Shown here one piece after another: positions 1 to 64,000 of a stretch of 64,000 bases of DNA (position 1 is the first letter of the stretch; each line of letters opens with the position of its first letter). The stretch spans positions 19,191,205 through 19,255,204 of the forward strand of contig CP092874.1 of NCBI GenBank assembly GCA_030710605.1. Direction: 5' to 3'. Position numbers and translations under genes: made by a program. The notes beneath the pieces were generated by a model. The model was not told the DNA's origin. It did not search any database and worked only from the letters and a program-made list of their open reading frames with translations. This DNA is from Cordylochernes scorpioides (Eukaryota; Arthropoda; Arachnida; Pseudoscorpiones; Chernetidae).

Positions 1-320
1 TACCGGATATTCTATCTTCCCTTTCCTCATACTCCAACAAAGGCTAGTTTATTTATATATTTCCAAATATTATTACATATGAAAAAACAAAAAATAAAAT
101 AAAATAAGTGGGTCAGGTGTTGATATTGTAACCAAGCATTTATTATTTTATTATTTTTATTAACAGAGTGGTCATTTTCATGCTTATATTTTGCTACTCT
201 GTAAATTCCCCTCGTGACTTATCTTTTGTTTACTTTTCATAGTTTGTCCTTGCCAAAAAATAATTTTGTTTCCTCCTGAAGTTTTTGTCTTCCCTAATTT
301 TCCACGTGGCAATATTAAAA

Positions 321-410
321 ATAAAGAAAGCATATCTCCTGACCAGGAGCATATGGCGCTCTGCCTTCTTTAAAGCACATGTGCTCCTGGTCAGGATATG
401 CTTTCTTTAT
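321..410. repeat. Hairpin MITE (family 'cctgaccaggagc')
   Basis: Arms of about 28 bases (321-350 and 383-410) pair around a short loop. The same terminus occurs at 35832-35919 (mirror copy), 44061-44230 and, as a half copy, near 45042. No coding capacity. Confidence 0.75.
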
Positions 411-689
411 TATGACATAAATATTAATTTACATATATAAGATTTTCATATTCTTCAAACTCTCTTCTCAAATTTATTCCCTAAGATCCACCACAGTCAA
501 CATTTCATCCTCTCGGCCATAGTTTGTCAGACATCCTGGAACTGTCTTTACTCTCTGGAAGAATCACAGATCACCCAGGGTTTAGCTTCTCTGTAGATAC
601 AGCATGTAAACGGCTTCTTGGATTAGTTAACTTTGATCCAGTGTCGATGGTTTGTTTCTAAGACTCAGTTTGGAACTTCCTGGTCAACT

Positions 690-996
690 TTTTTTTTTTT
701 GCTTATCCCTAGTACACGTGGTACAGGCCATGATAATCATACTGGCTAGTTAGCGACTGCTTTTACTGTAAACGCACCACATGTCTACACATGTGAAAAG
801 CAGTTCGACTTTGCACTTACAAATGTGCCAGAGCCCCGTTTGGTTACTTGCACTCGCTGGTGGGGTTGGACTTTTGCAAGAATCGGGGGCCATTGGAGCA
901 TTTTTTTTTAAACAGAAAAAAGTGTCCAATGAGGGAATCGAACCCGGGTCGTAGTGGTCGAAAACCAAACGGTTTAACCAGCCTTCCACCGACCCC
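690..996 (-). mobile_element. tRNA-derived SINE with a 10-bp target duplication
   Basis: On the minus strand it begins with a tRNA-like head (A-box-like segment, then a perfect B box 'ggttcgattcc'). A conserved body of about 200 bases follows, ending in 'ctagggataagc' and an A tail (T run at 690-700). The sequence 'ctggtcaact' flanks it at 680-689 and 997-1006, which is the target-site duplication expected of LINE-mobilised insertion. Mirror copy at 35241-35552. Confidence 0.88.
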
Positions 997-1420
997 CTGG
1001 TCAACTGATTTAACTCTGTCACATGCCGTGACTGCAGGTTGCTGGATACAGTCTGAGCGCTTCAGGAACACGGGTTATCTTTCTAATTTTCATTTTCTCT
1101 CTTGTTTATTAAAATTTTCGTATTCCTTAGACCCTACATTTTCACTTTAAAAAATTAAATATAATTTTAAAAATATAAAAAAAAAGAAACAGATTGTTAT
1201 CTCATCATAAATCTAACATGCTAAATCTTACAAAAGTCATCAAATAACTTTGATTTTCTCTCTTCCTGAGTTATATCTCTCTTTTGACCTTTCTGTTCTC
1301 CAGGAACCTGTTCTGTACAATTCCCTACAACACCTTGTAACTCCAGACCGTTCTATTACATTCTATAACCAATCCTTCACCTCTCCCTTTCATTTATTCT
1401 ACATGATGTTAGGTATAAAT

Positions 1421-1730
1421 TAACACAAAGCAATAGCGCGCCATCTATACATATAAAATGAAAGGATTTAAAAGCACGCATGTTTCTTTTATACATAATA
1501 CAAACTTCTACTGTCCTTACTGCGATGAAAACATATATTGGGAGGGCTTGGCTCATCAGTGGTGAACCCTCCCTGGTGGATTAAATTGGAGAAACCGCTG
1601 GGAGGGTTCACCACTGATGAGCCAAGCCCTCCCAATATATTTTTCCATCGCAGTAAGGACAGTAGAAATTTGTATTGTGTATAAAAGAAACATTCGTGCT
1701 GTTCTATCCTTTCATTTTATATATCTACAT
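1421..1730. mobile_element. Foldback element, family A
   Basis: Two facing arms share 'ctactgtccttactgcgat', 'gagggcttggctcatcag' and 'gtggtgaaccctccc', separated by a short centre with a 'gcgaaaccgct'-type segment. The outer part carries 'aagcaatagcgcgcc' and 'atgaaaggatttaaaagc'. This is the most abundant repeat family in the window. No ORF. Mirror copy at about 34500-34818. Confidence 0.75.
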
Positions 1731-1887
1731 GATGTATCACTATGGTCAAAATACAATCGTTTTTATATTCAGAGTACATTAGTTGTTTTAGAAATACTGG
1801 TTTCAAAGAAAACGGATCAACAAAGTATTGAGAAAAAAATGGACGCTTTAGAGAGTAATCTTTAAGAGGGTCTCTTTAGAGAGGTTT

Positions 1888-2250
1888 AACTATTATAACG
1901 CGCCATCTATATATATAAGGAATACAGATATTTAGCACGAATTTCTATTTTATATATAGAAAAAACTTTTTCAACTGTTCATACTGTGATGAAAAATAAT
2001 TGGAGGGCTTGGCTCATCAGTAGGGAACCCTCCAAGCGGTTTCGCCAATTCAATCTACCAGACCGCTTTTAAGAATTAATACTGTTATCAAAATTCGAAA
2101 CTATTTTAAAGGCGTAAGATTCTTTTTGAAATTAAACAAATTCTACAGCCCTTACTGCAATGGAAAAATTAATAGGAGGGCCTGGCTCATCAGTGGTGAA
2201 CCCTCCCAGCGGTTTCGCCAGTTTAATCTACCATACCGCTGCTATATTGC
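1888..2250. mobile_element. Two half copies of family A foldbacks
   Basis: 1888-2075 and 2080-2250 each contain only the left half (a 'tactgygatggaaaa'-like segment, 'ggctcatcag', 'aaccctcc', 'gcggtttcgcca') without the facing half. Such half copies recur at 9450-9540 and 42180-42260. Mirror copies at about 33985-34345. Confidence 0.6.
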
Positions 2251-2452
2251 ATTTTTTTGAACTGTATTGAACGATTATGCTTATATATGGTACACTGAAA
2301 TATGGGATCTTGGTTATGGTGTTTTAGCAAACTATGGATAATAGGATATTAGAATTGTATATAATGTCTTAGGTTTAACTCTATTTTCCTCATACTTCAG
2401 TTATCTATCTTGTCTGCAAGGGACCATCAGACAGCGCGGTAAGTATTTATAT

Positions 2453-3545
2453 TGAAGCGATGCAGAAAAGTAGAAGAGAAGAAGTGGGAAAGCCAAGGGA
2501 GGCAAGGCACGCCCGCGCGAGCACGCGCGCGCGAGAATAGAACGAAAAACAGTTTGGAACGGCTTCGGTGGAAAGATGGCGTCGGAACGGGGACTCGCTA
2601 TCGTGGTGTGACGCATTCCATTTCAGGAAGTGGGATCCGGGACTGTGTGGATTAACAAGCGGAGGACGAGGAGAAACCTACCTGGGGCGGCATTGAAGGC
2701 AAGTGTTTATCTCCCCTGTATAGTTCTTAATATCCCTTTTGAAGTTGCTGTGATAATAAATCTATAGCACTAAGCTGTATCCTAAACGAACTCACATTGT
2801 TTTCTCGGAGGCCTTGCACGCAAACATCGACGGCTGAGAAGACAATGTGAGTTCGTTTAGGATACAGCTTAGTGCTATAGATTTATTATCACAGCAACTT
2901 TAAAAGGGATATTAAGAACTATACAGGGGAGATAAACACTTGCCTTCAATGCCGCCCCAGGTAGGTTTCTCCTCGTCCTCCGCTTGTTAATCCACACAGT
3001 CCCGGATCCCACTTCCTGAAATGGAATGCGTCACACCACGATAGCGAGTCCCCGTTCCGACGCCATCTTTCCACCGAAGCCGTTCCAAACTGTTTTTCGT
3101 TCTATTCTCGCGCGCGCGTGCTCGCGCGGGCGTGCCTTGCCTCCCTTGGCTTTCCCACTTCTTCTCTTCTACTTTTCTGCATCGCTTCACTGCCCCCTTC
3201 TCAATCCTTTTCGTCCCGAAAAGGCTGATTTCACCAGAGGCGCTGATCGGCGGCCCTTTGATCTCCCTGACGTCTCTGGCCACATGAGGGTCGTCAGCCT
3301 TCCGGAAGCGTAACGGCAGGGTTAACACCAACCCTTGTTTGCAGAACCACATCTCAACTCGCGCTTTCTTTCCACGACGGGGCTGTAGATCGCCGATCTT
3401 TACAGTGGATTCGTCCACCTGATCCACGCTGTCCATTACAGGGCGGTGGTCCTCCACAAGATGGCGGCCATACCTCACTGCCCACGATGCTTCCATCTGA
3501 TATCTTGAATTCTCCTTGTGAGCACTCTGTAGCCGCAATGTACAA
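2453..3545. mobile_element. 1.1-kb insertion present only in the left arm, with internal palindrome
   Basis: Comparison with the right arm (empty site around 33497-33501) shows a clean insertion flanked by 'tatat' at 2448-2452 and 3546-3550. Inside, 2455-2796 and 2843-3189 are near-perfect inverted copies around a 46-bp loop. 3190-3545 is single copy. The insert is much more GC-rich than its surroundings and contains CpG-dense stretches and a YY1-like 'caagatggcggcc' near 3458. A 183-codon minus-strand ORF (2987-3538) spans the single-copy part and one palindrome arm. I recognise no protein family in it and would not call it a gene. The 5-bp duplication fits an LTR-type or cut-and-paste insertion. 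Confidence 0.75.
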
Positions 3546-3854
3546 TATATATAATTGGTATCTGAAATAATGATAATATTATTTGCATCAATGAGTTAAA
3601 TATAATTAAAATGAGATTCAACTGTATCCCAATGCTCCAAATGTAGAGAATATATTGACAAGAAACACAAGATCTTAGGTAGACTAGAAGTCTAAATAAC
3701 AAAAATAAAGATGCAGACAAGATATCCAGATGATTCAGAATAAGAACATATACACAATTCCAAAAATCATTCAATAATTCTAAAGACAATAAACCTACAG
3801 AACACTCCCCACACCTCTATAGCGGCGTATACTTCAGGAATTTATCAATACAGC

Positions 3855-4212
3855 CCAATACACCAATTATAATTGAGTTAAATAAATTCAAAATATTTGC
3901 AGAGTTACTTTATTAATATATAGGGAGGCAAGCTTTCACGTGGTCGCGCTTCATCAGGCCACTGGCTCCGCAAAGGCATGCAACATACATATAATAGAGA
4001 TTCACAGAAATACATTTGAATATATATATATTTGATTTTTTAAATGTATTTCTGTGAATCTCTATTATATGTGTGTAGTACGCCTTTGCGGAGCCAGTGG
4101 CCTGATGAAGCGCGACTGCGTGAAAGCTTGTCTCCCAATATCTTAATGAAGTAACTCTGCAAATATTTTAAATTTTATTTAACTCTCAATTATAATTGGG
4201 GTATTGGGCTGT
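3855..4212. mobile_element. Inverted pair of Penelope-like termini (family 'cctgatgaagcgcg')
   Basis: Two facing copies of one terminus. The left, on the minus strand, lies at about 3921-3965 and the right, on the plus strand, at about 4090-4140. Each contains 'cctgatgaagcgcga' then 'gtgaaagcttg', a hammerhead-like order (CUGAUGA, stem, GAAA, short palindromic AGCU). An extra A lies between the core and any stem, so activity is doubtful. Mirror copy at 32928-33203. Confidence 0.55.
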
Positions 4213-4390
4213 GTTGAGAAATTACTGAAGTATTCGCCGTTATAGAGGTGGGTGTTCTGTAGGTTATTGTCTTTATAATTATTGAATGGTTTTTGGAATT
4301 GTGTATATGTTCTTATTCTGGATCTCTTGTCTACATCTTTATTTTTGTTATTTAGACTTCTAGTCTACCTAAGATCTACTTCTTGTGTTA

Positions 4391-4615
4391 CCCAGAACAG
4401 CAGCTTTACACACACAAGATAGAGAACATTGCTGTGATAGAGATGTATGGAGACATCGGAGGCTCTTCATTGGACACGACAACAACAACAGACAATTGAC
4501 ATGGACCCAGAACAGCAGCTTTACACACCCAAGATAGAGAACGAATGCTGTGATAGAGATGTATGGAGACATCGGAGGCTCTTCATTGGACATGACAACA
4601 ATAATAACAACTTCT
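4391..4615 (+). repeat. Two units of the 116-bp LINE-tail repeat
   Basis: Contains 'agaacagcagctttacacac' followed by 'gatagagatgtatggagac', twice. This is the unit that forms the long array at 62095-64000. The right arm (about 32627-32750) has a single unit, so copy number differs between the arms. Confidence 0.8.
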
Positions 4616-4710
4616 TGTGTCTCTTGTCAATGTATTCTTTACATTTGGAGCATTGTGATACAGTTGAGTCACGCATGAGAGACTATAGCTTATAAATATT
4701 TTTATTTATC

Positions 4711-4945
4711 TCTTGTACACATGGTACAGGCCATGATAATCATGGTAGGTAGTAATTGGCGATTGCTTTTACTGTAAATGCATTTCATGTCTACATATGT
4801 TGAAAGCTGTTCGACTCTTCAGCTTGAAAATGTGCCAGGGCGATGTTTAGTTACTTTTCTCATTAGTGGGATTGGACGTTTTTCAAGAATCGGGGGGCTA
4901 TTATAGCAATATTTATACAGAATAGAAAAGAAATTTAGCTCAATC
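4711..4945 (-). mobile_element. Diverged SINE body
   Basis: Diverged match to the SINE body ('acatggtacaggccatgata', 'ttttactgtaaatgca', 'tcaagaatcgggg'). The tRNA-like head is not recognisable here. Counterpart at about 32290-32535. Confidence 0.65.
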
Positions 4946-5234
4946 AAAGACTGAGCCAGGGACGATATAGGCGTAACAGCCCTTACGTCCCCTGTCGGTC
5001 ATACAGCCAAAAAAGGGAATGATGCATTCTCCATTCTGCATTTCTGCATTCTCAACTGGCGAAACCGCTGGGATGGTTCACCACTGTTGAGCTAGGCCAT
5101 TGTTTGGCCCCTCGCGCCCGCCATTATGGTCTGGCTCCATTGGGTCGACCAATCACCCACAGGCGTCTCCGAGAGTTAATGGCAAGATTGCTGACCGAGC
5201 CCTCTCGTTCGGACTTAGTTGAACCATATATGCC

Positions 5235-5340
5235 AATATGCAATATTTTTACAGAAAAAAAAAAGTACCCAATGCGGGATTCGATCCTAGGTCGTTACTG
5301 TCGGAATTCGACGGTTTATATTCACTCGTTCACCGACTCC
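5235..5340 (-). mobile_element. SINE head fragment
   Basis: The reverse complement has an A-box-like 'tgaacgagtgaata' and a B box 'ggatcgaatccc', then the start of the SINE body ('gcattgggtactttttt'). The rest of the body is missing. Counterpart at about 31895-31995. Confidence 0.6.
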
Positions 5341-5597
5341 CGCCTAAAAACATGGATAAATTAGGTCTCTTCTGGAGGTGGTCGCTCATCAGAGGCTCTG
5401 TCTGGTCAACCGAAACTACCTTCAGAGTAACCGCTTCAACCAATAATGTATTCCCCTGTGGAGAATGAGTCACTGAAACGAAGAGACTTAATAAATAATT
5501 TTTTGATGTGGCTATATTTTTTCCAAACCAACTTCCAATCAACAAATGATTTTCAAAACGTAACGTTCAAGACTACCTTCAGGAGAGACCATGGTCT

Positions 5598-5640
5598 CTC
5601 ATGAGAGGTTCTATTGTAATGGACTATAGTTAGGATCTTC
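5598..5640. repeat. pogo-like terminal sequence
   Basis: 'ctctcatgagaggttctatt' read from the other strand resembles the CAnTAGAACC-type ends of pogo/Tigger elements. Related ends occur near 7370, 9087, 9612 and 26429. No full element can be delimited here. Confidence 0.4.
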
Positions 5641-5735
5641 TTGCCTTGAGTAAATGCCAAAATACGCCGTATCAATATGCCACGAAAATGCATTACGGCA
5701 AGATGTCTTCCACTTACCAAAAAATTAAGACTTCC

Positions 5736-5802
5736 AAGATTCTCCAGCCGGGAATCTTCTCATATATAGTCACAGATGTGTTAACCATTGCGCCATACAT
5801 AC
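5736..5802 (-). pseudogene. tRNA-Arg-like fragment
   Basis: The reverse complement reads 'tggcgcaatggttaac', 'tctgtgacta' and 'gagaagattcc', which follow the D arm, anticodon stem and variable region of an arthropod tRNA-Arg. The T arm and 3' acceptor are degraded, so this is a SINE head or tRNA pseudogene. Better preserved mirror copy at 31436-31500. Confidence 0.5.
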
Positions 5803-6000
5803 TACATTTTGATTTGCATAGCTATACTAGTAAATTTTGCATATGTTCCTTTGTATGCGATATGTAAAATATGCGCGCCGTTGTCTACAAGAAGTAAACA
5901 ATGATTATTCAGAGAGATAAACAATGAGTAGACAAGAAATTCATGGCAACGTATTGTACCATGATTTATACTTTCAAACGTAGTATTCAAATAGAAGTAA

Positions 6001-6026
6001 CAGGGAGGGGGGGGGGAGGGGAGAGT
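6001..6026. repeat. G-run low-complexity tract
   Basis: Nearly pure G tract inside otherwise AT-rich DNA, mirrored as a C run at about 31211-31233. Both sit at the same place in the arms and differ in length. Confidence 0.8.
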
Positions 6027-6460
6027 TCAGAAGGAATTTTTCTTTCTGTTATGAGGCGGAGCCATTTACGAGGAGTCGTTTAACATATTAATTCAAAATT
6101 TAAAATATGTAAATAGGATACGATTTGAATACAGCTACCTCTCTTTGTTAATAGGGAATTACTGGAAAGCTATAATTAGCTTCAATTCTCAATAGTCTCA
6201 ATTAACGAACGTTTATTTTTATCCAAATTGGCATCATTAGGAGATGTAAATACATACTTGTTAATTGGCATTGCTAATAATAACTTCATTTCACTTTCCC
6301 AGGTGGTTTTAATTAAGGATAATTGAGTGGGTTTTAATGATGAAAATCGAGATGTCGTTAAAATTCTTATTTCTTTATCGAATAAAATGAATTTTCCTTT
6401 GTTCTATCGTCTGCTTCTGAAGGGAATTTTGATCTTCAGAAGGAGGATGGAATAAACGTC
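6027..6460. other. Single-copy AT-rich stretch, no gene seen
   Basis: I see no ORF or known repeat. It is conserved between arms (counterpart about 30778-31210). Confidence 0.6.
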
Positions 6461-6461
6461 A

Positions 6462-7134
6462 ATTTGAAGCAAGGTTTGTAATCAACAATGAATTACTTGG
6501 AAAATTGAGTCCCTCTCAATTCTCTTCTTCGGTTATGGCTACTTACATACTACACTTGAAAGTATAAAACATGATAGCTGCTCTTTCACTGTATCATATC
6601 TGGACATTTTTTTTACCTACTTTTCTCTACTCTTGAAGCAAGGTTTGTAATCAATAATGAATTACTTGGAAAATTGAGTCGCTCTCAATTCTCTTCTTCG
6701 GTTATGTCTATTTACATACTACACTTGAAAGTATAAAACATGATAGATGCTCTTTCACTGTATCATATCTAGACTTTTTTTTACCTACTTATCTCTACTC
6801 TTGAAGCAAGGTTTGTAATCAACAATGAATTACTTGGAAAATTGAGTCCCTCTGAATTCTCTTCTTCGGTTATGTCTATTTACATACTACACTTGAAAGT
6901 ATAAAACATGATAGCTGCTCTTTCACTGTATCATATCTGGGCTTTGTTTACCTACTTTTCTCTACTCTTGAAGCAAGGTTTGTAATCAACAATGAATTAC
7001 TTGGAAAATTGAGTCCCTCTCAATTCTCTTCTTCGGTTATGTCTATTTACATACTACACTTGAAAGTATAAACCAGGATACATGCTCTTTCACTGTATCA
7101 TATTTGGAATTTTTAAAAAACCTTTTAACCTATT
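6462..7134. repeat. Tandem repeat, ~168-bp unit, ~4 copies
   Basis: Units begin 'gaagcaaggtttgtaatcaa' near 6464, 6637, 6803 and 6969. They contain 'gaattacttggaaaattgag' and 'ctttcactgtatcatat'. The right arm has about three more units (29590-30777). That explains the 505-base jump in the sum of paired coordinates across this point. Confidence 0.9.
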
Positions 7135-7386
7135 TGTCTCTACTCTTGGTACAAATTAAAATATGAAACAGATTAATACGGTAGAGATTTCCCAAAGAAA
7201 CTTCCTATAAAATGACTAAATTTTTTCTCTTCTGGAGATGGTATCTTATTGGAGACTGTCATGTCACGCTATGAGAGAAGTCTTTCAACTGGAAGAGTGT
7301 CTATTGAGAAACTACCTCCAGGAAAGCCCGGATTTATCTGTGATTTTAAGTCATGGTCTCTCATGGAAAACTCTATTGTATATGTA

Positions 7387-7620
7387 GCGCCATCTGTTAT
7401 CAAATTATAAAACTATTTTAGAGGCGTAATATTCTTTTTAAAATAAAACAATTTCTACTGTCCTTACTGCGATGGAAAAATTAAAGGGAGGGCCTGGCTC
7501 ATCAGTGGTGAACCCTCCCAGTGGTAGATTAAACTGGCGAAACCGCTGGGAGGGTTCACCACTGATGAGCCAGGCCCTCCCATTAATTTTTCCATCGCAG
7601 TAAGGACAGTAGAAATTGTT
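7387..7620. mobile_element. Foldback element, family B, complete
   Basis: Nearly perfect hairpin. 'ctactgtccttactgcgatg' through 'ggtgaaccctccca' is followed by its reverse complement after a short centre, ending at 'acagtagaaattg' near 7616. The left flank has 'gcgccatctgttatc'. Mirror copy at 29100-29347. Confidence 0.8.
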
Positions 7621-7639
7621 CTTTTGTATATGTACAATT

Positions 7640-8222
7640 ACAATTATTTTATTTCCAAAGCGCTATATCCCGCAAGGGATACTTGCGCCAAACAAGGAGA
7701 AAAGTTTATTTACATTATTCAACGCATGAAAACATTAGATATCCAGATTTTGTAGAAAGTTTAGAATGTATTTACAAAATGATTTGAACTTTAAATATGA
7801 TTTTTTTTATCGGAAATCAAATCGTTAAGTTCACAAACAACTAGTTCATTCTATAATCTTGAAATGCTGGGCAATCGATCAGTAGATGTCTTGAGGTTTG
7901 TTCCTCAATACCACAAAAGTTACTTGAATCCGCACTGCCTTTATTCTATTTTAAAAACTTTTGAAATTTCCGTGGTTTGTAACAAATTGAGTATTATAAA
8001 AATTTGGACGAAAGTATTTAGAAATTTTTGGGTAAAAAAGCTTAAGAAAGTATTATTTGCTTCGTTTTTCAGAATATTCATTCTTGATTTGAGAAAGGTA
8101 TCTATAATTCCTGGAATAAATGGGTCATAAATTTGTTGATCATCTGGGGATAAGTTTCTCAGATCAGATATCATGATTCTGGATTCGATAAAGTCTGAGA
8201 TCAGAGGAATGTTGGCCAAACT
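7640..8222 (-). pseudogene. 5'-truncated LINE tail
   Basis: On the minus strand a degenerate reverse-transcriptase C-terminus reads 'GIEEQTSRHLLIDCPAF' (the H-x4-C end of the C-terminal zinc-knuckle-like motif of many non-LTR elements). A 3' UTR follows, containing 'ggcgcaagtatcccttgcgg' and an 'aaataaaataatt' tail. A related 3' UTR piece lies near 61418. Mirror copy at 28490-29085. Confidence 0.6.
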
Positions 8223-8295
8223 ATGAACACAGCTATATGATGTGGATTTATAGGCTTGTATACACCATGTTAGTATTTGATAATGGGTTGAATTT

Positions 8296-8603
8296 TTTTT
8301 TTTTTTGCTTATCCCTAGTACACGTGGTACAGGCCATGATAATCATGGTGGGTAGTTAGCGACTGCTTTTACTGTAAGTGCACCACATGTCTACACATGT
8401 GAAAAGCAGTTCGACTTTGCACTTACTAATGCCAGAGCCCCGTTTGGTTACTTGCACTCGCTGGTGGGGTTGGACTTTTGCAAGAATCGGGGGCCATTGG
8501 AGCATTTTTTTCTTTAAACAGAAAAAAGTGTCTAATGCGGGAATCGAACCCGGGTCCTAGTGGTCGAAAACCAAACGGTTTAACCAGCCTTCCACCGACC
8601 CCC
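8296..8603 (-). mobile_element. tRNA-derived SINE with a 12-bp target duplication
   Basis: Full-length SINE on the minus strand with a perfect B box, the conserved body and an A tail. 'tgggttgaattt' flanks it at 8284-8295 and 8604-8615. Mirror copy at 28127-28432 with the same duplication, so this insertion predates separation of the two arms. Confidence 0.9.
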
Positions 8604-8684
8604 TGGGTTGAATTTAATTTTTTGTAAACATTTTTTAAATTAAATGTCGAATTTATTATTGTCTTATTAGCAATTAAGAAAGTT

Positions 8685-8745
8685 TTTGTGGCGTGGCACA
8701 ACGGATTCCATGTTCGAATCCCAGCAGAGTTGTATTTTATCCTCA
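8685..8745 (+). pseudogene. tRNA-like fragment with B box
   Basis: 'ggcacaacggattcc' then 'gttcgaatcccagcag' resembles a D/anticodon region and an intact T arm with Pol III B box. No paired acceptor stem is seen. Counterpart near 28005-28065. Confidence 0.4.
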
Positions 8746-8810
8746 TAATATTTGTAGAGCTATCTCTTGCAACACATGTCTGTGATAAACAACAGCGTTG
8801 GTCCTATCAG

Positions 8811-9080
8811 GTCGGTGGGCGAGTGGTATAAAAAGTCGACAGCCACGACCGAATCTCGCATTGGGAAGTTTTTCTCAATAAAAAAATTGCTTCAAAGGCT
8901 CCCGATTCTTGCAAAAGTTCAACCTCACCAGTAAGTGCAAACTACCAAACGGGACTCTGGCATATTTGTATTTACAAAAGTGGAACGATTTGTAGACATG
9001 TCGTGTACTTACAATAAAAACAGTTGCCAGCTACCATGATTATCATGGCCTGTATCACGTATACTAGGGACAATAAACAA
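8811..9080 (+). mobile_element. SINE, diverged subfamily
   Basis: Plus-strand copy with A box 'tgggcgagtgg' and a decayed B box, followed by the SINE body (a 'gattcttgcaaaagttcaac'-type segment and 'gattatcatggcctgta'). Mirror copy at about 27645-27920. Confidence 0.75.
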
Positions 9081-9615
9081 CAATACAGTAGAACCTATAA
9101 AATGAAATGATTTAAAAGCACGAATGTTTCTTGTATACATAATACAAACTTCTACTGCCCTTACTGCGATGAAAATATATATATGTTTATATGTATATAT
9201 ATTTATATGTATAGATGGCGCGTTATTGCTTTGTGTTAATTTATGCCTAACTGGCCTTGTCTTTATTGTTTGCGGAAGAGCATTGCTCGATGCAAATATT
9301 TGAATGTAATTCTACTGTCCTATAAGCTTATGTCCATAGATTCCTTGAAAACCATTTCTGAGATTCCATCCTTCAGTGCTGCGTATATAAGCAGAATCGT
9401 CCAATACAGTATTAGAGCTCTGAGAAGCGGTCTGGTGGATTAAATTGGCGAAACCGCTGGGAGGGTTCACCACTGATGAGCCAAGCCCTCCCAATATATT
9501 TTTTCATCGCAGTAAGGGCAGTAGAAGTTTGTATTGTGTATAAAAGAAACATTCGTGCTTTTAAATCCTTTCATTTTATATGTATAGATGGCGCGTTATT
9601 GCTTTGTGTTAACAG
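9080..9615. mobile_element. Compound family A foldback with longer interior
   Basis: Outer segments 'agcacgaatgtttctt' and 'atagatggcgcgttattgct' appear in both orientations. The interior carries 'aagcttatgtccatag' and 'gtattagagctctgagaagc', not present in the short hairpins; the same interior is seen near 45360-45540, 54920-54990 and 61130-61200. It looks like a less deleted form of family A. No ORF. Counterpart 27120-27630. Confidence 0.65.
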
Positions 9616-9864
9616 TAGAACCTACCTTGTAAAGGACAACACTCTAATTACAGAGCCAAATTGTCCTTAGGGGAGAGATGTCCTCTTACTGGAGAATTGC
9701 TATTTTTTATACAACAACAGCTTTATTAGGACATTTACGCCCTGTAAGGACTCGCCATATATCATTTTCATGGAGAAAAGGAAAAAAGAATATTTTTTAT
9801 ATATTAAAACTCTAACATATTATATTTATAGAATTTATTATAAATTTGTTTAACATTTAGTAAA

Positions 9865-9975
9865 TGATGAAAAAGGGCATTTCCTTATCGTTCAACTGAA
9901 AGTTAATGATGGTTTGAGCCATCTATCTTTCAGTTGCACGCTAAAGAGAAGCCTTTTTCTTCATTTACTTTACCT
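9865..9975. repeat. Hairpin repeat 'caactgaaagt'
   Basis: 'ttatcgttcaactgaaagtt' faces 'ctttcagttgcacgctaaag' around a 'gatggtttgagccatc' centre. The longest member of this family is the palindrome at 39412-39614. Counterpart 26755-26880. Confidence 0.65.
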
Positions 9976-10001
9976 TATCCCAGTACAATTTCACATTTGT
10001 A

Positions 10002-10677
10002 CAGTCTACTCTCGTTATAACGCCACCATCCGGATTTTGCAAAAAAGCGGCGTAAGGCGAGGGTGGCGTTGTATCGAACACGTTTAAAATGTGAAATTTA
10101 AAGATACAATAAATTATTTATAAAAATTACTAAAAACAACTTATACCCTAAGTCAATATATAGAATGCCGGCATTAATTAAATAATATGACAAATAGGAA
10201 TATTTAATTTATAATTTATTCATAAAAAAGTAATTACATTTTCTTGAAGAAGTCTGTGATCACAACTTGTGTTTTCTCTCCCTCACTTATGGCATAGACA
10301 CGGCGTAACAAATCCGCAGATAGATTGACGTCGTCAGATGTTGCTCTCTTGGAGTGCTCAAGAAACAACAAAACTGTCTCAGCAGCTGTTCTGGCTTCCC
10401 TTAACGATGGTAGGCGCTGGGTCACTGTTGCATCATCATCCTCGCCAAGTTCTTCTTTCGCTGTAACAGGGGACACCAGAAAATTGTCATCTGTTAGCTT
10501 CATTTCCGTCTCCTGGGAATCATCAACCAGTTGAAACTCCCTTTCAGTCATCAAATTCTCTGGTGTAATAGCGAAGATGTCGCGAATGCGATCGAGCAGA
10601 TTTCCATAATTAAGAGGCTCAACTGCAGCAGTAAAGATGTTCACTAGCGAGAGTGTCCGCTAAGGGAGGTTCTACTG
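10002..10677 (-). mobile_element. pogo/Tigger-like element remnant
   Basis: Bounded by TA at 10000-10001 and 10678-10679. The ends read CAGTCTACTCTCG and, on the other strand, CAGTAGAACCTCCC, which fit pogo-type termini loosely. It encloses the C-terminal transposase fragment at 10234-10644. In the right arm the corresponding interval (26429-26727) shares only the right end and has a different interior. Confidence 0.6.
10234..10644 (-). pseudogene. pogo/Tigger-like transposase, C-terminal fragment
   Basis: 136 codons open. An acidic stretch (GEDDDA) is followed by a helical segment and the end QVVITDFFKKM. An ITDFF end is usual for pogo/Tigger transposases, and Q-x-x-I-x-x-F-F fits the PCNA-binding PIP box known from the pogo family. 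The CENP-B-like DNA-binding half and the DDE core are absent, so it cannot be a working transposase. The right arm lacks this fragment. Confidence 0.6.
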
Positions 10678-10679
10678 TA

Positions 10680-11328
10680 ATAGGTACCTTATTAAACAAA
10701 CTGTCTTGATGCCTCCTGAATCTTGCATAAGTCCAACTTTACTAGAGAGTGCGAATTATCAAATTAAAAGAAAAATCAATTCCGTAAAGTCCAGTCTTCT
10801 GTTAAAACTATTGTATTATCTTTGATATTAAAAAGAAGCTTATATATCCATGGAAATATGGTTTTTTTCACCTTATACTATTGATAAAGAGGATTTATAT
10901 ATTAAATAAAATTAGAGTTAGAAGAGTGACGAATCTATTAAAAGAGTCTATAAAATGAACTTGATAACTTTATATTTTGAAAAAGACTCGAAAGAGTTAA
11001 CCTTTTAAATGTAAAATCAAAATTAATCATTGGAAATTTATTTTGTAGACTTTGTGTGTTGCTTATTTCTACAGAGAAAAACCTTAATAGAGTGGGAAAG
11101 GAGGTTGCTGTAGGTCTGTAAGTTCCACTCTGTGTGACTAGGCCACCGATCCTAACCTGGAGTACAGTTGTAGCCGCGGACAACTTGTACCTTCCGGATG
11201 TATAGCACACCAGGACATACCGTCTCCTGTCACGATGAGGCTGTAGGAGTGGATTTTAGGGGAGATTTTTCAGACTTTTAATAGCTAAACAAAGTCGTTC
11301 CTGAAATTGATCTCTCATCAGAAACTCT
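10680..11328. other. No gene seen; AT-rich
   Basis: Short ORFs here look like chance. 10700-10760 resembles a piece of SINE body ('cttgcataagtccaac'). Conserved in the right arm (about 25776-26428). Confidence 0.5.
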
Positions 11329-12833
11329 AATTTAAAAATACTCTTCATGAGACTTGTGACAATACAGAAATTCTGTTTAAATATTCTTCATGAGACTTGT
11401 GACAATACAGAAATTATGTTTAAATACTCTTCATGAGACTTGTGACAATACAGAAACTCTGATTAAATATTCTTCATGAGACTTGTGACAATACAGAAAT
11501 TATGTTTAAATACTCTTCATGAGACTTGTGACAATACAGAAATTATGTTTAAATACTCTTCATGAGACTTGTGACAATACAGAAATTATGTTTAAATACT
11601 CTTCATGAGACTTGTGACAATACAGAAATTATGTTTAAATACTCTTCATGAGACTTGTGACAATACAGAAATTATGTTTAAATACTCTTCATGAGACTTG
11701 TGACAATACAGAAATTATGTTTAAATACTCTTCATGAGACTTGTGACAATACAGAAATTATGTTTAAATATTCTTCATGAGACTTGTGACAATACAGAAA
11801 TTATGTTTAAATACTCTTCATGAGACTTGTGTCAATACAGAAATTGTTTAAATATTCTTCATGAGACTTGTGACAATACAGAAATTATGTTTAAATATTC
11901 TTCATGAGACTTGTGACAATACAGAAATTCTGTTTAAATACTCTTCATGAGACTTGTGACAATACAGAAATTATGTTTAAATATTCTTCATGAGACTTGT
12001 GACAATACAGAAATTATGTTTAAATATTCTTCATGAGACTTGTGACAATACAGAAATTATGTTTAAATATTCTTCATGAGACTTGTGACAATACAGAAAT
12101 TATGTTTAAATATTCTTCATGAGACTTGTGACAATACAGAAATTATGTTTAAATATTCTTCATGAGACTTGTGACAATACAGAAATTATGTTTAAATATT
12201 CTTCATGAGACTTGTGACAATACAGAAATTATGTTTAAATACTCTTCATGAGACTTGTGACAATACAGAAATTATGTTTAAATATTCTTCATGAGACTTG
12301 TGACAATACAGAAATTATGTTTAAATATTCTTCATGAGACTTGTGACAATACAGAAATTATGTTTAAATATTCTTCATGAGACTTGTGACAATACAGAAA
12401 TTCTGTTTAAATACTCTTCATGAGACTTGTGACAATACAGAAATTATGTTTAAATATTCTTCATGAGACTTGTGACAATACAGAAATTATGTTTAAATAT
12501 TCTTCATGAGACTTGTGACAATACAGAAATTATGTTTAAATACTCTTCATGAGACTTGTGACAATACAGAAATTATGTTTAAATATTCTTCATGAGACTT
12601 GTGACAATACAGAAATTATGTTTAAATATTCTTCATGAGACTTGTGACAATACAGAAATTATGTTTAAATATTCTTCATGAGACTTGTGACAATACAGAA
12701 ATTATGTTTAAATACTCTTCATGAGACTTGTGACAATACAGAAATTATGTTTAAATATTCTTCATGAGACTTGTGACAATACAGAAATTATGTTTAAATA
12801 TTCTTCATGAGACTTGTGACAATACAGAAACTC
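11329..12833. repeat. 43-bp satellite array, ~35 copies
   Basis: Unit 'catgagacttgtgacaatac' plus 'agaaattatgtttaaata' and a short variable 'ttctt/ctctt'. The period of 43 is exact over most of the array. The main variant is c/t within 'aatayt'. The mirror array has only about 8 copies (25435-25775). Confidence 0.95.
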
Positions 12834-13496
12834 TGATAAGAGACCCTCCAGGAAAGACCAGGCCTAACTATGTTTTTATCTGGATTTCCATGAATAACCT
12901 AAAGCTATCTTCCTCAGGGATCAATAACAAATTACATGATTTATTTTATGGCATTTTTTTATATAAAGAGAGGTGTTCCTTTTTGGTACATATATGCATA
13001 TTTACGTGTGTTATTTATATAGTATAGTAAAATCCCCTAGTTTTAAATAATCTTTATACTTTTTTCCAACATATACATTGTTTTAATAATATATATTATA
13101 TATACATAATTGAAGTTTTGTAGATGCCAAATGGAGCATATTAACTAATGCAGGACTAAAAATGGACGTATTGCTGTAAAAATTTATAATAAAGAATTAC
13201 ATTTTAAAATATGCAAATTATAGTTTTAAGGGAGGTGAGAAAACATTACGCCTATTTTTGAAGATAGGTAGGAAATTCGAGATTTCTAATAATTATATTT
13301 TATATTAAGCTTTTGCTTCTCACTTATGTAATTCATACAGATATTTCTTCTATGCTGCCACTCTAAATTCAACCCAGTAAATAGACTTATATATTTCTTT
13401 TTTGAGAAAAATTAGTATTTATTAGCTTTTTTGTATAATTTGATGAACGATAATTTTTGAGATTATGTAAAAATGTTTTGGCCGGAGTTTACTTCT
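12834..13496. other. 3' flank of the zinc-finger gene, AT-rich
   Basis: No second gene. Conserved with 24576-25434, except that the right arm carries an extra ~191-bp tandem duplication. No decisive polyadenylation signal can be assigned. Confidence 0.5.
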
Positions 13497-15239
13497 TTAA
13501 GATTCTAGAAGGAAATCGTAGAACTTCTCATCATCTTGGAATGCATTTAGATCTTGTTCCTGTTGGAAATATTCCTGGTTGATTTGAGGCCTAGAGTAGA
13601 CATTTTGGTCTACAAATCTTTCTGTTTGTCTAGGGACTTGATAGCCATGCTGGGGCAGCTGTTCATGGCTTTTTGATGGATAATTCAATAAGATGTTTTT
13701 GAATTTAATTGGATCTTCTTTTTGTTGGGAATTTTGTTGATTTTCCTGGATGAATTGCTGATGGGGCATAAAGTCAACATTTTGTTGATAAAAAATTCTT
13801 CTTTTTTCAGGTCCATTATTGCCATTTTGAGGATATTCATTCTGATATTTGTATATCAAGTAAGGATTTTGAAAATTTTGTTTGCCATATTGAAATTGTT
13901 CATTATTTTGAGAAAGCTGCATATATTGTATATTTGGATATGAAAGCTGCTCGGTTTTTCTATTTTGTAAATTGAATTGAGGATTATTGATTGGTGAAAC
14001 ATATCCAGTTTGGAGATTTTGGGGTAAATTATTTGTGTTTGTCAACATTTCCGTTTGTATTTTATTCGTATATTGTATAATTGGATATGAAAGCTGCTCG
14101 GTTTTTCTATTTTGTAAATTGGATTGAGGATTATTGATTGGTGTAACATATCCAGTTTGGAGATTTTGGGGTAAATTATTTGTGTTTGTCAACATTTCCG
14201 TTTGTATTTTATATATATTTTGTATATTTGGATATGAAAGCTGCTCGGTTTTTCTATTTTGTAAATTGAATTGAGGATTATTGATTGGTGTAACATATCC
14301 AGTTTGGAGATTTTGGGGTAAATTATTTTTGTTTTTCAACATTTCCGTTTGTATTATATATATTTTTTGTATATTTGGATATGAAAGCTGCTCGGTTTTT
14401 CTATTTTGTAAATTGAATTGAGGATTATTGATTGGTGTAACATATCCAGTTTGGAGATTTTGGGGTAAATTATTTTTGTTTTTCAACATTTCCGTTTGTA
14501 TTTTATGCATATATTGCATATTTGGATATGGAAGCTGTTCGGGTTTTCTATTTTGTAAATTGATTCGAGGGTTATTGATTGGTGTAACATTTCCAGTTTG
14601 GAGATTTTGTGGAAAATTATTTGTGTTTGCCAACATTTCCGTTTGTATTTTATACATGGGTCTGTTCACCCCTGTGACTAGACGAGTCTCAGGAGCTTGG
14701 GCTCTACTTGCCTTTCTAGGTTTTTTAACTACTTGGTTTTTTACTACTCCATTCAAATGATGTCTTTTTATATGGACATTCAGATTTTGATTTGTTCGCG
14801 ATTTATACGTGCAAAAGCCACATTGATAATCTTTGATGTTTAAATGAATGTTTATATGTCTATCGAGATTTTGTTTGGTCGCACACCTTTTAATGCAATG
14901 GGGACATTGAAACTTTTTCAAATTCTCATGTCTTAACTCTTGGTGTCTCTTTACATTTGGTTTGAAATCAGAGGTATATAGGCATGATGGGCATTTGTAA
15001 ATTAATTTTGGTAACATATGTTTTGGAATTTTCTGTTTTCTTGGTTTTACAGCTATTTCATTTTTGTTCTTCAGTTTTTGATTCTTTATAGCAAGCTCTC
15101 CCTGGATTAAAAGTGGGGTGTATCCTTTGCAATTGCATGAATAGATTCCGTTAGTACCATGTAACTGTGCGAAACATTTTCCACATTGATAATATTTAAT
15201 TTTATTTTGAAATACTTCTAAATTTACATACCGACTCAT
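13497..15239 (-). CDS. C2H2 zinc-finger protein with Q/N-rich 49-residue repeats (580 aa)
   Basis: Intact single-exon ORF starting MSRYVNLEV. Residues 19-37 hold a C-x2-C...C-x-C cluster (possible zinc ribbon). C2H2 fingers lie at 83-104, 112-132 and 140-160 (C-x2-C-x12-H-x3/4-H). Basic KPRKQK (65-70) and a later KKPRKASR may be nuclear signals. Five tandem repeats follow, each with IQTEML, PQNLQTG, TPINNP and NRKxEQL. Then comes a Q/N-rich tail ending in acidic and aromatic KFYDFLLES, which could be an activation domain. Likely a nuclear DNA-binding protein; target unknown. The mirror copy has 8 repeats. The fingers are identical between copies; I count four amino-acid changes in the first ~65 residues. 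It lacks any transposase or virus-like domain. Function beyond zinc-finger binding is inference. Confidence 0.8.
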   Translation of the reverse strand: MSRYVNLEVFQNKIKYYQCGKCFAQLHGTNGIYSCNCKGYTPLLIQGELAIKNQKLKNKNEIAVKPRKQKIPKHMLPKLIYKCPSCLYTSDFKPNVKRHQELRHENLKKFQCPHCIKRCATKQNLDRHINIHLNIKDYQCGFCTYKSRTNQNLNVHIKRHHLNGVVKNQVVKKPRKASRAQAPETRLVTGVNRPMYKIQTEMLANTNNFPQNLQTGNVTPINNPRINLQNRKPEQLPYPNMQYMHKIQTEMLKNKNNLPQNLQTGYVTPINNPQFNLQNRKTEQLSYPNIQKIYIIQTEMLKNKNNLPQNLQTGYVTPINNPQFNLQNRKTEQLSYPNIQNIYKIQTEMLTNTNNLPQNLQTGYVTPINNPQSNLQNRKTEQLSYPIIQYTNKIQTEMLTNTNNLPQNLQTGYVSPINNPQFNLQNRKTEQLSYPNIQYMQLSQNNEQFQYGKQNFQNPYLIYKYQNEYPQNGNNGPEKRRIFYQQNVDFMPHQQFIQENQQNSQQKEDPIKFKNILLNYPSKSHEQLPQHGYQVPRQTERFVDQNVYSRPQINQEYFQQEQDLNAFQDDEKFYDFLLES

Positions 15240-15339
15240 TATTGATTTAAAATTGCTTAGAATCTCAGAAAAGAACTAAAATGGTCAAACTTAATTCAAA
15301 AAACAAAAAGCAAAACATTTGAAACAGATTTATAAGTCA

Positions 15340-15366
15340 ATGAATTTTTATATATATATATAAAGC
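15340..15366 (-). promoter_or_regulatory. Possible TATA-rich promoter of the left zinc-finger copy
   Basis: A run of TA repeats about 110-125 bases upstream of the start codon is the only core-promoter-like sequence seen. Such runs are common in this AT-rich DNA, so the assignment is weak. Confidence 0.25.
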
Positions 15367-15530
15367 TAAATAAAATAATTATATAAATAATATTTATTTA
15401 ATATATCCAATTATTTAGCGCTTTGCGCTCAATGAACCTGGGCTATTGCGTGAGACATTGAAAATAGAATACAAAGAAAGAGTGGCCAGAACATTATGCA
15501 AATTTCAGGGCAGACGCGCCTCACCGAGTT

Positions 15531-16693
15531 ATGCAGCCACGTGTAATAGCAGATAGCCGTCGTTAATGGAGGCAGTTCCAGCAAACAGATGCTTTTACGA
15601 GGAGCATGGTGATCGGACTGAAGGTTGGTCCATACGTCAAATCACAGATGATACACACCTGGGTGCGTCCACGATGCACCGACTATGGAGAAGATGGTTG
15701 GAAAAAAAAAATTAGGCAATTTAAAGGAATGCCGGTGCAGCCTGAGTGACGTCAGCACTCGTGGATCGGCGTGTCCTTCGACAAGCAGTGGCGGACCTAA
15801 ATTCCGCTTGCAACTCCATTCTGAAATATGTGTAAGACACCCTAGATCATTCCATCTCGACCAGAACCATTTCCCGTCGATTGGTTGCTAATGGCTTGTA
15901 TTCCTGTCGTCTGGTAAGAAGACAGCCATTGATCCCACTGAATAGACGCCAACGTTTGGAATAGTGCCGGGCTAGATCGACGTGGATGACGGAATGGCAC
16001 AGGGTCGTGTTCTCAGATGAGTCACGCTTCTATTTGTCCAGTGATAGTGGCCGTGTACGAGTGTGGCGTCGAAGTAGAGAAAGGTACAATCCGGCAGCAT
16101 TTGTGGAACGCCCCACCGCACGACAACACAGAATCATGGTTTGGGGAACAATCGCGTATGATACCAGGTCACTTATAGTTTGTATTCAGGGCATTATAAC
16201 AGCTCAACGATACGTTGATGATGTGCTGCGACCGGTGACACTCCCCTACCTTTAGGGGATACTCAATGCCCTTTATCAACAGGATAACGACCGACAGCAC
16301 ACTGCTCGCATTAGCCAACAAGCTCTGTAAGATGTACATATACTTCCCTGGCCACCATACTCTCCTGACCTCTCACCAATCGAGTACGTTTGGGACATTA
16401 TTGAATGCCGATTGCATGCCTTACCTCAGCCACGTTCAGAAGACCAACTGTGGCAAATGGTTGAAAGGGAATGGAGAGCCATCCCTCGGGACACCACCCG
16501 TAGTTTGATTGACTCTCTACCTAGACGTGTTGCTGCGTACATCGCGGTGATCCTACTTGCTACTGAGCCGACGCCGTTCTCGCTCTATGTTACGACTAAC
16601 ATTTTGAGAGAGAATATGGTTCCACGGGCCACTAACCAAAGTGTATTTTTTTCGAGCCCAAAAATGAAAGTAACAAGCCGCAATACACTATAG
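15531..16693 (+). pseudogene. Tc1-like transposase pseudogene (left arm)
   Basis: Conceptual reading starts MQPRVIADSRR, then a stop. Later parts match Tc1-family transposases: 'VVFSDESRFYLSSDSGRV' (first catalytic D), 'QDNDRQHTAR' (second D), and 'PDLSPIEYVWD' (catalytic E). I count 32 residues between the second D and the E. The end is 'SLIDSLPRRVAAYIA'. Stops and frameshifts break it. Two stops, after ADSRR and after ISQQAL, are also present in the right-arm copy, so the element was dead before the arms diverged. No clear terminal inverted repeats. Confidence 0.8.
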
Positions 16694-16769
16694 CAAAGTA
16701 CCAAGGTGCTGCACGCAACTGAGGTTGTTCAAAAAAGGTTAGATTCCCCAGGCTAGGGAATAACGCATA

Positions 16770-16856
16770 TATATATTTTAAAAAGATGCATATATTGGAT
16801 TATAATTATTTTATTGTTCCAATATTTCGAGGGGCAACTCGCCTCTTTATCGAGGA
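16770..16856 (-). mobile_element. Penelope-like terminus, interrupted by a Helitron
   Basis: The reverse complement reads 'tcctcgataaagaggcgag' then 'cctcgaaatattgg', the same layout as the ends near 51160 and 55240. The adjoining Helitron (16857 onward) begins directly beside this motif. Counterpart 20882-20960. Confidence 0.5.
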
Positions 16857-17506
16857 CTAGACGAATGACCCGGGCAACGCCCGGGTTTACACAATTAAAT
16901 GTATTATTCAAACACATAAATCATAGCAAAATAAAACATAGCAAATATAGCAAGAGCAGTTATTTTAAACGGCGAATTAGATCAGTTATAGCAAAAAATG
17001 AAAATATATATGCAAATATGTGAAATAGTTATAAATTAGAAAACCTGTAAATATAGTTAAGGACTTGCATTGTAATTAAGTAAAGCTTCTCGTCTAGAAC
17101 GCTGAGGCGACCTGCCGGCGGCGCGCGCCCGTTGGCTGCCGGCGAGCACGTGACTACCCTGTGCGCGCGCATGGCTTTCGACTAGAGCTGTTCCACGCGA
17201 CCGCCCGCCATGCGCGCGCACAGGGAAGTCACGTGCTCGCCGGCAGCCAACGGGCGCGCGCCGCCGGCAGGTCGCTTGAGTGTTCTAGAGGGCGCTGCTC
17301 GTGAGCTAAGTCGAATAATTTGAATATATAGTTTTAATAATTGATTTATATATATTTTTAAATAGCCTATCGTCATCCCCGTTATATTTTACCTATGTAT
17401 GGAAATTTTGGTTTGAATTAGTGAACTACTGCGAATTTGTATACCGGACATACAAACCAACCAACAAACAAACAAACATACAAACATTCATTTTTATATA
17501 TATAGA
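16857..17506 (-). mobile_element. Non-autonomous Helitron, single copy (left arm)
   Basis: On the minus strand it starts TCTATATATATAAAAATGAA after an A and ends with a GC-rich hairpin ('cccgggcgttgcccggg') and CTAG before T. These are the 5' TC, 3' hairpin plus CTRR and A/T insertion site typical of Helitrons. Inside, 17107-17174 and 17208-17275 form a GC-rich inverted repeat. No Rep/helicase is encoded. The right arm has a longer, multi-copy version. Confidence 0.8.
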
Positions 17507-18400
17507 TGTTTGTGTTTTTCACTAGAACATGCGCGCACGCGTACACCACTCTCGTTCTACAAGGCCAATGAAAGAATTGTATCTTTGATTTAACTATTAC
17601 ATTCTGTATATATATACAGCAAATAATTATATATAATATTAAAGATTATTATTTTATCTATGAAAAAGAGAGAGAGAGATTTATATACAACAGTGTAATT
17701 GTAAATAATTGTGTATATACATATTATTCTAAATTAATATACGAGTATATATAATTTTTCGTATATATAATTTTAGAATATGCAATTCAGTTTGGTGCTA
17801 ACTGTAGCTAAAAGTCAAAATAATAATAATACCCGTTTCTTGGTTTCTCGGTAAACCTCTTGGAAACATTTTTGGTCATTGAAGTACAGCCTGCATCATG
17901 CTGTCAAGGTCCAACATTCCGAAATGTGTACCTGATTGACTTTTCTTGATTTATCAAGAAAATATAGTTGGTCAAATATAACGGAATAACCTAAATCAAT
18001 ATATTGTTGATATTTAGTCCACTAGATAGCGTTCATGTAAGCGATCAAGTTATGCATATTTTATAGATAGAGAAAAATTGTAGCATTTATAATAATGGTA
18101 ATATCAAAAATAATTGTCGAAATAATTTGAAAAAGAAATGTATGCAAATATATATTTAACAGAGAAGCATGCTTACTATGATTTAATATATAAATTAAAA
18201 AAATGATGAAGAGTAAAATAGAAAGAAAATGAGTATAATAAGTTTATATTTTTATTTTTAAAGTAATTATATCAATAAAAATAATATATATTTTTAAATA
18301 GAGAAATTCATAAATATATCTTTAATTAGAAAGGCATATATATATTGGAAAATGAATTATTTTTAAATCCAATATATGCCTTTTCAATTAAAAAAAAAAA
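17507..18400. other. AT-rich flank towards the palindrome centre
   Basis: Low-complexity AT with a short (ag)n run near 17668. No ORF of interest. 18330-18410 resembles the terminal 'aatccaatatatgcctttt' of the Penelope-like units, in inverted pairs. Confidence 0.5.
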
Positions 18401-18431
18401 TATATATATATATAGGTTTTGCAATTTTTAT

Positions 18432-18616
18432 GATAACATTTTTACACTTTTTATTATATAAAGATTTGAATATGAATTGTTCTATTTTCACAACGATTTT
18501 ACAATTTAATAACAACATTTTCATTTTAAGCAATATTTTTCGATTTTATTTGAAATTTTAACAGTATTATGTTTTAATTTTTAAAATTTAAATATATTTA
18601 TTTTGAATGAAATTTG
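18432..18616. other. Unpaired AT-rich spacer at the palindrome centre
   Basis: About 185 bases of very AT-rich sequence between the inner end of the left arm and the N run. I see no gene or recognisable element. Just outside it, both arms carry degenerate copies of the terminal sequence seen at the ends of the Penelope-like units elsewhere in the window (an 'aatccaatatatgcctttt' type end). Confidence 0.7.
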
Positions 18617-18716
18617 NNNNNNNNNNNNNNNNNNNNNNNNNNNNNNNNNNNNNNNNNNNNNNNNNNNNNNNNNNNNNNNNNNNNNNNNNNNNNNNNNNNN
18701 NNNNNNNNNNNNNNNN
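18617..18716. other. Assembly gap of 100 N at the dyad centre
   Basis: Exactly 100 N, the usual placeholder for a gap of unknown size. No base-level sequence therefore connects the two arms, and the inverted arrangement rests on scaffolding. Confidence 0.98.
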
Positions 18717-19584
18717 ATAAAAATTGCAAAACCTATATATATATATATTTTAAAATGAAAAGGCATATATTGGATTTAAAAATAATTCATTTTCCAATAT
18801 ATATATGCCTTTCTAATTAAAGATATATTTATGAATTTCTCTATTTAAAAATATATATTATTTTTATTGATATAATTACTTTAAAAATAAAAATATAAAC
18901 TTATTATAATCATTTTCTTTCTATTTTACTCTTCATCATTTTTTTTATTTATATATTAAATCAGAGTAAGCATGCTTCTCTGTTAAATATATATTTGCAT
19001 ACATTTCTTTTTCAAATTATTTCGACCATATTTTTTTTATATTACCATTATTATAAATGCTACAATTTTTCTCTATCTATAAAAATATGTATATCTTGAT
19101 CGCTTACATGAACGCTATCTATTTAGGTTATTACGTAATATTTGACCAACTATATTTTCTTGATAAATCAAGAAAAGTCAATCAGGTACACGTTTCAGAC
19201 ACCTTGTCAGCGTGTTGCAGGCTGTACTTCAATGACCAAAAATGTTTCCAAGAGGTTTACCGAGAAAACAAGAAACGGGTATTATTATTATTTTGACTTT
19301 TAGCTACAGTTAGCACCAAACTGAATTGCATATTCTAAAATTATATATATATTAATTTAGAATAATATGTATATACACAATTATTTACAATTACACTGTT
19401 GTATATAAATCTCTCTCTCTCTCTCTTTTTCATAGATAAAATAATAATCTTTAATATTATATATAATTATTTGCTGTATATATACAGAATGTAATAGTTA
19501 AATCAAAGATACAATTCTTTCATTGGCCTTGTAGAACGAGAGTGGTGTACGCGTGCGCGCATGTTCTAGTGAAAAACACAAACA

Positions 19585-20881
19585 TCTATATATATAAAAA
19601 TGAATGTTTGTATGTTTGTTTGTCTGTTGGTTGGTTTGTATGTCCGGTATACAAATTCGCAGTAGTTCACTAATTCAAACCAAAATTTCCATACATAGGT
19701 AAAAAATAACGGGGATGACGATAGGCTATTTTAAAATATATATAAATCATTTATTAAAACTATATATTCAAATTATTCAACTTAGCTCACGAGCAGCGCC
19801 TTCTAGAACACTCAGGCGGGCGACGGTGGCGCGCGACGATTGGCTGCCGGCGCAGCACGTGACTGCCCTGCCCCCCCCCCCCCCCCCGCCGAGTAAATGA
19901 GATCCCCCGGGTGACGGCCGGCCGAGCAGCGCCCTCTAGAACGCGTGACGATTTTGACGGCGCGGGGCGCTCCCAGTTGGACAGTTGCGCGGGGGCAGAG
20001 TGACCTCGCGGGTGCCCTCCGGGAACTACGTCCATCTTCCATATGTAATATACATTTAATCGTGTAAACCCGGGCGTTGCCTGGGTCATTCGTCTACAAA
20101 TTCGCAGTAGTTCATTAATTCAAACCAAAATTTCCATACATAGGTAAAAGAATACTGGGTTTAGTTTGATTATCAGATACAAAATTATATCGGGAAAAAT
20201 TCCAAAAAACAGAGACCACGGGCGAAACAGGGTACATTTAATAGGGTAAAACCCGGGCGTTGCCCGGGTCATTCTATATATATAAAAATGAATGTTTGTA
20301 TGTTTGTTTGTTTGTTTGTTGGTTTGTATGTCCGGTATACAAATTCGCAGTAGTTCACTAATTCAAACCAAAAAGCTATTTTAAAAAATATATAAATCAA
20401 TTATTAAAACTATATATTCAAATTATTCGACTTAGCTCACGAGCAGCGCCCTCTAGAACACTCAAGCGACCTGCCGGCGGCGCGCGCCCGTTGGCTGCCG
20501 GCGAGCACGTGACTTCCCTGTGCGCGCGCATGGCGGGCGGTCGCGTGGAACAGCTCTAGTCGAAAGCCATGCGCGCGCACAGGGTAGTCACGTGCTCGCA
20601 GGCAGCCAACCGCGCGCCGCCGGCAGGTCGCCTCAGCGTTCTAGACGAGAAGCTTTACTTAATTACAATGCAAGTCCTTAACTATATTTACAGGTTTTCT
20701 AATTTATAACTATTTCACATATTTGCATATATATTTTCATTTTTTGCTATAACTGATCTAATTCGCCGTTTAAAATAACTGCTCTTGCTATATTTGCTAT
20801 GTTTTATTTTGCTATGATTTATGTGTTTGAATAATACATTTAATTGTGTAAACCCGGGCGTTGCCCGGGTCATTCGTCTAG
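19585..20881 (+). mobile_element. Tandem Helitron array (right arm)
   Basis: Three head-to-tail segments. 19585 to about 20095 starts TCTATATATATA and ends with the 'cccgggcgttgcc' hairpin and 'gtcta'. About 20096-20272 lacks the 5' end but has its own hairpin. 20273-20881 is complete, ending CTAG. The last corresponds to the single left-arm copy. Junctions are direct joins without host DNA between them. A C run near 19870-19886 lies in the first segment. Confidence 0.75.
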
Positions 20882-21044
20882 TCCTCGATAAAGAGGCGAG
20901 TTGCCCCTCGAAATATTGGAACAATAAAATAATTATAATCCAATATATGCATCTTTTTAAAATATATATGCGTTATTCCCTAGCCTGGGGAATCTAACCT
21001 TTTTTTTGAACAACCTCAGTGGCGTGCAGTACCTTGGTACTTTG
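20882..21044. other. Penelope-like terminus and pseudogene 3' flank
   Basis: 20882-20960 carries 'tcctcgataaagaggcgag' and 'cctcgaaatattgg', the counterpart of 16770-16856. The rest joins the Tc1-like pseudogene. Confidence 0.5.
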
Positions 21045-22103
21045 CTATAGTGTATTGCGGCTTGTTACTTTCATTTTTGGGCTCGAAAAAAATACATTTT
21101 GGTTAGTGGCCCGTGGAACCATATTCTCTCTCAAAATGATAGTCGTAACACAGAGCGAGAACGGCGTCGGCTCAGTAGCAAGTAGGATCACCGCGATGTA
21201 CGCAGCAACACGTCTAGGTAGAGAGTCAATCAGACTACGGGTGGTGTCCTGAGGGATGGCTCTCCATTCCCTTACAACCATTTGCCACAGTTGGTCTTCT
21301 GAACGCGGCTGAGGTAAGGCATGCAATCGGCATTCAATAATGTCCCAGACGTACTCGATTGGTGAGAGGTCAGGAGAGTATGGTGGCCAGGGAAGCATAT
21401 GTACATCTTACAGAGCTTGTTGGGTAATGCGAGCAGTGTGCTGTCGGGCGTTATCCTGCTAATAAAGGGCAATGAGTATCCCCTAAAGGGATATTCCCTG
21501 TTGTCGTGCGGTGGGGCGTTCCACAAATGCTGCCGGATTGTACCTTTCTCTACTTCGACACCACACGCGTACACGGCCACTATCACTGGACAAATAGAAG
21601 CGTGACTCATCTGAGAACACGACCCTGTGCCATTCCGTCATCCACGTCGATCTAGCCCGGCGCTATTCCAAACGTTGGCGTCTATTCTTTGGGGTCAATG
21701 GCAGTCTTCTTACCGGACAACATGAATACAAGCCATTAGCAACCAATCGACGGGAAATGGTTCTGGTCGAGATGGAATGATCTAGGGTGTCTTACACATA
21801 TTTCAGAATGGAGTTGCAAGCGGAATGTAGGTCCGCCACTGCTTGTCGAAGGACACGCCGATCCACGAGTGCTGACGTCACTCAGGCTGCACCGACATTC
21901 CTATAAATTGCCACATTTCCTTGTTCCAACCATCTTCTCCACAGTCGGTGCACCGTGGACCTACCCAGGTGTGTGTCAGCTGCGATTTGACGTATGGACC
22001 AACCTACTCTTTTCGGTCCAATCACCATGCCCCTCATAAAAGCATCTGTCTGTTGGAACTGCCTCCATTAACGACGGCTATCTGCTATTACACGTAGCTG
22101 CAT
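21045..22103 (-). pseudogene. Tc1-like transposase pseudogene (right arm)
   Basis: Mirror copy of 15531-16693. Its longest open piece carries 'LPWPPYSPDLSPIEYVWD' and the C-terminal 'SLIDSLPRRVAAYIA'. It shares the two early stops of the left copy and has extra small indels of its own. It lies about 290 bases upstream of the zinc-finger start codon. Confidence 0.8.
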
Positions 22104-22269
22104 AACTCGGTGGTACGCGTCTGCCTTAAAATTTGCATAATGTTCTGACCACTCTTTCTTTGTTTTGAATGTCTCACGCAATAGTCCAGGTTCATTGAGC
22201 GCAAAGCGCCAAATAATTGGATATATTGAATAAATATTATAATATAAATAAAAAATTATTTTATTTAGC

Positions 22270-22282
22270 TTTATATATATAA
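22270..22282 (+). promoter_or_regulatory. Possible TATA element of the right zinc-finger copy
   Basis: 'tttatatatataaaa' about 115 bases upstream of the ATG, at the same place as in the left copy. Weak, because such tracts are common here. Confidence 0.25.
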
Positions 22283-22394
22283 AAAAAAATTCATTGACTT
22301 ATAAATCTGTTTCAAATGTTTTACTTTTTGTTTTTTGAATTAAGTTTGACCATTTTAGTTCTTTTCTGAGATAGTAAGCAATTTTAAATCAATA

Positions 22395-24575
22395 ATGAGT
22401 CGGTATGTAAATTTAGAAGTATTTCAAAATAAAATGAAATATTATCAATGTGGAAAATGTTTCGCACAGTTACATTGTACTAACGGAATCTATTCATGCA
22501 ATTGCAAAGGATACACCCCACTTTTAATCCAGGGAGAGCTTGCTATAGAGAATCAAAAACTGAAGAACAAAAATGAAAAAGCTGTAAAACCAAGAAAACA
22601 GAAAATTCCAAAACATATGTTACCAAAATTAATTTACAAATGCCCATCATGCCTATATACATCTGATTTCAAACCAAATGTAAAGAGACACCAAGAGTTA
22701 AGACATGAGAATTTGAAAAAGTTTCAATGTCCCCATTGCATTAAAAGGTGTGCGACCAAACAAAATCTCGATAGACATATAAACATTCATTTAAACATCA
22801 AAGATTATCAATGTGGCTTTTGCACGTATAAATCGCGAACAAATCAAAATCTGAATGTCCATATAAAAAGACATCATTTAAATGGAAATCCTCAATCAAT
22901 TAACCAAGTAGTTAAAAAACCTAGAAAGGCAAGTAGAGCCCAAGCTCCTGAGACTCGTCAAGTCACAGGGGTGAACAGACCCATGTATAAAATACAAACG
23001 GAAATGTTGGCAAACACAAATAATTTTCCACAAAATCTCCAAACTGGATATGTTACACCAATCAATAATCCTCAATTCAATTTACAAAATAGAAAAACCG
23101 AACAGCTTCCATATCCAAATATACAAAAAATATATATAATACAAACGGAAATGTTGAAAAACAAAAATAATTTACCCCAAAATCTCCAAACTGGATATGT
23201 TACACCAATCAATAATCCTGAATTCAATTTACAAAATAGAAAAACCGAGCAGCTTTCATATCCAAATATACAAAATATATATAAAATACAAACGGAAATG
23301 TTGACAAACACAAATAATTTTCCACAAAATCTCCAAACTGGATATGTTACACCAATCAATAATCCTCAATTCAATTTACAAAATAGAAAAACCGAACAGC
23401 TTCCATATCCAAATATACAAAAAATATATATAATACAAACGGAAATGTTGAAAAACAAAAATAATTTACCCCAAAATCTCCAAACTGGATATGTTACACC
23501 AATCAATAATCCTGAATTCAATTTACAAAATAGAAAAACCGAGCAGCTTTCATATCCAAATATACAAAATATATATAAAATACAAACGGAAATGTTGAAA
23601 AACAAAAATAATTTACCACAAAATCTCCAAACTGTATATTTTACACCAATCAATAATCCTCAATTCAATTTACAAAATAGAAAACCCGAACAGCTTCCAT
23701 ATCCAAATATGCATAAAATACAAACGGAAATGTTGAAAAACAAAAATAATTTACCACAAAATCTCCAAACTGGATATTTTACACCAATCAATAATCCTCA
23801 ATTCAATTTACAAAATAGAAAAACCGAACAGCTTTCATATCCAAATATACAAAATATATATAAAATACAAACGGAAATGTTGAAAAACAAAAATAATTTA
23901 CCCCAAAATCTCCAAACTGGATATGTTACACCAATCAATAATCCTGAATTCAATTTACAAAATAGAAAAACCGAGCAGCTTTCATATCCAAATATACAAA
24001 ATATATATAAAATACAAACGGAAATGTTGAAAAACAAAAATAATTTACCCCAAAATCTCCAAACTGGATATGTTACACCAATCAATAATCCTCAATTCAA
24101 TTTACAAAATAGAAAAACCGAACAGCTTCCATATCCAAATATACAATATATGCAGCTTTCTCAAAATAATGAACAATTTCAATATGGCAAACAAAATTTT
24201 CAAAATCCTTACTTGATATACAAATATCAGAATGAATATCCTCAAAATAGCAATCATGGACCTGAAAAAAGAAGAATTTTTTATCAACAAAATGTTGACT
24301 TTATGCCCCATCAGCAATTCATCCAGGAAAATAAACAAAATTCCCAACAAAAAGAAGATCCAATTAAATACCAAAACATCTTATTGAATTATCCATCAAA
24401 AAGCCATGAGCAGCTGCCCCATAAAGGCTCTCAAGGCCCTAGACAAAGAGAAAGATTTGTAGACCAAAATGTCTACCCTAGGCCTCAAATCAACCAGGAA
24501 TATTTCCAACAGGAACAAGATCTAAATGCATTCCAAGATAATGAGAAGTTCTACGATTTCCTTCTAGAATCTTAA
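22395..24575 (+). CDS. C2H2 zinc-finger protein with Q/N-rich 49-residue repeats (726 aa)
   Basis: Mirror copy of 13497-15239 with the same N-terminal cysteine cluster, three C2H2 fingers and KFYDFLLES end, but eight repeats instead of five. The 146-residue difference equals three 49-residue units, minus a 3-residue loss in repeat 5 (PNM-HKI), plus 2 residues after the third finger. Repeats vary at a few positions: K/T in 'MLKNKN/MLTNTN', L/F in 'NLPQ/NFPQ', and Q/E in 'NNPQF/NNPEF'. Alternating types (repeats 1 and 3, 2 and 4) suggest that pairs of units were duplicated together. The ORF stays open throughout, which for this long AT-rich gene argues for selection or recent origin. Confidence 0.8.
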   Translation: MSRYVNLEVFQNKMKYYQCGKCFAQLHCTNGIYSCNCKGYTPLLIQGELAIENQKLKNKNEKAVKPRKQKIPKHMLPKLIYKCPSCLYTSDFKPNVKRHQELRHENLKKFQCPHCIKRCATKQNLDRHINIHLNIKDYQCGFCTYKSRTNQNLNVHIKRHHLNGNPQSINQVVKKPRKASRAQAPETRQVTGVNRPMYKIQTEMLANTNNFPQNLQTGYVTPINNPQFNLQNRKTEQLPYPNIQKIYIIQTEMLKNKNNLPQNLQTGYVTPINNPEFNLQNRKTEQLSYPNIQNIYKIQTEMLTNTNNFPQNLQTGYVTPINNPQFNLQNRKTEQLPYPNIQKIYIIQTEMLKNKNNLPQNLQTGYVTPINNPEFNLQNRKTEQLSYPNIQNIYKIQTEMLKNKNNLPQNLQTVYFTPINNPQFNLQNRKPEQLPYPNMHKIQTEMLKNKNNLPQNLQTGYFTPINNPQFNLQNRKTEQLSYPNIQNIYKIQTEMLKNKNNLPQNLQTGYVTPINNPEFNLQNRKTEQLSYPNIQNIYKIQTEMLKNKNNLPQNLQTGYVTPINNPQFNLQNRKTEQLPYPNIQYMQLSQNNEQFQYGKQNFQNPYLIYKYQNEYPQNSNHGPEKRRIFYQQNVDFMPHQQFIQENKQNSQQKEDPIKYQNILLNYPSKSHEQLPHKGSQGPRQRERFVDQNVYPRPQINQEYFQQEQDLNAFQDNEKFYDFLLES

Positions 24576-25434
24576 AAAAGTAATCTCCGACCAAAACATT
24601 TTTACATAATCTCAAAAATTATCGTTCATCCAATTATACAAAAAAGCTAAAAATACTATTTTTTCTCAAAAAAGAAAAATATAAGTCTATTTACTGGGTT
24701 GAATTTAGAGTGGCAAGATAAAAGAAATATCTGTATGAATTACATAAGTGAGAAGCAAAAGCTTAATATAAAATATAATTATTAGAAATCTCGAATAATT
24801 TAACATATCTTCAAAAATAAGCGTAATGTTTTCTCACCTCCCTTAAAACTATAATTTGCATATTTCAAAATGTAATTCTTTATTATAAATTTTTACAGCA
24901 ATACGTCCATTTTTAGTCCTGCATTAGTTAATATGCTCCATTTGGCATCTACAAAACTCCAATTATGTATATATAATATATATTATTAAAACAATGTATA
25001 TGTTGGAAAAAATATATAAAGATTATTTAAAACTAGGGGATTTTACTATACTATATAAATAACACACGTAAATATGCATATATGTACCAAAAAGGAACAC
25101 CTCTCTTTATAAAAAAAATGCCATAAAATAAATCATGTAATTTGTTATTGATCCCTGAGGAAGATAGCTTTAGGTTATTCATGGAAATCCAGATATGTTG
25201 GAAAAAAGTATAAAGATTATTTAAAACTAGGGGATTTTACTATACTATATAAATAACACACGTAAATATGCATATATGTACCAAAAAGGAACACCTCTCT
25301 TTATAAAAAAAATGCCATAAAATAAATCATGTAATTTGTTATTGATCCCTGAGGAAGATAGCTTTAGGTCATTCGTGGAAATCCAGATAAAAACATAGGT
25401 AGGCCTGGTCTTTCCTGGAGGGTCTCTTATCAGA
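24576..25434. other. 3' flank with a ~191-bp tandem duplication
   Basis: About 25005-25195 is repeated at 25196-25390 (same 'aaagattatttaaaactagg' and 'atccctgaggaagatag'). The left arm has one unit. No gene. Confidence 0.75.
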
Positions 25435-25775
25435 GTTTCTGTATTGTCACAAGTCTCATGAAGAGTATTTAAACATAATTTCTGTATTGTCACAAGTCTC
25501 ATGAAGAATATTTAAACATAATTTCTGTATTGTCAAGTCTCATGAAGAGTATTTAAACATAATTTCTGTATTGTCACAAGTCTCATGAAGAATATTTAAA
25601 CATAATTTCTGTATTGTCACAAGTCTCATGAAGAGTATTTAAACATAATTTCTGTATTGTCACAAGTCTCATGAAGAATATTTAAACATAATTTCTGTAT
25701 TGTCAAGTCTCATGAAGAATATTTAAACATAATTTCTGTATTGTCAAGTCTCATGAAGAGTATTTTTAAATTAGA
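25435..25775. repeat. 43-bp satellite array, ~8 copies
   Basis: Mirror of 11329-12833 with far fewer units. Some units lack three bases ('attgtcaagtctcatg'), a variant not seen in the left array. Confidence 0.92.
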
Positions 25776-26428
25776 GTTTCTGATGAGTGACCAATTTCAG
25801 GAACGACTTTGTTTAGCTATTAAAAGTCTGAAAAATCTCCCCTAAAATCCACTCCTACAGCCTCATCGTGACAGGAGACGGTATGTCCTGGTGTGCTATA
25901 CATCCGGAAGGTACAAGTTGTCCGCGGCTATAACTGTACTCCAGGTTAGGATCAGTGGCCCAAAGTCACACTGAGTGGAACTTATAGACCTACAGCAACC
26001 TCCTTTCCCACTCTATTAAGGTTTTTCTCTGTAGAAATAAGGAACACACAAAGTCTACAAAATAAATTTCCAATGATTAATTTTGATTTTACATTTAAAA
26101 GGTTAACTCTTTCGAGTCTTTTTCAAAAATATAAAGTTTTCAAGTTCATTTTATAGACTCTTTTAATAGATTCGTCACTCTTCCAACTCTAATTTTATTT
26201 AATATATAAATCCTCTTTATCAATAGTATAAGGTGAAAAAACCATATTTCCATGGATATATAAGCTTCTTTTTAATATCAAAGATAATACAATAGTTTTA
26301 ACAGAAGACTGGACTTTACGGAATTGTTTTTTTTTTTTTTAATTTGATAATTCGCACTCTCTAGTAAGGTTGGACTTATGCAAGATTCAGGAGGCATCAA
26401 GGCAGTTTGTTTAATAAGGTACCTATTA

Positions 26429-26727
26429 CAGTAGAACCTCCCTTAGCGGACACTCTCGCTAGAGGACCCCTCCAAACAACGGACAGTTTTACCACCAAAA
26501 TTGTCTTCCCATTGAAAATACGTTCACAGACACCTCCAAACAACGGACACTTTCCCAAAATATTATTTATTGATTTAATATATAATAGACACACCTTCCA
26601 CCTAGCACACAATTGAGAAAATAAAAGTTGAACAACTAATATATCATTTTTAAATAAATTTAATTTTCAATGTTTAATGGTATTTTCAAAATTAATTTAC
26701 TATAACCATTTACTAAGTGAAAAATAG
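26429..26727 (+). mobile_element. pogo-like element end with different interior
   Basis: Begins CAGTAGAACCTCCCTTAGCG after TA, identical to the right end of 10002-10677 up to 'cactctcgctag'. It then departs ('aggacccctccaaacaacgg', with 'acctccaaacaacggacac' repeated). No transposase fragment. The swap of interiors between arms suggests exchange with another family member or different internal deletions. Confidence 0.5.
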
Positions 26728-27119
26728 TACAAATGTGAAATTGTACTGGAATAAGGTAAAGTAAATGAAGAAAAAAAGACATTTCCTTTTCGTGCAACTG
26801 AAAGATAGATGGCGCAAACCATCATTAATTTTCAGTTGAACGATAAGGAAATGCCCTTTTTCGTCATTTACTAAATGTTAAACAAATTTATAATAAATTC
26901 TATAAATATAATATGTTAGAGTTTCAACATATAAAAAATATTATTTTTTCCTTTTCTCCATGAAAATGATGTATGGCGAGTCCTTACATGGCGGAAATGT
27001 CCTAATAAAGCTGTTGTTGTATAAAAAATAGCAACTCTCCAGTAAGAGGACATCTCTCCCCTAAGGACAATTTGGCTCTGTAACTAGAGTGTTGTCCTTT
27101 ACAAGGTAGGTTCTACTGT

Positions 27120-27630
27120 TAACACAAAGCAATAACGCGCCATCTATACATATAAAATGAAATGATTTAAAAGCACGAATGTTTCTTGTATACATAATAC
27201 AAACTTCTACTGCCCTTACTGCGATGAAAAAATGTATTGGGAGGGCTTGGCTCATCAGTGGTGAACCCTCCCAGCGGTTTCGCCAATTTAATCCACCAGA
27301 CCGCTTCTCAGAGCTCTAATACTGTATTGGACGATTCTGCTTATATACGCAGCACTGAAGGATTGAATCTCAGAAATGGTTTTCAAGGAATATATGGACA
27401 TAAGCTTATAGGACAGTAGAATTACATTCAAATATTTGCATCGAGCAATGCTCTTCCGCAAACAATAAAGACAAGGCCAGTTAGGCATAAATTAACACAA
27501 AGCAATAACGCGCCATCTATACATATAAATATATAAACATATATATTTATTCATCGCAGTAAGGGCAGTAGAAGTTTGTATTATGTGTATACAAGAAACA
27601 TTCGTGCTTTTAAATCATTTCATTTTATAG
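27120..27630. mobile_element. Compound family A foldback (right arm)
   Basis: Mirror of 9080-9615 with the same interior ('aagcttatgtccatag' region, inverted). Confidence 0.65.
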
Positions 27631-27644
27631 GTTCTACTGTATTG

Positions 27645-27920
27645 TTTTTATTGTCCCTAGTATACGTGATACAGGCCATGATAATCATGGTAGCTGGCAA
27701 CTATTTTTATTGTAAGTACACGACATGTCTACAAATCGTTCCACTTTTGTAAATACAAATATGCCAGAGTTCCGTTTGGTGGCTTGCACTTACTGGTGGA
27801 GTTGAACTTTTGCAAGAATCGGGAGCTATTGAAGCAATTTTTTATTGAGAAAAACTTCCCAATGCAGGATTCGATCGTTGGTCGAGGCTATCGACAGTTT
27901 ATATCACTCGTTTACCGACC
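27645..27920 (-). mobile_element. SINE, diverged subfamily (right arm)
   Basis: Mirror of 8811-9080, with the body and the decayed tRNA head on the minus strand. Confidence 0.75.
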
Positions 27921-28126
27921 TGATAGGACCAACGCTGTTGTTTATCACAAACATGTCTTACAAGAGATTGCTCTACAAATATTATGAGGATAAAATACGA
28001 CCCTGCTGGGATTCGAACATGGAATCCGTTGTGCCACACCCAAAAACTTTCTTAAAATTGCTAATAAGACAATAATAAATTCTACATTTAAATAAAAAAA
28101 TGTTTACAAAAATTAAATTCAACCCA

Positions 28127-28432
28127 GGGGGTCGGTGGAAGGCTGGTTAAACCGTTTGGTTTTCGACCACTAGGACCCGGGTTCGATTCCCGCATTAGAC
28201 ACTTTTTTCTGTTTAAAGAAAAAAATGCTCCAATGGCCCCCGATTCTTGCAAAAGTCCAACCCCACCAGCGAGTGCAAGTAACCAAACGGGGCTCTGGCA
28301 TTAGTAAGTGCAAAGTCGAACTGCTTTTCACATGTGTAGACATGTGGTGCACTTACAGTAAAAGCAGTCGCTAACTACCCACCATGATTATCATGGCCTG
28401 TACCACGTGTACTAGGGATAAGCAAAAAAAAA
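28127..28432 (+). mobile_element. tRNA-derived SINE with target duplication (right arm)
   Basis: Plus-strand full copy: GGGGTCGGTGG head, B box 'ggttcgattcc', body and A tail. 'aaattcaaccca' flanks it at 28115-28126 and 28433-28444. Mirror of 8296-8603. Confidence 0.9.
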
Positions 28433-28489
28433 AAATTCAACCCATTATCAAATACTAACATGGTGTATACAAGCCTATAAATCCACATC

Positions 28490-29085
28490 ATATAGCTGTG
28501 TTCATAGTTTGGCCAACATTCCTCTGATCTCAGACTTTATCGAATCCAGAATCATGATATCTGTGATCTGAGAAACTTATCCACAGATGATCAACAAATT
28601 TATGACCCATTTATTCCAGGAATTATAGATACCTTTCTCATATCAAGAATGAATATTCTGAAAAAACGAATCAAATAATACTTTCTTAAGCTTTTTTCCC
28701 CAAGAAATCCCTAAATACTTTCGTCCAAATTTTTATAATACTCAATTTGTTACAAACCACGGAAATTTCAAAAGTTTTTAAAATAGAATAAAGGCAGTGC
28801 GGATTCAAGTTACTTTTGTGGTATTGAGGAACAAACCTCAAGACATCTACTGATCTATTGCCCAGCATTTCAAGATTATAGAATGAACTAGTTGTTTGTG
28901 AACTTAACGATTTGATTTCCGATAAAAAAAATCATATTTAAAGTTCAATTCATTTTGTAAATACATTCTAAACTTTCTACAAAATCTGGATCTCTAATGT
29001 TTTCATGCGTTGAATAATGTAAATAAACTTTTCTCCTTGTTTGGCGCAAGTATCTCTTGCGGGATATAGCGCTTTGGAAATAAAA
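28490..29085 (+). pseudogene. 5'-truncated LINE tail (right arm)
   Basis: Mirror of 7640-8222. The reading 'ISDFIESRIMISDL' near the start and the 'tattgaggaacaaacctcaa' zinc-knuckle region are broken by stops. The 3' UTR with 'gcgcaagtatctcttgcggg' is intact. Confidence 0.55.
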
Positions 29086-29099
29086 TAATTGTAATTGTA

Positions 29100-29347
29100 C
29101 ATATACAATAGAACAATTTCTACTGTCCTTACTGCGATGGAAAAATTAAAGGGTGGGCCTGGCTCATCAGTGGTGAACCCTCCCAGCGGTTTCGCCAGTT
29201 TAATCTACCACTGGGAGGGTTCACCACTGATGAGCCAGGCCCTCCCTTTAATTTTTCCATCGCAGTAAGGACAGTAGAAATTGTTTTATTTTAAAAAGAA
29301 TATTACGCCTCTAAAATAGTTTTATAATTTGATAACAGATGGCGCTC
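29100..29347. mobile_element. Foldback element, family B (right arm)
   Basis: Hairpin mirror of 7387-7620, with 'ggcctggctcatcagtggtg' and its reverse complement around 'gtttaatctacca'. Confidence 0.8.
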
Positions 29348-29589
29348 TAGTACATCATATACAATAGATTCTCCCATGAGAGACCATGACTTAAAATCAC
29401 AGATAAACCCGGGCTTTCCTGGAGGTAGTTTCTCAATAGACACTCTTCTAGTTGAAAAACCGCTCTCATGGTTTGACCTGACAGTCTACAATAAGAGACC
29501 ATCTCCAGAAGAGAACAAATTTAACCATTTTATAGAAAGTTTCTTTGGGAAATCTCTACCGTATTAATCTGCTTCATAGTTTAATTTGT

Positions 29590-30777
29590 ACCAAGAGTAG
29601 AGACAAATAGGTAAAAAGGTTTTTTAAAAAATTCCAAATATGGTGCAGTGAAAGAGCATGTATCATGTTTTATACTTTCAAGTGTAGTATGTAAATAGAC
29701 ATAACCGAAGAAGAGAATTCAGAGGGACTCAATTTTCCAAGTAATTAATTGTTGATTACAAACCTTGCTTCAAGAGTAGAGAAAAGTAAGTAAAAAAAGT
29801 CTAGATATGATACAGTGAAAGAGCATCTATCATGTTTTATACTTTCAAGTGTAGTATGTAAATAGACATAACCGAAGAAGAGAATTCAGAGGGACTCAAT
29901 TTTCCAAGTAATTCATTGTTGATTACAAACCTTGCTTCAAGAGTAGAGAAAAGTAAGTAAAAAAGTCTAGATATGACACAGTGAAAGAGCAGCTATCATG
30001 TTTTATACTTTCAAGTGTTGTATGTAAATAGACATAACTGAAGAAGAGAATTGAGAGGGACTCAATTTTTCAAGTAATTCATTGTTGATTACAAACCTTG
30101 CTTCAAGAGTAGAGATAAGTAGGTAAAAAAAATGTCCAGATATGATACAGTGAAAGAGCATCTATCATGTTTTATACTTTCAAGTGTAGTATGTAAATAG
30201 ACATAACCGAAGAAGAGAATTGAGAGGGACTCAATTTTCCAAGTAATTCATTGTTGATTACAAACCTTGCTTCAAGAGTAGAGAAAAGTAGGTTAAAAAA
30301 AGCCCAGATATGATACAGTGAAAGAGCATCTATCATGTTTTATACTTTCAAGTGTAGTATGTAAGTAGCCATAACCGAAAAAGAGAATTCAGAGGGACTC
30401 AATTTTCCAAGTAATTCATTGTTGATTACAAACCTTGCTTCAAGAGTAGAGATAAGTAGGTAAAAAAAATTCAGATATGATACAGTGAAAGAGCATCTAT
30501 CATGTTTTATACTTTCAAGGGTAGTATGTAAATAGACATAACCGAAGAAGAGAATTGAAAGGGACTCAATTTTCCAAGTAATTCATTATTGATTACAAAC
30601 CTTGCTTCAAGAGTAGAGAAAAGTAAGTAAAAATGTCCAGATATGATACAGTGAAAGAGCAGCTATCATGTTTTATACTTTCAAGTGTAGTATGAAAGTA
30701 GCCATAACCGAAGAAGAGAATTCAGAAGGACTCAATTTTCCAAGTAATTCAATTTTGATTACAAACCTTGCTTCAAA
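29590..30777. repeat. Tandem repeat, ~168-bp unit, ~7 copies
   Basis: Reverse-complement counterpart of 6462-7134. Unit starts ('accttgcttcaagagtagag') fall near 29762, 29929, 30095, 30262, 30430 and 30598. Three units more than the left arm. Confidence 0.9.
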
Positions 30778-31435
30778 TTGACGTTTATTCCATCCTCCTT
30801 CTGAAGATCAAAATTCCCTTCAGAAGCAGACGATAGAACAAAGGAAAATTCATTTTATTCGATAAAGAAATAAGAATTTTAACGACCGTCTCGATTTTCA
30901 TCATTAAAACCCACTCAATTATCCTTAATTAAAACCACCTGGGAAAGTGAAATGAAGTTATTATTAGCAATGCCAATTAACAAGTATGTATTTACATCTC
31001 CTAATGATGCCAATTTGGATAAAAATAAACGTTCGTTAATTGAGACTATTGAGAATTGAAGCTAATTATAGCTTTCCAGTAATTCCCTATTAACAAAGAG
31101 GTAGCTGTATTCAAATCGTATCCTATTTACATATTTTAAATTTTGAATTAATATGTTAAACGACTCCTCGTAAATGGCTCCGCCTCATAACAGAAAGAAA
31201 AATTCCTTCTGAACTCTCCCCCCCCCCCCTCCCGGCTACTTCTATTTAAATACTACGTTTGAAAGTATAAATCATGGTACAATACGTTGCCATGAATTTC
31301 TTGTCTACTCATTGTTTATCTCTCTGAATAATCATTGTTTACTTCTTGTAGACAACGGCGTGCATATTTTACATATCGCATACAAAGAAACATATGCAAA
31401 TTTTACTAGTATATCTATGCAAATCAAAATGTAGT

Positions 31436-31500
31436 ATGTATGGCGCAATGGTTAACACATCTGTGACTATATATGAGAAGATTCCAGGCTGGAGAATCTT
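31436..31500 (+). pseudogene. tRNA-Arg-like fragment (right arm)
   Basis: 'tggcgcaatggttaacac', 'tctgtgacta' and 'gagaagattccagg' follow a tRNA-Arg from D arm to T-arm start. The B box is not intact. Confidence 0.5.
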
Positions 31501-31894
31501 GGAAGTCTTAATTTTTTGGTAAGTGGAAGACATCTTGCCGTAATACATTTTCGTGGCATATTGATACGGCGTATTTTTGCCATTTAGTCATGACAAGAAG
31601 ATCCTAACTATAGTCCATTACAATAGAACCTCTCATGAGAGACCATGGTCTCTCCTGAAGGTAGTCTTGAACGTTACGTTTTGAAGATCATTTGTTGGTT
31701 GTAAGTTGGTTTGGAAAAAATATAGCCACATCAAAAAAATGATTTATTTAATTCTTTTCGTTTCAGTGACTCATTCTCCACAGGAGAATACATTATTGGT
31801 TGAAGCAGTTACTCTGAAGGTAGTTTCGGTTGACCAGACAGAGCCTCTGATGAGCGACCACCTCCAGAAGTGACCTAACTTAGCCATGTTTTTA

Positions 31895-32535
31895 TGCGGG
31901 GATCGGTGAACGAGTGAATATAAATCTTCGAATTCCGACAGTAACGACCTAGGATCGAATCCCGCATTTGAGTTTTTTTTTTCTGTAAAAATATTGCATA
32001 TTGGCATATATGGTTTAACTAAGTCCGAACGAGAGGGCTCGGTCAGCAACCTTGCCATTAACTCTCGGAGACGCCTGTGGGTGATTGGTCGACCCCATGT
32101 AGCCAGACCATAATGGCGGGCGCGAGGGGCCAAACAATGGCCTAGCTCAACAATGGTGAACCCTCCCAGCGGTTTCGCCAGTTGAGAATGCAGAAATGCA
32201 GAATGGAGAATGCATCATTCCCTTTTTTGGCTGTGTGATCGACAGGGGATGCAAGGGCTTTTACGCCTATATCGTCCCCTGGCTCAGTCTTTGATATTAT
32301 TGAGCTAAATTTCTTTTCTATTCTGTATAAATATTGCTATAATAGCCCCCCGATTCTTGAAAAACGTCTAATCCCACTAATGAGAAAAGTAACTAAACAT
32401 CGCCCTGGCACATTTTCAAGCTGAAGAGTCGAACAGCTTTCAACATATGTAGACATGTGGTGTACTTACAGTAAAAGCAATCGCCAATTACTACCTACCA
32501 TGATTATCATGGCCTGTACCATGTGTACAAGAGAT
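31895..32535 (+). mobile_element. SINE head fragment and diverged SINE body (right arm)
   Basis: 31895-31995 has the tRNA-like head with B box 'ggatcgaatccc'. 32290-32535 has the SINE body. Between them lies a half foldback ('ctcccagcggtttcgccagt' at about 32162). Mirror of 4711-5340. Confidence 0.6.
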
Positions 32536-32626
32536 AAATAAAAATGTTTATAAGCTATGGTCTCTTATGAGAGACTCAATTGTATCACAATGCTCCAAAT
32601 GTAGAGAATACATTGACAAGAGACAC

Positions 32627-32750
32627 AAGAAGTTGTTATTATTGTTGTCATGTCCAATGAAGAGCCTCCGATGTCTCCATACATCTCTATCACAGCAATG
32701 TTCTCTATCTTTGGTGTGTAAAGCTGCTGTTCTGGGTTACACAAGAAGTA
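32627..32750 (-). repeat. Single unit of the 116-bp LINE-tail repeat
   Basis: Reverse complement of the unit at 4391-4615, one copy only. Confidence 0.75.
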
Positions 32751-32927
32751 GATCTTAGGTAGACTAGAAGTCAAAAAACAAAAAGAAAGATGTAGACAAG
32801 AGATCCAGATGATTCAGAATAAGAACATATACACAATTCCAAAAATCATTCAATAATTATAAAGACAATAACCTACAGAACACCGACCTCTATATAACGG
32901 CGAATACTTCAGTAATTTCTCAACACA

Positions 32928-33203
32928 GCCCAATACACCAATTATAATTGAGTTAAATAAAATTTAAAATATTTGCAGAGTTACTTTATTAATATATTGG
33001 GAGACAAGCTTTCACGCAGTCACGCTTCATCAGGCCACTGGCTCCTGTCAATCTCTATTATATGTATATTGCATGCCTTTGCGGAGCCAGTGGCCTGATG
33101 AAGCGCGACCGCGTGAAAGCTTGCCTCAATATATTAATGAAGTAACTCTGCAAATATTTTTAATTTTATTTAATTCAATTATAATTGGTGTATTGGGCTG
33201 TGT
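32928..33203. mobile_element. Inverted pair of Penelope-like termini (right arm)
   Basis: Mirror of 3855-4212 with a shorter centre. 'gcctgatgaagcgcgaccgc' and 'gtgaaagcttgcc' are intact on the plus-strand side (about 33085-33125). Confidence 0.55.
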
Positions 33204-33719
33204 TGAGAAATTCCTGAAAGTTTCGGTATAGAGGTGTGGGGGGTGTTCTGCGGTTTATAGTCTTTTAAATTATTGAATGATTTTTGGAATTGTGTATATG
33301 TTCTTATTCTGAATCATCTGGATCTCTTGTCTACATCTTTCTTTTTGTTATTTAGACTTCTAGTCTACCTTAGATCTTGTGTTTCTTGTCAATGTAGTCT
33401 CTACATTTGGAGCATTGGGATACAGTTGAATCTCATTTTAATTATATTTAACTCATTGATGCAAATAATATTATCATTATTTCAGATACCAATTATATAT
33501 AAATACCTACCGCCCTGTCGGATGGTCCCTTGTAGACGATGCAGAGATAACTGAAGTATGAGGAAAAATAGAGTTAAATCTAAGACATTATATACAATTC
33601 TAATATCCTAATGTCCATAGTTTGCTAAAACACCATAACCAAGATCCCATATTTCAGTGTACCATATATAAGCATATTCGTTCAATACAGTTCAAAAAAA
33701 TGCAATATAGCAGCGGTAT

Positions 33720-33971
33720 ATTGATTATACCATATATTAATATAATTACATTTCTCCTATTGCCTGTTTTGTATATCATACATAAAACTTAAATTTTATC
33801 TCTCTAAAAATAATAGTTTTTTGGTTATGCTAATCACCTGTATATATATAGATGTATCTTGATTCTTTGTGTAGTTTTATTCCTGTTGAAGGGCGACTTT
33901 GTGCTCGAAAGCTCGAACGCTTGTTCATAAAAAGATACTCATCCTCTTTGTCTTTGAATGTTTTCTTTACC
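33720..33971 (+). mobile_element. Right-arm-only insertion with 13-bp target duplication and hammerhead-like motif
   Basis: The left arm has an uninterrupted site ('ctaccataccgctgctat' near 2236). In the right arm 'atagcagcggtat' occurs at 33707-33719 and again at 33972-33984, enclosing 252 bases. The insert contains 'ctgttgaagggcgactttg' then 'gctcgaaagctcgaac', the same layout as the motifs near 40190, 42430 and 54325. Size and duplication fit a 5'-truncated Penelope-like retroelement. No ORF. Confidence 0.7.
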
Positions 33972-33984
33972 ATAGCAGCGGTAT

Positions 33985-34818
33985 GGTAGATTAAACTGGC
34001 GAAACCGCTGGGAGGGTTCACCACTGTTGAGCTAGGCCCTCCCATTAATTTTTCCATTGCAGTAAGGGCTGTAGAGAATTTGTTTAATTTCAAAAAGAAT
34101 CTTACGCCTTTAAAATAGTTTCGAATTTTGATAACAGTATTAATTCTTAAAAGCGGTCTGGTAGATTAAACTGGCGAAACCGCTTGGAGGGTTCACTACC
34201 GATGAGCCAAGCCCTCCAATTATTTTTCATCACAGTAAAAACAGTTGAAAAAGTTTTTTTTTTCAATTTATAAGAATAAAAATTCGTGCTAAATATCTGT
34301 ATTCCTTATATATAGATGGCGCGTTATAATAGTTAAACCTCTCTAAAGAGACCCTCTTAAAGATTACTCTCTAAAGCGTCCATTTTTTTTCTCAATACTT
34401 TGTTGATCCGTTTTCTTTGAAAAACCAGTATTTCTAAAACAACTAATGTACTCTGAAGATCAAAAAAAGAGATTGTATTTTGACCATAGTGATACATCAT
34501 GTAGATATATAAAATGAAAGGATTTAAAAGCACGAATGTTTCTTTTATACATAATACAAACTTCTACTGTCCTTACTGCGATGGAAAAATATATTGGGAG
34601 GGATTGGCTCATCAGTGGTGAACCCTCCCAGCGGTTTCGCCAATTTAATCTACCAGGGAGGGTTCACCACTGATGAGCCAAGCCCTCCCAATATATGTTT
34701 TCATCGCAGTAAGGACAGTAGAAGTTTGTATTATGTATAAAAGAAACATTCGTGCTTTTAAATCCTTTCATTTTATATGTATAGATGGCGCGTTATTGCT
34801 TTGTGTTAATTTATACCT
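33985..34818. mobile_element. Family A foldbacks (right arm)
   Basis: Two half copies (33985-34150, 34150-34345) and a complete hairpin (34500-34818). The hairpin centre 'taatctaccagggaggg' differs from the left-arm centre by a small deletion. Confidence 0.7.
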
Positions 34819-35240
34819 AACATCATGTAGAATAAATGAAAGGGAGAGGTGAAGGATTGGTTATAGAATGTAATAGAACGGTCTGGAGTTACAAGGTGTT
34901 GTAGGGAATTGTACAGAACAGGTTCCTGAAGAACAGAAAAGTCAGAAAGAGAGATATAACTCAAGAAGAGAGAAAATCAAAGTTAGAAGATGACTTTTTG
35001 TAAGGGTTAGCATATTAGATTTATGATGAGATGACAATCTGTGTCTTTTTTATAATTTATATATATTTTTAAATTATATTAATTTTTTTAAGTGAAAATA
35101 TAGGGTCCTATGAATATGAAAATTTGTATAAACAAGAGATAAAATGAAAATTAGATAGATAACCCGTGTTCCTGGAGCGCCCATACTGTATACAGCAACC
35201 TGCAGTCACGGCATGTGACAGAGTTAAATCAGTTGACCAG

Positions 35241-35552
35241 GGGGTCGGTGGAAGGCTGGTTAAACCGTTTGGTTTTCGACCACTACGACCCGGGTTCGAT
35301 TCCCTCATTGGACACTTTTTTTCTGTTTAAAAAAAAATGCTCCAATGGCCCCCGATTCTTGCAAAAGTACAACCCCACTAGCGAGTGCAAGTAACCAAAC
35401 GGGGCTCTGGCACATTTGTAAGTGCAAAGTCGAACTGTTTTTCACATATGTAGACATGTGGTGCGTTTACAGTAAAAGCAGTCGCTAACTACCCAACATG
35501 ATTATCATGGCCTGTATCACGTGTACTAAGGATAAGGCAAAAAAAAAAAAAA
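35241..35552 (+). mobile_element. tRNA-derived SINE (right arm)
   Basis: Mirror of 690-996. 'agttgaccag' flanks it at 35231-35240 and 35553-35562. Confidence 0.88.
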
Positions 35553-35831
35553 AGTTGACCAGGAAGTTCCAAACTGAGTCTTAGAAACAAACCATCGACA
35601 CTGGATCAAAGTTAACTAATCCAAGAAGCCGTTTACATGCTGTATCTACAGAGAAGCTAAACCCTGGGTTATCTGTGATTCTTCCAGAGAGTAAAGACAG
35701 TTCCAGGATGTCTGACAAACTATGGCCGAGAGGATGAAATGTTGACTGTGGTGGATCTTAGGGAATAAATTTGAGAAGAGAGTTTGAAGAATATGAAAAT
35801 CTTATATATGTAAATTAATATTTATGTCATA

Positions 35832-35919
35832 ATAAAGAAAGCATATCCTGACCAGGAGCACATGTGCTTTAAAGAAGGCAGAGCGCCATGTGCTCCTGGT
35901 CAGGATATGCTTTCTTTAT
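35832..35919. repeat. Hairpin MITE 'cctgaccaggagc' (right arm)
   Basis: Mirror of 321-410, with clean pairing of 'gcatatcctgaccaggagc' and its reverse complement. Confidence 0.75.
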
Positions 35920-36262
35920 TTTTAATATTGCCACGTGGAAAATTAGGGAAGACAAAAACTTCAGGAGGAAACAAAATTAATTTTTGGCAAGAACAAACTA
36001 TGAAAGGTAAACAAAAGATAAGTCACGAGGGGAATTTACAGAGTAACAAAATATAAGCATGAAAATGACCACTCTGTTAATAAAAATAATAAAATAATAA
36101 ATGCTTGGTTACAATATCAACACCTGACCCACTTATTTTATTTTTTATTGTTTTTTCATATGTAATAATAATTGGAAATATAGAAATAAACTAGCCTTTG
36201 TTGGAGTATGAGGAAAAGGAAGATAGAATATCCGGTACAAAACAATCTTCTTGGTCACCAGA

Positions 36263-36915
36263 TGTCAGCCTTTACTCCCCTCCCCCCTGGGAATAATTTA
36301 TCTTACTTAAAGCAGTTTAAAATCACCTGGATGTGATGATCAAGGGACAGTACGCACCGAGGTGGTCTCGACACTAATTGTTCCCAGGGTGGTCCTCGAA
36401 CATCTCTCTTTCCTCCCCGATAAACTCTTCACGGGTTTTTGTCTCTAGATTCTGTCCTCTATGTGTCCTTGACAAAAGTTAATACTTTTGCGGGTTATCA
36501 CACAAAAAAAAACAATAATAAGCTAAGGCCTAAATTAAAGTACCTTAATACACAGAAAAGCGTACACTCAAGAGTACAACACTAACAACAAAAGGGAGAT
36601 AAAAACAACTCGCGATTTGTTAAATAAAATAAAAAAAGTACTTAGCTTTATTGTAGCGTTGGCAGGGAGCGGACCGGGGTTTCACAGGTATGCGTGGAGA
36701 AACACCAGACAAACACACAGAGAACGCTTTAAGCGTCTCAACTCGAACACCACTCCACGACTACTCGCATTCCGTTTCAACTCTCTTTTATGTACAAACA
36801 TGGCCACATTCGTCCAATGAGAAGGCGTGGGAGATCAGTTCACCCTTAACAAATAAACAACATACTTTCCGCATAACTGAGATTAAAACTGCTATGTTTG
36901 TCAAATAATTTGACA
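36263..36915 (-). repeat. LTR-like block
   Basis: On the minus strand it starts TGTCAAATT and ends GGCTGACA, giving short inverted ends TGTCA/TGACA. A TATA-like 'acataaaag' (about 36787) is followed about 140 bases later by AATAAA (about 36645). Two bases after the end comes 'tggtgaccaagaag', placed like a tRNA primer-binding site. No gag or pol follows before the palindrome arm begins, so the internal part is lost or lies elsewhere. No matching target duplication. Confidence 0.5.
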
Positions 36916-37446
36916 TCCTTACCACTCATCATACAACTACCACTTCGCAATTACCACATATATATATTTTATATAGAGCGATCTGATCGTCCTGCATAAA
37001 CACTTCAGTCTAAGTAGCAACGGCAGGGAATATGCAAATAAATATAGTGATTATCCAATATAGTAAACATATCATAATAACTTGAATAAACATTTTTGAT
37101 AGCATAGCACCATCTATCGGAATAAATATGAACTAAACTCTGAATTAATTTATTCTACAATATGTAAATATATTGTAACGATAACTCTTCAAAAAGGTAA
37201 GAAACAAGATTCCTAACAGCAAAACATTCACTCGTGCAGAAGACGGATGAAGCTAAATCATCTCTATATATAAAACACAAAGAAAACTTTCAGAATCGTT
37301 TCTATTAAAAAATAAAAATTATAATTTTAACAAGAGTATATGTTAACACAAAGCAATAACGCGCCATATAGAGTGAAAGGATTTAAAAGCACGAATGTTT
37401 AAATCCTTTCATTTCATATAAGATTGATAAGGCACAATTTGGATAA
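36916..37446. other. AT-rich stretch with a small family A hairpin
   Basis: 37342-37423 is a collapsed family A hairpin ('aagcaataacgcgcc', 'gaaaggatttaaaagcacg' facing 'aaatcctttcatttcat'). The rest shows no gene. Confidence 0.55.
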
Positions 37447-38176
37447 TCTATATATATATATATATGAATGTCTGTCTGTCTCTGTGTACTCTATAGATTC
37501 AAAAACCATACATCCAATTGCCGTGAAATTTTGGGATATTATTAGGTATATCCCCGGAAAGGTTTTCGAAAAATAATTACTTGAATATCTTGAATATCCT
37601 TAGAGTTATTTGCAGATTTGTAGCTTTAACTCGCAAGCAGCGCCCCCTTGCGACGGAAATAGGCTTAGGTCTGCCCCACCCCCTGTCGAGAGAATGTAAT
37701 CGTCCGGCCGCCGGCCGGATGGACAGTCCAAGTACCCACCGACCAATCAGAGGGGTCAAGAGGTCCTGGCGCGCGGGGGCAGAGTTGGTGACACAGCTGT
37801 TCCAAGTAGACAAGAAAAAAGCCTCGCGGGGGCTTGCCCAAGATGACCTCCGGGAACTTCGTCCATCTTCCATAAACGACCATGATTTTATTCAACTTAT
37901 CGAGTATTTTTCAAGGGACCGGGAAAAAATGTTCACTAGATAAAACGATGATTTTGTAATGTAGAAAATTAGGAAAGACAAAATTCAGGATGACACGGCA
38001 CACAGGGACCGGGAAAAAATGATCACTTTATCGAGAGATTCAAATTTACGAGTTTCAAATTATCAAAATATATCTATTATTTTTTTTTATAAGTTTATAC
38101 AGAATTGTTTTAACAAATGTTCGTTAGACAAACCTTTACTCGGGTAAAACCCGGGCAAAGCCGGTACATCCGCTAG
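37447..38176 (+). mobile_element. Non-autonomous Helitron, 730 bp
   Basis: Starts TCTATATATATATATATATG after A and ends 'cccgggcaaagccgg', 'tacatccgctag' before T. These are canonical 5' TC, 3' hairpin and CTAG ends. A 120-codon ORF inside (37581-37943) has no recognisable domain and I treat it as chance. It belongs to a different subfamily from the Helitrons in the palindrome arms. Confidence 0.8.
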
Positions 38177-38206
38177 TATATTATAAACACAAATCCAACA
38201 GACTTT

Positions 38207-38246
38207 TGTCTGAAGATGGTAAAAACGCTGTTACAGAAACGTCACA
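38207..38246 (+). ncRNA. Candidate hammerhead ribozyme motif
   Basis: CTGAAGA at 38210-38216 (fits CUGANGA). Stem II 'tggtaa...ttaca' at 38217-38235 pairs with one bulged G. GAAA lies at 38236-38239, a minimal palindromic stem III ACGT, and C at 38243 as the cleavage nucleotide (GUC). 'tgt' before the core pairs with 'aca' after the cleavage site. A stem III this short is known from Penelope-like elements, where the ribozyme is thought to act as a dimer. Activity is untested. Confidence 0.4.
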
Positions 38247-38476
38247 CACTATTTATTTATTTCGATTTGGTCTTATTAACTTGTGCTTATATAAGAAATT
38301 ATGTCTATATGGAAAGGCAGTTTAAAATATAGGAAATACAAAGACTATTCAGATTAATATCAAATTTATATTTAGGATAGAAAATTGATGGATAGATATG
38401 AAAGGAATTTTTAAAATATTCAACTAATTTGCTTATTTTGGAGTCATAAGATGTGATTCTATTATAATAGATAATA

Positions 38477-39110
38477 ATTGATTGAAATAATGTTTTCTTA
38501 TAACAATATTATAACATTAGAAAGTCCATTCTCTAAACAGGTCTAGAAAGACATCCTTTACTACGGCTTATTGATGTTTTATCTTAGTAAAGCTGAAATA
38601 CAGTAAGTGGGAGAATATGTTTTTCTATTATTGCTGTAACATGAATGAAATAATGTTTTTTTATAACAATATTATAACATTAGAAAGTCCATTCTCTATA
38701 AACAGGTCTAGAAAGACATCCTGTTCTACGGCTTATTGAAGTTTTATCTTAGTAAAGCTGAGAAGTGTGAGAATATGTTTTTCTATTATTGCTGTAACAT
38801 GAATGAAATAATGTTTTCTTATAACAATATTATAACATTAGAAAGTCCATTCTCTATAAACAGGTCTAGAAAGACATCCTGTTCTACGGTTTATTGACGT
38901 TTTATCTTAGTAAAGCTGAGAAGTGGGAGAATATGTTTTTCTATTATTGCTGTATTATGATTGAAATAATGTTTTCTTATAACAATATTATAACATTAGA
39001 AAGTCCATTCTCTACAAACAGGTCTAGAAAGACATCCTGTTCTACGGCTTATTGAAGTTTTATCTTAGTAAAGCTGAAATACAGAAGTGAGATGTTTTTC
39101 ATTTTCATTT
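38477..39110. repeat. Tandem repeat, ~160-bp unit, ~4 copies
   Basis: 'tgaaataatgttttcttata' recurs near 38483, 38645, 38804 and 38962. Each unit includes 'gaaagtccattctct' and 'aacaggtctagaaagacatc'. Confidence 0.85.
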
Positions 39111-39411
39111 ATATTTTCTACTCTAAGTAGAAATGTTGCGGTATCGGATTATGTTGACTTTGCTTAGAATTATTAATGAAACTGATTCCAAGAATTATTA
39201 ATTAAACATTATATTTATTGATTTACAAGAGAGAGAACAAAATATAAAAGGGAAACTAATATTAAACAAAGGAACTTTTTTCAGTTTCGATTAGCGCCTA
39301 TTTACCTGTGAGCTTACACACACTCTGTGGTAACAATTAATTAATATATATATACAACAGGTTATCACGATATAATGTTTCACATAAAGTTTTATGAAAA
39401 AAGGTATCTCC

Positions 39412-39614
39412 TTATCGTGCAACTGAAAGTTGCTGATGGCTTGCGCCATCTATCGGAATAAATATAAACTATTCTCGTTGATTTCTAATTATTCCAGAAT
39501 TCTTGATTAATCAAGAATATGGCCAATTCTGGAATAATTAAAAATCAACGAGAATAGTTTATATTTATTCCGATAGATGGCGCAAGCCATCAGCAACTTT
39601 CAGTTGCACGATAA
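39412..39614. repeat. Near-perfect palindrome, 203 bp
   Basis: 'ttatcgtgcaactgaaagtt' through 'attattccagaatt' is followed by its reverse complement, with a short centre around 'gattaatcaagaatatgg'. It shares 'gatggcttgcgccatctat' with the hairpins at 9865 and 26755. Confidence 0.85.
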
Positions 39615-39639
39615 TTTACATAGCTTATATGTGAGCAAT

Positions 39640-40275
39640 AGTTACCCAGAAATCATTTGAAAAAGGAAAAATAAAAATCAGGTGAAAGATTCATTTAATT
39701 TTAAATTTACAAGCTTTCGAGCAAATATACTGTTTTTCAACGGGCTGATACTATATGTATAATATCTAAATTATCTTTATACAAAATAATTGAAGAAGTT
39801 TTTCAATTATTTTGTATAAAGATGATTTAGAGATTGTACATTTAGAGTACTAGCCGAATGACCCGGGCAACGCCCGGGGTTTACCCGATCAAATGCTTTT
39901 ATTCAAATACTATTCGTTACAATTATAAATTGGCGCCGTAGATGTCACTCTTGTGAAACGTCCCGCCCCAAACCATCGGCCCGGGAATCGAACCCGGGGC
40001 GCCCGCGTGGCAGGCGAGCATTCTACCACTGAACCAAAAGCAAACGGTGATAGAAGTGTCTTGCGCATTGGCGGCACCAAATGATGGGGGGTGGGGGCAA
40101 AGGTGGCGTGATCGTAGCCGACCAATAGGAGGGCGCCGGCAAACCGTTACAGAGGCCATGACGCTCGTAACTGTATATAGAATTATCCCGTTGAAGAACA
40201 GTATATTTGCTCGAAAGCTTGCAAATTCAAAATTAAAAGAAACTTTTTACCTGATTTTAATTTTTCCTTTTTCAA
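39640..40275. mobile_element. Inverted Penelope-like pair split by Helitron ends and a tRNA-Gly-like sequence
   Basis: 'caagctttcgagcaaatata' near 39711 (minus orientation) faces 'tatatttgctcgaaagcttg' near 40203 (plus), and the neighbouring sequence matches for about 100 bases on each side. In the centre, a minus-strand Helitron 3' end (hairpin, CTAG at 39850) and GC-richer DNA have been inserted. Confidence 0.55.
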
Positions 40276-40462
40276 ATAGCTTATATGTTAATATATATAT
40301 ATTCAGCTACCTATATGCAACAATTATTTTGTCGGAGAGAAGAGTAACAAATCTACCTTGACAATAACAGTAATGCTAGCCCCGCTGTTTAACAAATATT
40401 CGTTATGCAAACTTTCACCCGGATAAAACTAACCGGGCGAAGCCGGGTATATTTGCTACTAG
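39850..40462. mobile_element. Two opposing Helitron 3' ends
   Basis: 39850-39885 is, on the minus strand, 'cgggcgttgcccgggtcatt' plus CTAG. 40425-40462 is, on the plus strand, 'accgggcgaagccgggtat' followed by CTAG. Neither has a 5' TC end that I can find, so both are truncated. Confidence 0.5.
39973..40043 (-). pseudogene. tRNA-Gly(GCC)-like pseudogene
   Basis: The minus strand has an intact D arm ('ggttcagtggtagaa'), an anticodon arm with loop CTGCCAC (anticodon GCC) and a perfect T arm with B box 'gggttcgattccc'. The 5' acceptor strand does not pair with the 3' strand 'ccgatgg', so the acceptor stem cannot form. This is a retro-copied or rearranged tRNA-Gly rather than a working gene. Confidence 0.65.
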
Positions 40463-40469
40463 TAGTATG

Positions 40470-40672
40470 TAAATATGAAATGAAGACATTAAGACACGAA
40501 TGTTTCTTTTCACAAATAAATCAACCTCTGGGTGGGTTCACCACTGATGAGCCAAGCCCTCCCAAAACTTTTTCATCGCAGTAAGGACAGTAGAAGTTTG
40601 ATTTACTTGTGAATAGAAACATTCGCTTCTTAATGTTTTCATTTGTTATATATAGATGGCGTGTTTTTGCTT
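40470..40672. mobile_element. Family A foldback, diverged
   Basis: Outer parts 'cacgaatgtttcttttcaca' and 'tgtgaatagaaacattcg' face each other. The centre keeps 'gttcaccactgatgagccaa'. Confidence 0.65.
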
Positions 40673-40720
40673 TATTATTTGAAATTATATCTCCTTTTAA
40701 AATGTTTCATATAGATATAT

Positions 40721-40985
40721 GTTTTTTTTTTTTGCTTATCCCTAGTACACGTGGTACAGACCATGATAATCATGATGGGTAGAATTAGGCGACTGCTTTT
40801 ACTGTAAGTGCACCACATGTCTACACATGTGAAAAGCAGTTCGACTTTGCACTTACAAATGTGCCAGAGCCCGTTTGGTTACTTGCACTCGCTGGTGGGG
40901 TTGGATTTTTGCAAGAATCGGGGTCCATTGGAGCATTTTTTTAACATAAAAAAGTGCCCAATGCGGTAATCGAACCCGGGTCGTA
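40721..40985 (-). mobile_element. SINE truncated in its tRNA head
   Basis: T run, conserved body and B box ('atcgaacccgggtcgtag'), then unrelated AT-rich DNA at 40986. The A-box half of the head is missing, consistent with 5' truncation. Confidence 0.8.
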
Positions 40986-42130
40986 GCAGATATAAGCATA
41001 ATATATGGGTATTAGCTTCTAAATCTAGTAGAATAATATATTTATACATATAATATATATATAATAGATATATCTTGTGTAATAATTCCATAGCTATATA
41101 TAGATAAATCCAAACACACGGAGGGCTATATGCATATATGTAATAATATATGGGTATATTCCCATAGGCCAGCTAATCCGACCAACCACATCACGTGGAG
41201 ATATCAAATTACCCTCCAATTGGAAATCCCATTAGCGAGGCCAATGGAAATGTTGATAGTAATTTCATTAGACCTCTCAGCTTGCTAATGAACGACGGAG
41301 GGTTATTCCCTTTCATCGCGACGCGCTCAGCATTCAAAATTCAATGAATAATTTGCTTCCTTTGTGAGAAAATAAATAGAATTATTTGGATAGGTCATGG
41401 GGATACAAAGTGAGGTGTTTCCAAATATAATTTATTTACATATATCTCAAAAAATATGTGACTAATTGTTTTTTTTTTTTACAAATAAATATATACGATC
41501 TGAAAAATATGAATACATAGCAAAAATAATTATTGGTGGTTGTGTCAATATTGTTATTCTAGACAAATGACCAGGTTTCAACCGGGTTGTACTCAAATGA
41601 ATATTAGCCAAACCAATATTGTTGTAATCATTAACATTAGTATTGTAAATCCCTATAACCCATATATATATGTTATATTAAGATATTATTTAAAATGTTA
41701 TATTAAGGTATTATTTTATTTGATATTATATTTCATAGATAAAAATATTCTGTTAAATCGGCCGCCAGAGGTCATGCTTCCCATATAAAATCTCATTGTT
41801 GTACTTCCCAGTTAGCCGGCTTCAATCTGTACATTATGTAAATAATCTCTTTTGTTTTCCTTATTCTTCTCGCCTTAAGCTAGGCATTACTTTTAATTAT
41901 TATTGTTGTAAATATGTATATTTAATCCTACCTATCTTTTATTCACGATTATAGAATTCATTATATAAATTCTATATTCCTGTGATATAAATAATTTTAT
42001 ATATGTATATTTTTACTTCAAGAGATTCAAAATAAAAATCTGCTTGAAAGGTAAATAATTATCTTTACTTTTCCACGACTGCACCTCTTTTCAACAATCA
42101 AACACACAAAATAATTCTAATCATAATATA
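40986..42130. other. No gene; contains one diverged repeat piece
   Basis: 41690-41880 contains 'ccgccagaggtcatgcttcc', also found at about 44655 and, inverted, at about 44895. 41160-41345 is single-copy and less AT-rich, but I see no ORF or element in it. Confidence 0.5.
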
Positions 42131-42134
42131 TATA

Positions 42135-42315
42135 TATGTCCAATACAGTATTAGAGCTCTAAGAAGCAATCTGGTAGATTAAATTGGGGTAACCGCTGGG
42201 AGGGTTCACCACTGATGAACCAAGCCCTCCCAATATATATTTTCATTGCAGTAAGGACAGTAGAAGTTTGTATTATATAATAAAAGAAACATTCGTGCTT
42301 ATAATCCTTTCCCAA
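42135..42315. mobile_element. Half family A foldback
   Basis: 'gtccaatacagtattagagc', 'ccgctgggagggttcacc' and 'gcagtaaggacagtagaag', with one changed base in the core ('gatgaaccaagccc'). Confidence 0.65.
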
Positions 42316-42426
42316 CAATCTATATTAACCTGATTACATTATCGCAGACCATCTGTGATAAGAAATACAAACTATTGAAAAATAATTCAACAAGTTTCTT
42401 GAGCTGTGTTTCTTTTTATTAATACA

Positions 42427-42470
42427 ATGTCAAGCTTTCGAGCATCTGCCCTCCTACAGGAGTACATAGT
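42427..42470 (-). ncRNA. Hammerhead-like motif, degenerate
   Basis: The reverse complement reads 'ctcctgtaggagggcagatg' then 'ctcgaaagcttgac': a stem-forming stretch, GAAA, palindromic AGCT. The CUGANGA core is missing, so this is a relic or a different structure. Confidence 0.3.
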
Positions 42471-42984
42471 GTCGCGGAGATAAATAAAGCAAGGTCAAAT
42501 TTGGGGATAATTAATTTATTATAAAGGTGGGTATTTATCTTTTAGTTCTCCAAGAAAATTATATACAAGAGGTATTTATAGGGAGAGAGATAACAACTTA
42601 TCCCAAGGGAAAAATAATAATAATGAGAGTGGTCAGCCACCGTCCCGTTTTCCTTATTTACAGATCAGCTTCCGAGAACCCCTCACACCTGTGGTCCCCC
42701 CCCCCCCCCGGTGTCCAGGGATGATTGACAGGTGTCTCATCTGGATAGAGCTTCTTGACAATATCAATCCAGGCTATTTTAAAGTCTATGTTTCTTTATC
42801 CTTTCATATATTTTTTTCATATCCTCTCAAATTATCATCCAAATTGATCGAAAATTTCGTCAAAAATTATAATCCATTCTAATAAAAAATTGTGTTTCAA
42901 TAAAGAACACAAACATAAAAGTCTAATATAAACTAAAATTAAGTTTCCAGGGTTTAGTTTCTTGTACAACTTTTTATTTTCAAG

Positions 42985-43020
42985 CTTTCGGACTTGTCAG
43001 TCCTTCAAGAGGAGTATCAC
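42985..43020 (-). ncRNA. Hammerhead-like motif, degenerate
   Basis: The reverse complement reads 'ctcttgaaggactgaca' then 'agtccgaaagcttg'. GGACT/AGTCC forms a clean stem before GAAA, but the core is CTTGAAG, not CUGANGA. Confidence 0.3.
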
Positions 43021-43091
43021 GTTAACAACTTAATAATAAATACAATTTTTATATATACATTATTATATACATATTTTAAATACTTACTATA

Positions 43092-43405
43092 GGGGATCGG
43101 TGGAAGGCTGGTTAAACCGTTTGGTTTTCGACCACTACGACCCGGGTTCGATTCCCGCATTGGACCCTTTTTTTCTGTTTTTTTTTTTAAATACTCCAAT
43201 GGCACCCGATTCTTGCAAAAGTTCAACCCCACCAGCGAGTGCAAGTAACTAAACTCTGGTACATTTGTAAGTGCAAAGTCGAACTGCTTTTCACATATGT
43301 AGACATGTGATGCGCTTACTGTAAAAGCAGTCGCTAAGTACCCACCATGATTATCATGGCCTGTACCACGTGTACTAGGAATAAGCAAAAAAAAAGAGAA
43401 AATAA
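43092..43405 (+). mobile_element. tRNA-derived SINE with 14-bp target duplication
   Basis: Full copy on the plus strand, outside the giant palindrome. Head 'gatcggtggaaggctggtta', B box, body and A-rich tail. 'aaatacttactata' (43078-43091) recurs as 'aaatacctactata' (43406-43419), one mismatch. Confidence 0.85.
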
Positions 43406-43419
43406 AAATACCTACTATA

Positions 43420-44060
43420 TACTGAGAAAAATATATTTCATTATTTCTGTTTGAAAATCTATATTTCTATTCTATTTATATATATATTCAGTTATAAAAA
43501 AGCCTTTACAATATGTCCTATATAAATGGGGATCAAATTCTCACTAGATTACATTTAATATAGGAATTTTAAACTGCAAAATTTCCAATTTTGAGAGTTT
43601 ACATTTTGTCTCTTTATTATTAGTATTTCTATAGATATATTTTTAAAGGAGTAGAATTTCTTTGTTCAATAAATCTCTGGTTTCAAATTAAAGTGGAAAC
43701 ATAAGCCAAGGATAAGTTCCATTTTGAAAACTTTAATAATTTCTTCAATCTTTTGTGTTTGAAAAGTCTTCTACGAGAGATAGATTTAGTTTGAAATTCT
43801 TTTATTGCGTTGTTCATATAATATTACTATATATGGTCAAATATAACAAATATTTATAATATTGTAGCTTCTCCACCAGTTGTAGCGTAGAAAATTAAGT
43901 TTTTGTATATCTTAAGATGTCAAAGTATTTATTGATGACGTCAGTACAACAATTATCAACAACAAAACTATCTACAGCTAGAGAATATTGAACAAGCAAG
44001 CTAAGGAATATTTTGATCATAATTTTACATAAACAGAGTAATATATCAATATTAAAAATG
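43420..44060. other. No gene seen
   Basis: AT-rich single-copy sequence; small ORFs look random. Confidence 0.5.
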
Positions 44061-44230
44061 GCATATCCTGACCAGGAGCACATGTGCTTTACAGAAAGCA
44101 GAACGCCATCTGGTGGAACAGAAATCATATCAATATCAGAGTACAGGCTAAATCAATGAATAGTTGATTTCTGTTCCACCAGATGGCGTTCTGCCTTCTG
44201 TAAAGCACATGTGCTTCTGGTCAGGATATG
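44061..44230. repeat. Palindromic MITE (family 'cctgaccaggagc', long form)
   Basis: Arms of about 60 bases include 'gcatatcctgaccaggagca', 'agaacgccatctggtgg' and 'gaacagaaatca', facing their reverse complement around an ~40-bp centre. Longer form of the hairpin at 321-410. Confidence 0.8.
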
Positions 44231-44489
44231 TCTTTTTTATTTTTGATTTCAACACCTGATCTTTTTATCTTTTATTTTTTCTTTCATTTTTTTTCAGAGT
44301 AATATATATTTATATAATTTGTTGAATATTTTCATTTTGTATAATTAAATTAAAATATAAAATATTTCTTCGACACACAATATGACTTGGTAGGATAAAG
44401 TTATATTACCCAGTCTCCTCGGAAATTATATGATCTCATACCTTGTGTATATATCTTTTATATAGAACAATTCCATAAATAGATCTTTA

Positions 44490-45305
44490 ATTAAAAAAGC
44501 ATAAATTGGTTAAAAAATAAAGTATTTAACAATATATTTAAGTTGGCTGAATACCAACCTTTTTCAAGGTACAACACTATATAAATGTTATATTAAAATA
44601 ATATTTTATTTAAAATTATATTTCATAGATTCAAATACTTTGTTAAATTGACCGCCAGAGGTCATGCTTCCCCTATATTATATATATTTCCCCTGCAGTC
44701 GTGGCAATAATAATAATAGTATTGATCAGAGATTTCTTTAATTGAACTAAAGGAATATATATAAAAGAACGTAATTTGATAAAAGTACTGCCTGGCTTAA
44801 GGCGTAAGAATAAAAAAAACTTATTTACATAATGTACAAAGGGTTTGAGCCGGCCATCGGGAAAAAACAACAAAGAGTTTTTATATGCAAAACGTGACCT
44901 CTGGCGGTCGATTTAACAGAATATTTGAATCTTTGAAATATAATTTTAAATAAAATAATATTTTATATAACATATATATATATACGGTGCTGTACCCTTA
45001 ACCTGCGTACAGCCAAGTAAATTTTATATTAGAAACAGAGAAGGCATATCCTGACCAGAAGCACATGTGCTAATTGGCCATGATCAGCGTGGTGCAGGCT
45101 GCAAATATATATGCTTTGTTTTTTATCCATGTTTTTAATATCAACACCTGACCTTTTTATTTTTGCTATAATTTTTCACATGTAGTAGTTGTAGAGTTAT
45201 GTATATTTTATTATTTACATAAATACATTGTTGTACCTTGACAAAGGTTGGCATTCAGCCAACTGAAATATTGATAAATAAATAATGTTTGATCCAATAT
45301 ATGTT
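44490..45305. mobile_element. Inverted Penelope-like pair with nested inverted repeat
   Basis: Left terminus (minus) near 44535-44575: 'agttggctgaataccaacc'. Right terminus (plus) near 45238-45275: 'aaaggttggcattcagcc' then 'actgaaatattg'. Inside, about 44585-44670 and 44885-44965 face each other ('gaccgccagaggtca' and reverse complement). A half hairpin of the 44061 family sits near 45042. Confidence 0.5.
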
Positions 45306-45359
45306 CTTTTGATTATAAAGATAAATAAATTCATAAAGGTTATTTTCTAATATAGTTTG

Positions 45360-45690
45360 ATATGAAACCATATTTACGGAAGAGCTTTTCTCGATACAAT
45401 ACCTTGAAATTATATGTATGTACCTCTACAGACCTATAAGCTTATGTCCATAGTTCACTAAACACCCCTAAGCTGCCTTCCATAGTAAATTCAGAGTACA
45501 TAAGAAAACCAATCCAATACAATAGTAGAGCGGTCTGGAGATTATTTTGGCGAAGCCGCTGAGAGGGTTCACTACTGATGAGCCAAGCCCTCTCATTCAA
45601 TAACTTTTGTCATTGTAGTAAGGTCTGTAGAGATAATATTTTATGATATTATTAAAAAGAAACGCATTGCCAGTATATATAATTGTTGAA
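45360..45690. mobile_element. Foldback, family C, uninterrupted
   Basis: Contains 'gagggttcactactgatgag', 'caagccctctcattcaataa' and 'aaaaagaaacgcattgcc'. The last part is the uninterrupted equivalent of the site where the mariner inserted at 55750. Confidence 0.65.
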
Positions 45691-45714
45691 AATATATTTA
45701 TTAGTTTTTATATC

Positions 45715-45775
45715 ATTCTAAGATTTTTTAAGCTCGAAAGCTTGATAGTCTTGATCAAGTTTTGAAAAGAAAGTA
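45715..45775 (+). ncRNA. Hammerhead-like motif, degenerate
   Basis: 'aagctcgaaagcttgatagt' followed by 'cttgatcaag'. It keeps the GAAA-AGCTT side only. Confidence 0.2.
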
Positions 45776-45847
45776 ATTCTTGGATGACATAGAATTGAAC
45801 CTTAGGTTCTCTATGTGTTGCTACTTCTTGGTGACTATGTAAATTTC

Positions 45848-46400
45848 TGTGATAATATGTATATAGGATTATGTACCCCCACCACAATATTATGTATCAT
45901 CTAAGGGTTTAAAAAGCTTTAGGCCTCGCAAGATGGAGAGAAACAAAGTTACAGGATTGCATCATCCAGGAAGTAAAGGTCATTGCCCTGGGCCCATAAA
46001 ACTTAAGTTCAAAGGCTTTCTTCTTCCTGGAGGATTGCAATCATGGCGGCAATGGAGGTACTGAGCCAAACACCTTTAAGGAGGACAAACTAGTAACGAA
46101 TCACCAGAAGCGCACGTGTAAGGATCTCAGCCAATGAGAAGTCTGAGATATTCGATGACAATTATCTCGGACAAGAAAAAGGCAGAACATAGGTGACCGT
46201 GCTACGAGCTAGATGTGCTCAACATAGGCTCCAACCAAGGCAGTGTACGCTCCATAGATGTGAAAGGCCAGCCGTCTCCGCCGTACTTTCTTCCCTCCCT
46301 CGCAGGTCCTATTCAAACCCATCCAGTTGTGTTGTTCTTCCCCTGTGGAACCTTTGTCCCTCGACCAAGACTGCGCCCTCCAACCTCATCCATCACCACA
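45848..46400 (+). repeat. GC-richer block, possible solo LTR
   Basis: Starts TGTGATAATATG and ends 'ccatcaccaca'. A TATA-like 'gtttaaaaagc' lies near 45907 and a CCAAT box near 46130. The composition stands apart from its flanks. No target duplication was found, so the LTR call is tentative. ORFs within (46193-46499) are short and without known domains. A promoter or exon of a host gene is an alternative. Confidence 0.3.
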
Positions 46401-46562
46401 TATATATATTTGAGGCAAAATTTTCTTATAAACGTTTTCATCAAAAGATTCTATATGGTATCGCATTATGACCACACACAAATACCATTTCAAATATAAT
46501 ATAATATTCAGAACAAAATATCAACGGTAGTAATGTGTATTTTTTTTTTTCATATTTACATA

Positions 46563-46703
46563 CTAGTGGGTCTGTTGACGAGTGGTATAAAACGTTGCTT
46601 TTTCATCAGCTACGAGACGGGATCGAATCCTGCATTTGGCACTTTTTTTCTGAATGAAAAATTACTTCAATGACCTTTAATTCTTGCAAAAGGCCAACCC
46701 CAC
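46563..46703 (+). mobile_element. SINE, first part (split by a LINE)
   Basis: Head with A box 'ttgacgagtgg' and B box 'gggatcgaatcc', then the body as far as 'ggccaaccccacc'. It continues at 47276. Confidence 0.75.
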
Positions 46704-47275
46704 CTGATAGCTCCTTATTTATTTATGCTTATGAGGTGATACAGCAGCGTATTTACAATTAGAGAGGGGACAAAATGAATTAAATCTAGAAAAAAGAAGT
46801 GAGGACATATCGGTCATTAAAGTCTGAGAGGCAAGGCCTTCAGCCAGTTCAGGGCTTCCCGGGTGACAGAATGGAGATTGGAGATTCCTCCATTGAATTT
46901 GTACAGCGGGCAGTCATCTAGTATATGGGTCATTGATTGTGGGACGTTGCAGGCACAATTTGGATCTTTGGTGTAGCCCCATAACTTCATCAGCTCTGCA
47001 CACCTTCCCTGACCTGTCCTAAAGCTCCTTATATTTCTTGAGGACTGTATTTGTTCCCTTAATAAGGCTTCACTCTGCTGCTGCCTACCCGGTATCTTCT
47101 CATCAATCCAACCCACCAACACTAGGAGACACACATTCTCTAACACTGACACTAACTTTATTTTTACAATCTTACAATTTATACATTTGCATGACACGTG
47201 GTCAATGGTCAAACAGAATAAAAGAGATTAATAATAAACACAAATAAATATTCACAGAATATACATTTTAACTCT
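46704..47275 (-). mobile_element. 5'-truncated LINE inserted in the SINE
   Basis: Flanked by 'caaccccacc' (46694-46703) and 'caacaccacc' (47276-47285). The minus strand ends 'cataagcataaataaataag', a LINE-like 3' tail. Carries the coding remnant at 46817-47212. Confidence 0.65.
46817..47212 (-). pseudogene. Non-LTR retrotransposon C-terminus
   Basis: The last ~75 residues of this 131-codon ORF read 'SFRTGQGRCAELMKLWG', 'NCACNVPQSMTHILDDCP' and 'LNWLKALPL'. R-T-G-x-G-R and the C-x-C...H-x4-C motif are typical of the region after the reverse transcriptase in jockey/RTE-type arthropod LINEs. The upstream ~55 residues may not belong to the original frame. Confidence 0.7.
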
Positions 47276-47396
47276 CAACACCACCAGTGATTGTAAGTAA
47301 ACTAAACGGGCCTCTGGCATACTTGCAAGTGCGAAAGTCACTAACTATTACCCATCATGATTATCATGGTCTGTACAATGTTTACTAGGAATAATA
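47276..47396 (+). mobile_element. SINE, second part
   Basis: Continues the body ('agtgattgtaagtaaac', 'gggcctctggcatactt', 'catcatgattatcatgg') and ends 'actaggaataataataa'. Confidence 0.75.
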
Positions 47397-47456
47397 ATAA
47401 ATATTTACATATATAATACCATATAATTCGGCTTATGATTGTAAAACGACATTTGA

Positions 47457-47665
47457 AATCCATCCCACAAGTGTTTCCTTCAAACGAAAGCGAAACACTA
47501 TGGGTTCGATTCCCATCCCTGGATATTTTTATTTTTCCGTTTATCATTACTCTTTACAATTCATCCTTTCATACTTCATCCCTAAGGTTAGAAATAGTCG
47601 TTATTTCTCCTTGAAAATAAATTTTGGTTTTTCGTTTGAAGGAAACACATGCGGGATGGTTTTCA
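47457..47665. mobile_element. MITE with ~30-bp inverted ends and a Pol III B-box
   Basis: 'gtgtttccttcaaacgaaa' faces 'tttcgtttgaaggaaacac', extended by 'ccatccca' and 'gggatgg'. Just inside the left end is 'tgggttcgattcccatcc', a tRNA-type T arm. The combination of TIRs and a T arm is unusual. Confidence 0.5.
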
Positions 47666-48710
47666 AAAATGTCGTAATATATTTATATACTTTAAGAATA
47701 TTTTTGAAAAAAATTACATATATTAAATATTTATATGGATATATGGCAAAACCCATCTTTACATTGTTTTATTATATAATCAGAAAATGTTTAACATCCT
47801 GATCTAAATCTCCCTTTTTTTTTTTCACAGAGTAACTTCTGTGACCACGGTGAGCTCTGGAAAGTAAAAAAGGAGCTCTATCGCTAATTATAAGAAAAGA
47901 TTGTAAGAGGTTCATTGTCTTTTTTTTTTTTCTTCTTCTTTCTTCAGAAGAAAAACTAGAAAAGAAAGGACGGTAAAATTAGCTTAATTAATGGATAAAT
48001 TAATGATGTCTATGTGAACGCTTTCTAATCTTCTTAAGAGAACTTATCGTCTGCTTATATAAATTTACATATCTTCTTTTGAGCTTTCCCCATTAACTTC
48101 TCTATTTACTATCTCTCTTAATTATTTATTACTTAGCTTTTAATTAATTAATTAGAGTAGTAAAAAATGTATTAGTCTGACGAAGGAAGGATTGATAATA
48201 AAATTTATTAATTTGTGGTCGTTTATTAATTTATTATGCAAATTATCGTTTGGTTAAAAATAACTACTGAGATTCAGGATTAAAGTCAATAATAATATTT
48301 TTCTATGAGCGATAATATTTGATAAATGCACTGTGTGAATATTATTATATAAAGTGGAAGTTTTAAGTGAAATTTTGCATATAAACATATTTTTAAAATA
48401 TAAGCAATGTATTTTAAATTTTTTCTAAGGAATTTTAATCATATATTAACGATTATATTAGTTTTAAAACAAATAAAATTATAATGTAAAATAATAGAAC
48501 TATAAATGGTGAAATTTTAATTACATATGTAAATTAATGAGTAACAAATGGATATATTATATAGATAACAAGAAAGCTTATTCACCTTCATCATATTAGC
48601 ATTCTATACTGAGATTTTGAACCAAAATGCTTTTTTTTAAGGGATAGGTGCCTCTTTTAGTATATGTATACATTCCTCCCGCAACACTATGTCATAAAAT
48701 ATTGTTTTTT
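47666..48710. other. No gene seen; AT-rich
   Basis: Single-copy, low-complexity rich. 47930-48200 contains polypyrimidine runs, but no ORF or repeat that I can name. Confidence 0.5.
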
Positions 48711-48890
48711 CAAATAAAAGACACTTCTGCCAGTAAATCTTTTTTATTGTCTCGACGTTTCGACAAAAGTATTTTCTAACGCTTTGCCAAATGTTTTAAT
48801 TTTTGTTCGCTCCTGACGAGGACAAAAGATTTTGGTCGAAACGTTGAGATAATAAAAATATTTACTGGATGAAGTGTCTTTTATTTGAAG
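48711..48890. mobile_element. Inverted pair of hammerhead-bearing termini
   Basis: 'ttcaaataaaagacacttct' faces 'gaagtgtcttttatttgaa', with 'gtaaatctttttt' and 'aaaatatttac' just inside. The plus-strand half carries the best ribozyme candidate (48810-48848). The other half keeps GAAACGTCGAG but has lost the CUGANGA core. No coding sequence. Confidence 0.6.
48810..48848 (+). ncRNA. Candidate hammerhead ribozyme, best match in the window
   Basis: Core CTGACGA at 48813-48819. Stem II at 48820-48837 ('ggacaaaa' against 'ttttggtc' with one mismatch or bulge). GAAA at 48838-48841. Minimal stem III A-C/G-T within 48841-48844 and T48845 as cleavage nucleotide (GUU, allowed but not optimal). Stem I is CTC (48810-48812) with GAG (48846-48848). 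The order and conserved bases match a type I hammerhead with a stem III too short to be stable alone. Activity untested. Confidence 0.45.
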
Positions 48891-51120
48891 AACTATGAAT
48901 GTCGGCCAGGCAGCCTCTATTTTTATGTCTTAAAATATTGTAAACAATAAACACCATATTGATAATATTGCTACAAGATATATTCAACCCTGCACAATAT
49001 TAAAACTTTAATTAAACTTCCAATATTCTTGAAATGATTAATTACTTTTCAATGTATTATATAAGCCTAGAATTCTTGCTCTAATTAGAGCTAATGAGGT
49101 ACCCTATATATTCAATCTGTGATTAAAACTTTCATAATTGGGGACAAATTACATGTGGTACAACTATGAATAAAAATATTAATTATTTTATACTGTTTTT
49201 TTCCATATGAATCTTGAAATTATATTAAAATTTATTTATACACTAAAGGAAGTGGAAAGTCTTTGATATCTCTTGTCGTTTTTTTTTTGTTTTTTTTTTT
49301 CGGAGACGGAGGTAATATTTTGTTCACACTTCGTTATCTCGTGTGTCTTCAATAATGGTCACTGTGTATCAAATATCTTTCAGCGTTATTGTCTGAATCC
49401 CGATATAAATGCAAAAAGATACAAATTTCTTAAGTTTGTCAATGAGTGTACATAAAATAATAGAATTTAAATTTTATATATTTATATAGGTTAATTAATT
49501 TTTTTTCACTATTACAGAAAATATGTAAATAGTATTGCATTCGACTATGCAAATTTTATTTATTTATAAGGCTATTTGAGATTAGGATTTTGATTTAAGA
49601 AGAGTAATTGACAATGAACTAAGATTTAATAATAAAAAAACATGAATATTAAAAATAATAAATTATTATATTATCAAATTACTAATAAAGATATTCCAAT
49701 ATAAAATTCAGTTTTAAAAGGAGTATAAATAAAGTCGTTTGAAAAAGGTATATAAAATTATATTAAAATTTTCTGAAATATATTTTAAAAATTTTGTATT
49801 GAAGTATTATGCGAAAAAAAAGTAGGTGCAAATATCGGCAATTTTTGAATGAAAATGCTTCTTCACGCACAATAAACAAATACCGATATATTTTGATTAT
49901 ATTAAGTTAATAAATTATAATACTAATTATGTTTTTATTTTTTACTTATATTGAAACACGTAAGCTCAAATATCGTTAACTCTAAAGTGGTATTCATAAA
50001 TAGCAGAAATATAAAATAATAACTAATTTCAAATAGATTTATATAACTTATTGAGATGTTATTGTTTTCTTTTGATATTTTAATTTTTGGGTCTTAATAC
50101 AAGTATATTTGTTTGATCGCTTATTGTTTATATATTCTATAACCGACTATTTTTTATATTGATTTAATATTTATTTGTTTATTTATACAATATACATTTT
50201 AAACAAATCTATTTTTTTGCGAATGTTATATCGAATTATAAAACGAAATTCGAAATATTATTCTTTTGTGAACAATAATAGTTTATATATTAACTTAAAA
50301 AAAAAAGAATATAATATATAAAAAGACTGATATGTAAAGGTAAAAGCAATTTTGTAGAAAGTACATTGCTCAATAATTACATTGGTATCGTTTGATCATC
50401 AATTTATCAAAGTTCGTGACAAGCTAATATATCACTTGGTAACTTATGGGCGTTAAATTATTCCTTAATAACAAAATTTTAAAATATTTACAGCATTATA
50501 TTGTGTATAGCTCATATAATATTAAAATGTTTAATAGATAATCCATCATTTTTTTCAATTATGCTAATAAAATATTTATATTTATTATTTTTTAAAATAA
50601 TTATTGTACATAAAATATTTAAACAGATATGATTTTACCTTAATAGATAATCCATCATTTCAATTATGCTAATAATATATTTCTATTTATTATTTAAAAA
50701 ATAATCCTTGTGCATAAAATATTTAAACAGATATGATTTTATTATACCATATTTCTTTCTTTATATAAATAATTTTGATATATATAATAATATTTTCGTT
50801 TTTAATAGTGACATTATTTATTCAAAAGGAACATTTTTGTTGTTTAAAAAGGATATTTACAATTTTAATAAAATGACACTGATAATCCAGGCTTCCAATC
50901 ACATTTTATCATTGCAATATAATGATTTTAAACTTCATGGCAACATTTTAAGTTTAATAGCATTAATGATTGAGGTTTGAAATTTTAAATATTGAACTCT
51001 TTCTTTTTAAAAAATATTTCTAATCAATTTAATCCATAAAGCTCCTTTACATAACATTAGTGATGATGCTATATGACTTTATATATTACGTTTTCATAAT
51101 ATATTGAATTATATATATAT
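48891..51120. other. AT-rich, no gene; one short tandem duplication
   Basis: 50532-50745 holds two ~107-bp units ('tagataatccatcattt' and 'aaatatttaaacagatatga'). The rest is low-complexity AT. The ORF at 50708-50980 lies partly in this duplication and looks random. Confidence 0.55.
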
Positions 51121-51995
51121 ATTAGATAATAAAAGGCATATATTGGATTTAAAAATATATTTATTTTGCCAATATTTCGGCTGGCTGAACGCCAACCTTT
51201 ATCGAGGCATTACATTTTTGTATACACAAACTCAGCGCCGCATAGTGTTATAATATCACAGTTGAAATCAATTAAAATACAGAGTAGGTGGGAGAAATTT
51301 GTGAATGTAAAAAATAATTATTATAAAAAATTGCAATCAAAATGTAAAATATATTAAAATATTAACGGAAAAATATGGGTTCTATCTTTATATTTTAAAA
51401 TGTTTTTAAAAAGTACATAAAAATAATGTAAAAATATATGTATCTATTAAAACATTTGAAAATGAATTTAAAATGATTTAAACAATAAACTGTAAGAACT
51501 TTTTTAAAAGGTTTAACAAAAAATGTGGGTATTTAAAAATTCATTTCAAAATTGATGGAGATCGATTTAAATGTAAGTAAAAAATATTTTATAAAAAGGC
51601 ATTGAAATGGAAATTAAAGCAATTTAGGAAGAATATATGAGAAAAAAAAAATAGATTAAAAAGTGGAAACTAAAAAAGTTTAAAGTATTTCATGTAATAA
51701 GTTATATATTTAATGTATCAATACTTTTGTGTATTAAAGCGATAAATGTAAAAATAATTAAACAAGTGGTATGTATTAATTACAGGTAATAACTAATGTG
51801 TGAAAAAAATAATTTAAGAAATCGCGGGTATTACAACAAAATTTAAAAATTCATTAAAGCAAAAAAAAATAAATTAAATAAAGCAAAGTTATGTAATTTA
51901 AAGAAACGGCACCTCTCCCTTTAAAAAAGTATAAAATAAGTCAATTTAAAAATAAAAATTGACTAATTGAAATTAAAATAATTAGACAAAAAAAA

Positions 51996-52109
51996 TTAAG
52001 AAGATCTAAATGGTGTGTAGATGTCTGGTAAATCAATTTTCCTATTAATGCTTTCTTTGTCTTCTGCAGAGGCCCAGCTTTCTAAGAACAATCGGCAGTG
52101 TTTCTCTTT
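51996..52109 (-). pseudogene. Penelope-like protein C-terminal tail (left half)
   Basis: About 37 codons ending at a stop: 'KHCRLFLESWASAEDKES' then 'INRKIDLPDIYTPFRSS'. F-L-E-S-W ... I-N-R ... L-P-x-x-Y resembles the extreme C-terminus after the GIY-YIG domain in Penelope-like proteins. The reverse transcriptase and endonuclease are missing. Confidence 0.5.
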
Positions 52110-52122
52110 AATGTTCTGGTAG

Positions 52123-52236
52123 AAAGAGAAACACTGCCGATTGTTCTTAGAAAGCTGGGCCTCTGCAGAAGACAAAGAAAGCATTAATAGGAAAATTGAT
52201 TTACCAGACATCTACACACCATTTAGATCTTCTTAA
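52123..52236 (+). pseudogene. Penelope-like protein C-terminal tail (right half)
   Basis: Same peptide as the left half, read outward on the plus strand and ending at TAA 52234-52236. Both halves are cut at the same codon, as expected if one truncated copy was duplicated by fold-back. Confidence 0.5.
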
Positions 52237-53183
52237 TTTTTTTTGTCTAATTATTTTAATTTCAATTAGTCAATTTTTATTTTTAAATTGACTTATTTTA
52301 TACTTTTTTAAAGGGAGAGGTGCCGTTTCTTTAAATTACATAACTTTGCTTTATTTAATTTATTTTTTTTGCTTTAATGAATTTTTAAATTTTGTTGTAA
52401 TACCCGCGATTTCTTAAATTATTTTTTTCACACATTAGTTATTACCTGTAATTAATACATACCACTTGTTTAATTATTTTTACATTTATCGCTTTAATAC
52501 ACAAAAGTATTGATACATTAAATATATAACTTATTACATGAAATACTTTAAACTTTTTTAGTTTCCACTTTTTAATCTATTTTTTTTTCTCATATATTCT
52601 TCCTAAATTGCTTTAATTTCCATTTCAATGCCTTTTTATAAAATATTTTTTACTTACATTTAAATCGATCTCCATCAATTTTGAAATGAATTTTTAAATA
52701 CCCACATTTTTTGTTAAACCTTTTAAAAAAGTTCTTACAGTTTATTGTTTAAATCATTTTAAATTCATTTTCAAATGTTTTAATAGATACATATATTTTT
52801 ACATTATTTTTATGTACTTTTTAAAAACATTTTAAAATATAAAGATAGAACCCATATTTTTCCGTTAATATTTTAATATATTTTACATTTTGATTGCAAT
52901 TTTTTATAATAATTATTTTTTACATTCACAAATTTCTCCCACCTACTCTGTATTTTAATTGATTTCAACTGTGATATTATAACACTATGCGGCGCTGAGT
53001 TTGTGTATACAAAAATGTAATGCCTCGATAAAGGTTGGCGTTCAGCCAGCCGAAATATTGGCAAAATAAATATATTTTTAAATCCAATATATGCCTTTTA
53101 TTATCTAATGAATTAAGTATGGATTGCTCTATTTTCAAAATATATATATATAGGTTTTTAACTTTTAATTAGACATTTTTAAT

Positions 53184-54079
53184 TTATATAGATGGAAAAA
53201 TTGTCGGGAGGAAATTGATCCATAGAAGCATAGGGCGCTTCTCCCGTCAAAATAGACGTCAAAACCAGACGCCATCTATTGACCGTCGCCGCAAACTAGC
53301 GGCCTCGGGTCGGTGACAAAGCCACAACACCAGCTTTGGCAAATTGAGAAGCGTCCACCTAGAGACCATGGTTTCGGGCTAATGGCCCTCGTCAGTCTAG
53401 GGCGGACTTTATTCCATGAGATCCACACGGGATCTAATGGAATCTTCACAATCTACCAAAGAGGTGTTTTGCTGGCAAGGTGGCTGGGCCAAATCTATGG
53501 CTAGAATATAGATGGAAAAATTGCCGGGAGGAAATTGATCCATAGAAGCATAGGACGCTTCTCCCGTCAAAATAAACGTCAAAAACTGACGCCATCTATT
53601 GACTGTCGCCGCAAACTAGCGCCCTCGGGTCGGTGACAAAGCCACAACACCAGCTTTGGCAAATTGAGAAGCGTCCACCTAGAGACCATGGTTTCGGGCT
53701 AATGGCCCTCGTCAGTCTAGGGCGGACTTTATTCCATGAGATCCATACGGGATCTAATGGAATCCTCACAATCTACCAAAGAGGTGTTTTGCTGGCAAGG
53801 TGGCTGGGCCAAATCTATGGCTAGAATATAGATGGAAAAATTGCCGGGAGGAAATTGATCCATAGAAGCATAGGACGCTTCTCCCGTCAAAATAAACGTC
53901 AAAAACTGACGCCATCTATTGACTGTCGCCGCAAACTAGCGCCCTCGGGTCGGTGACAAAGCCACAACACCAGCTTTGGCAAATTGAGAAGCGTCCACCT
54001 AGAGACCATGGTTTCGGGCTAAGAGGGCGTCAGTTTTTGACGTTTATTTTGACGGGAGAAGCGCCCTATGCTTCTATGG
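53184..54079. mobile_element. TIR element with internal 320-bp tandem repeats
   Basis: 'atccatagaagcatagggcg' and the following ~40 bases at 53217-53275 recur as reverse complement at about 54024-54079. The interior is ~2.6 copies of a 320-bp unit (starts near 53190, 53510 and 53830) containing 'gccacaacaccagctttggc' and 'cgtccacctagagaccatgg'. 'tttttaatttata' flanks both sides and may be a 13-bp target duplication. The 63-codon ORFs repeated in each unit have no known domain. Confidence 0.65.
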
Positions 54080-54324
54080 ATTTTTAATTTATATTTAGAC
54101 ATTTTCAATTTTAATTTAGACATTTTTCATTTTAATTTAGACACATGAACTTTTCTATAAAATATTTTTTTCAAATATTTCTTTTATTTTGCATCAAAAT
54201 ATATTTGGAGAATTAAGTCTTCAAAAATTTTCTATAGAGAGACATAAAAACTTTATAAATTTTTATACTACAACTATAAAAAAGTACGAAATCATATTAG
54301 TCAAAAAATTAATTTTAACATTTT

Positions 54325-54372
54325 GTTATTCAGTCGAGCTTTCGAGTATTTCTGCCCTTCCACAGGAGAAAA
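54325..54372 (-). ncRNA. Hammerhead-like motif, degenerate
   Basis: The reverse complement reads 'ctcctgtggaagggcagaaa' then 'tactcgaaagctcgactg'. Same family as 42427 and the right-arm insertion at 33720. Confidence 0.3.
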
Positions 54373-54447
54373 AATGAAAACGTATAAAAGGATGAATTGT
54401 TTATACATACATATCTGCATATTTACATACATTAGAAGATTTACATT

Positions 54448-54578
54448 TAAAGAAAAAGGAACACGACAGAAATATATAATTTTAAGAGTATACTTGTGTA
54501 TATGCAAAATTGAATTTATAGAGGGAGTAGAAAATGAACTATGGAGAAATTATGTAACTATTTTGTTATACAATTAAA
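54448..54578 (+). repeat. Direct repeat shared with 57170-57296
   Basis: 'aaagaaaaaggaacac', 'aatgaactatggagaaatta' and 'ctattttgttatacaatt' occur in both places. It follows the hammerhead-like motif above and may be the tail of the same element. Confidence 0.7.
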
Positions 54579-54877
54579 ATAAAATTAATGAAGAATGTGA
54601 TAAAAATGTGAAAGCTTTGTATTAAACTATTAGGGAAATATATTGGTCAGACAATTCGATATTTCTAATAATACTGTAAAATTTTTTTAGATACTATTGT
54701 TTATATTGTTAATTGTGTTTCTAATATTAAACTTCTATATATTATTATAAATGTATGTCCTTTTTGTTTGTATATATGTTACCAATGGTTAACTTAATTT
54801 TAGTGGATTTATAACATGATAGGAAGTGAGGTCTGTAAGGATTCTATCATTGTTTAGACCCAAGAATATGCAAATTA

Positions 54878-55140
54878 TATATAAAATGAAAGGATTTATG
54901 AGCACGAATGTTTCGGGAGATTCCATCCTTCAGTGCTGCATATATAATCAGAATCGTCCAATACAGTATTAGAGCTCTGAGAAGCGGTGTGGTGGATTAA
55001 ATTGGCGAAACCACTGGGAGGGTTCACCACTGATGAACCAAGCCCTCCCAATATATTTTTTCATCGCAGTAAGGACAGTAGAAGTTTGTATTATGTATAA
55101 AAGAAACATTCGTGCTTTTAAATCATTTCATTTTATATAT
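54878..55140. mobile_element. Family A foldback
   Basis: Left 'atgaaaggatttatgagcac' and right 'gtgcttttaaatcatttc' face each other. The core has 'ccactgatgaaccaagccct' and the 'tattagagctctgagaagcg' interior. Confidence 0.7.
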
Positions 55141-55194
55141 ATATATATCTTTTTTTTTTTTTGAAAATAGAGCAATCCATAGATAAATCTTTAA

Positions 55195-55385
55195 TTAAAA
55201 AGGCATATATTGGATCAAAAAATAATTTATTTTACCAATATTTCAGCTGGCTGAACGCCAACCTTTATCAAGGTGTTATAACATTTTAAAGTGTGTCCAA
55301 TGATAAAGGTTGGCGTTCAGCCAGCTGAAATATTGGTAAAATAAATTATTTTTGATCCAATATATGCCTTTTAAATTAAATATAT
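55195..55385. mobile_element. Minimal inverted pair of Penelope-like termini
   Basis: Two ~80-bp termini face each other with only ~30 bases between: 'ttcagctggctgaacgccaa' on the left and 'ttggcgttcagccagctgaa' on the right, each extended to 'aatatatgcctttt'. No coding sequence. Confidence 0.65.
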
Positions 55386-55749
55386 ATATAGATTGCGCGC
55401 TATTGCTTAGTATTAAAATATGCAAATTATCCAAATATTGGGATTATTTGTACATTTTGGAATCTAGGAGTGATTCTTGTAGTCTTCTGTTAAAAAAATA
55501 TTCAAATATTTTAGAGTGAAACCTTTTTTGTGACAATTGTCTTTACTGGCAATGTGTTTCTTTTTACATATATATAATCAAATATATTATCTCTACAGAC
55601 CTTATTACAATTAAAAGTTATTGAATGAGAGGGCTTGGCTCATCAGTAGTGAATCCTTTCAACTATGAGCCAAGCCCTCTCATTCAATAACTTTTATCTT
55701 ATAAGGTCTGTAGAGATCATATTTGATGATATTATTTTAAAAAGAAATA

Positions 55750-57077
55750 CGAGGTGTGTTCAAAAAGTATCGCGACTTTTGAATTTTCGCGGGTTACGTA
55801 TATTCGAATTTCGATCTTTTTGTGGCTTCATGTTGGTACTCATGTCTCTCACTTATGCCGACAAGCTCGGCCATTTTGAATGTTCACTCAATTGTTGACA
55901 GCTGCTTTGCTTGCAGGTGTTTTGGATCGTCTTCGATTTTTACCTATTAAAAAAAATGGATCAAAGAACCTGTATCAAATTTTGTGTGAAAAACGAAATT
56001 AAGTGCGCGGATGCATTCCGAATGTTGACTGTGGCATACGGAGAAGCTATCTTGGACCGAAGCAACGTTTATCGGTGGTACAAAATGTTCTCAGAAGGCC
56101 GAGAAGATGTGAACGACGAAGAGTGTGCCGGACGCCCGAGCACTTCAACAACAGACGAAATAATTAATGAAGTGAAGAAAATGATATTGGCCAATCGTCG
56201 AATCACCGTTAGAGAAGTTGCTGAGGACCTAAACATATCGATTGGCTCGTGCCATTCGATTTTTATCAATGATTTGGGCATGAGACGGGTCGCCGCGAAA
56301 TTCGTACCAAAATTGCTCAATTGCGACCAAAAACAACATCGCATGAACATTGCTAATGAGATGTTGGACTCTGTCCTCGACGACCCAAATTTGCTCCACA
56401 GGGTCATAACTGGTGACGAAGCGTGGGTTTATGGTTATGACGTGGAAACCAAAGCTCAATCATCTCAATGGAAGCTGCCGCACGAACCAAGACCGAAAAA
56501 AGCGCGCCAAGTTCGGTCGAATGTGAAAGTTTTTCTGACAGTTTTCTTCGATTGCAGGGGCGTGGTGCATCATGAGTTCTTGCAACAGGATAGAACGGTC
56601 AATAAGGAATATTACCTGCAAGTTATGCGCAATTTGCGCGAAGCAATCCGCCAGAAACGCCCAGATTTGTGGAAGAACAAAAATTGGCTTTTGCACCACG
56701 ATAACGCCCCTGCTCACACATCGTTGCTTGTGCGCGACTTTTTGGCCAAAAACAACACACTAATGATGCCGCAGCCACCGTATTCCCCAGATCTGGCCCC
56801 CTGTGACTTTTTCTTGTTCCCTAAACTGAAGAGGCCCATGAAAGGACGACGTTACGCTACGCTTGACGAGATAAAGACGGCATCGAAGGAGGAGCTGAAA
56901 AAGATTTTTTTTAAATGATTTTTTGAAGTGCTTCGAAGATTGGAAAAACCGTTGGCACAAGTGTATAATATCTCATGGGGATTACTTTGAAGGGGACAAA
57001 ATAGGTATTCTTGAATATATAAATAAATAATTTTTGAAAAAAACACAAAAGTCGCGATACTTTTTGAACACACCTCG
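55750..57077 (+). mobile_element. mariner element, 1328 bp, TA target duplication
   Basis: 32-bp perfect terminal inverted repeats (55750-55781, 57046-57077) starting 'cgaggtgtgttcaaaaagta', flanked by TA at 55748-55749 and 57078-57079. One transposase gene fills the interior. Perfect TIRs indicate a young copy. Confidence 0.95.
55956..56918 (+). pseudogene. mariner transposase, near intact, C-terminal frameshift
   Basis: ATG at 55956 opens 320 codons beginning MDQRTCIKFCVKNE. N-terminal helix-turn-helix region (about 1-110) with 'WYKMFSEGREDVNDEECAG'. DDE core with D154 (TGDEAW), D249 (HHDNAPAH) and D284 (YSPDLAPCD); D249 to D284 has 34 residues between, the mariner D,D34D signature. 'WKLPHEP' (172-178) corresponds to the conserved WVPHEL. 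The stop at 56918 follows a run of eight T. The usual C-terminal codons ('FLKCFEDWKNRWHKCI' onward) continue in the +1 frame to 57030, so a one-base slip in the T run removed about 40 residues. Probably inactive as assembled; a sequencing error in the homopolymer is possible. Confidence 0.92.
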
Positions 57078-57169
57078 TAAACACATTGCCAGTGAATATA
57101 ATTTTTACAAATTTTATCGATAGATGGCATTGATATTTATAATATTTACATATATCAGAATATTTGGAT

Positions 57170-57296
57170 TTAAAGAAAAAGGAACACAACAGAGATATAG
57201 CGTTTTAAGAGTATATATGCAAAATTGTATTCATAGAGATAGTATAAAATGAACTATGGAGAAATTATGTAACTATTTTGTTATACAATTAAAATC
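57170..57296 (+). repeat. Direct repeat shared with 54448-54578
   Basis: Second copy of the segment described at 54448, about 90% alike by eye. Confidence 0.7.
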
Positions 57297-57493
57297 AAAA
57301 ACTTCTTTATTTTTAACTCGTATTTAAGTATATAAACTTTACACGTATAACTTTAATGTAAACAAAACATAATGGCTAACACTGATATTTTATCTTTTTA
57401 AAATTATTTTTTACAATGTAATTGCCATACAAACAAATCCAAAAATAAACAATAATAATAATAAATATCTTAAAATAAATGTAGCGTATACTA

Positions 57494-57673
57494 CAGTTAA
57501 ACCTGTCTATAACGCCCTCACTTGGGACTCACCAAATATGGTGCTATAGAGAGAGGGTGCTATAGACAGATCACTTTTAATGTAAATCGCATCGTACTAC
57601 GTATTTAAAATCGGGCGCTATAGAGAAAGAGGGAGGCGCTATTTATAGGGGGCGCTATAGACAGGTTTAACTG
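57494..57673. mobile_element. pogo-like MITE, 180 bp
   Basis: CAGTTAAACCTGTCTATAAC faces its reverse complement, with TA on both sides (57492-57493, 57674-57675). Internal repeats of 'ggcgctatag'. No ORF. Confidence 0.75.
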
Positions 57674-58415
57674 TACCATCATGATGATAAGTGAATCCTT
57701 ATCATCATACTATTATAAAATGATGATGATAAACTATGGAAAAAAAACAAATGTTTATTATTCAAACATTGATACTGAAAGAGAATCTAAGAAAGTTCGG
57801 TGGCAATGGTGAAAAGTAATACTTGTCTTTTAATTAAAAACACTTTTTTTTTTCAATTTAAACAAATACAAATATTCATTTATATAATTAAAAATTAAAT
57901 TGAAAAAAATATATTTTTTTGTTGTTCTTAATTAAAAGATCTGTGTGAGGTATTTTTTAAAAATGCGCTTCTGTTTATTTACGAATTCAATTTACATAAA
58001 AATGCGCTTCATTTTTTAAAAAAGGAAATGTTAAAGTAATTTGGTCGAATTAAAAGATACAAAGGGCAGATATTTGGTCTCTAATTCCATATTTTACATT
58101 AGAAAAATTTAACACCCAGGTTCCCCTTGTCTCATCTCAGGGCAGCTTAATTCGCTACAGGAATTAATTTATTGAATTTGGGATATTTTCTATAATTTAT
58201 CTTTATATTCTATAAACCTATAGATAAATATTGCTTGAATTTGTCAACACGGGTGTTGAGCCATATTCTTTTATCTCCATTTTATGCATTATATATGGGG
58301 TGATAAATAATATGTATTATTTTGAGGTACAATTACTCTGTAAATTGGCGAATCCTGTATAGGACGAGAGGTCCTCAATAAAGGCTTTTGTTGTTGTTGT
58401 ATTATTTTGAGGTAT
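57674..58415. other. No gene seen
   Basis: AT-rich sequence with poly-T and poly-A runs, leading into the minisatellite through a (ttg)n tract at 58388-58400. Confidence 0.5.
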
Positions 58416-59953
58416 GGTTACCTCGGGATAAGTAAGAAGACACGGCCTGGTTACCTCAGGATAAGTAAGAAGACACGGCCTGGTTACCTCGGGATAAGTA
58501 AGAAGACACGGCCTGGTTACCTCGGGATAAGTAAGAAGACACGGCCTGGTTACCTCGGGATAAGTAAGAAGACACGGCCTGGTTACCTCGGGATAAGTAA
58601 GAAGACACGGCCTGGTTACTTCGGGATAAGTAAGAAGACACGGCCTGGTTACCTCGGGATAAGTAAGAAGACACGGCCTGGTTACTTCGGGATAAGTAAG
58701 AAGACACGGCCTGGTTACCTCGGGATAAGTAAGAAGACACGGCCTGGTTACTTCGGGATAAATAAGAAGACACGGCCTGGTTACCTCGGGATAAGTAAGA
58801 AGACACGGCCTGGTTACCTCGGGATAAGTAAGAAGACACGGCCTGGTTACTTCGGGATAAGTAAGAAGACACGGCCTGGTTACCTCGGGATAAGTAAGAA
58901 GACACGGCCTGGTTACCTCGGGATAAGTAAGAAGACATGGCCTGGTTACCTCGGGATAAGTAAGAAGACACGGCCTGGTTACCTCGGGATAAGTAAGAAG
59001 ACACGGCCTGGTTACTTCGGGATAAGTAAGAGGACACGGCCAGGTTACCTCGGGATAAGTAAGAAGACACGGCCTGGTTACCTCGGGATAAGTAAGAAGA
59101 CACGGCCTGGTTACTTCGGGATAAGTAAGAAGACACGGCCCGGTTACCTCGGGATAAGTAAGAAGACACGGCCTGGTTACCTCGGGATAAGTAAGAAGAT
59201 ACGGTCTGGTTACCTCGGGATAAGTAAGAAGACACGGCCTGGTTACCTCGGGATAAGTAAGAAGACAAGGCCTGGTTACCTCGGGATAAGTAAGAAGATA
59301 CGGTCTGGTTACCTCGGGATAAGTAAGAAGACACGGCCTGGTTACCTCGGGATAAGTAAGAAGACACGGCCAGGTTACATCGGGATAAGTAAGAAGATAC
59401 GGCCTGGTTACCTCGGGATAAGTAAGAAAACACGGACAGGTTACCTCGGGATAAGTAAGAAGACACGGCCAGGTTACATCGGGATAAGTAAGAAGATACG
59501 GTCTGGTTACCTCGGGATAAGTAAGAAAACACGGCCTGGTTACCTCGGGATAAGTAAGAAGACACGGTCAGGTTACCTCGGGATAAGTAAGAAAACACGG
59601 ACAGGTTACCTCGGGATAAGTAAGAAGACACGGACAGGTTACCTCGGGATAAGTAAGAAAACACGGACAGGTTACCTCGGGATAAGTAAGAAGACACGGC
59701 CAGGTTACCTCGGGATAAGTAAGAAGACACGGCCCGGTTACCTCGGGATAAGTAAGAAGACACGGCCTGGTTACTTCGGGATAAGTAAGAAGACACGGCC
59801 TGGTTACCTCGGGATAAGTAAGAAGACACGGCCTGGTTACATCGGGATAAGTAAGGAGACACGGCCAGGTTACCTCGGAATAAGTAAGGAGACACGGTCT
59901 GGTTACCTCGGGATAAGTAAGAAGACACGGCCCGGTTACCTCGGGATAAGTAA
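58416..59953. repeat. 33-bp minisatellite, ~46 copies
   Basis: Unit 'ggttacctcgggataagtaa' plus 'gaagacacggcct'. The period is a multiple of three and units lack stops in several frames, so long ORFs arise on both strands (535 codons plus, repeating GYLGISKKTRP; 490 codons minus). Variants (ttc for ctc, 'gatacggtct', 'aaacacggaca') cluster: the 'acagg' type is concentrated in 59380-59700, suggesting local expansion. I do not call these ORFs genes. Confidence 0.92.
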
Positions 59954-60094
59954 AAATAGGATAGAACGGGTAATTACGACAGATAATCATTACCAGAAAT
60001 CGTTAATGAAGTAATTAAGGATTCATTACTGGGATGCTTGATGGTGGAAGTTGGCGAGAATCAACCCGCTAATCAACACACCAATTAAGGAAGA

Positions 60095-60194
60095 NNNNNN
60101 NNNNNNNNNNNNNNNNNNNNNNNNNNNNNNNNNNNNNNNNNNNNNNNNNNNNNNNNNNNNNNNNNNNNNNNNNNNNNNNNNNNNNNNNNNNNNN
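60095..60194. other. Assembly gap of 100 N
   Basis: Exactly 100 N, placed about 140 bases after the minisatellite; a long tandem array is a common reason for an assembly break. Confidence 0.98.
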
Positions 60195-60484
60195 GATTTT
60201 TTTTTTCAAAATAATAATGCATTTATATAATGGAATTAAAATAAATAAATATTTAACGCTATATATATATATATACGATTATGAGCTTTCGGAATATTTT
60301 CCTTTTTCTGCTCAAAGGTTCACATGTTTCAGGATAAGCTATATGTTACATATGCAAAATATATTGTAAGCTCCAAAATTCTAGGTCTTGTCTATGAGTA
60401 TATTAATGAAAATAAAAAGTATTTTGTTGATTATTTCTGTGTTTTCATTTCTGTTGACTACTTTACATAAAGAAACAATAGGTA

Positions 60485-60803
60485 CACTCATGGACAAAAC
60501 TTAAGGAAGTTGTATCTTTTAGCATGTATATCAGGACAATAACTCTGAAAGATATTACAGTGACCTTTATTGAAGACACACGAGATAACCAAGTGTATAT
60601 ACACTAATGGACAAAACTTAAGGAAGTTGTACCTTTCAGCATGTATATTCGGATTCAGACAATAACTCTCAAAGATATTGCAGTGACCTATATTGAAGAC
60701 ACGAGATAACCAAGTGTGAAAAACCTCTGTCTCCTACAAAAAAAAAAGAAGAAGACCGGCGACATCAAAGACTTTCCACCCCCTTAAATTTTGTCCATGA
60801 GTG
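60485..60803. mobile_element. Tc1-type MITE with internal duplication
   Basis: Ends 'cactcatggacaaaactta' and 'taaattttgtccatgagtg' are inverted repeats, with TA at 60483-60484 and 60804-60805. About 115 bases of the left end are repeated inside ('cactaatggacaaaactta' at about 60603). No transposase. Confidence 0.75.
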
Positions 60804-61011
60804 TACTCAATTTAAAGATAACTTGCAAATGTTTAGTTATTGTTTGAATATGTAATTAGCATAGGAATATATTTAGTAATCATTTTTATCCCATCGAAGA
60901 AATTTGCGAATTTGTGTATAAAAAAAGAAACTTATGTATAATTCAATAATTTTTGTAAATTCATTTTAGAATTTCTCTTCTTTTGAGAAAATCATCGTTT
61001 CAGTTTTAATC

Positions 61012-61342
61012 ATCACAAAGCAATAACGCGCCATCTATACATATAAAATGAAAGGATTTAAAAGCACGAATGTTTCTTTTATACATAATACATACTTCTA
61101 CTGCCCTTACTGCGATGAAAAATTCTGATATTCCATCCTTCAGTGCTGCGTATATAAGCAGAATCGTCCAATAAAGTATTAGAGCTCTGAGAAGCGGTCT
61201 GGTAGATTAAATTGGCGAAACCGCTGGGAGGGTTCACAACTGATGAGCCAAGCCCTCCCAATATATTTTTTCATCGCAGTAAGGGCAGTAGAAGTTTGTA
61301 TTTTGTATAAAAGAAAAGATTCGTGCTTTTAAATCCTTTCAG
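61012..61342. mobile_element. Family A foldback
   Basis: Outer 'gaaaggatttaaaagcacga' and 'gtgcttttaaatcctttc' face each other. Interior 'ctgcgtatataagcagaatc' and core 'cacaactgatgagccaagcc'. Confidence 0.7.
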
Positions 61343-61417
61343 TTTTAATCATGTTTCTAGTCTTGTTTATTGAATTGTATATAAAATGAATTGTATATAA
61401 GTTGATAAAATGTATTT

Positions 61418-61660
61418 AGGCGCAAGTATCTCGAGCTGGGATATCGCGTCCGATATGTAAAATTGAAAATAGGAATATATATTTGGTTATTAATATTTTC
61501 TCTAATGTAGGGATATTGTATCGTCTTTGAATCCGTAATTATTTTTGTCTCTAAATAAAATTATTTAGAAAAAAAATGTCAAATTTAAAAGACAAAAGCT
61601 ATGGAATACTATATAAAGTTATTTTAATAATCGAAAAATATCAATTATAACTGAAGTTTA
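61418..61660 (+). repeat. LINE 3'-UTR-like piece and AT-rich DNA
   Basis: 'aggcgcaagtatctcgagct' and 'gggatatcgcgtcc' resemble the 3' UTR of the LINE tail at 7640-8222, without its coding part. 61470-61660 shows nothing. Confidence 0.4.
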
Positions 61661-61689
61661 ATTTTCAACTATTGAGGCGAGCCACAGTA

Positions 61690-62094
61690 TCTGCCAGTCT
61701 AATATGTAAACAAGGCTTACAAGGCAGAGAGAGAAGTGCATTCTACAATGGATTCCTGCCCATGTTGGGATCGGGGGTAATGAAATGACCGATGAATTAG
61801 CAAAGGAAGCCAGGAGGTTGAGCCAAAGGAAAGAACAAATGTCAGTATTTGACGCTGATGCGTTGTCAAAATACAAGATAATCAAACAAAAGACAAGGAA
61901 AGGTCAAATATGCAATATGCGACATAAACGCTGAGAGAAGAATAACAAAAACAATAGATGAAATGAAACAATGAAACACTATAAAGGAATGACAATACAT
62001 CCAGATGGTACAAGAACCTACAGGACATGTAATAATTGTCCTGATGTGGAACTACCCACATATTCTCATGTCCAGGAATGGCCGTAGTCTTGCA
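61690..62094 (+). pseudogene. LINE RNase H domain and C-terminus
   Basis: 61740-61934 reads 'LQWIPAHVGIGGNEMTDEL' then 'AKEARRLSQRKEQMSVFDA', the conserved end of a LINE-type RNase H (W-I-P-x-H-x-G-I-x-G-N-E...D-E-L-A). A stop follows at 61932. Further on, 'HPDGTRTYRTCNNCPDVELP' then 'TYSHVQEWP' keeps the C-x2-C...H half of the C-terminal motif. Stops and frameshifts make it dead. It merges into the 116-bp array. Confidence 0.75.
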
Positions 62095-64000
62095 GATAAT
62101 TGACATGGACCCAGAACAGCAGCTTTACACACCCAAGATAGAGAACATTGCTGTGATAGAGATGTACGGATACATCCGAGGCTCTTCATTGGACACGACA
62201 ACAACAACAGAAAATTGGCATGGACCCAGAACAGCCGCTTCACACGCCCAAGATAGAGAACGACTGATGTGATATAGATGCACGGAGACATCATAAGCTT
62301 TTCATTGGACACGAAAATAAACACAAAAACAACAGAAAACTCACCCAGAACAGCAGTTTCACACACTCAAGATAGAGAAAGACTGCTGTGATAGAGATGC
62401 ACGGAGACATCTGAGGCTTTTCATTGGACACGACAACAACAACAATAGAAAATTGACATGGACCCAGAACAGCAGCTTTACGACTTCTGTGATAGAGATG
62501 TACGGAGACATCAGAAACTTTTCATTAGACACAAAATTAAAAACAACAACAGAAACTGACCCAGAACAGCAGTTTCACACACCCAAGATAGAGAATACTG
62601 CTGTGATAGAGATTCATAGAGACATCTTAGGCTCTTCATTGGACACGACAACAACAACGAATAGAGAACGAATGCTGTGATAGAGATGTATGGAGACATC
62701 TGAGGCTCTTCATTGGACACGACAACAACAACAGACAATTGACATGGACCCAGAACAGCAGCTTTACACACCCAAGATAGAGAACGACTGCTGTGATAGA
62801 GATGTATGGAGACATCTGAGACTCTTCATTGGACACGACAACAACAACAGACAATTGACATGGACCCAGAACAGCAGCTTTACACACCCAAGATAGAGAA
62901 CGACTGCTGTGATAGAGATGTATGGAGACATCTGAGGCTCTTCATTGGACACGACAACAACAACAGACAATTGACATGGACCCAGAACAGCAGCTTTACA
63001 CACCCAAGATAGAGAACGACTGCTGTGATAGAGATGTATCGAGACATCTGAGGTTCTTCATTGGACACGACAACAACAACAGACAATTGACATAGACCCA
63101 GAACAGCAGCTTTACACACCCAAGATAGTGGACACTGCTGTGATAGAGATGTATGGAGACATCTGAGACTCTTCATTGGACACGACAACAACAACAGACA
63201 ATTGACATGGACCCAGAACAGCAGCTTTACACACCCAAGATAGAGAACGACTGCTGTGATAGAGATGTATGGAGACATCTGAGGCTCTTCATTGGACACG
63301 AAAACAACAACAGAAAATTGACATGGACCCAGAACAGCAGCTTTACACACCCAAGATAGAGAACGACTGCTGTGATAGAGATTTATGGAGACATCTGAGG
63401 TTCTTCATTGGACACGACAACAACAACAGACAATTGACATGGACCCAGAACAGCAGCTTTACACACCCAAGATAGAGAACGACTGCTGTGATAGAGATGT
63501 ATGGAGACATCTCAGGTTCTTCATTGGACACGACAACAACAACAGACAATTGACATGGACCCAGAACAGCAGCTTTACACACCCAAGATAGTGGACACTG
63601 CTGTGATAGAGATGTATGGAGACATCTGAGGCTCTTCATTGGACACAACAACAACAACAGACAATTGACCTGGACCCAGAACAGCAGCTTTACACACCCA
63701 AGATAGAGAACGACTGCTGTGATAGAGATGTATGGAGCCATCTGAGGTTCTTCATTGGACACGACAATAACAACAGACAATTGACCTGGACCCAGAACAG
63801 CAGCTTTACACACCCAAGATAGAGAACGACTGCTGTGATAGAGATGTATGGAGACATCTGAGGTTCTTCATTGGACACAACAACAACAACAGACAATTGA
63901 CCTGGACCCAGAACAGCAGCTTTACACACCCAAGATAGAGAACGACTGCTGTGATAGAGATGTATGGAGACATCTGAGGCTCTTCATTGGACACGACAAC
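62095..64000 (+). repeat. 116-bp tandem array, ~16 units, runs off the window
   Basis: Unit: 'gacatggacccagaacagca', 'gctttacacacccaagatag', 'gctgtgatagagatgtatgg', 'ctcttcattggacacgacaa'. The first ~550 bases are irregular. From about 62660 the period is 116 (one unit of 115). In the frame continuing the LINE, the unit reads 'DMDPEQQLYTPKIEN' and 'IEMYGDI', like the end of a LINE protein, so the array appears to come from the last coding segment of the LINE. Because 116 is not a multiple of 3, the many ~68-codon ORFs are by-products. Confidence 0.9.

Follow-up and report, generated by a model that had tools for sequence, protein, structure and literature searches.

Probable scaffolding artefact behind a giant inverted repeat in the genome assembly of the pseudoscorpion Cordylochernes scorpioides

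Large inverted arms that carry a gene pair are known from the palindromes of mammalian Y chromosomes, whose arms are kept nearly identical (>99%) by gene conversion. Heterotype false duplications are errors of assembly, in which the haplotypes of a diverged region, assembled as separate contigs, are both put in the primary assembly; they are described in the passages cited here on the Vertebrate Genomes Project assemblies, in which the highest heterozygosity named is 1.6% (PMC8081667). In the cited passages on long-read assemblies of the diamondback moth, allelic divergence is linked to contig redundancy, and many misassembly candidates were located at the 3D-DNA scaffolding step (PMC9526047). 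The inverted repeat that we analyse here resembles the vertebrate cases, as those passages present them, in that haplotype contigs of a diverged region appear to stand together in one primary assembly, and in that a small contig aligns to a larger one and can pass for the duplication of a gene or segment (PMC8081667). It differs from them in that two parallel contigs would each have been cut once and interleaved with flips, giving an inverted false copy, and in a divergence of 3–4%, above the highest heterozygosity named there (PMC8081667). With the moth assemblies, again as the cited passages describe them, it would share allele-derived contig redundancy combined with scaffolding misassembly, the moth study differing in its source, which was pooled insects (PMC9526047). 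The case probably belongs to a known kind, the retained haplotig, with the extra twist of cut, interleaved and flipped contigs.

The window, by which we mean the whole stretch of 64,000 nucleotides that was analysed (C12:19191205-19255204), lies in a 2.62-Gb genome assembly that comprises 24 contigs. C2H2 zinc-finger genes, transposase domains of the DDE type and a Group 7 allergen domain in a neighbouring gene point to an arthropod source. Over the 314 kb that include the window and its surroundings, six runs of N (counted at a length of at least 10) delimit seven stretches, c0 to c6, the outermost of which, c0 and c6, are truncated by the limits of the region examined. Two of these gaps fall inside the window, and a further N run stands directly before its base 1. 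The left arm of the repeat coincides exactly with the whole of c3, and the outer end of the mirror is the start of c3. The next stretch, c4, comprises 41,378 bases (18717–60094) and c5 36,682 bases (window-relative 60195–96876), and c6 begins at 96977. The features are as follows, A and B being the two putative haplotypes:

1 to 18616, minus strand: c3, the left arm, a probable haplotype-B piece, flipped with respect to c6, which continues it beyond the window (N run before base 1; 100-N gap after 18616; c3 base 1 abuts c6 base 1 on c4 at a 0-bp offset)
18617 to 18716, unstranded: 100-N scaffold gap at the dyad (N run)
18717 to 36237, plus strand: right arm, the first 17,521 of the 41,378 bases of c4, probably haplotype A, counterpart of reversed c3 (95.5% identity over 11,423 chained columns; 16,599 of 17,521 bases in near-diagonal alignments)
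36238 to 60094, plus strand: remainder of c4, probably haplotype A, direct counterpart of c6 bases 1–19503 (chain at 94.7%; junction alignments)
60095 to 60194, unstranded: 100-N scaffold gap between c4 and c5 (N run)
60195 to 64000, minus strand (c5 runs on to window-relative 96876): start of c5, a probable haplotype-A piece, reversed, whose far end continues c4 (inverted c5/c6 chain at 93.8%; the last base of c4 and the first base of reversed c5 abut between c6 19503 and 19504)

Self-BLAST of the window pairs bases 1–18616 in inverted orientation with 36237–18717 at an identity of about 95.5%, the match spanning from 1/36237 inward to 18431/18717 and its nine largest arm-to-arm pieces having identities of 91–98%. 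Near-diagonal alignments of at least 100 columns cover 16,492 of the 18,616 left-arm bases and nearly all of the right arm, indicating a mirror far beyond chance, and substitutions amount to 3.24% of the chained columns. Mirror order is kept over the whole of c3. These alignments confirm the original prediction of an inverted repeat with arms of at least 17.5–18.4 kb, in which base 1 pairs with base 36237. That prediction also set a gap exactly at the centre; 100 Ns are indeed found there, but the dyad is imperfect because the left contig extends past the start of the right contig by 185 bases (18432–18616). An extension of the mirror to the left of the window, expected if the arms were longer, failed to appear: alignment of bases 36238 onward against the adjoining 50 kb, part of which is N, gave no continuation, and the longest of the best 60 matches, which appear to be dispersed repeats, measured 408 columns. 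Arm-specific stretches of at least 60 bases number five on the left, including the dyad overhang, and three on the right.

The mirror order throughout c3 is what would be expected of a true giant palindrome with arms of 17.5–18.4 kb and an unassembled centre, the Y-palindrome-like structure that had been proposed. Palindrome centres are often assembly gaps, and gapless inverted pairs are present elsewhere in this genome. The window is like the mammalian Y palindromes in having a gene pair on large inverted arms; unlike them, it has no continuous centre, being interrupted by the gap at 18617–18716, its arms are only about 95.5% identical, with 3.2% substitutions, and its outer end is a contig end that is continued by another piece. 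Neither arm ends inside continuous sequence, since the left arm stops at an N run and the right arm runs on into homology with c6, which begins at the same position of c4 at which the mirror stops. The 50 kb of left flank, part of it N, do not continue the mirror, so that a palindrome would need arms whose ends fall inside the N run. A palindrome also gives no reason for the unbroken passage of homology from c4 to c6, or for a second exact junction of the same type. We therefore regard a true palindrome as extremely improbable, and the giant mirror as almost certainly an assembly error; the arms belong to two different parallel contigs, and a third piece continues the mirror in direct orientation at a 0-bp offset.

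The evidence for parallel contigs comes from contig-to-contig matches within the 314 kb, which were chained. Among the top chains, c3 matches c4 17521–1557 in inverted orientation, c4 17522–41374 matches c6 1–19499 directly, and c5 matches c6 47783–19762 in inverted orientation. The neighbours c0/c1 and c1/c2 are also partly redundant (92.4 and 91.3%). At base level, c4 17272–17521 corresponds to c3 252–1 and c4 17522–17771 to c6 1–251; reversed c3 base 1 and c6 base 1 thus meet between c4 17521 and 17522 with an offset of 0 bp. In window coordinates, the match of c4 switches between 36237 and 36238 to c6, in direct orientation and starting with c6 base 1, which lies about 61 kb to the right. 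The second junction lies on c6, where 19254–19499 corresponds to c4 41130–41374, ending four bases before the end of c4, and 19504–19753 corresponds to c5 36682–36451 reversed; the last base of c4 and the first base of reversed c5 meet between 19503 and 19504, again with an offset of 0 bp, and a 200-base alignment passes through without a gap. Such exact abutments of ends that lie tens of kb apart would otherwise be unexpected, suggesting that the pieces were once joined, and we infer that the probability of four contig ends abutting in two exact pairs by chance is negligible. The four stretches are best read, from the alignments, as contig A, composed of c4 followed by reversed c5, and contig B, composed of reversed c3 followed by c6. 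Because the contig ends that face each other across the scaffold gaps correspond to a single place, each in the opposite copy, the present joins of the scaffold are unsupported.

At a probability of roughly 0.86, we interpret the inverted repeat as a scaffolding artefact formed from two unpurged haplotype contigs of one locus, and the other possibility raised at the outset, two haplotypes scaffolded head to head, is supported by the tiling of c3 to c6 and by the junctions. The duplicate occupies a contig of its own, which the N run ahead of base 1 and the gap after 18616 delimit; apart from the 185-base overhang, c3 aligns end to end with part of the larger c4; and the other pieces of B continue in step with A through both junctions. 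In this proposed sequence of events, the assembler would have made parallel contigs A and B from one locus of a diverged diploid, and redundancy removal would have purged neither. Scaffolding, presumably with a proximity (Hi-C type) scaffolder, would then have cut A and B once each and interleaved the pieces as c3, c4, c5 and c6, with c3 and c5 flipped, so that c3 came to stand head to head with its own allele in c4. Recognition of this error strikes a spurious giant palindrome, and a probably spurious doubling of a gene, from the record. It also provides an inexpensive test that needs no reads, in that an arm contig abutting another contig at a 0-bp offset on the opposite copy points to parallel contigs that have been cut.

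Two haplotypes of one locus are the simplest explanation, and A and B are probably alleles. They could instead be real paralogues that arose by duplication, segmental or tandem, of 65 kb or more, with their contigs cut and placed in the wrong order; on either view there is no genuine head-to-head palindrome. Substitution divergence in the chained alignments is similar in the three pairings (3.2, 3.7 and 4.2%), and the chains cover 15,155 of the 23,857 bases of the second part of c4 (c4/c6) and 14,800 of the 36,682 bases of c5 (c5/c6). Divergence of 3–4% is high for two alleles, and incomplete cover, with its many large unaligned stretches, is also expected of paralogues; the unaligned parts are partly due to tandem arrays, which break the chain. 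Zinc-finger genes, a pair of which lies in the arms, form large local arrays in this genome, as on C4, where about 1 Mb holds tens of partial copies of a 2-kb query. Against a duplication, a 2-kb arm segment has only two full-length copies, one in each arm and no third, among 53 genome matches, and the gap-for-gap parallel tiling over about 65 kb, together with the redundancy among c0, c1 and c2, fits a region that keeps both haplotypes. A segment at 44.2–46.2 kb has as its sole long partner, among 93 matches, 970 bases at 95% in c6. The two-copy pattern extends beyond c5, since the next gene on c6, a Group 7 allergen, has a second copy 43 kb further on (92%). A two-copy test using the least locally repeated DNA was dropped, as two queries met young, very abundant repeats (at least 40 matches each over the full 2,000 bases). 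On balance, we consider paralogues unlikely, and continue to favour two alleles.

The gene pair and the repeats that differ between the copies are as follows:

13497 to 15239, minus strand: 580-aa ORF for a C2H2 zinc-finger protein (copy B) with five 49-aa repeats (ORF, domain and repeat analysis)
22395 to 24575, plus strand: 726-aa ORF for a C2H2 zinc-finger protein (copy A) with eight 49-aa repeats (ORF, domain and repeat analysis)
11336 to 12830 (34.8 copies, copy B) and 25436 to 25765 (7.8 copies, copy A), unstranded: 43-bp minisatellite (repeat analysis)
33720 to 33971, unstranded: segment found in copy A alone, lying between direct repeats of 13 bases where copy B has these bases once (copy comparison)

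The zf-H2C2_5 domain scored above its cut-off in both frames, the zinc-finger region being common to both. The pair had been described as diverged copies of the same gene; two copies with different repeat numbers are indeed present, but under the best reading they would be two alleles of one gene and not a duplication. Among the matches listed (of 264), no further genome copy exceeded 48% identity, which also speaks against paralogues. Over the whole pair (581 aligned codons including the stop), nonsynonymous divergence is slightly above synonymous (dN 0.034, dS 0.025), as paralogues might show. The N-terminal 191 codons have a dN of 0.023 and a dS of 0.032, and the C-terminal 141 codons a dN of 0.038 and a dS of 0.014, with 13 nonsynonymous differences and 1 synonymous. 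In the cited part of the diamondback moth study, piN/piS was somewhat higher in same-contig duplicates than in putative haplotigs, and an excess of dN over dS in the gene pair alone therefore does not favour alleles (PMC9526047). It is conceivable, but quite improbable, that the haplotypes have long been separate, their separation being maintained through balancing selection, low recombination or a hybrid origin, with a zinc-finger gene of 5 versus 8 repeats whose protein changes faster than silent sites outside the fingers. Three minisatellites differ in copy number between the copies (34.8 versus 7.8, 5.0 versus 8.0 and 3.9 versus 6.9), and the segment at 33720–33971 looks like an insertion with a target-site duplication, the one clear 13-base case among five arm-specific segments, in the others of which none was seen by eye. 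Changes in minisatellite copy number and an insertion with a 13-base repeat are differences of allelic type.

Redundancy in the assembly looks patchy. The PROCN domain, a part of PRPF8, gave two matches, both on C8, in opposite orientations, separated by 94 kb and with equal scores; PRPF8 is usually single-copy in animals. Because a usually single-copy gene is also doubled in this manner, we advise an assembly-wide check, and gene counts and structural claims drawn from this assembly need to be examined for the same error. The redundancy is not general, as the five matches of CRM1_C fall at a locus on C2 and at a weaker, unlike locus on C12, with no near pair, and the matches of RPB2 include unpaired loci. 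RPB2 itself was rejected as a single-copy control, its 45 matches, some single and others in clusters, of which there are many, not being readable as a simple copy count. A zinc-finger pair on C4 (51.092–51.112 Mb) was considered as a second artefact and rejected, since its inverted arms align at 99.4% over 6,867 columns and the 20 kb contain no N run. This pair shows that inverted pairs here are not all artefacts, and real inverted duplications exist in the genome; the feature in the window is very probably an ordinary artefact and no real palindrome. A domain search of the DNA examined also detected DDE transposase domains, of mariner type and others.

The scaffold piece c4 (window 18717-60094) contains a near-perfect palindrome of 1,989 bp (window 51121-53109), which is 99.2% identical to its own reverse complement and has a GC content of 22.9%. 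The counterpart copy of the second part of c4, the piece c6, lacks this palindrome, and the sequences flanking it align to c6 no more than 58 bases apart. The palindrome looks like a fold-back insertion in only one of the two copies. A second self-complementary stretch, 737 bp at 97%, was observed in the left arm of the giant inverted repeat (window 2453-3189), within a segment (2453-3545) that is specific to that arm.

Smaller features in c4 include the following.

Smaller features of c4 (window coordinates)
39981-40036: partial tRNA match, 38.4 bits, covering model positions 8-63 of 71
55911-56918: mariner-like transposase; the 335-aa open frame carries a Mos1-type HTH domain and a Transposase_1 domain
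58407-60014: 33-bp minisatellite, holding an open frame of 535 aa

The partial tRNA match is probably part of a repeat. The minisatellite lies less than 150 bases from the contig end of c4 and adjoins the second cut. The stretch L022 carries frames (2934-6941) resembling a copia-type retrotransposon, a label given by eye. When 2 kb from this region served as query, at least 40 full-length matches turned up genome-wide, and those besides the query itself were 99% identical.

An inverted pair without a gap was observed in C4:51092001-51112000 (6,867 columns, 99.4%), around zinc-finger frames, in surroundings where a 2-kb query has many copies (80–99%) across about 1 Mb. This pair is a stronger candidate for being a genuine inverted duplication.

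The whole assembly holds 45 matches to RPB2 (PF00562), exceeding the need of three polymerases. Six of them, near-equal full-domain matches at C11:82.15-87.55 Mb, lie in open frames of 549 to 1,179 aa and have a domain without introns, and more clusters occur on C4, C19 and C21. Retained haplotigs, retrocopies or foreign DNA may be sources of this surplus. The PROCN domain of PRPF8 has two equally scoring copies (C8:98335693 and C8:98429551), one on each strand and separated by 94 kb, possibly a false duplication of the same kind as the head-to-head arms of the window.
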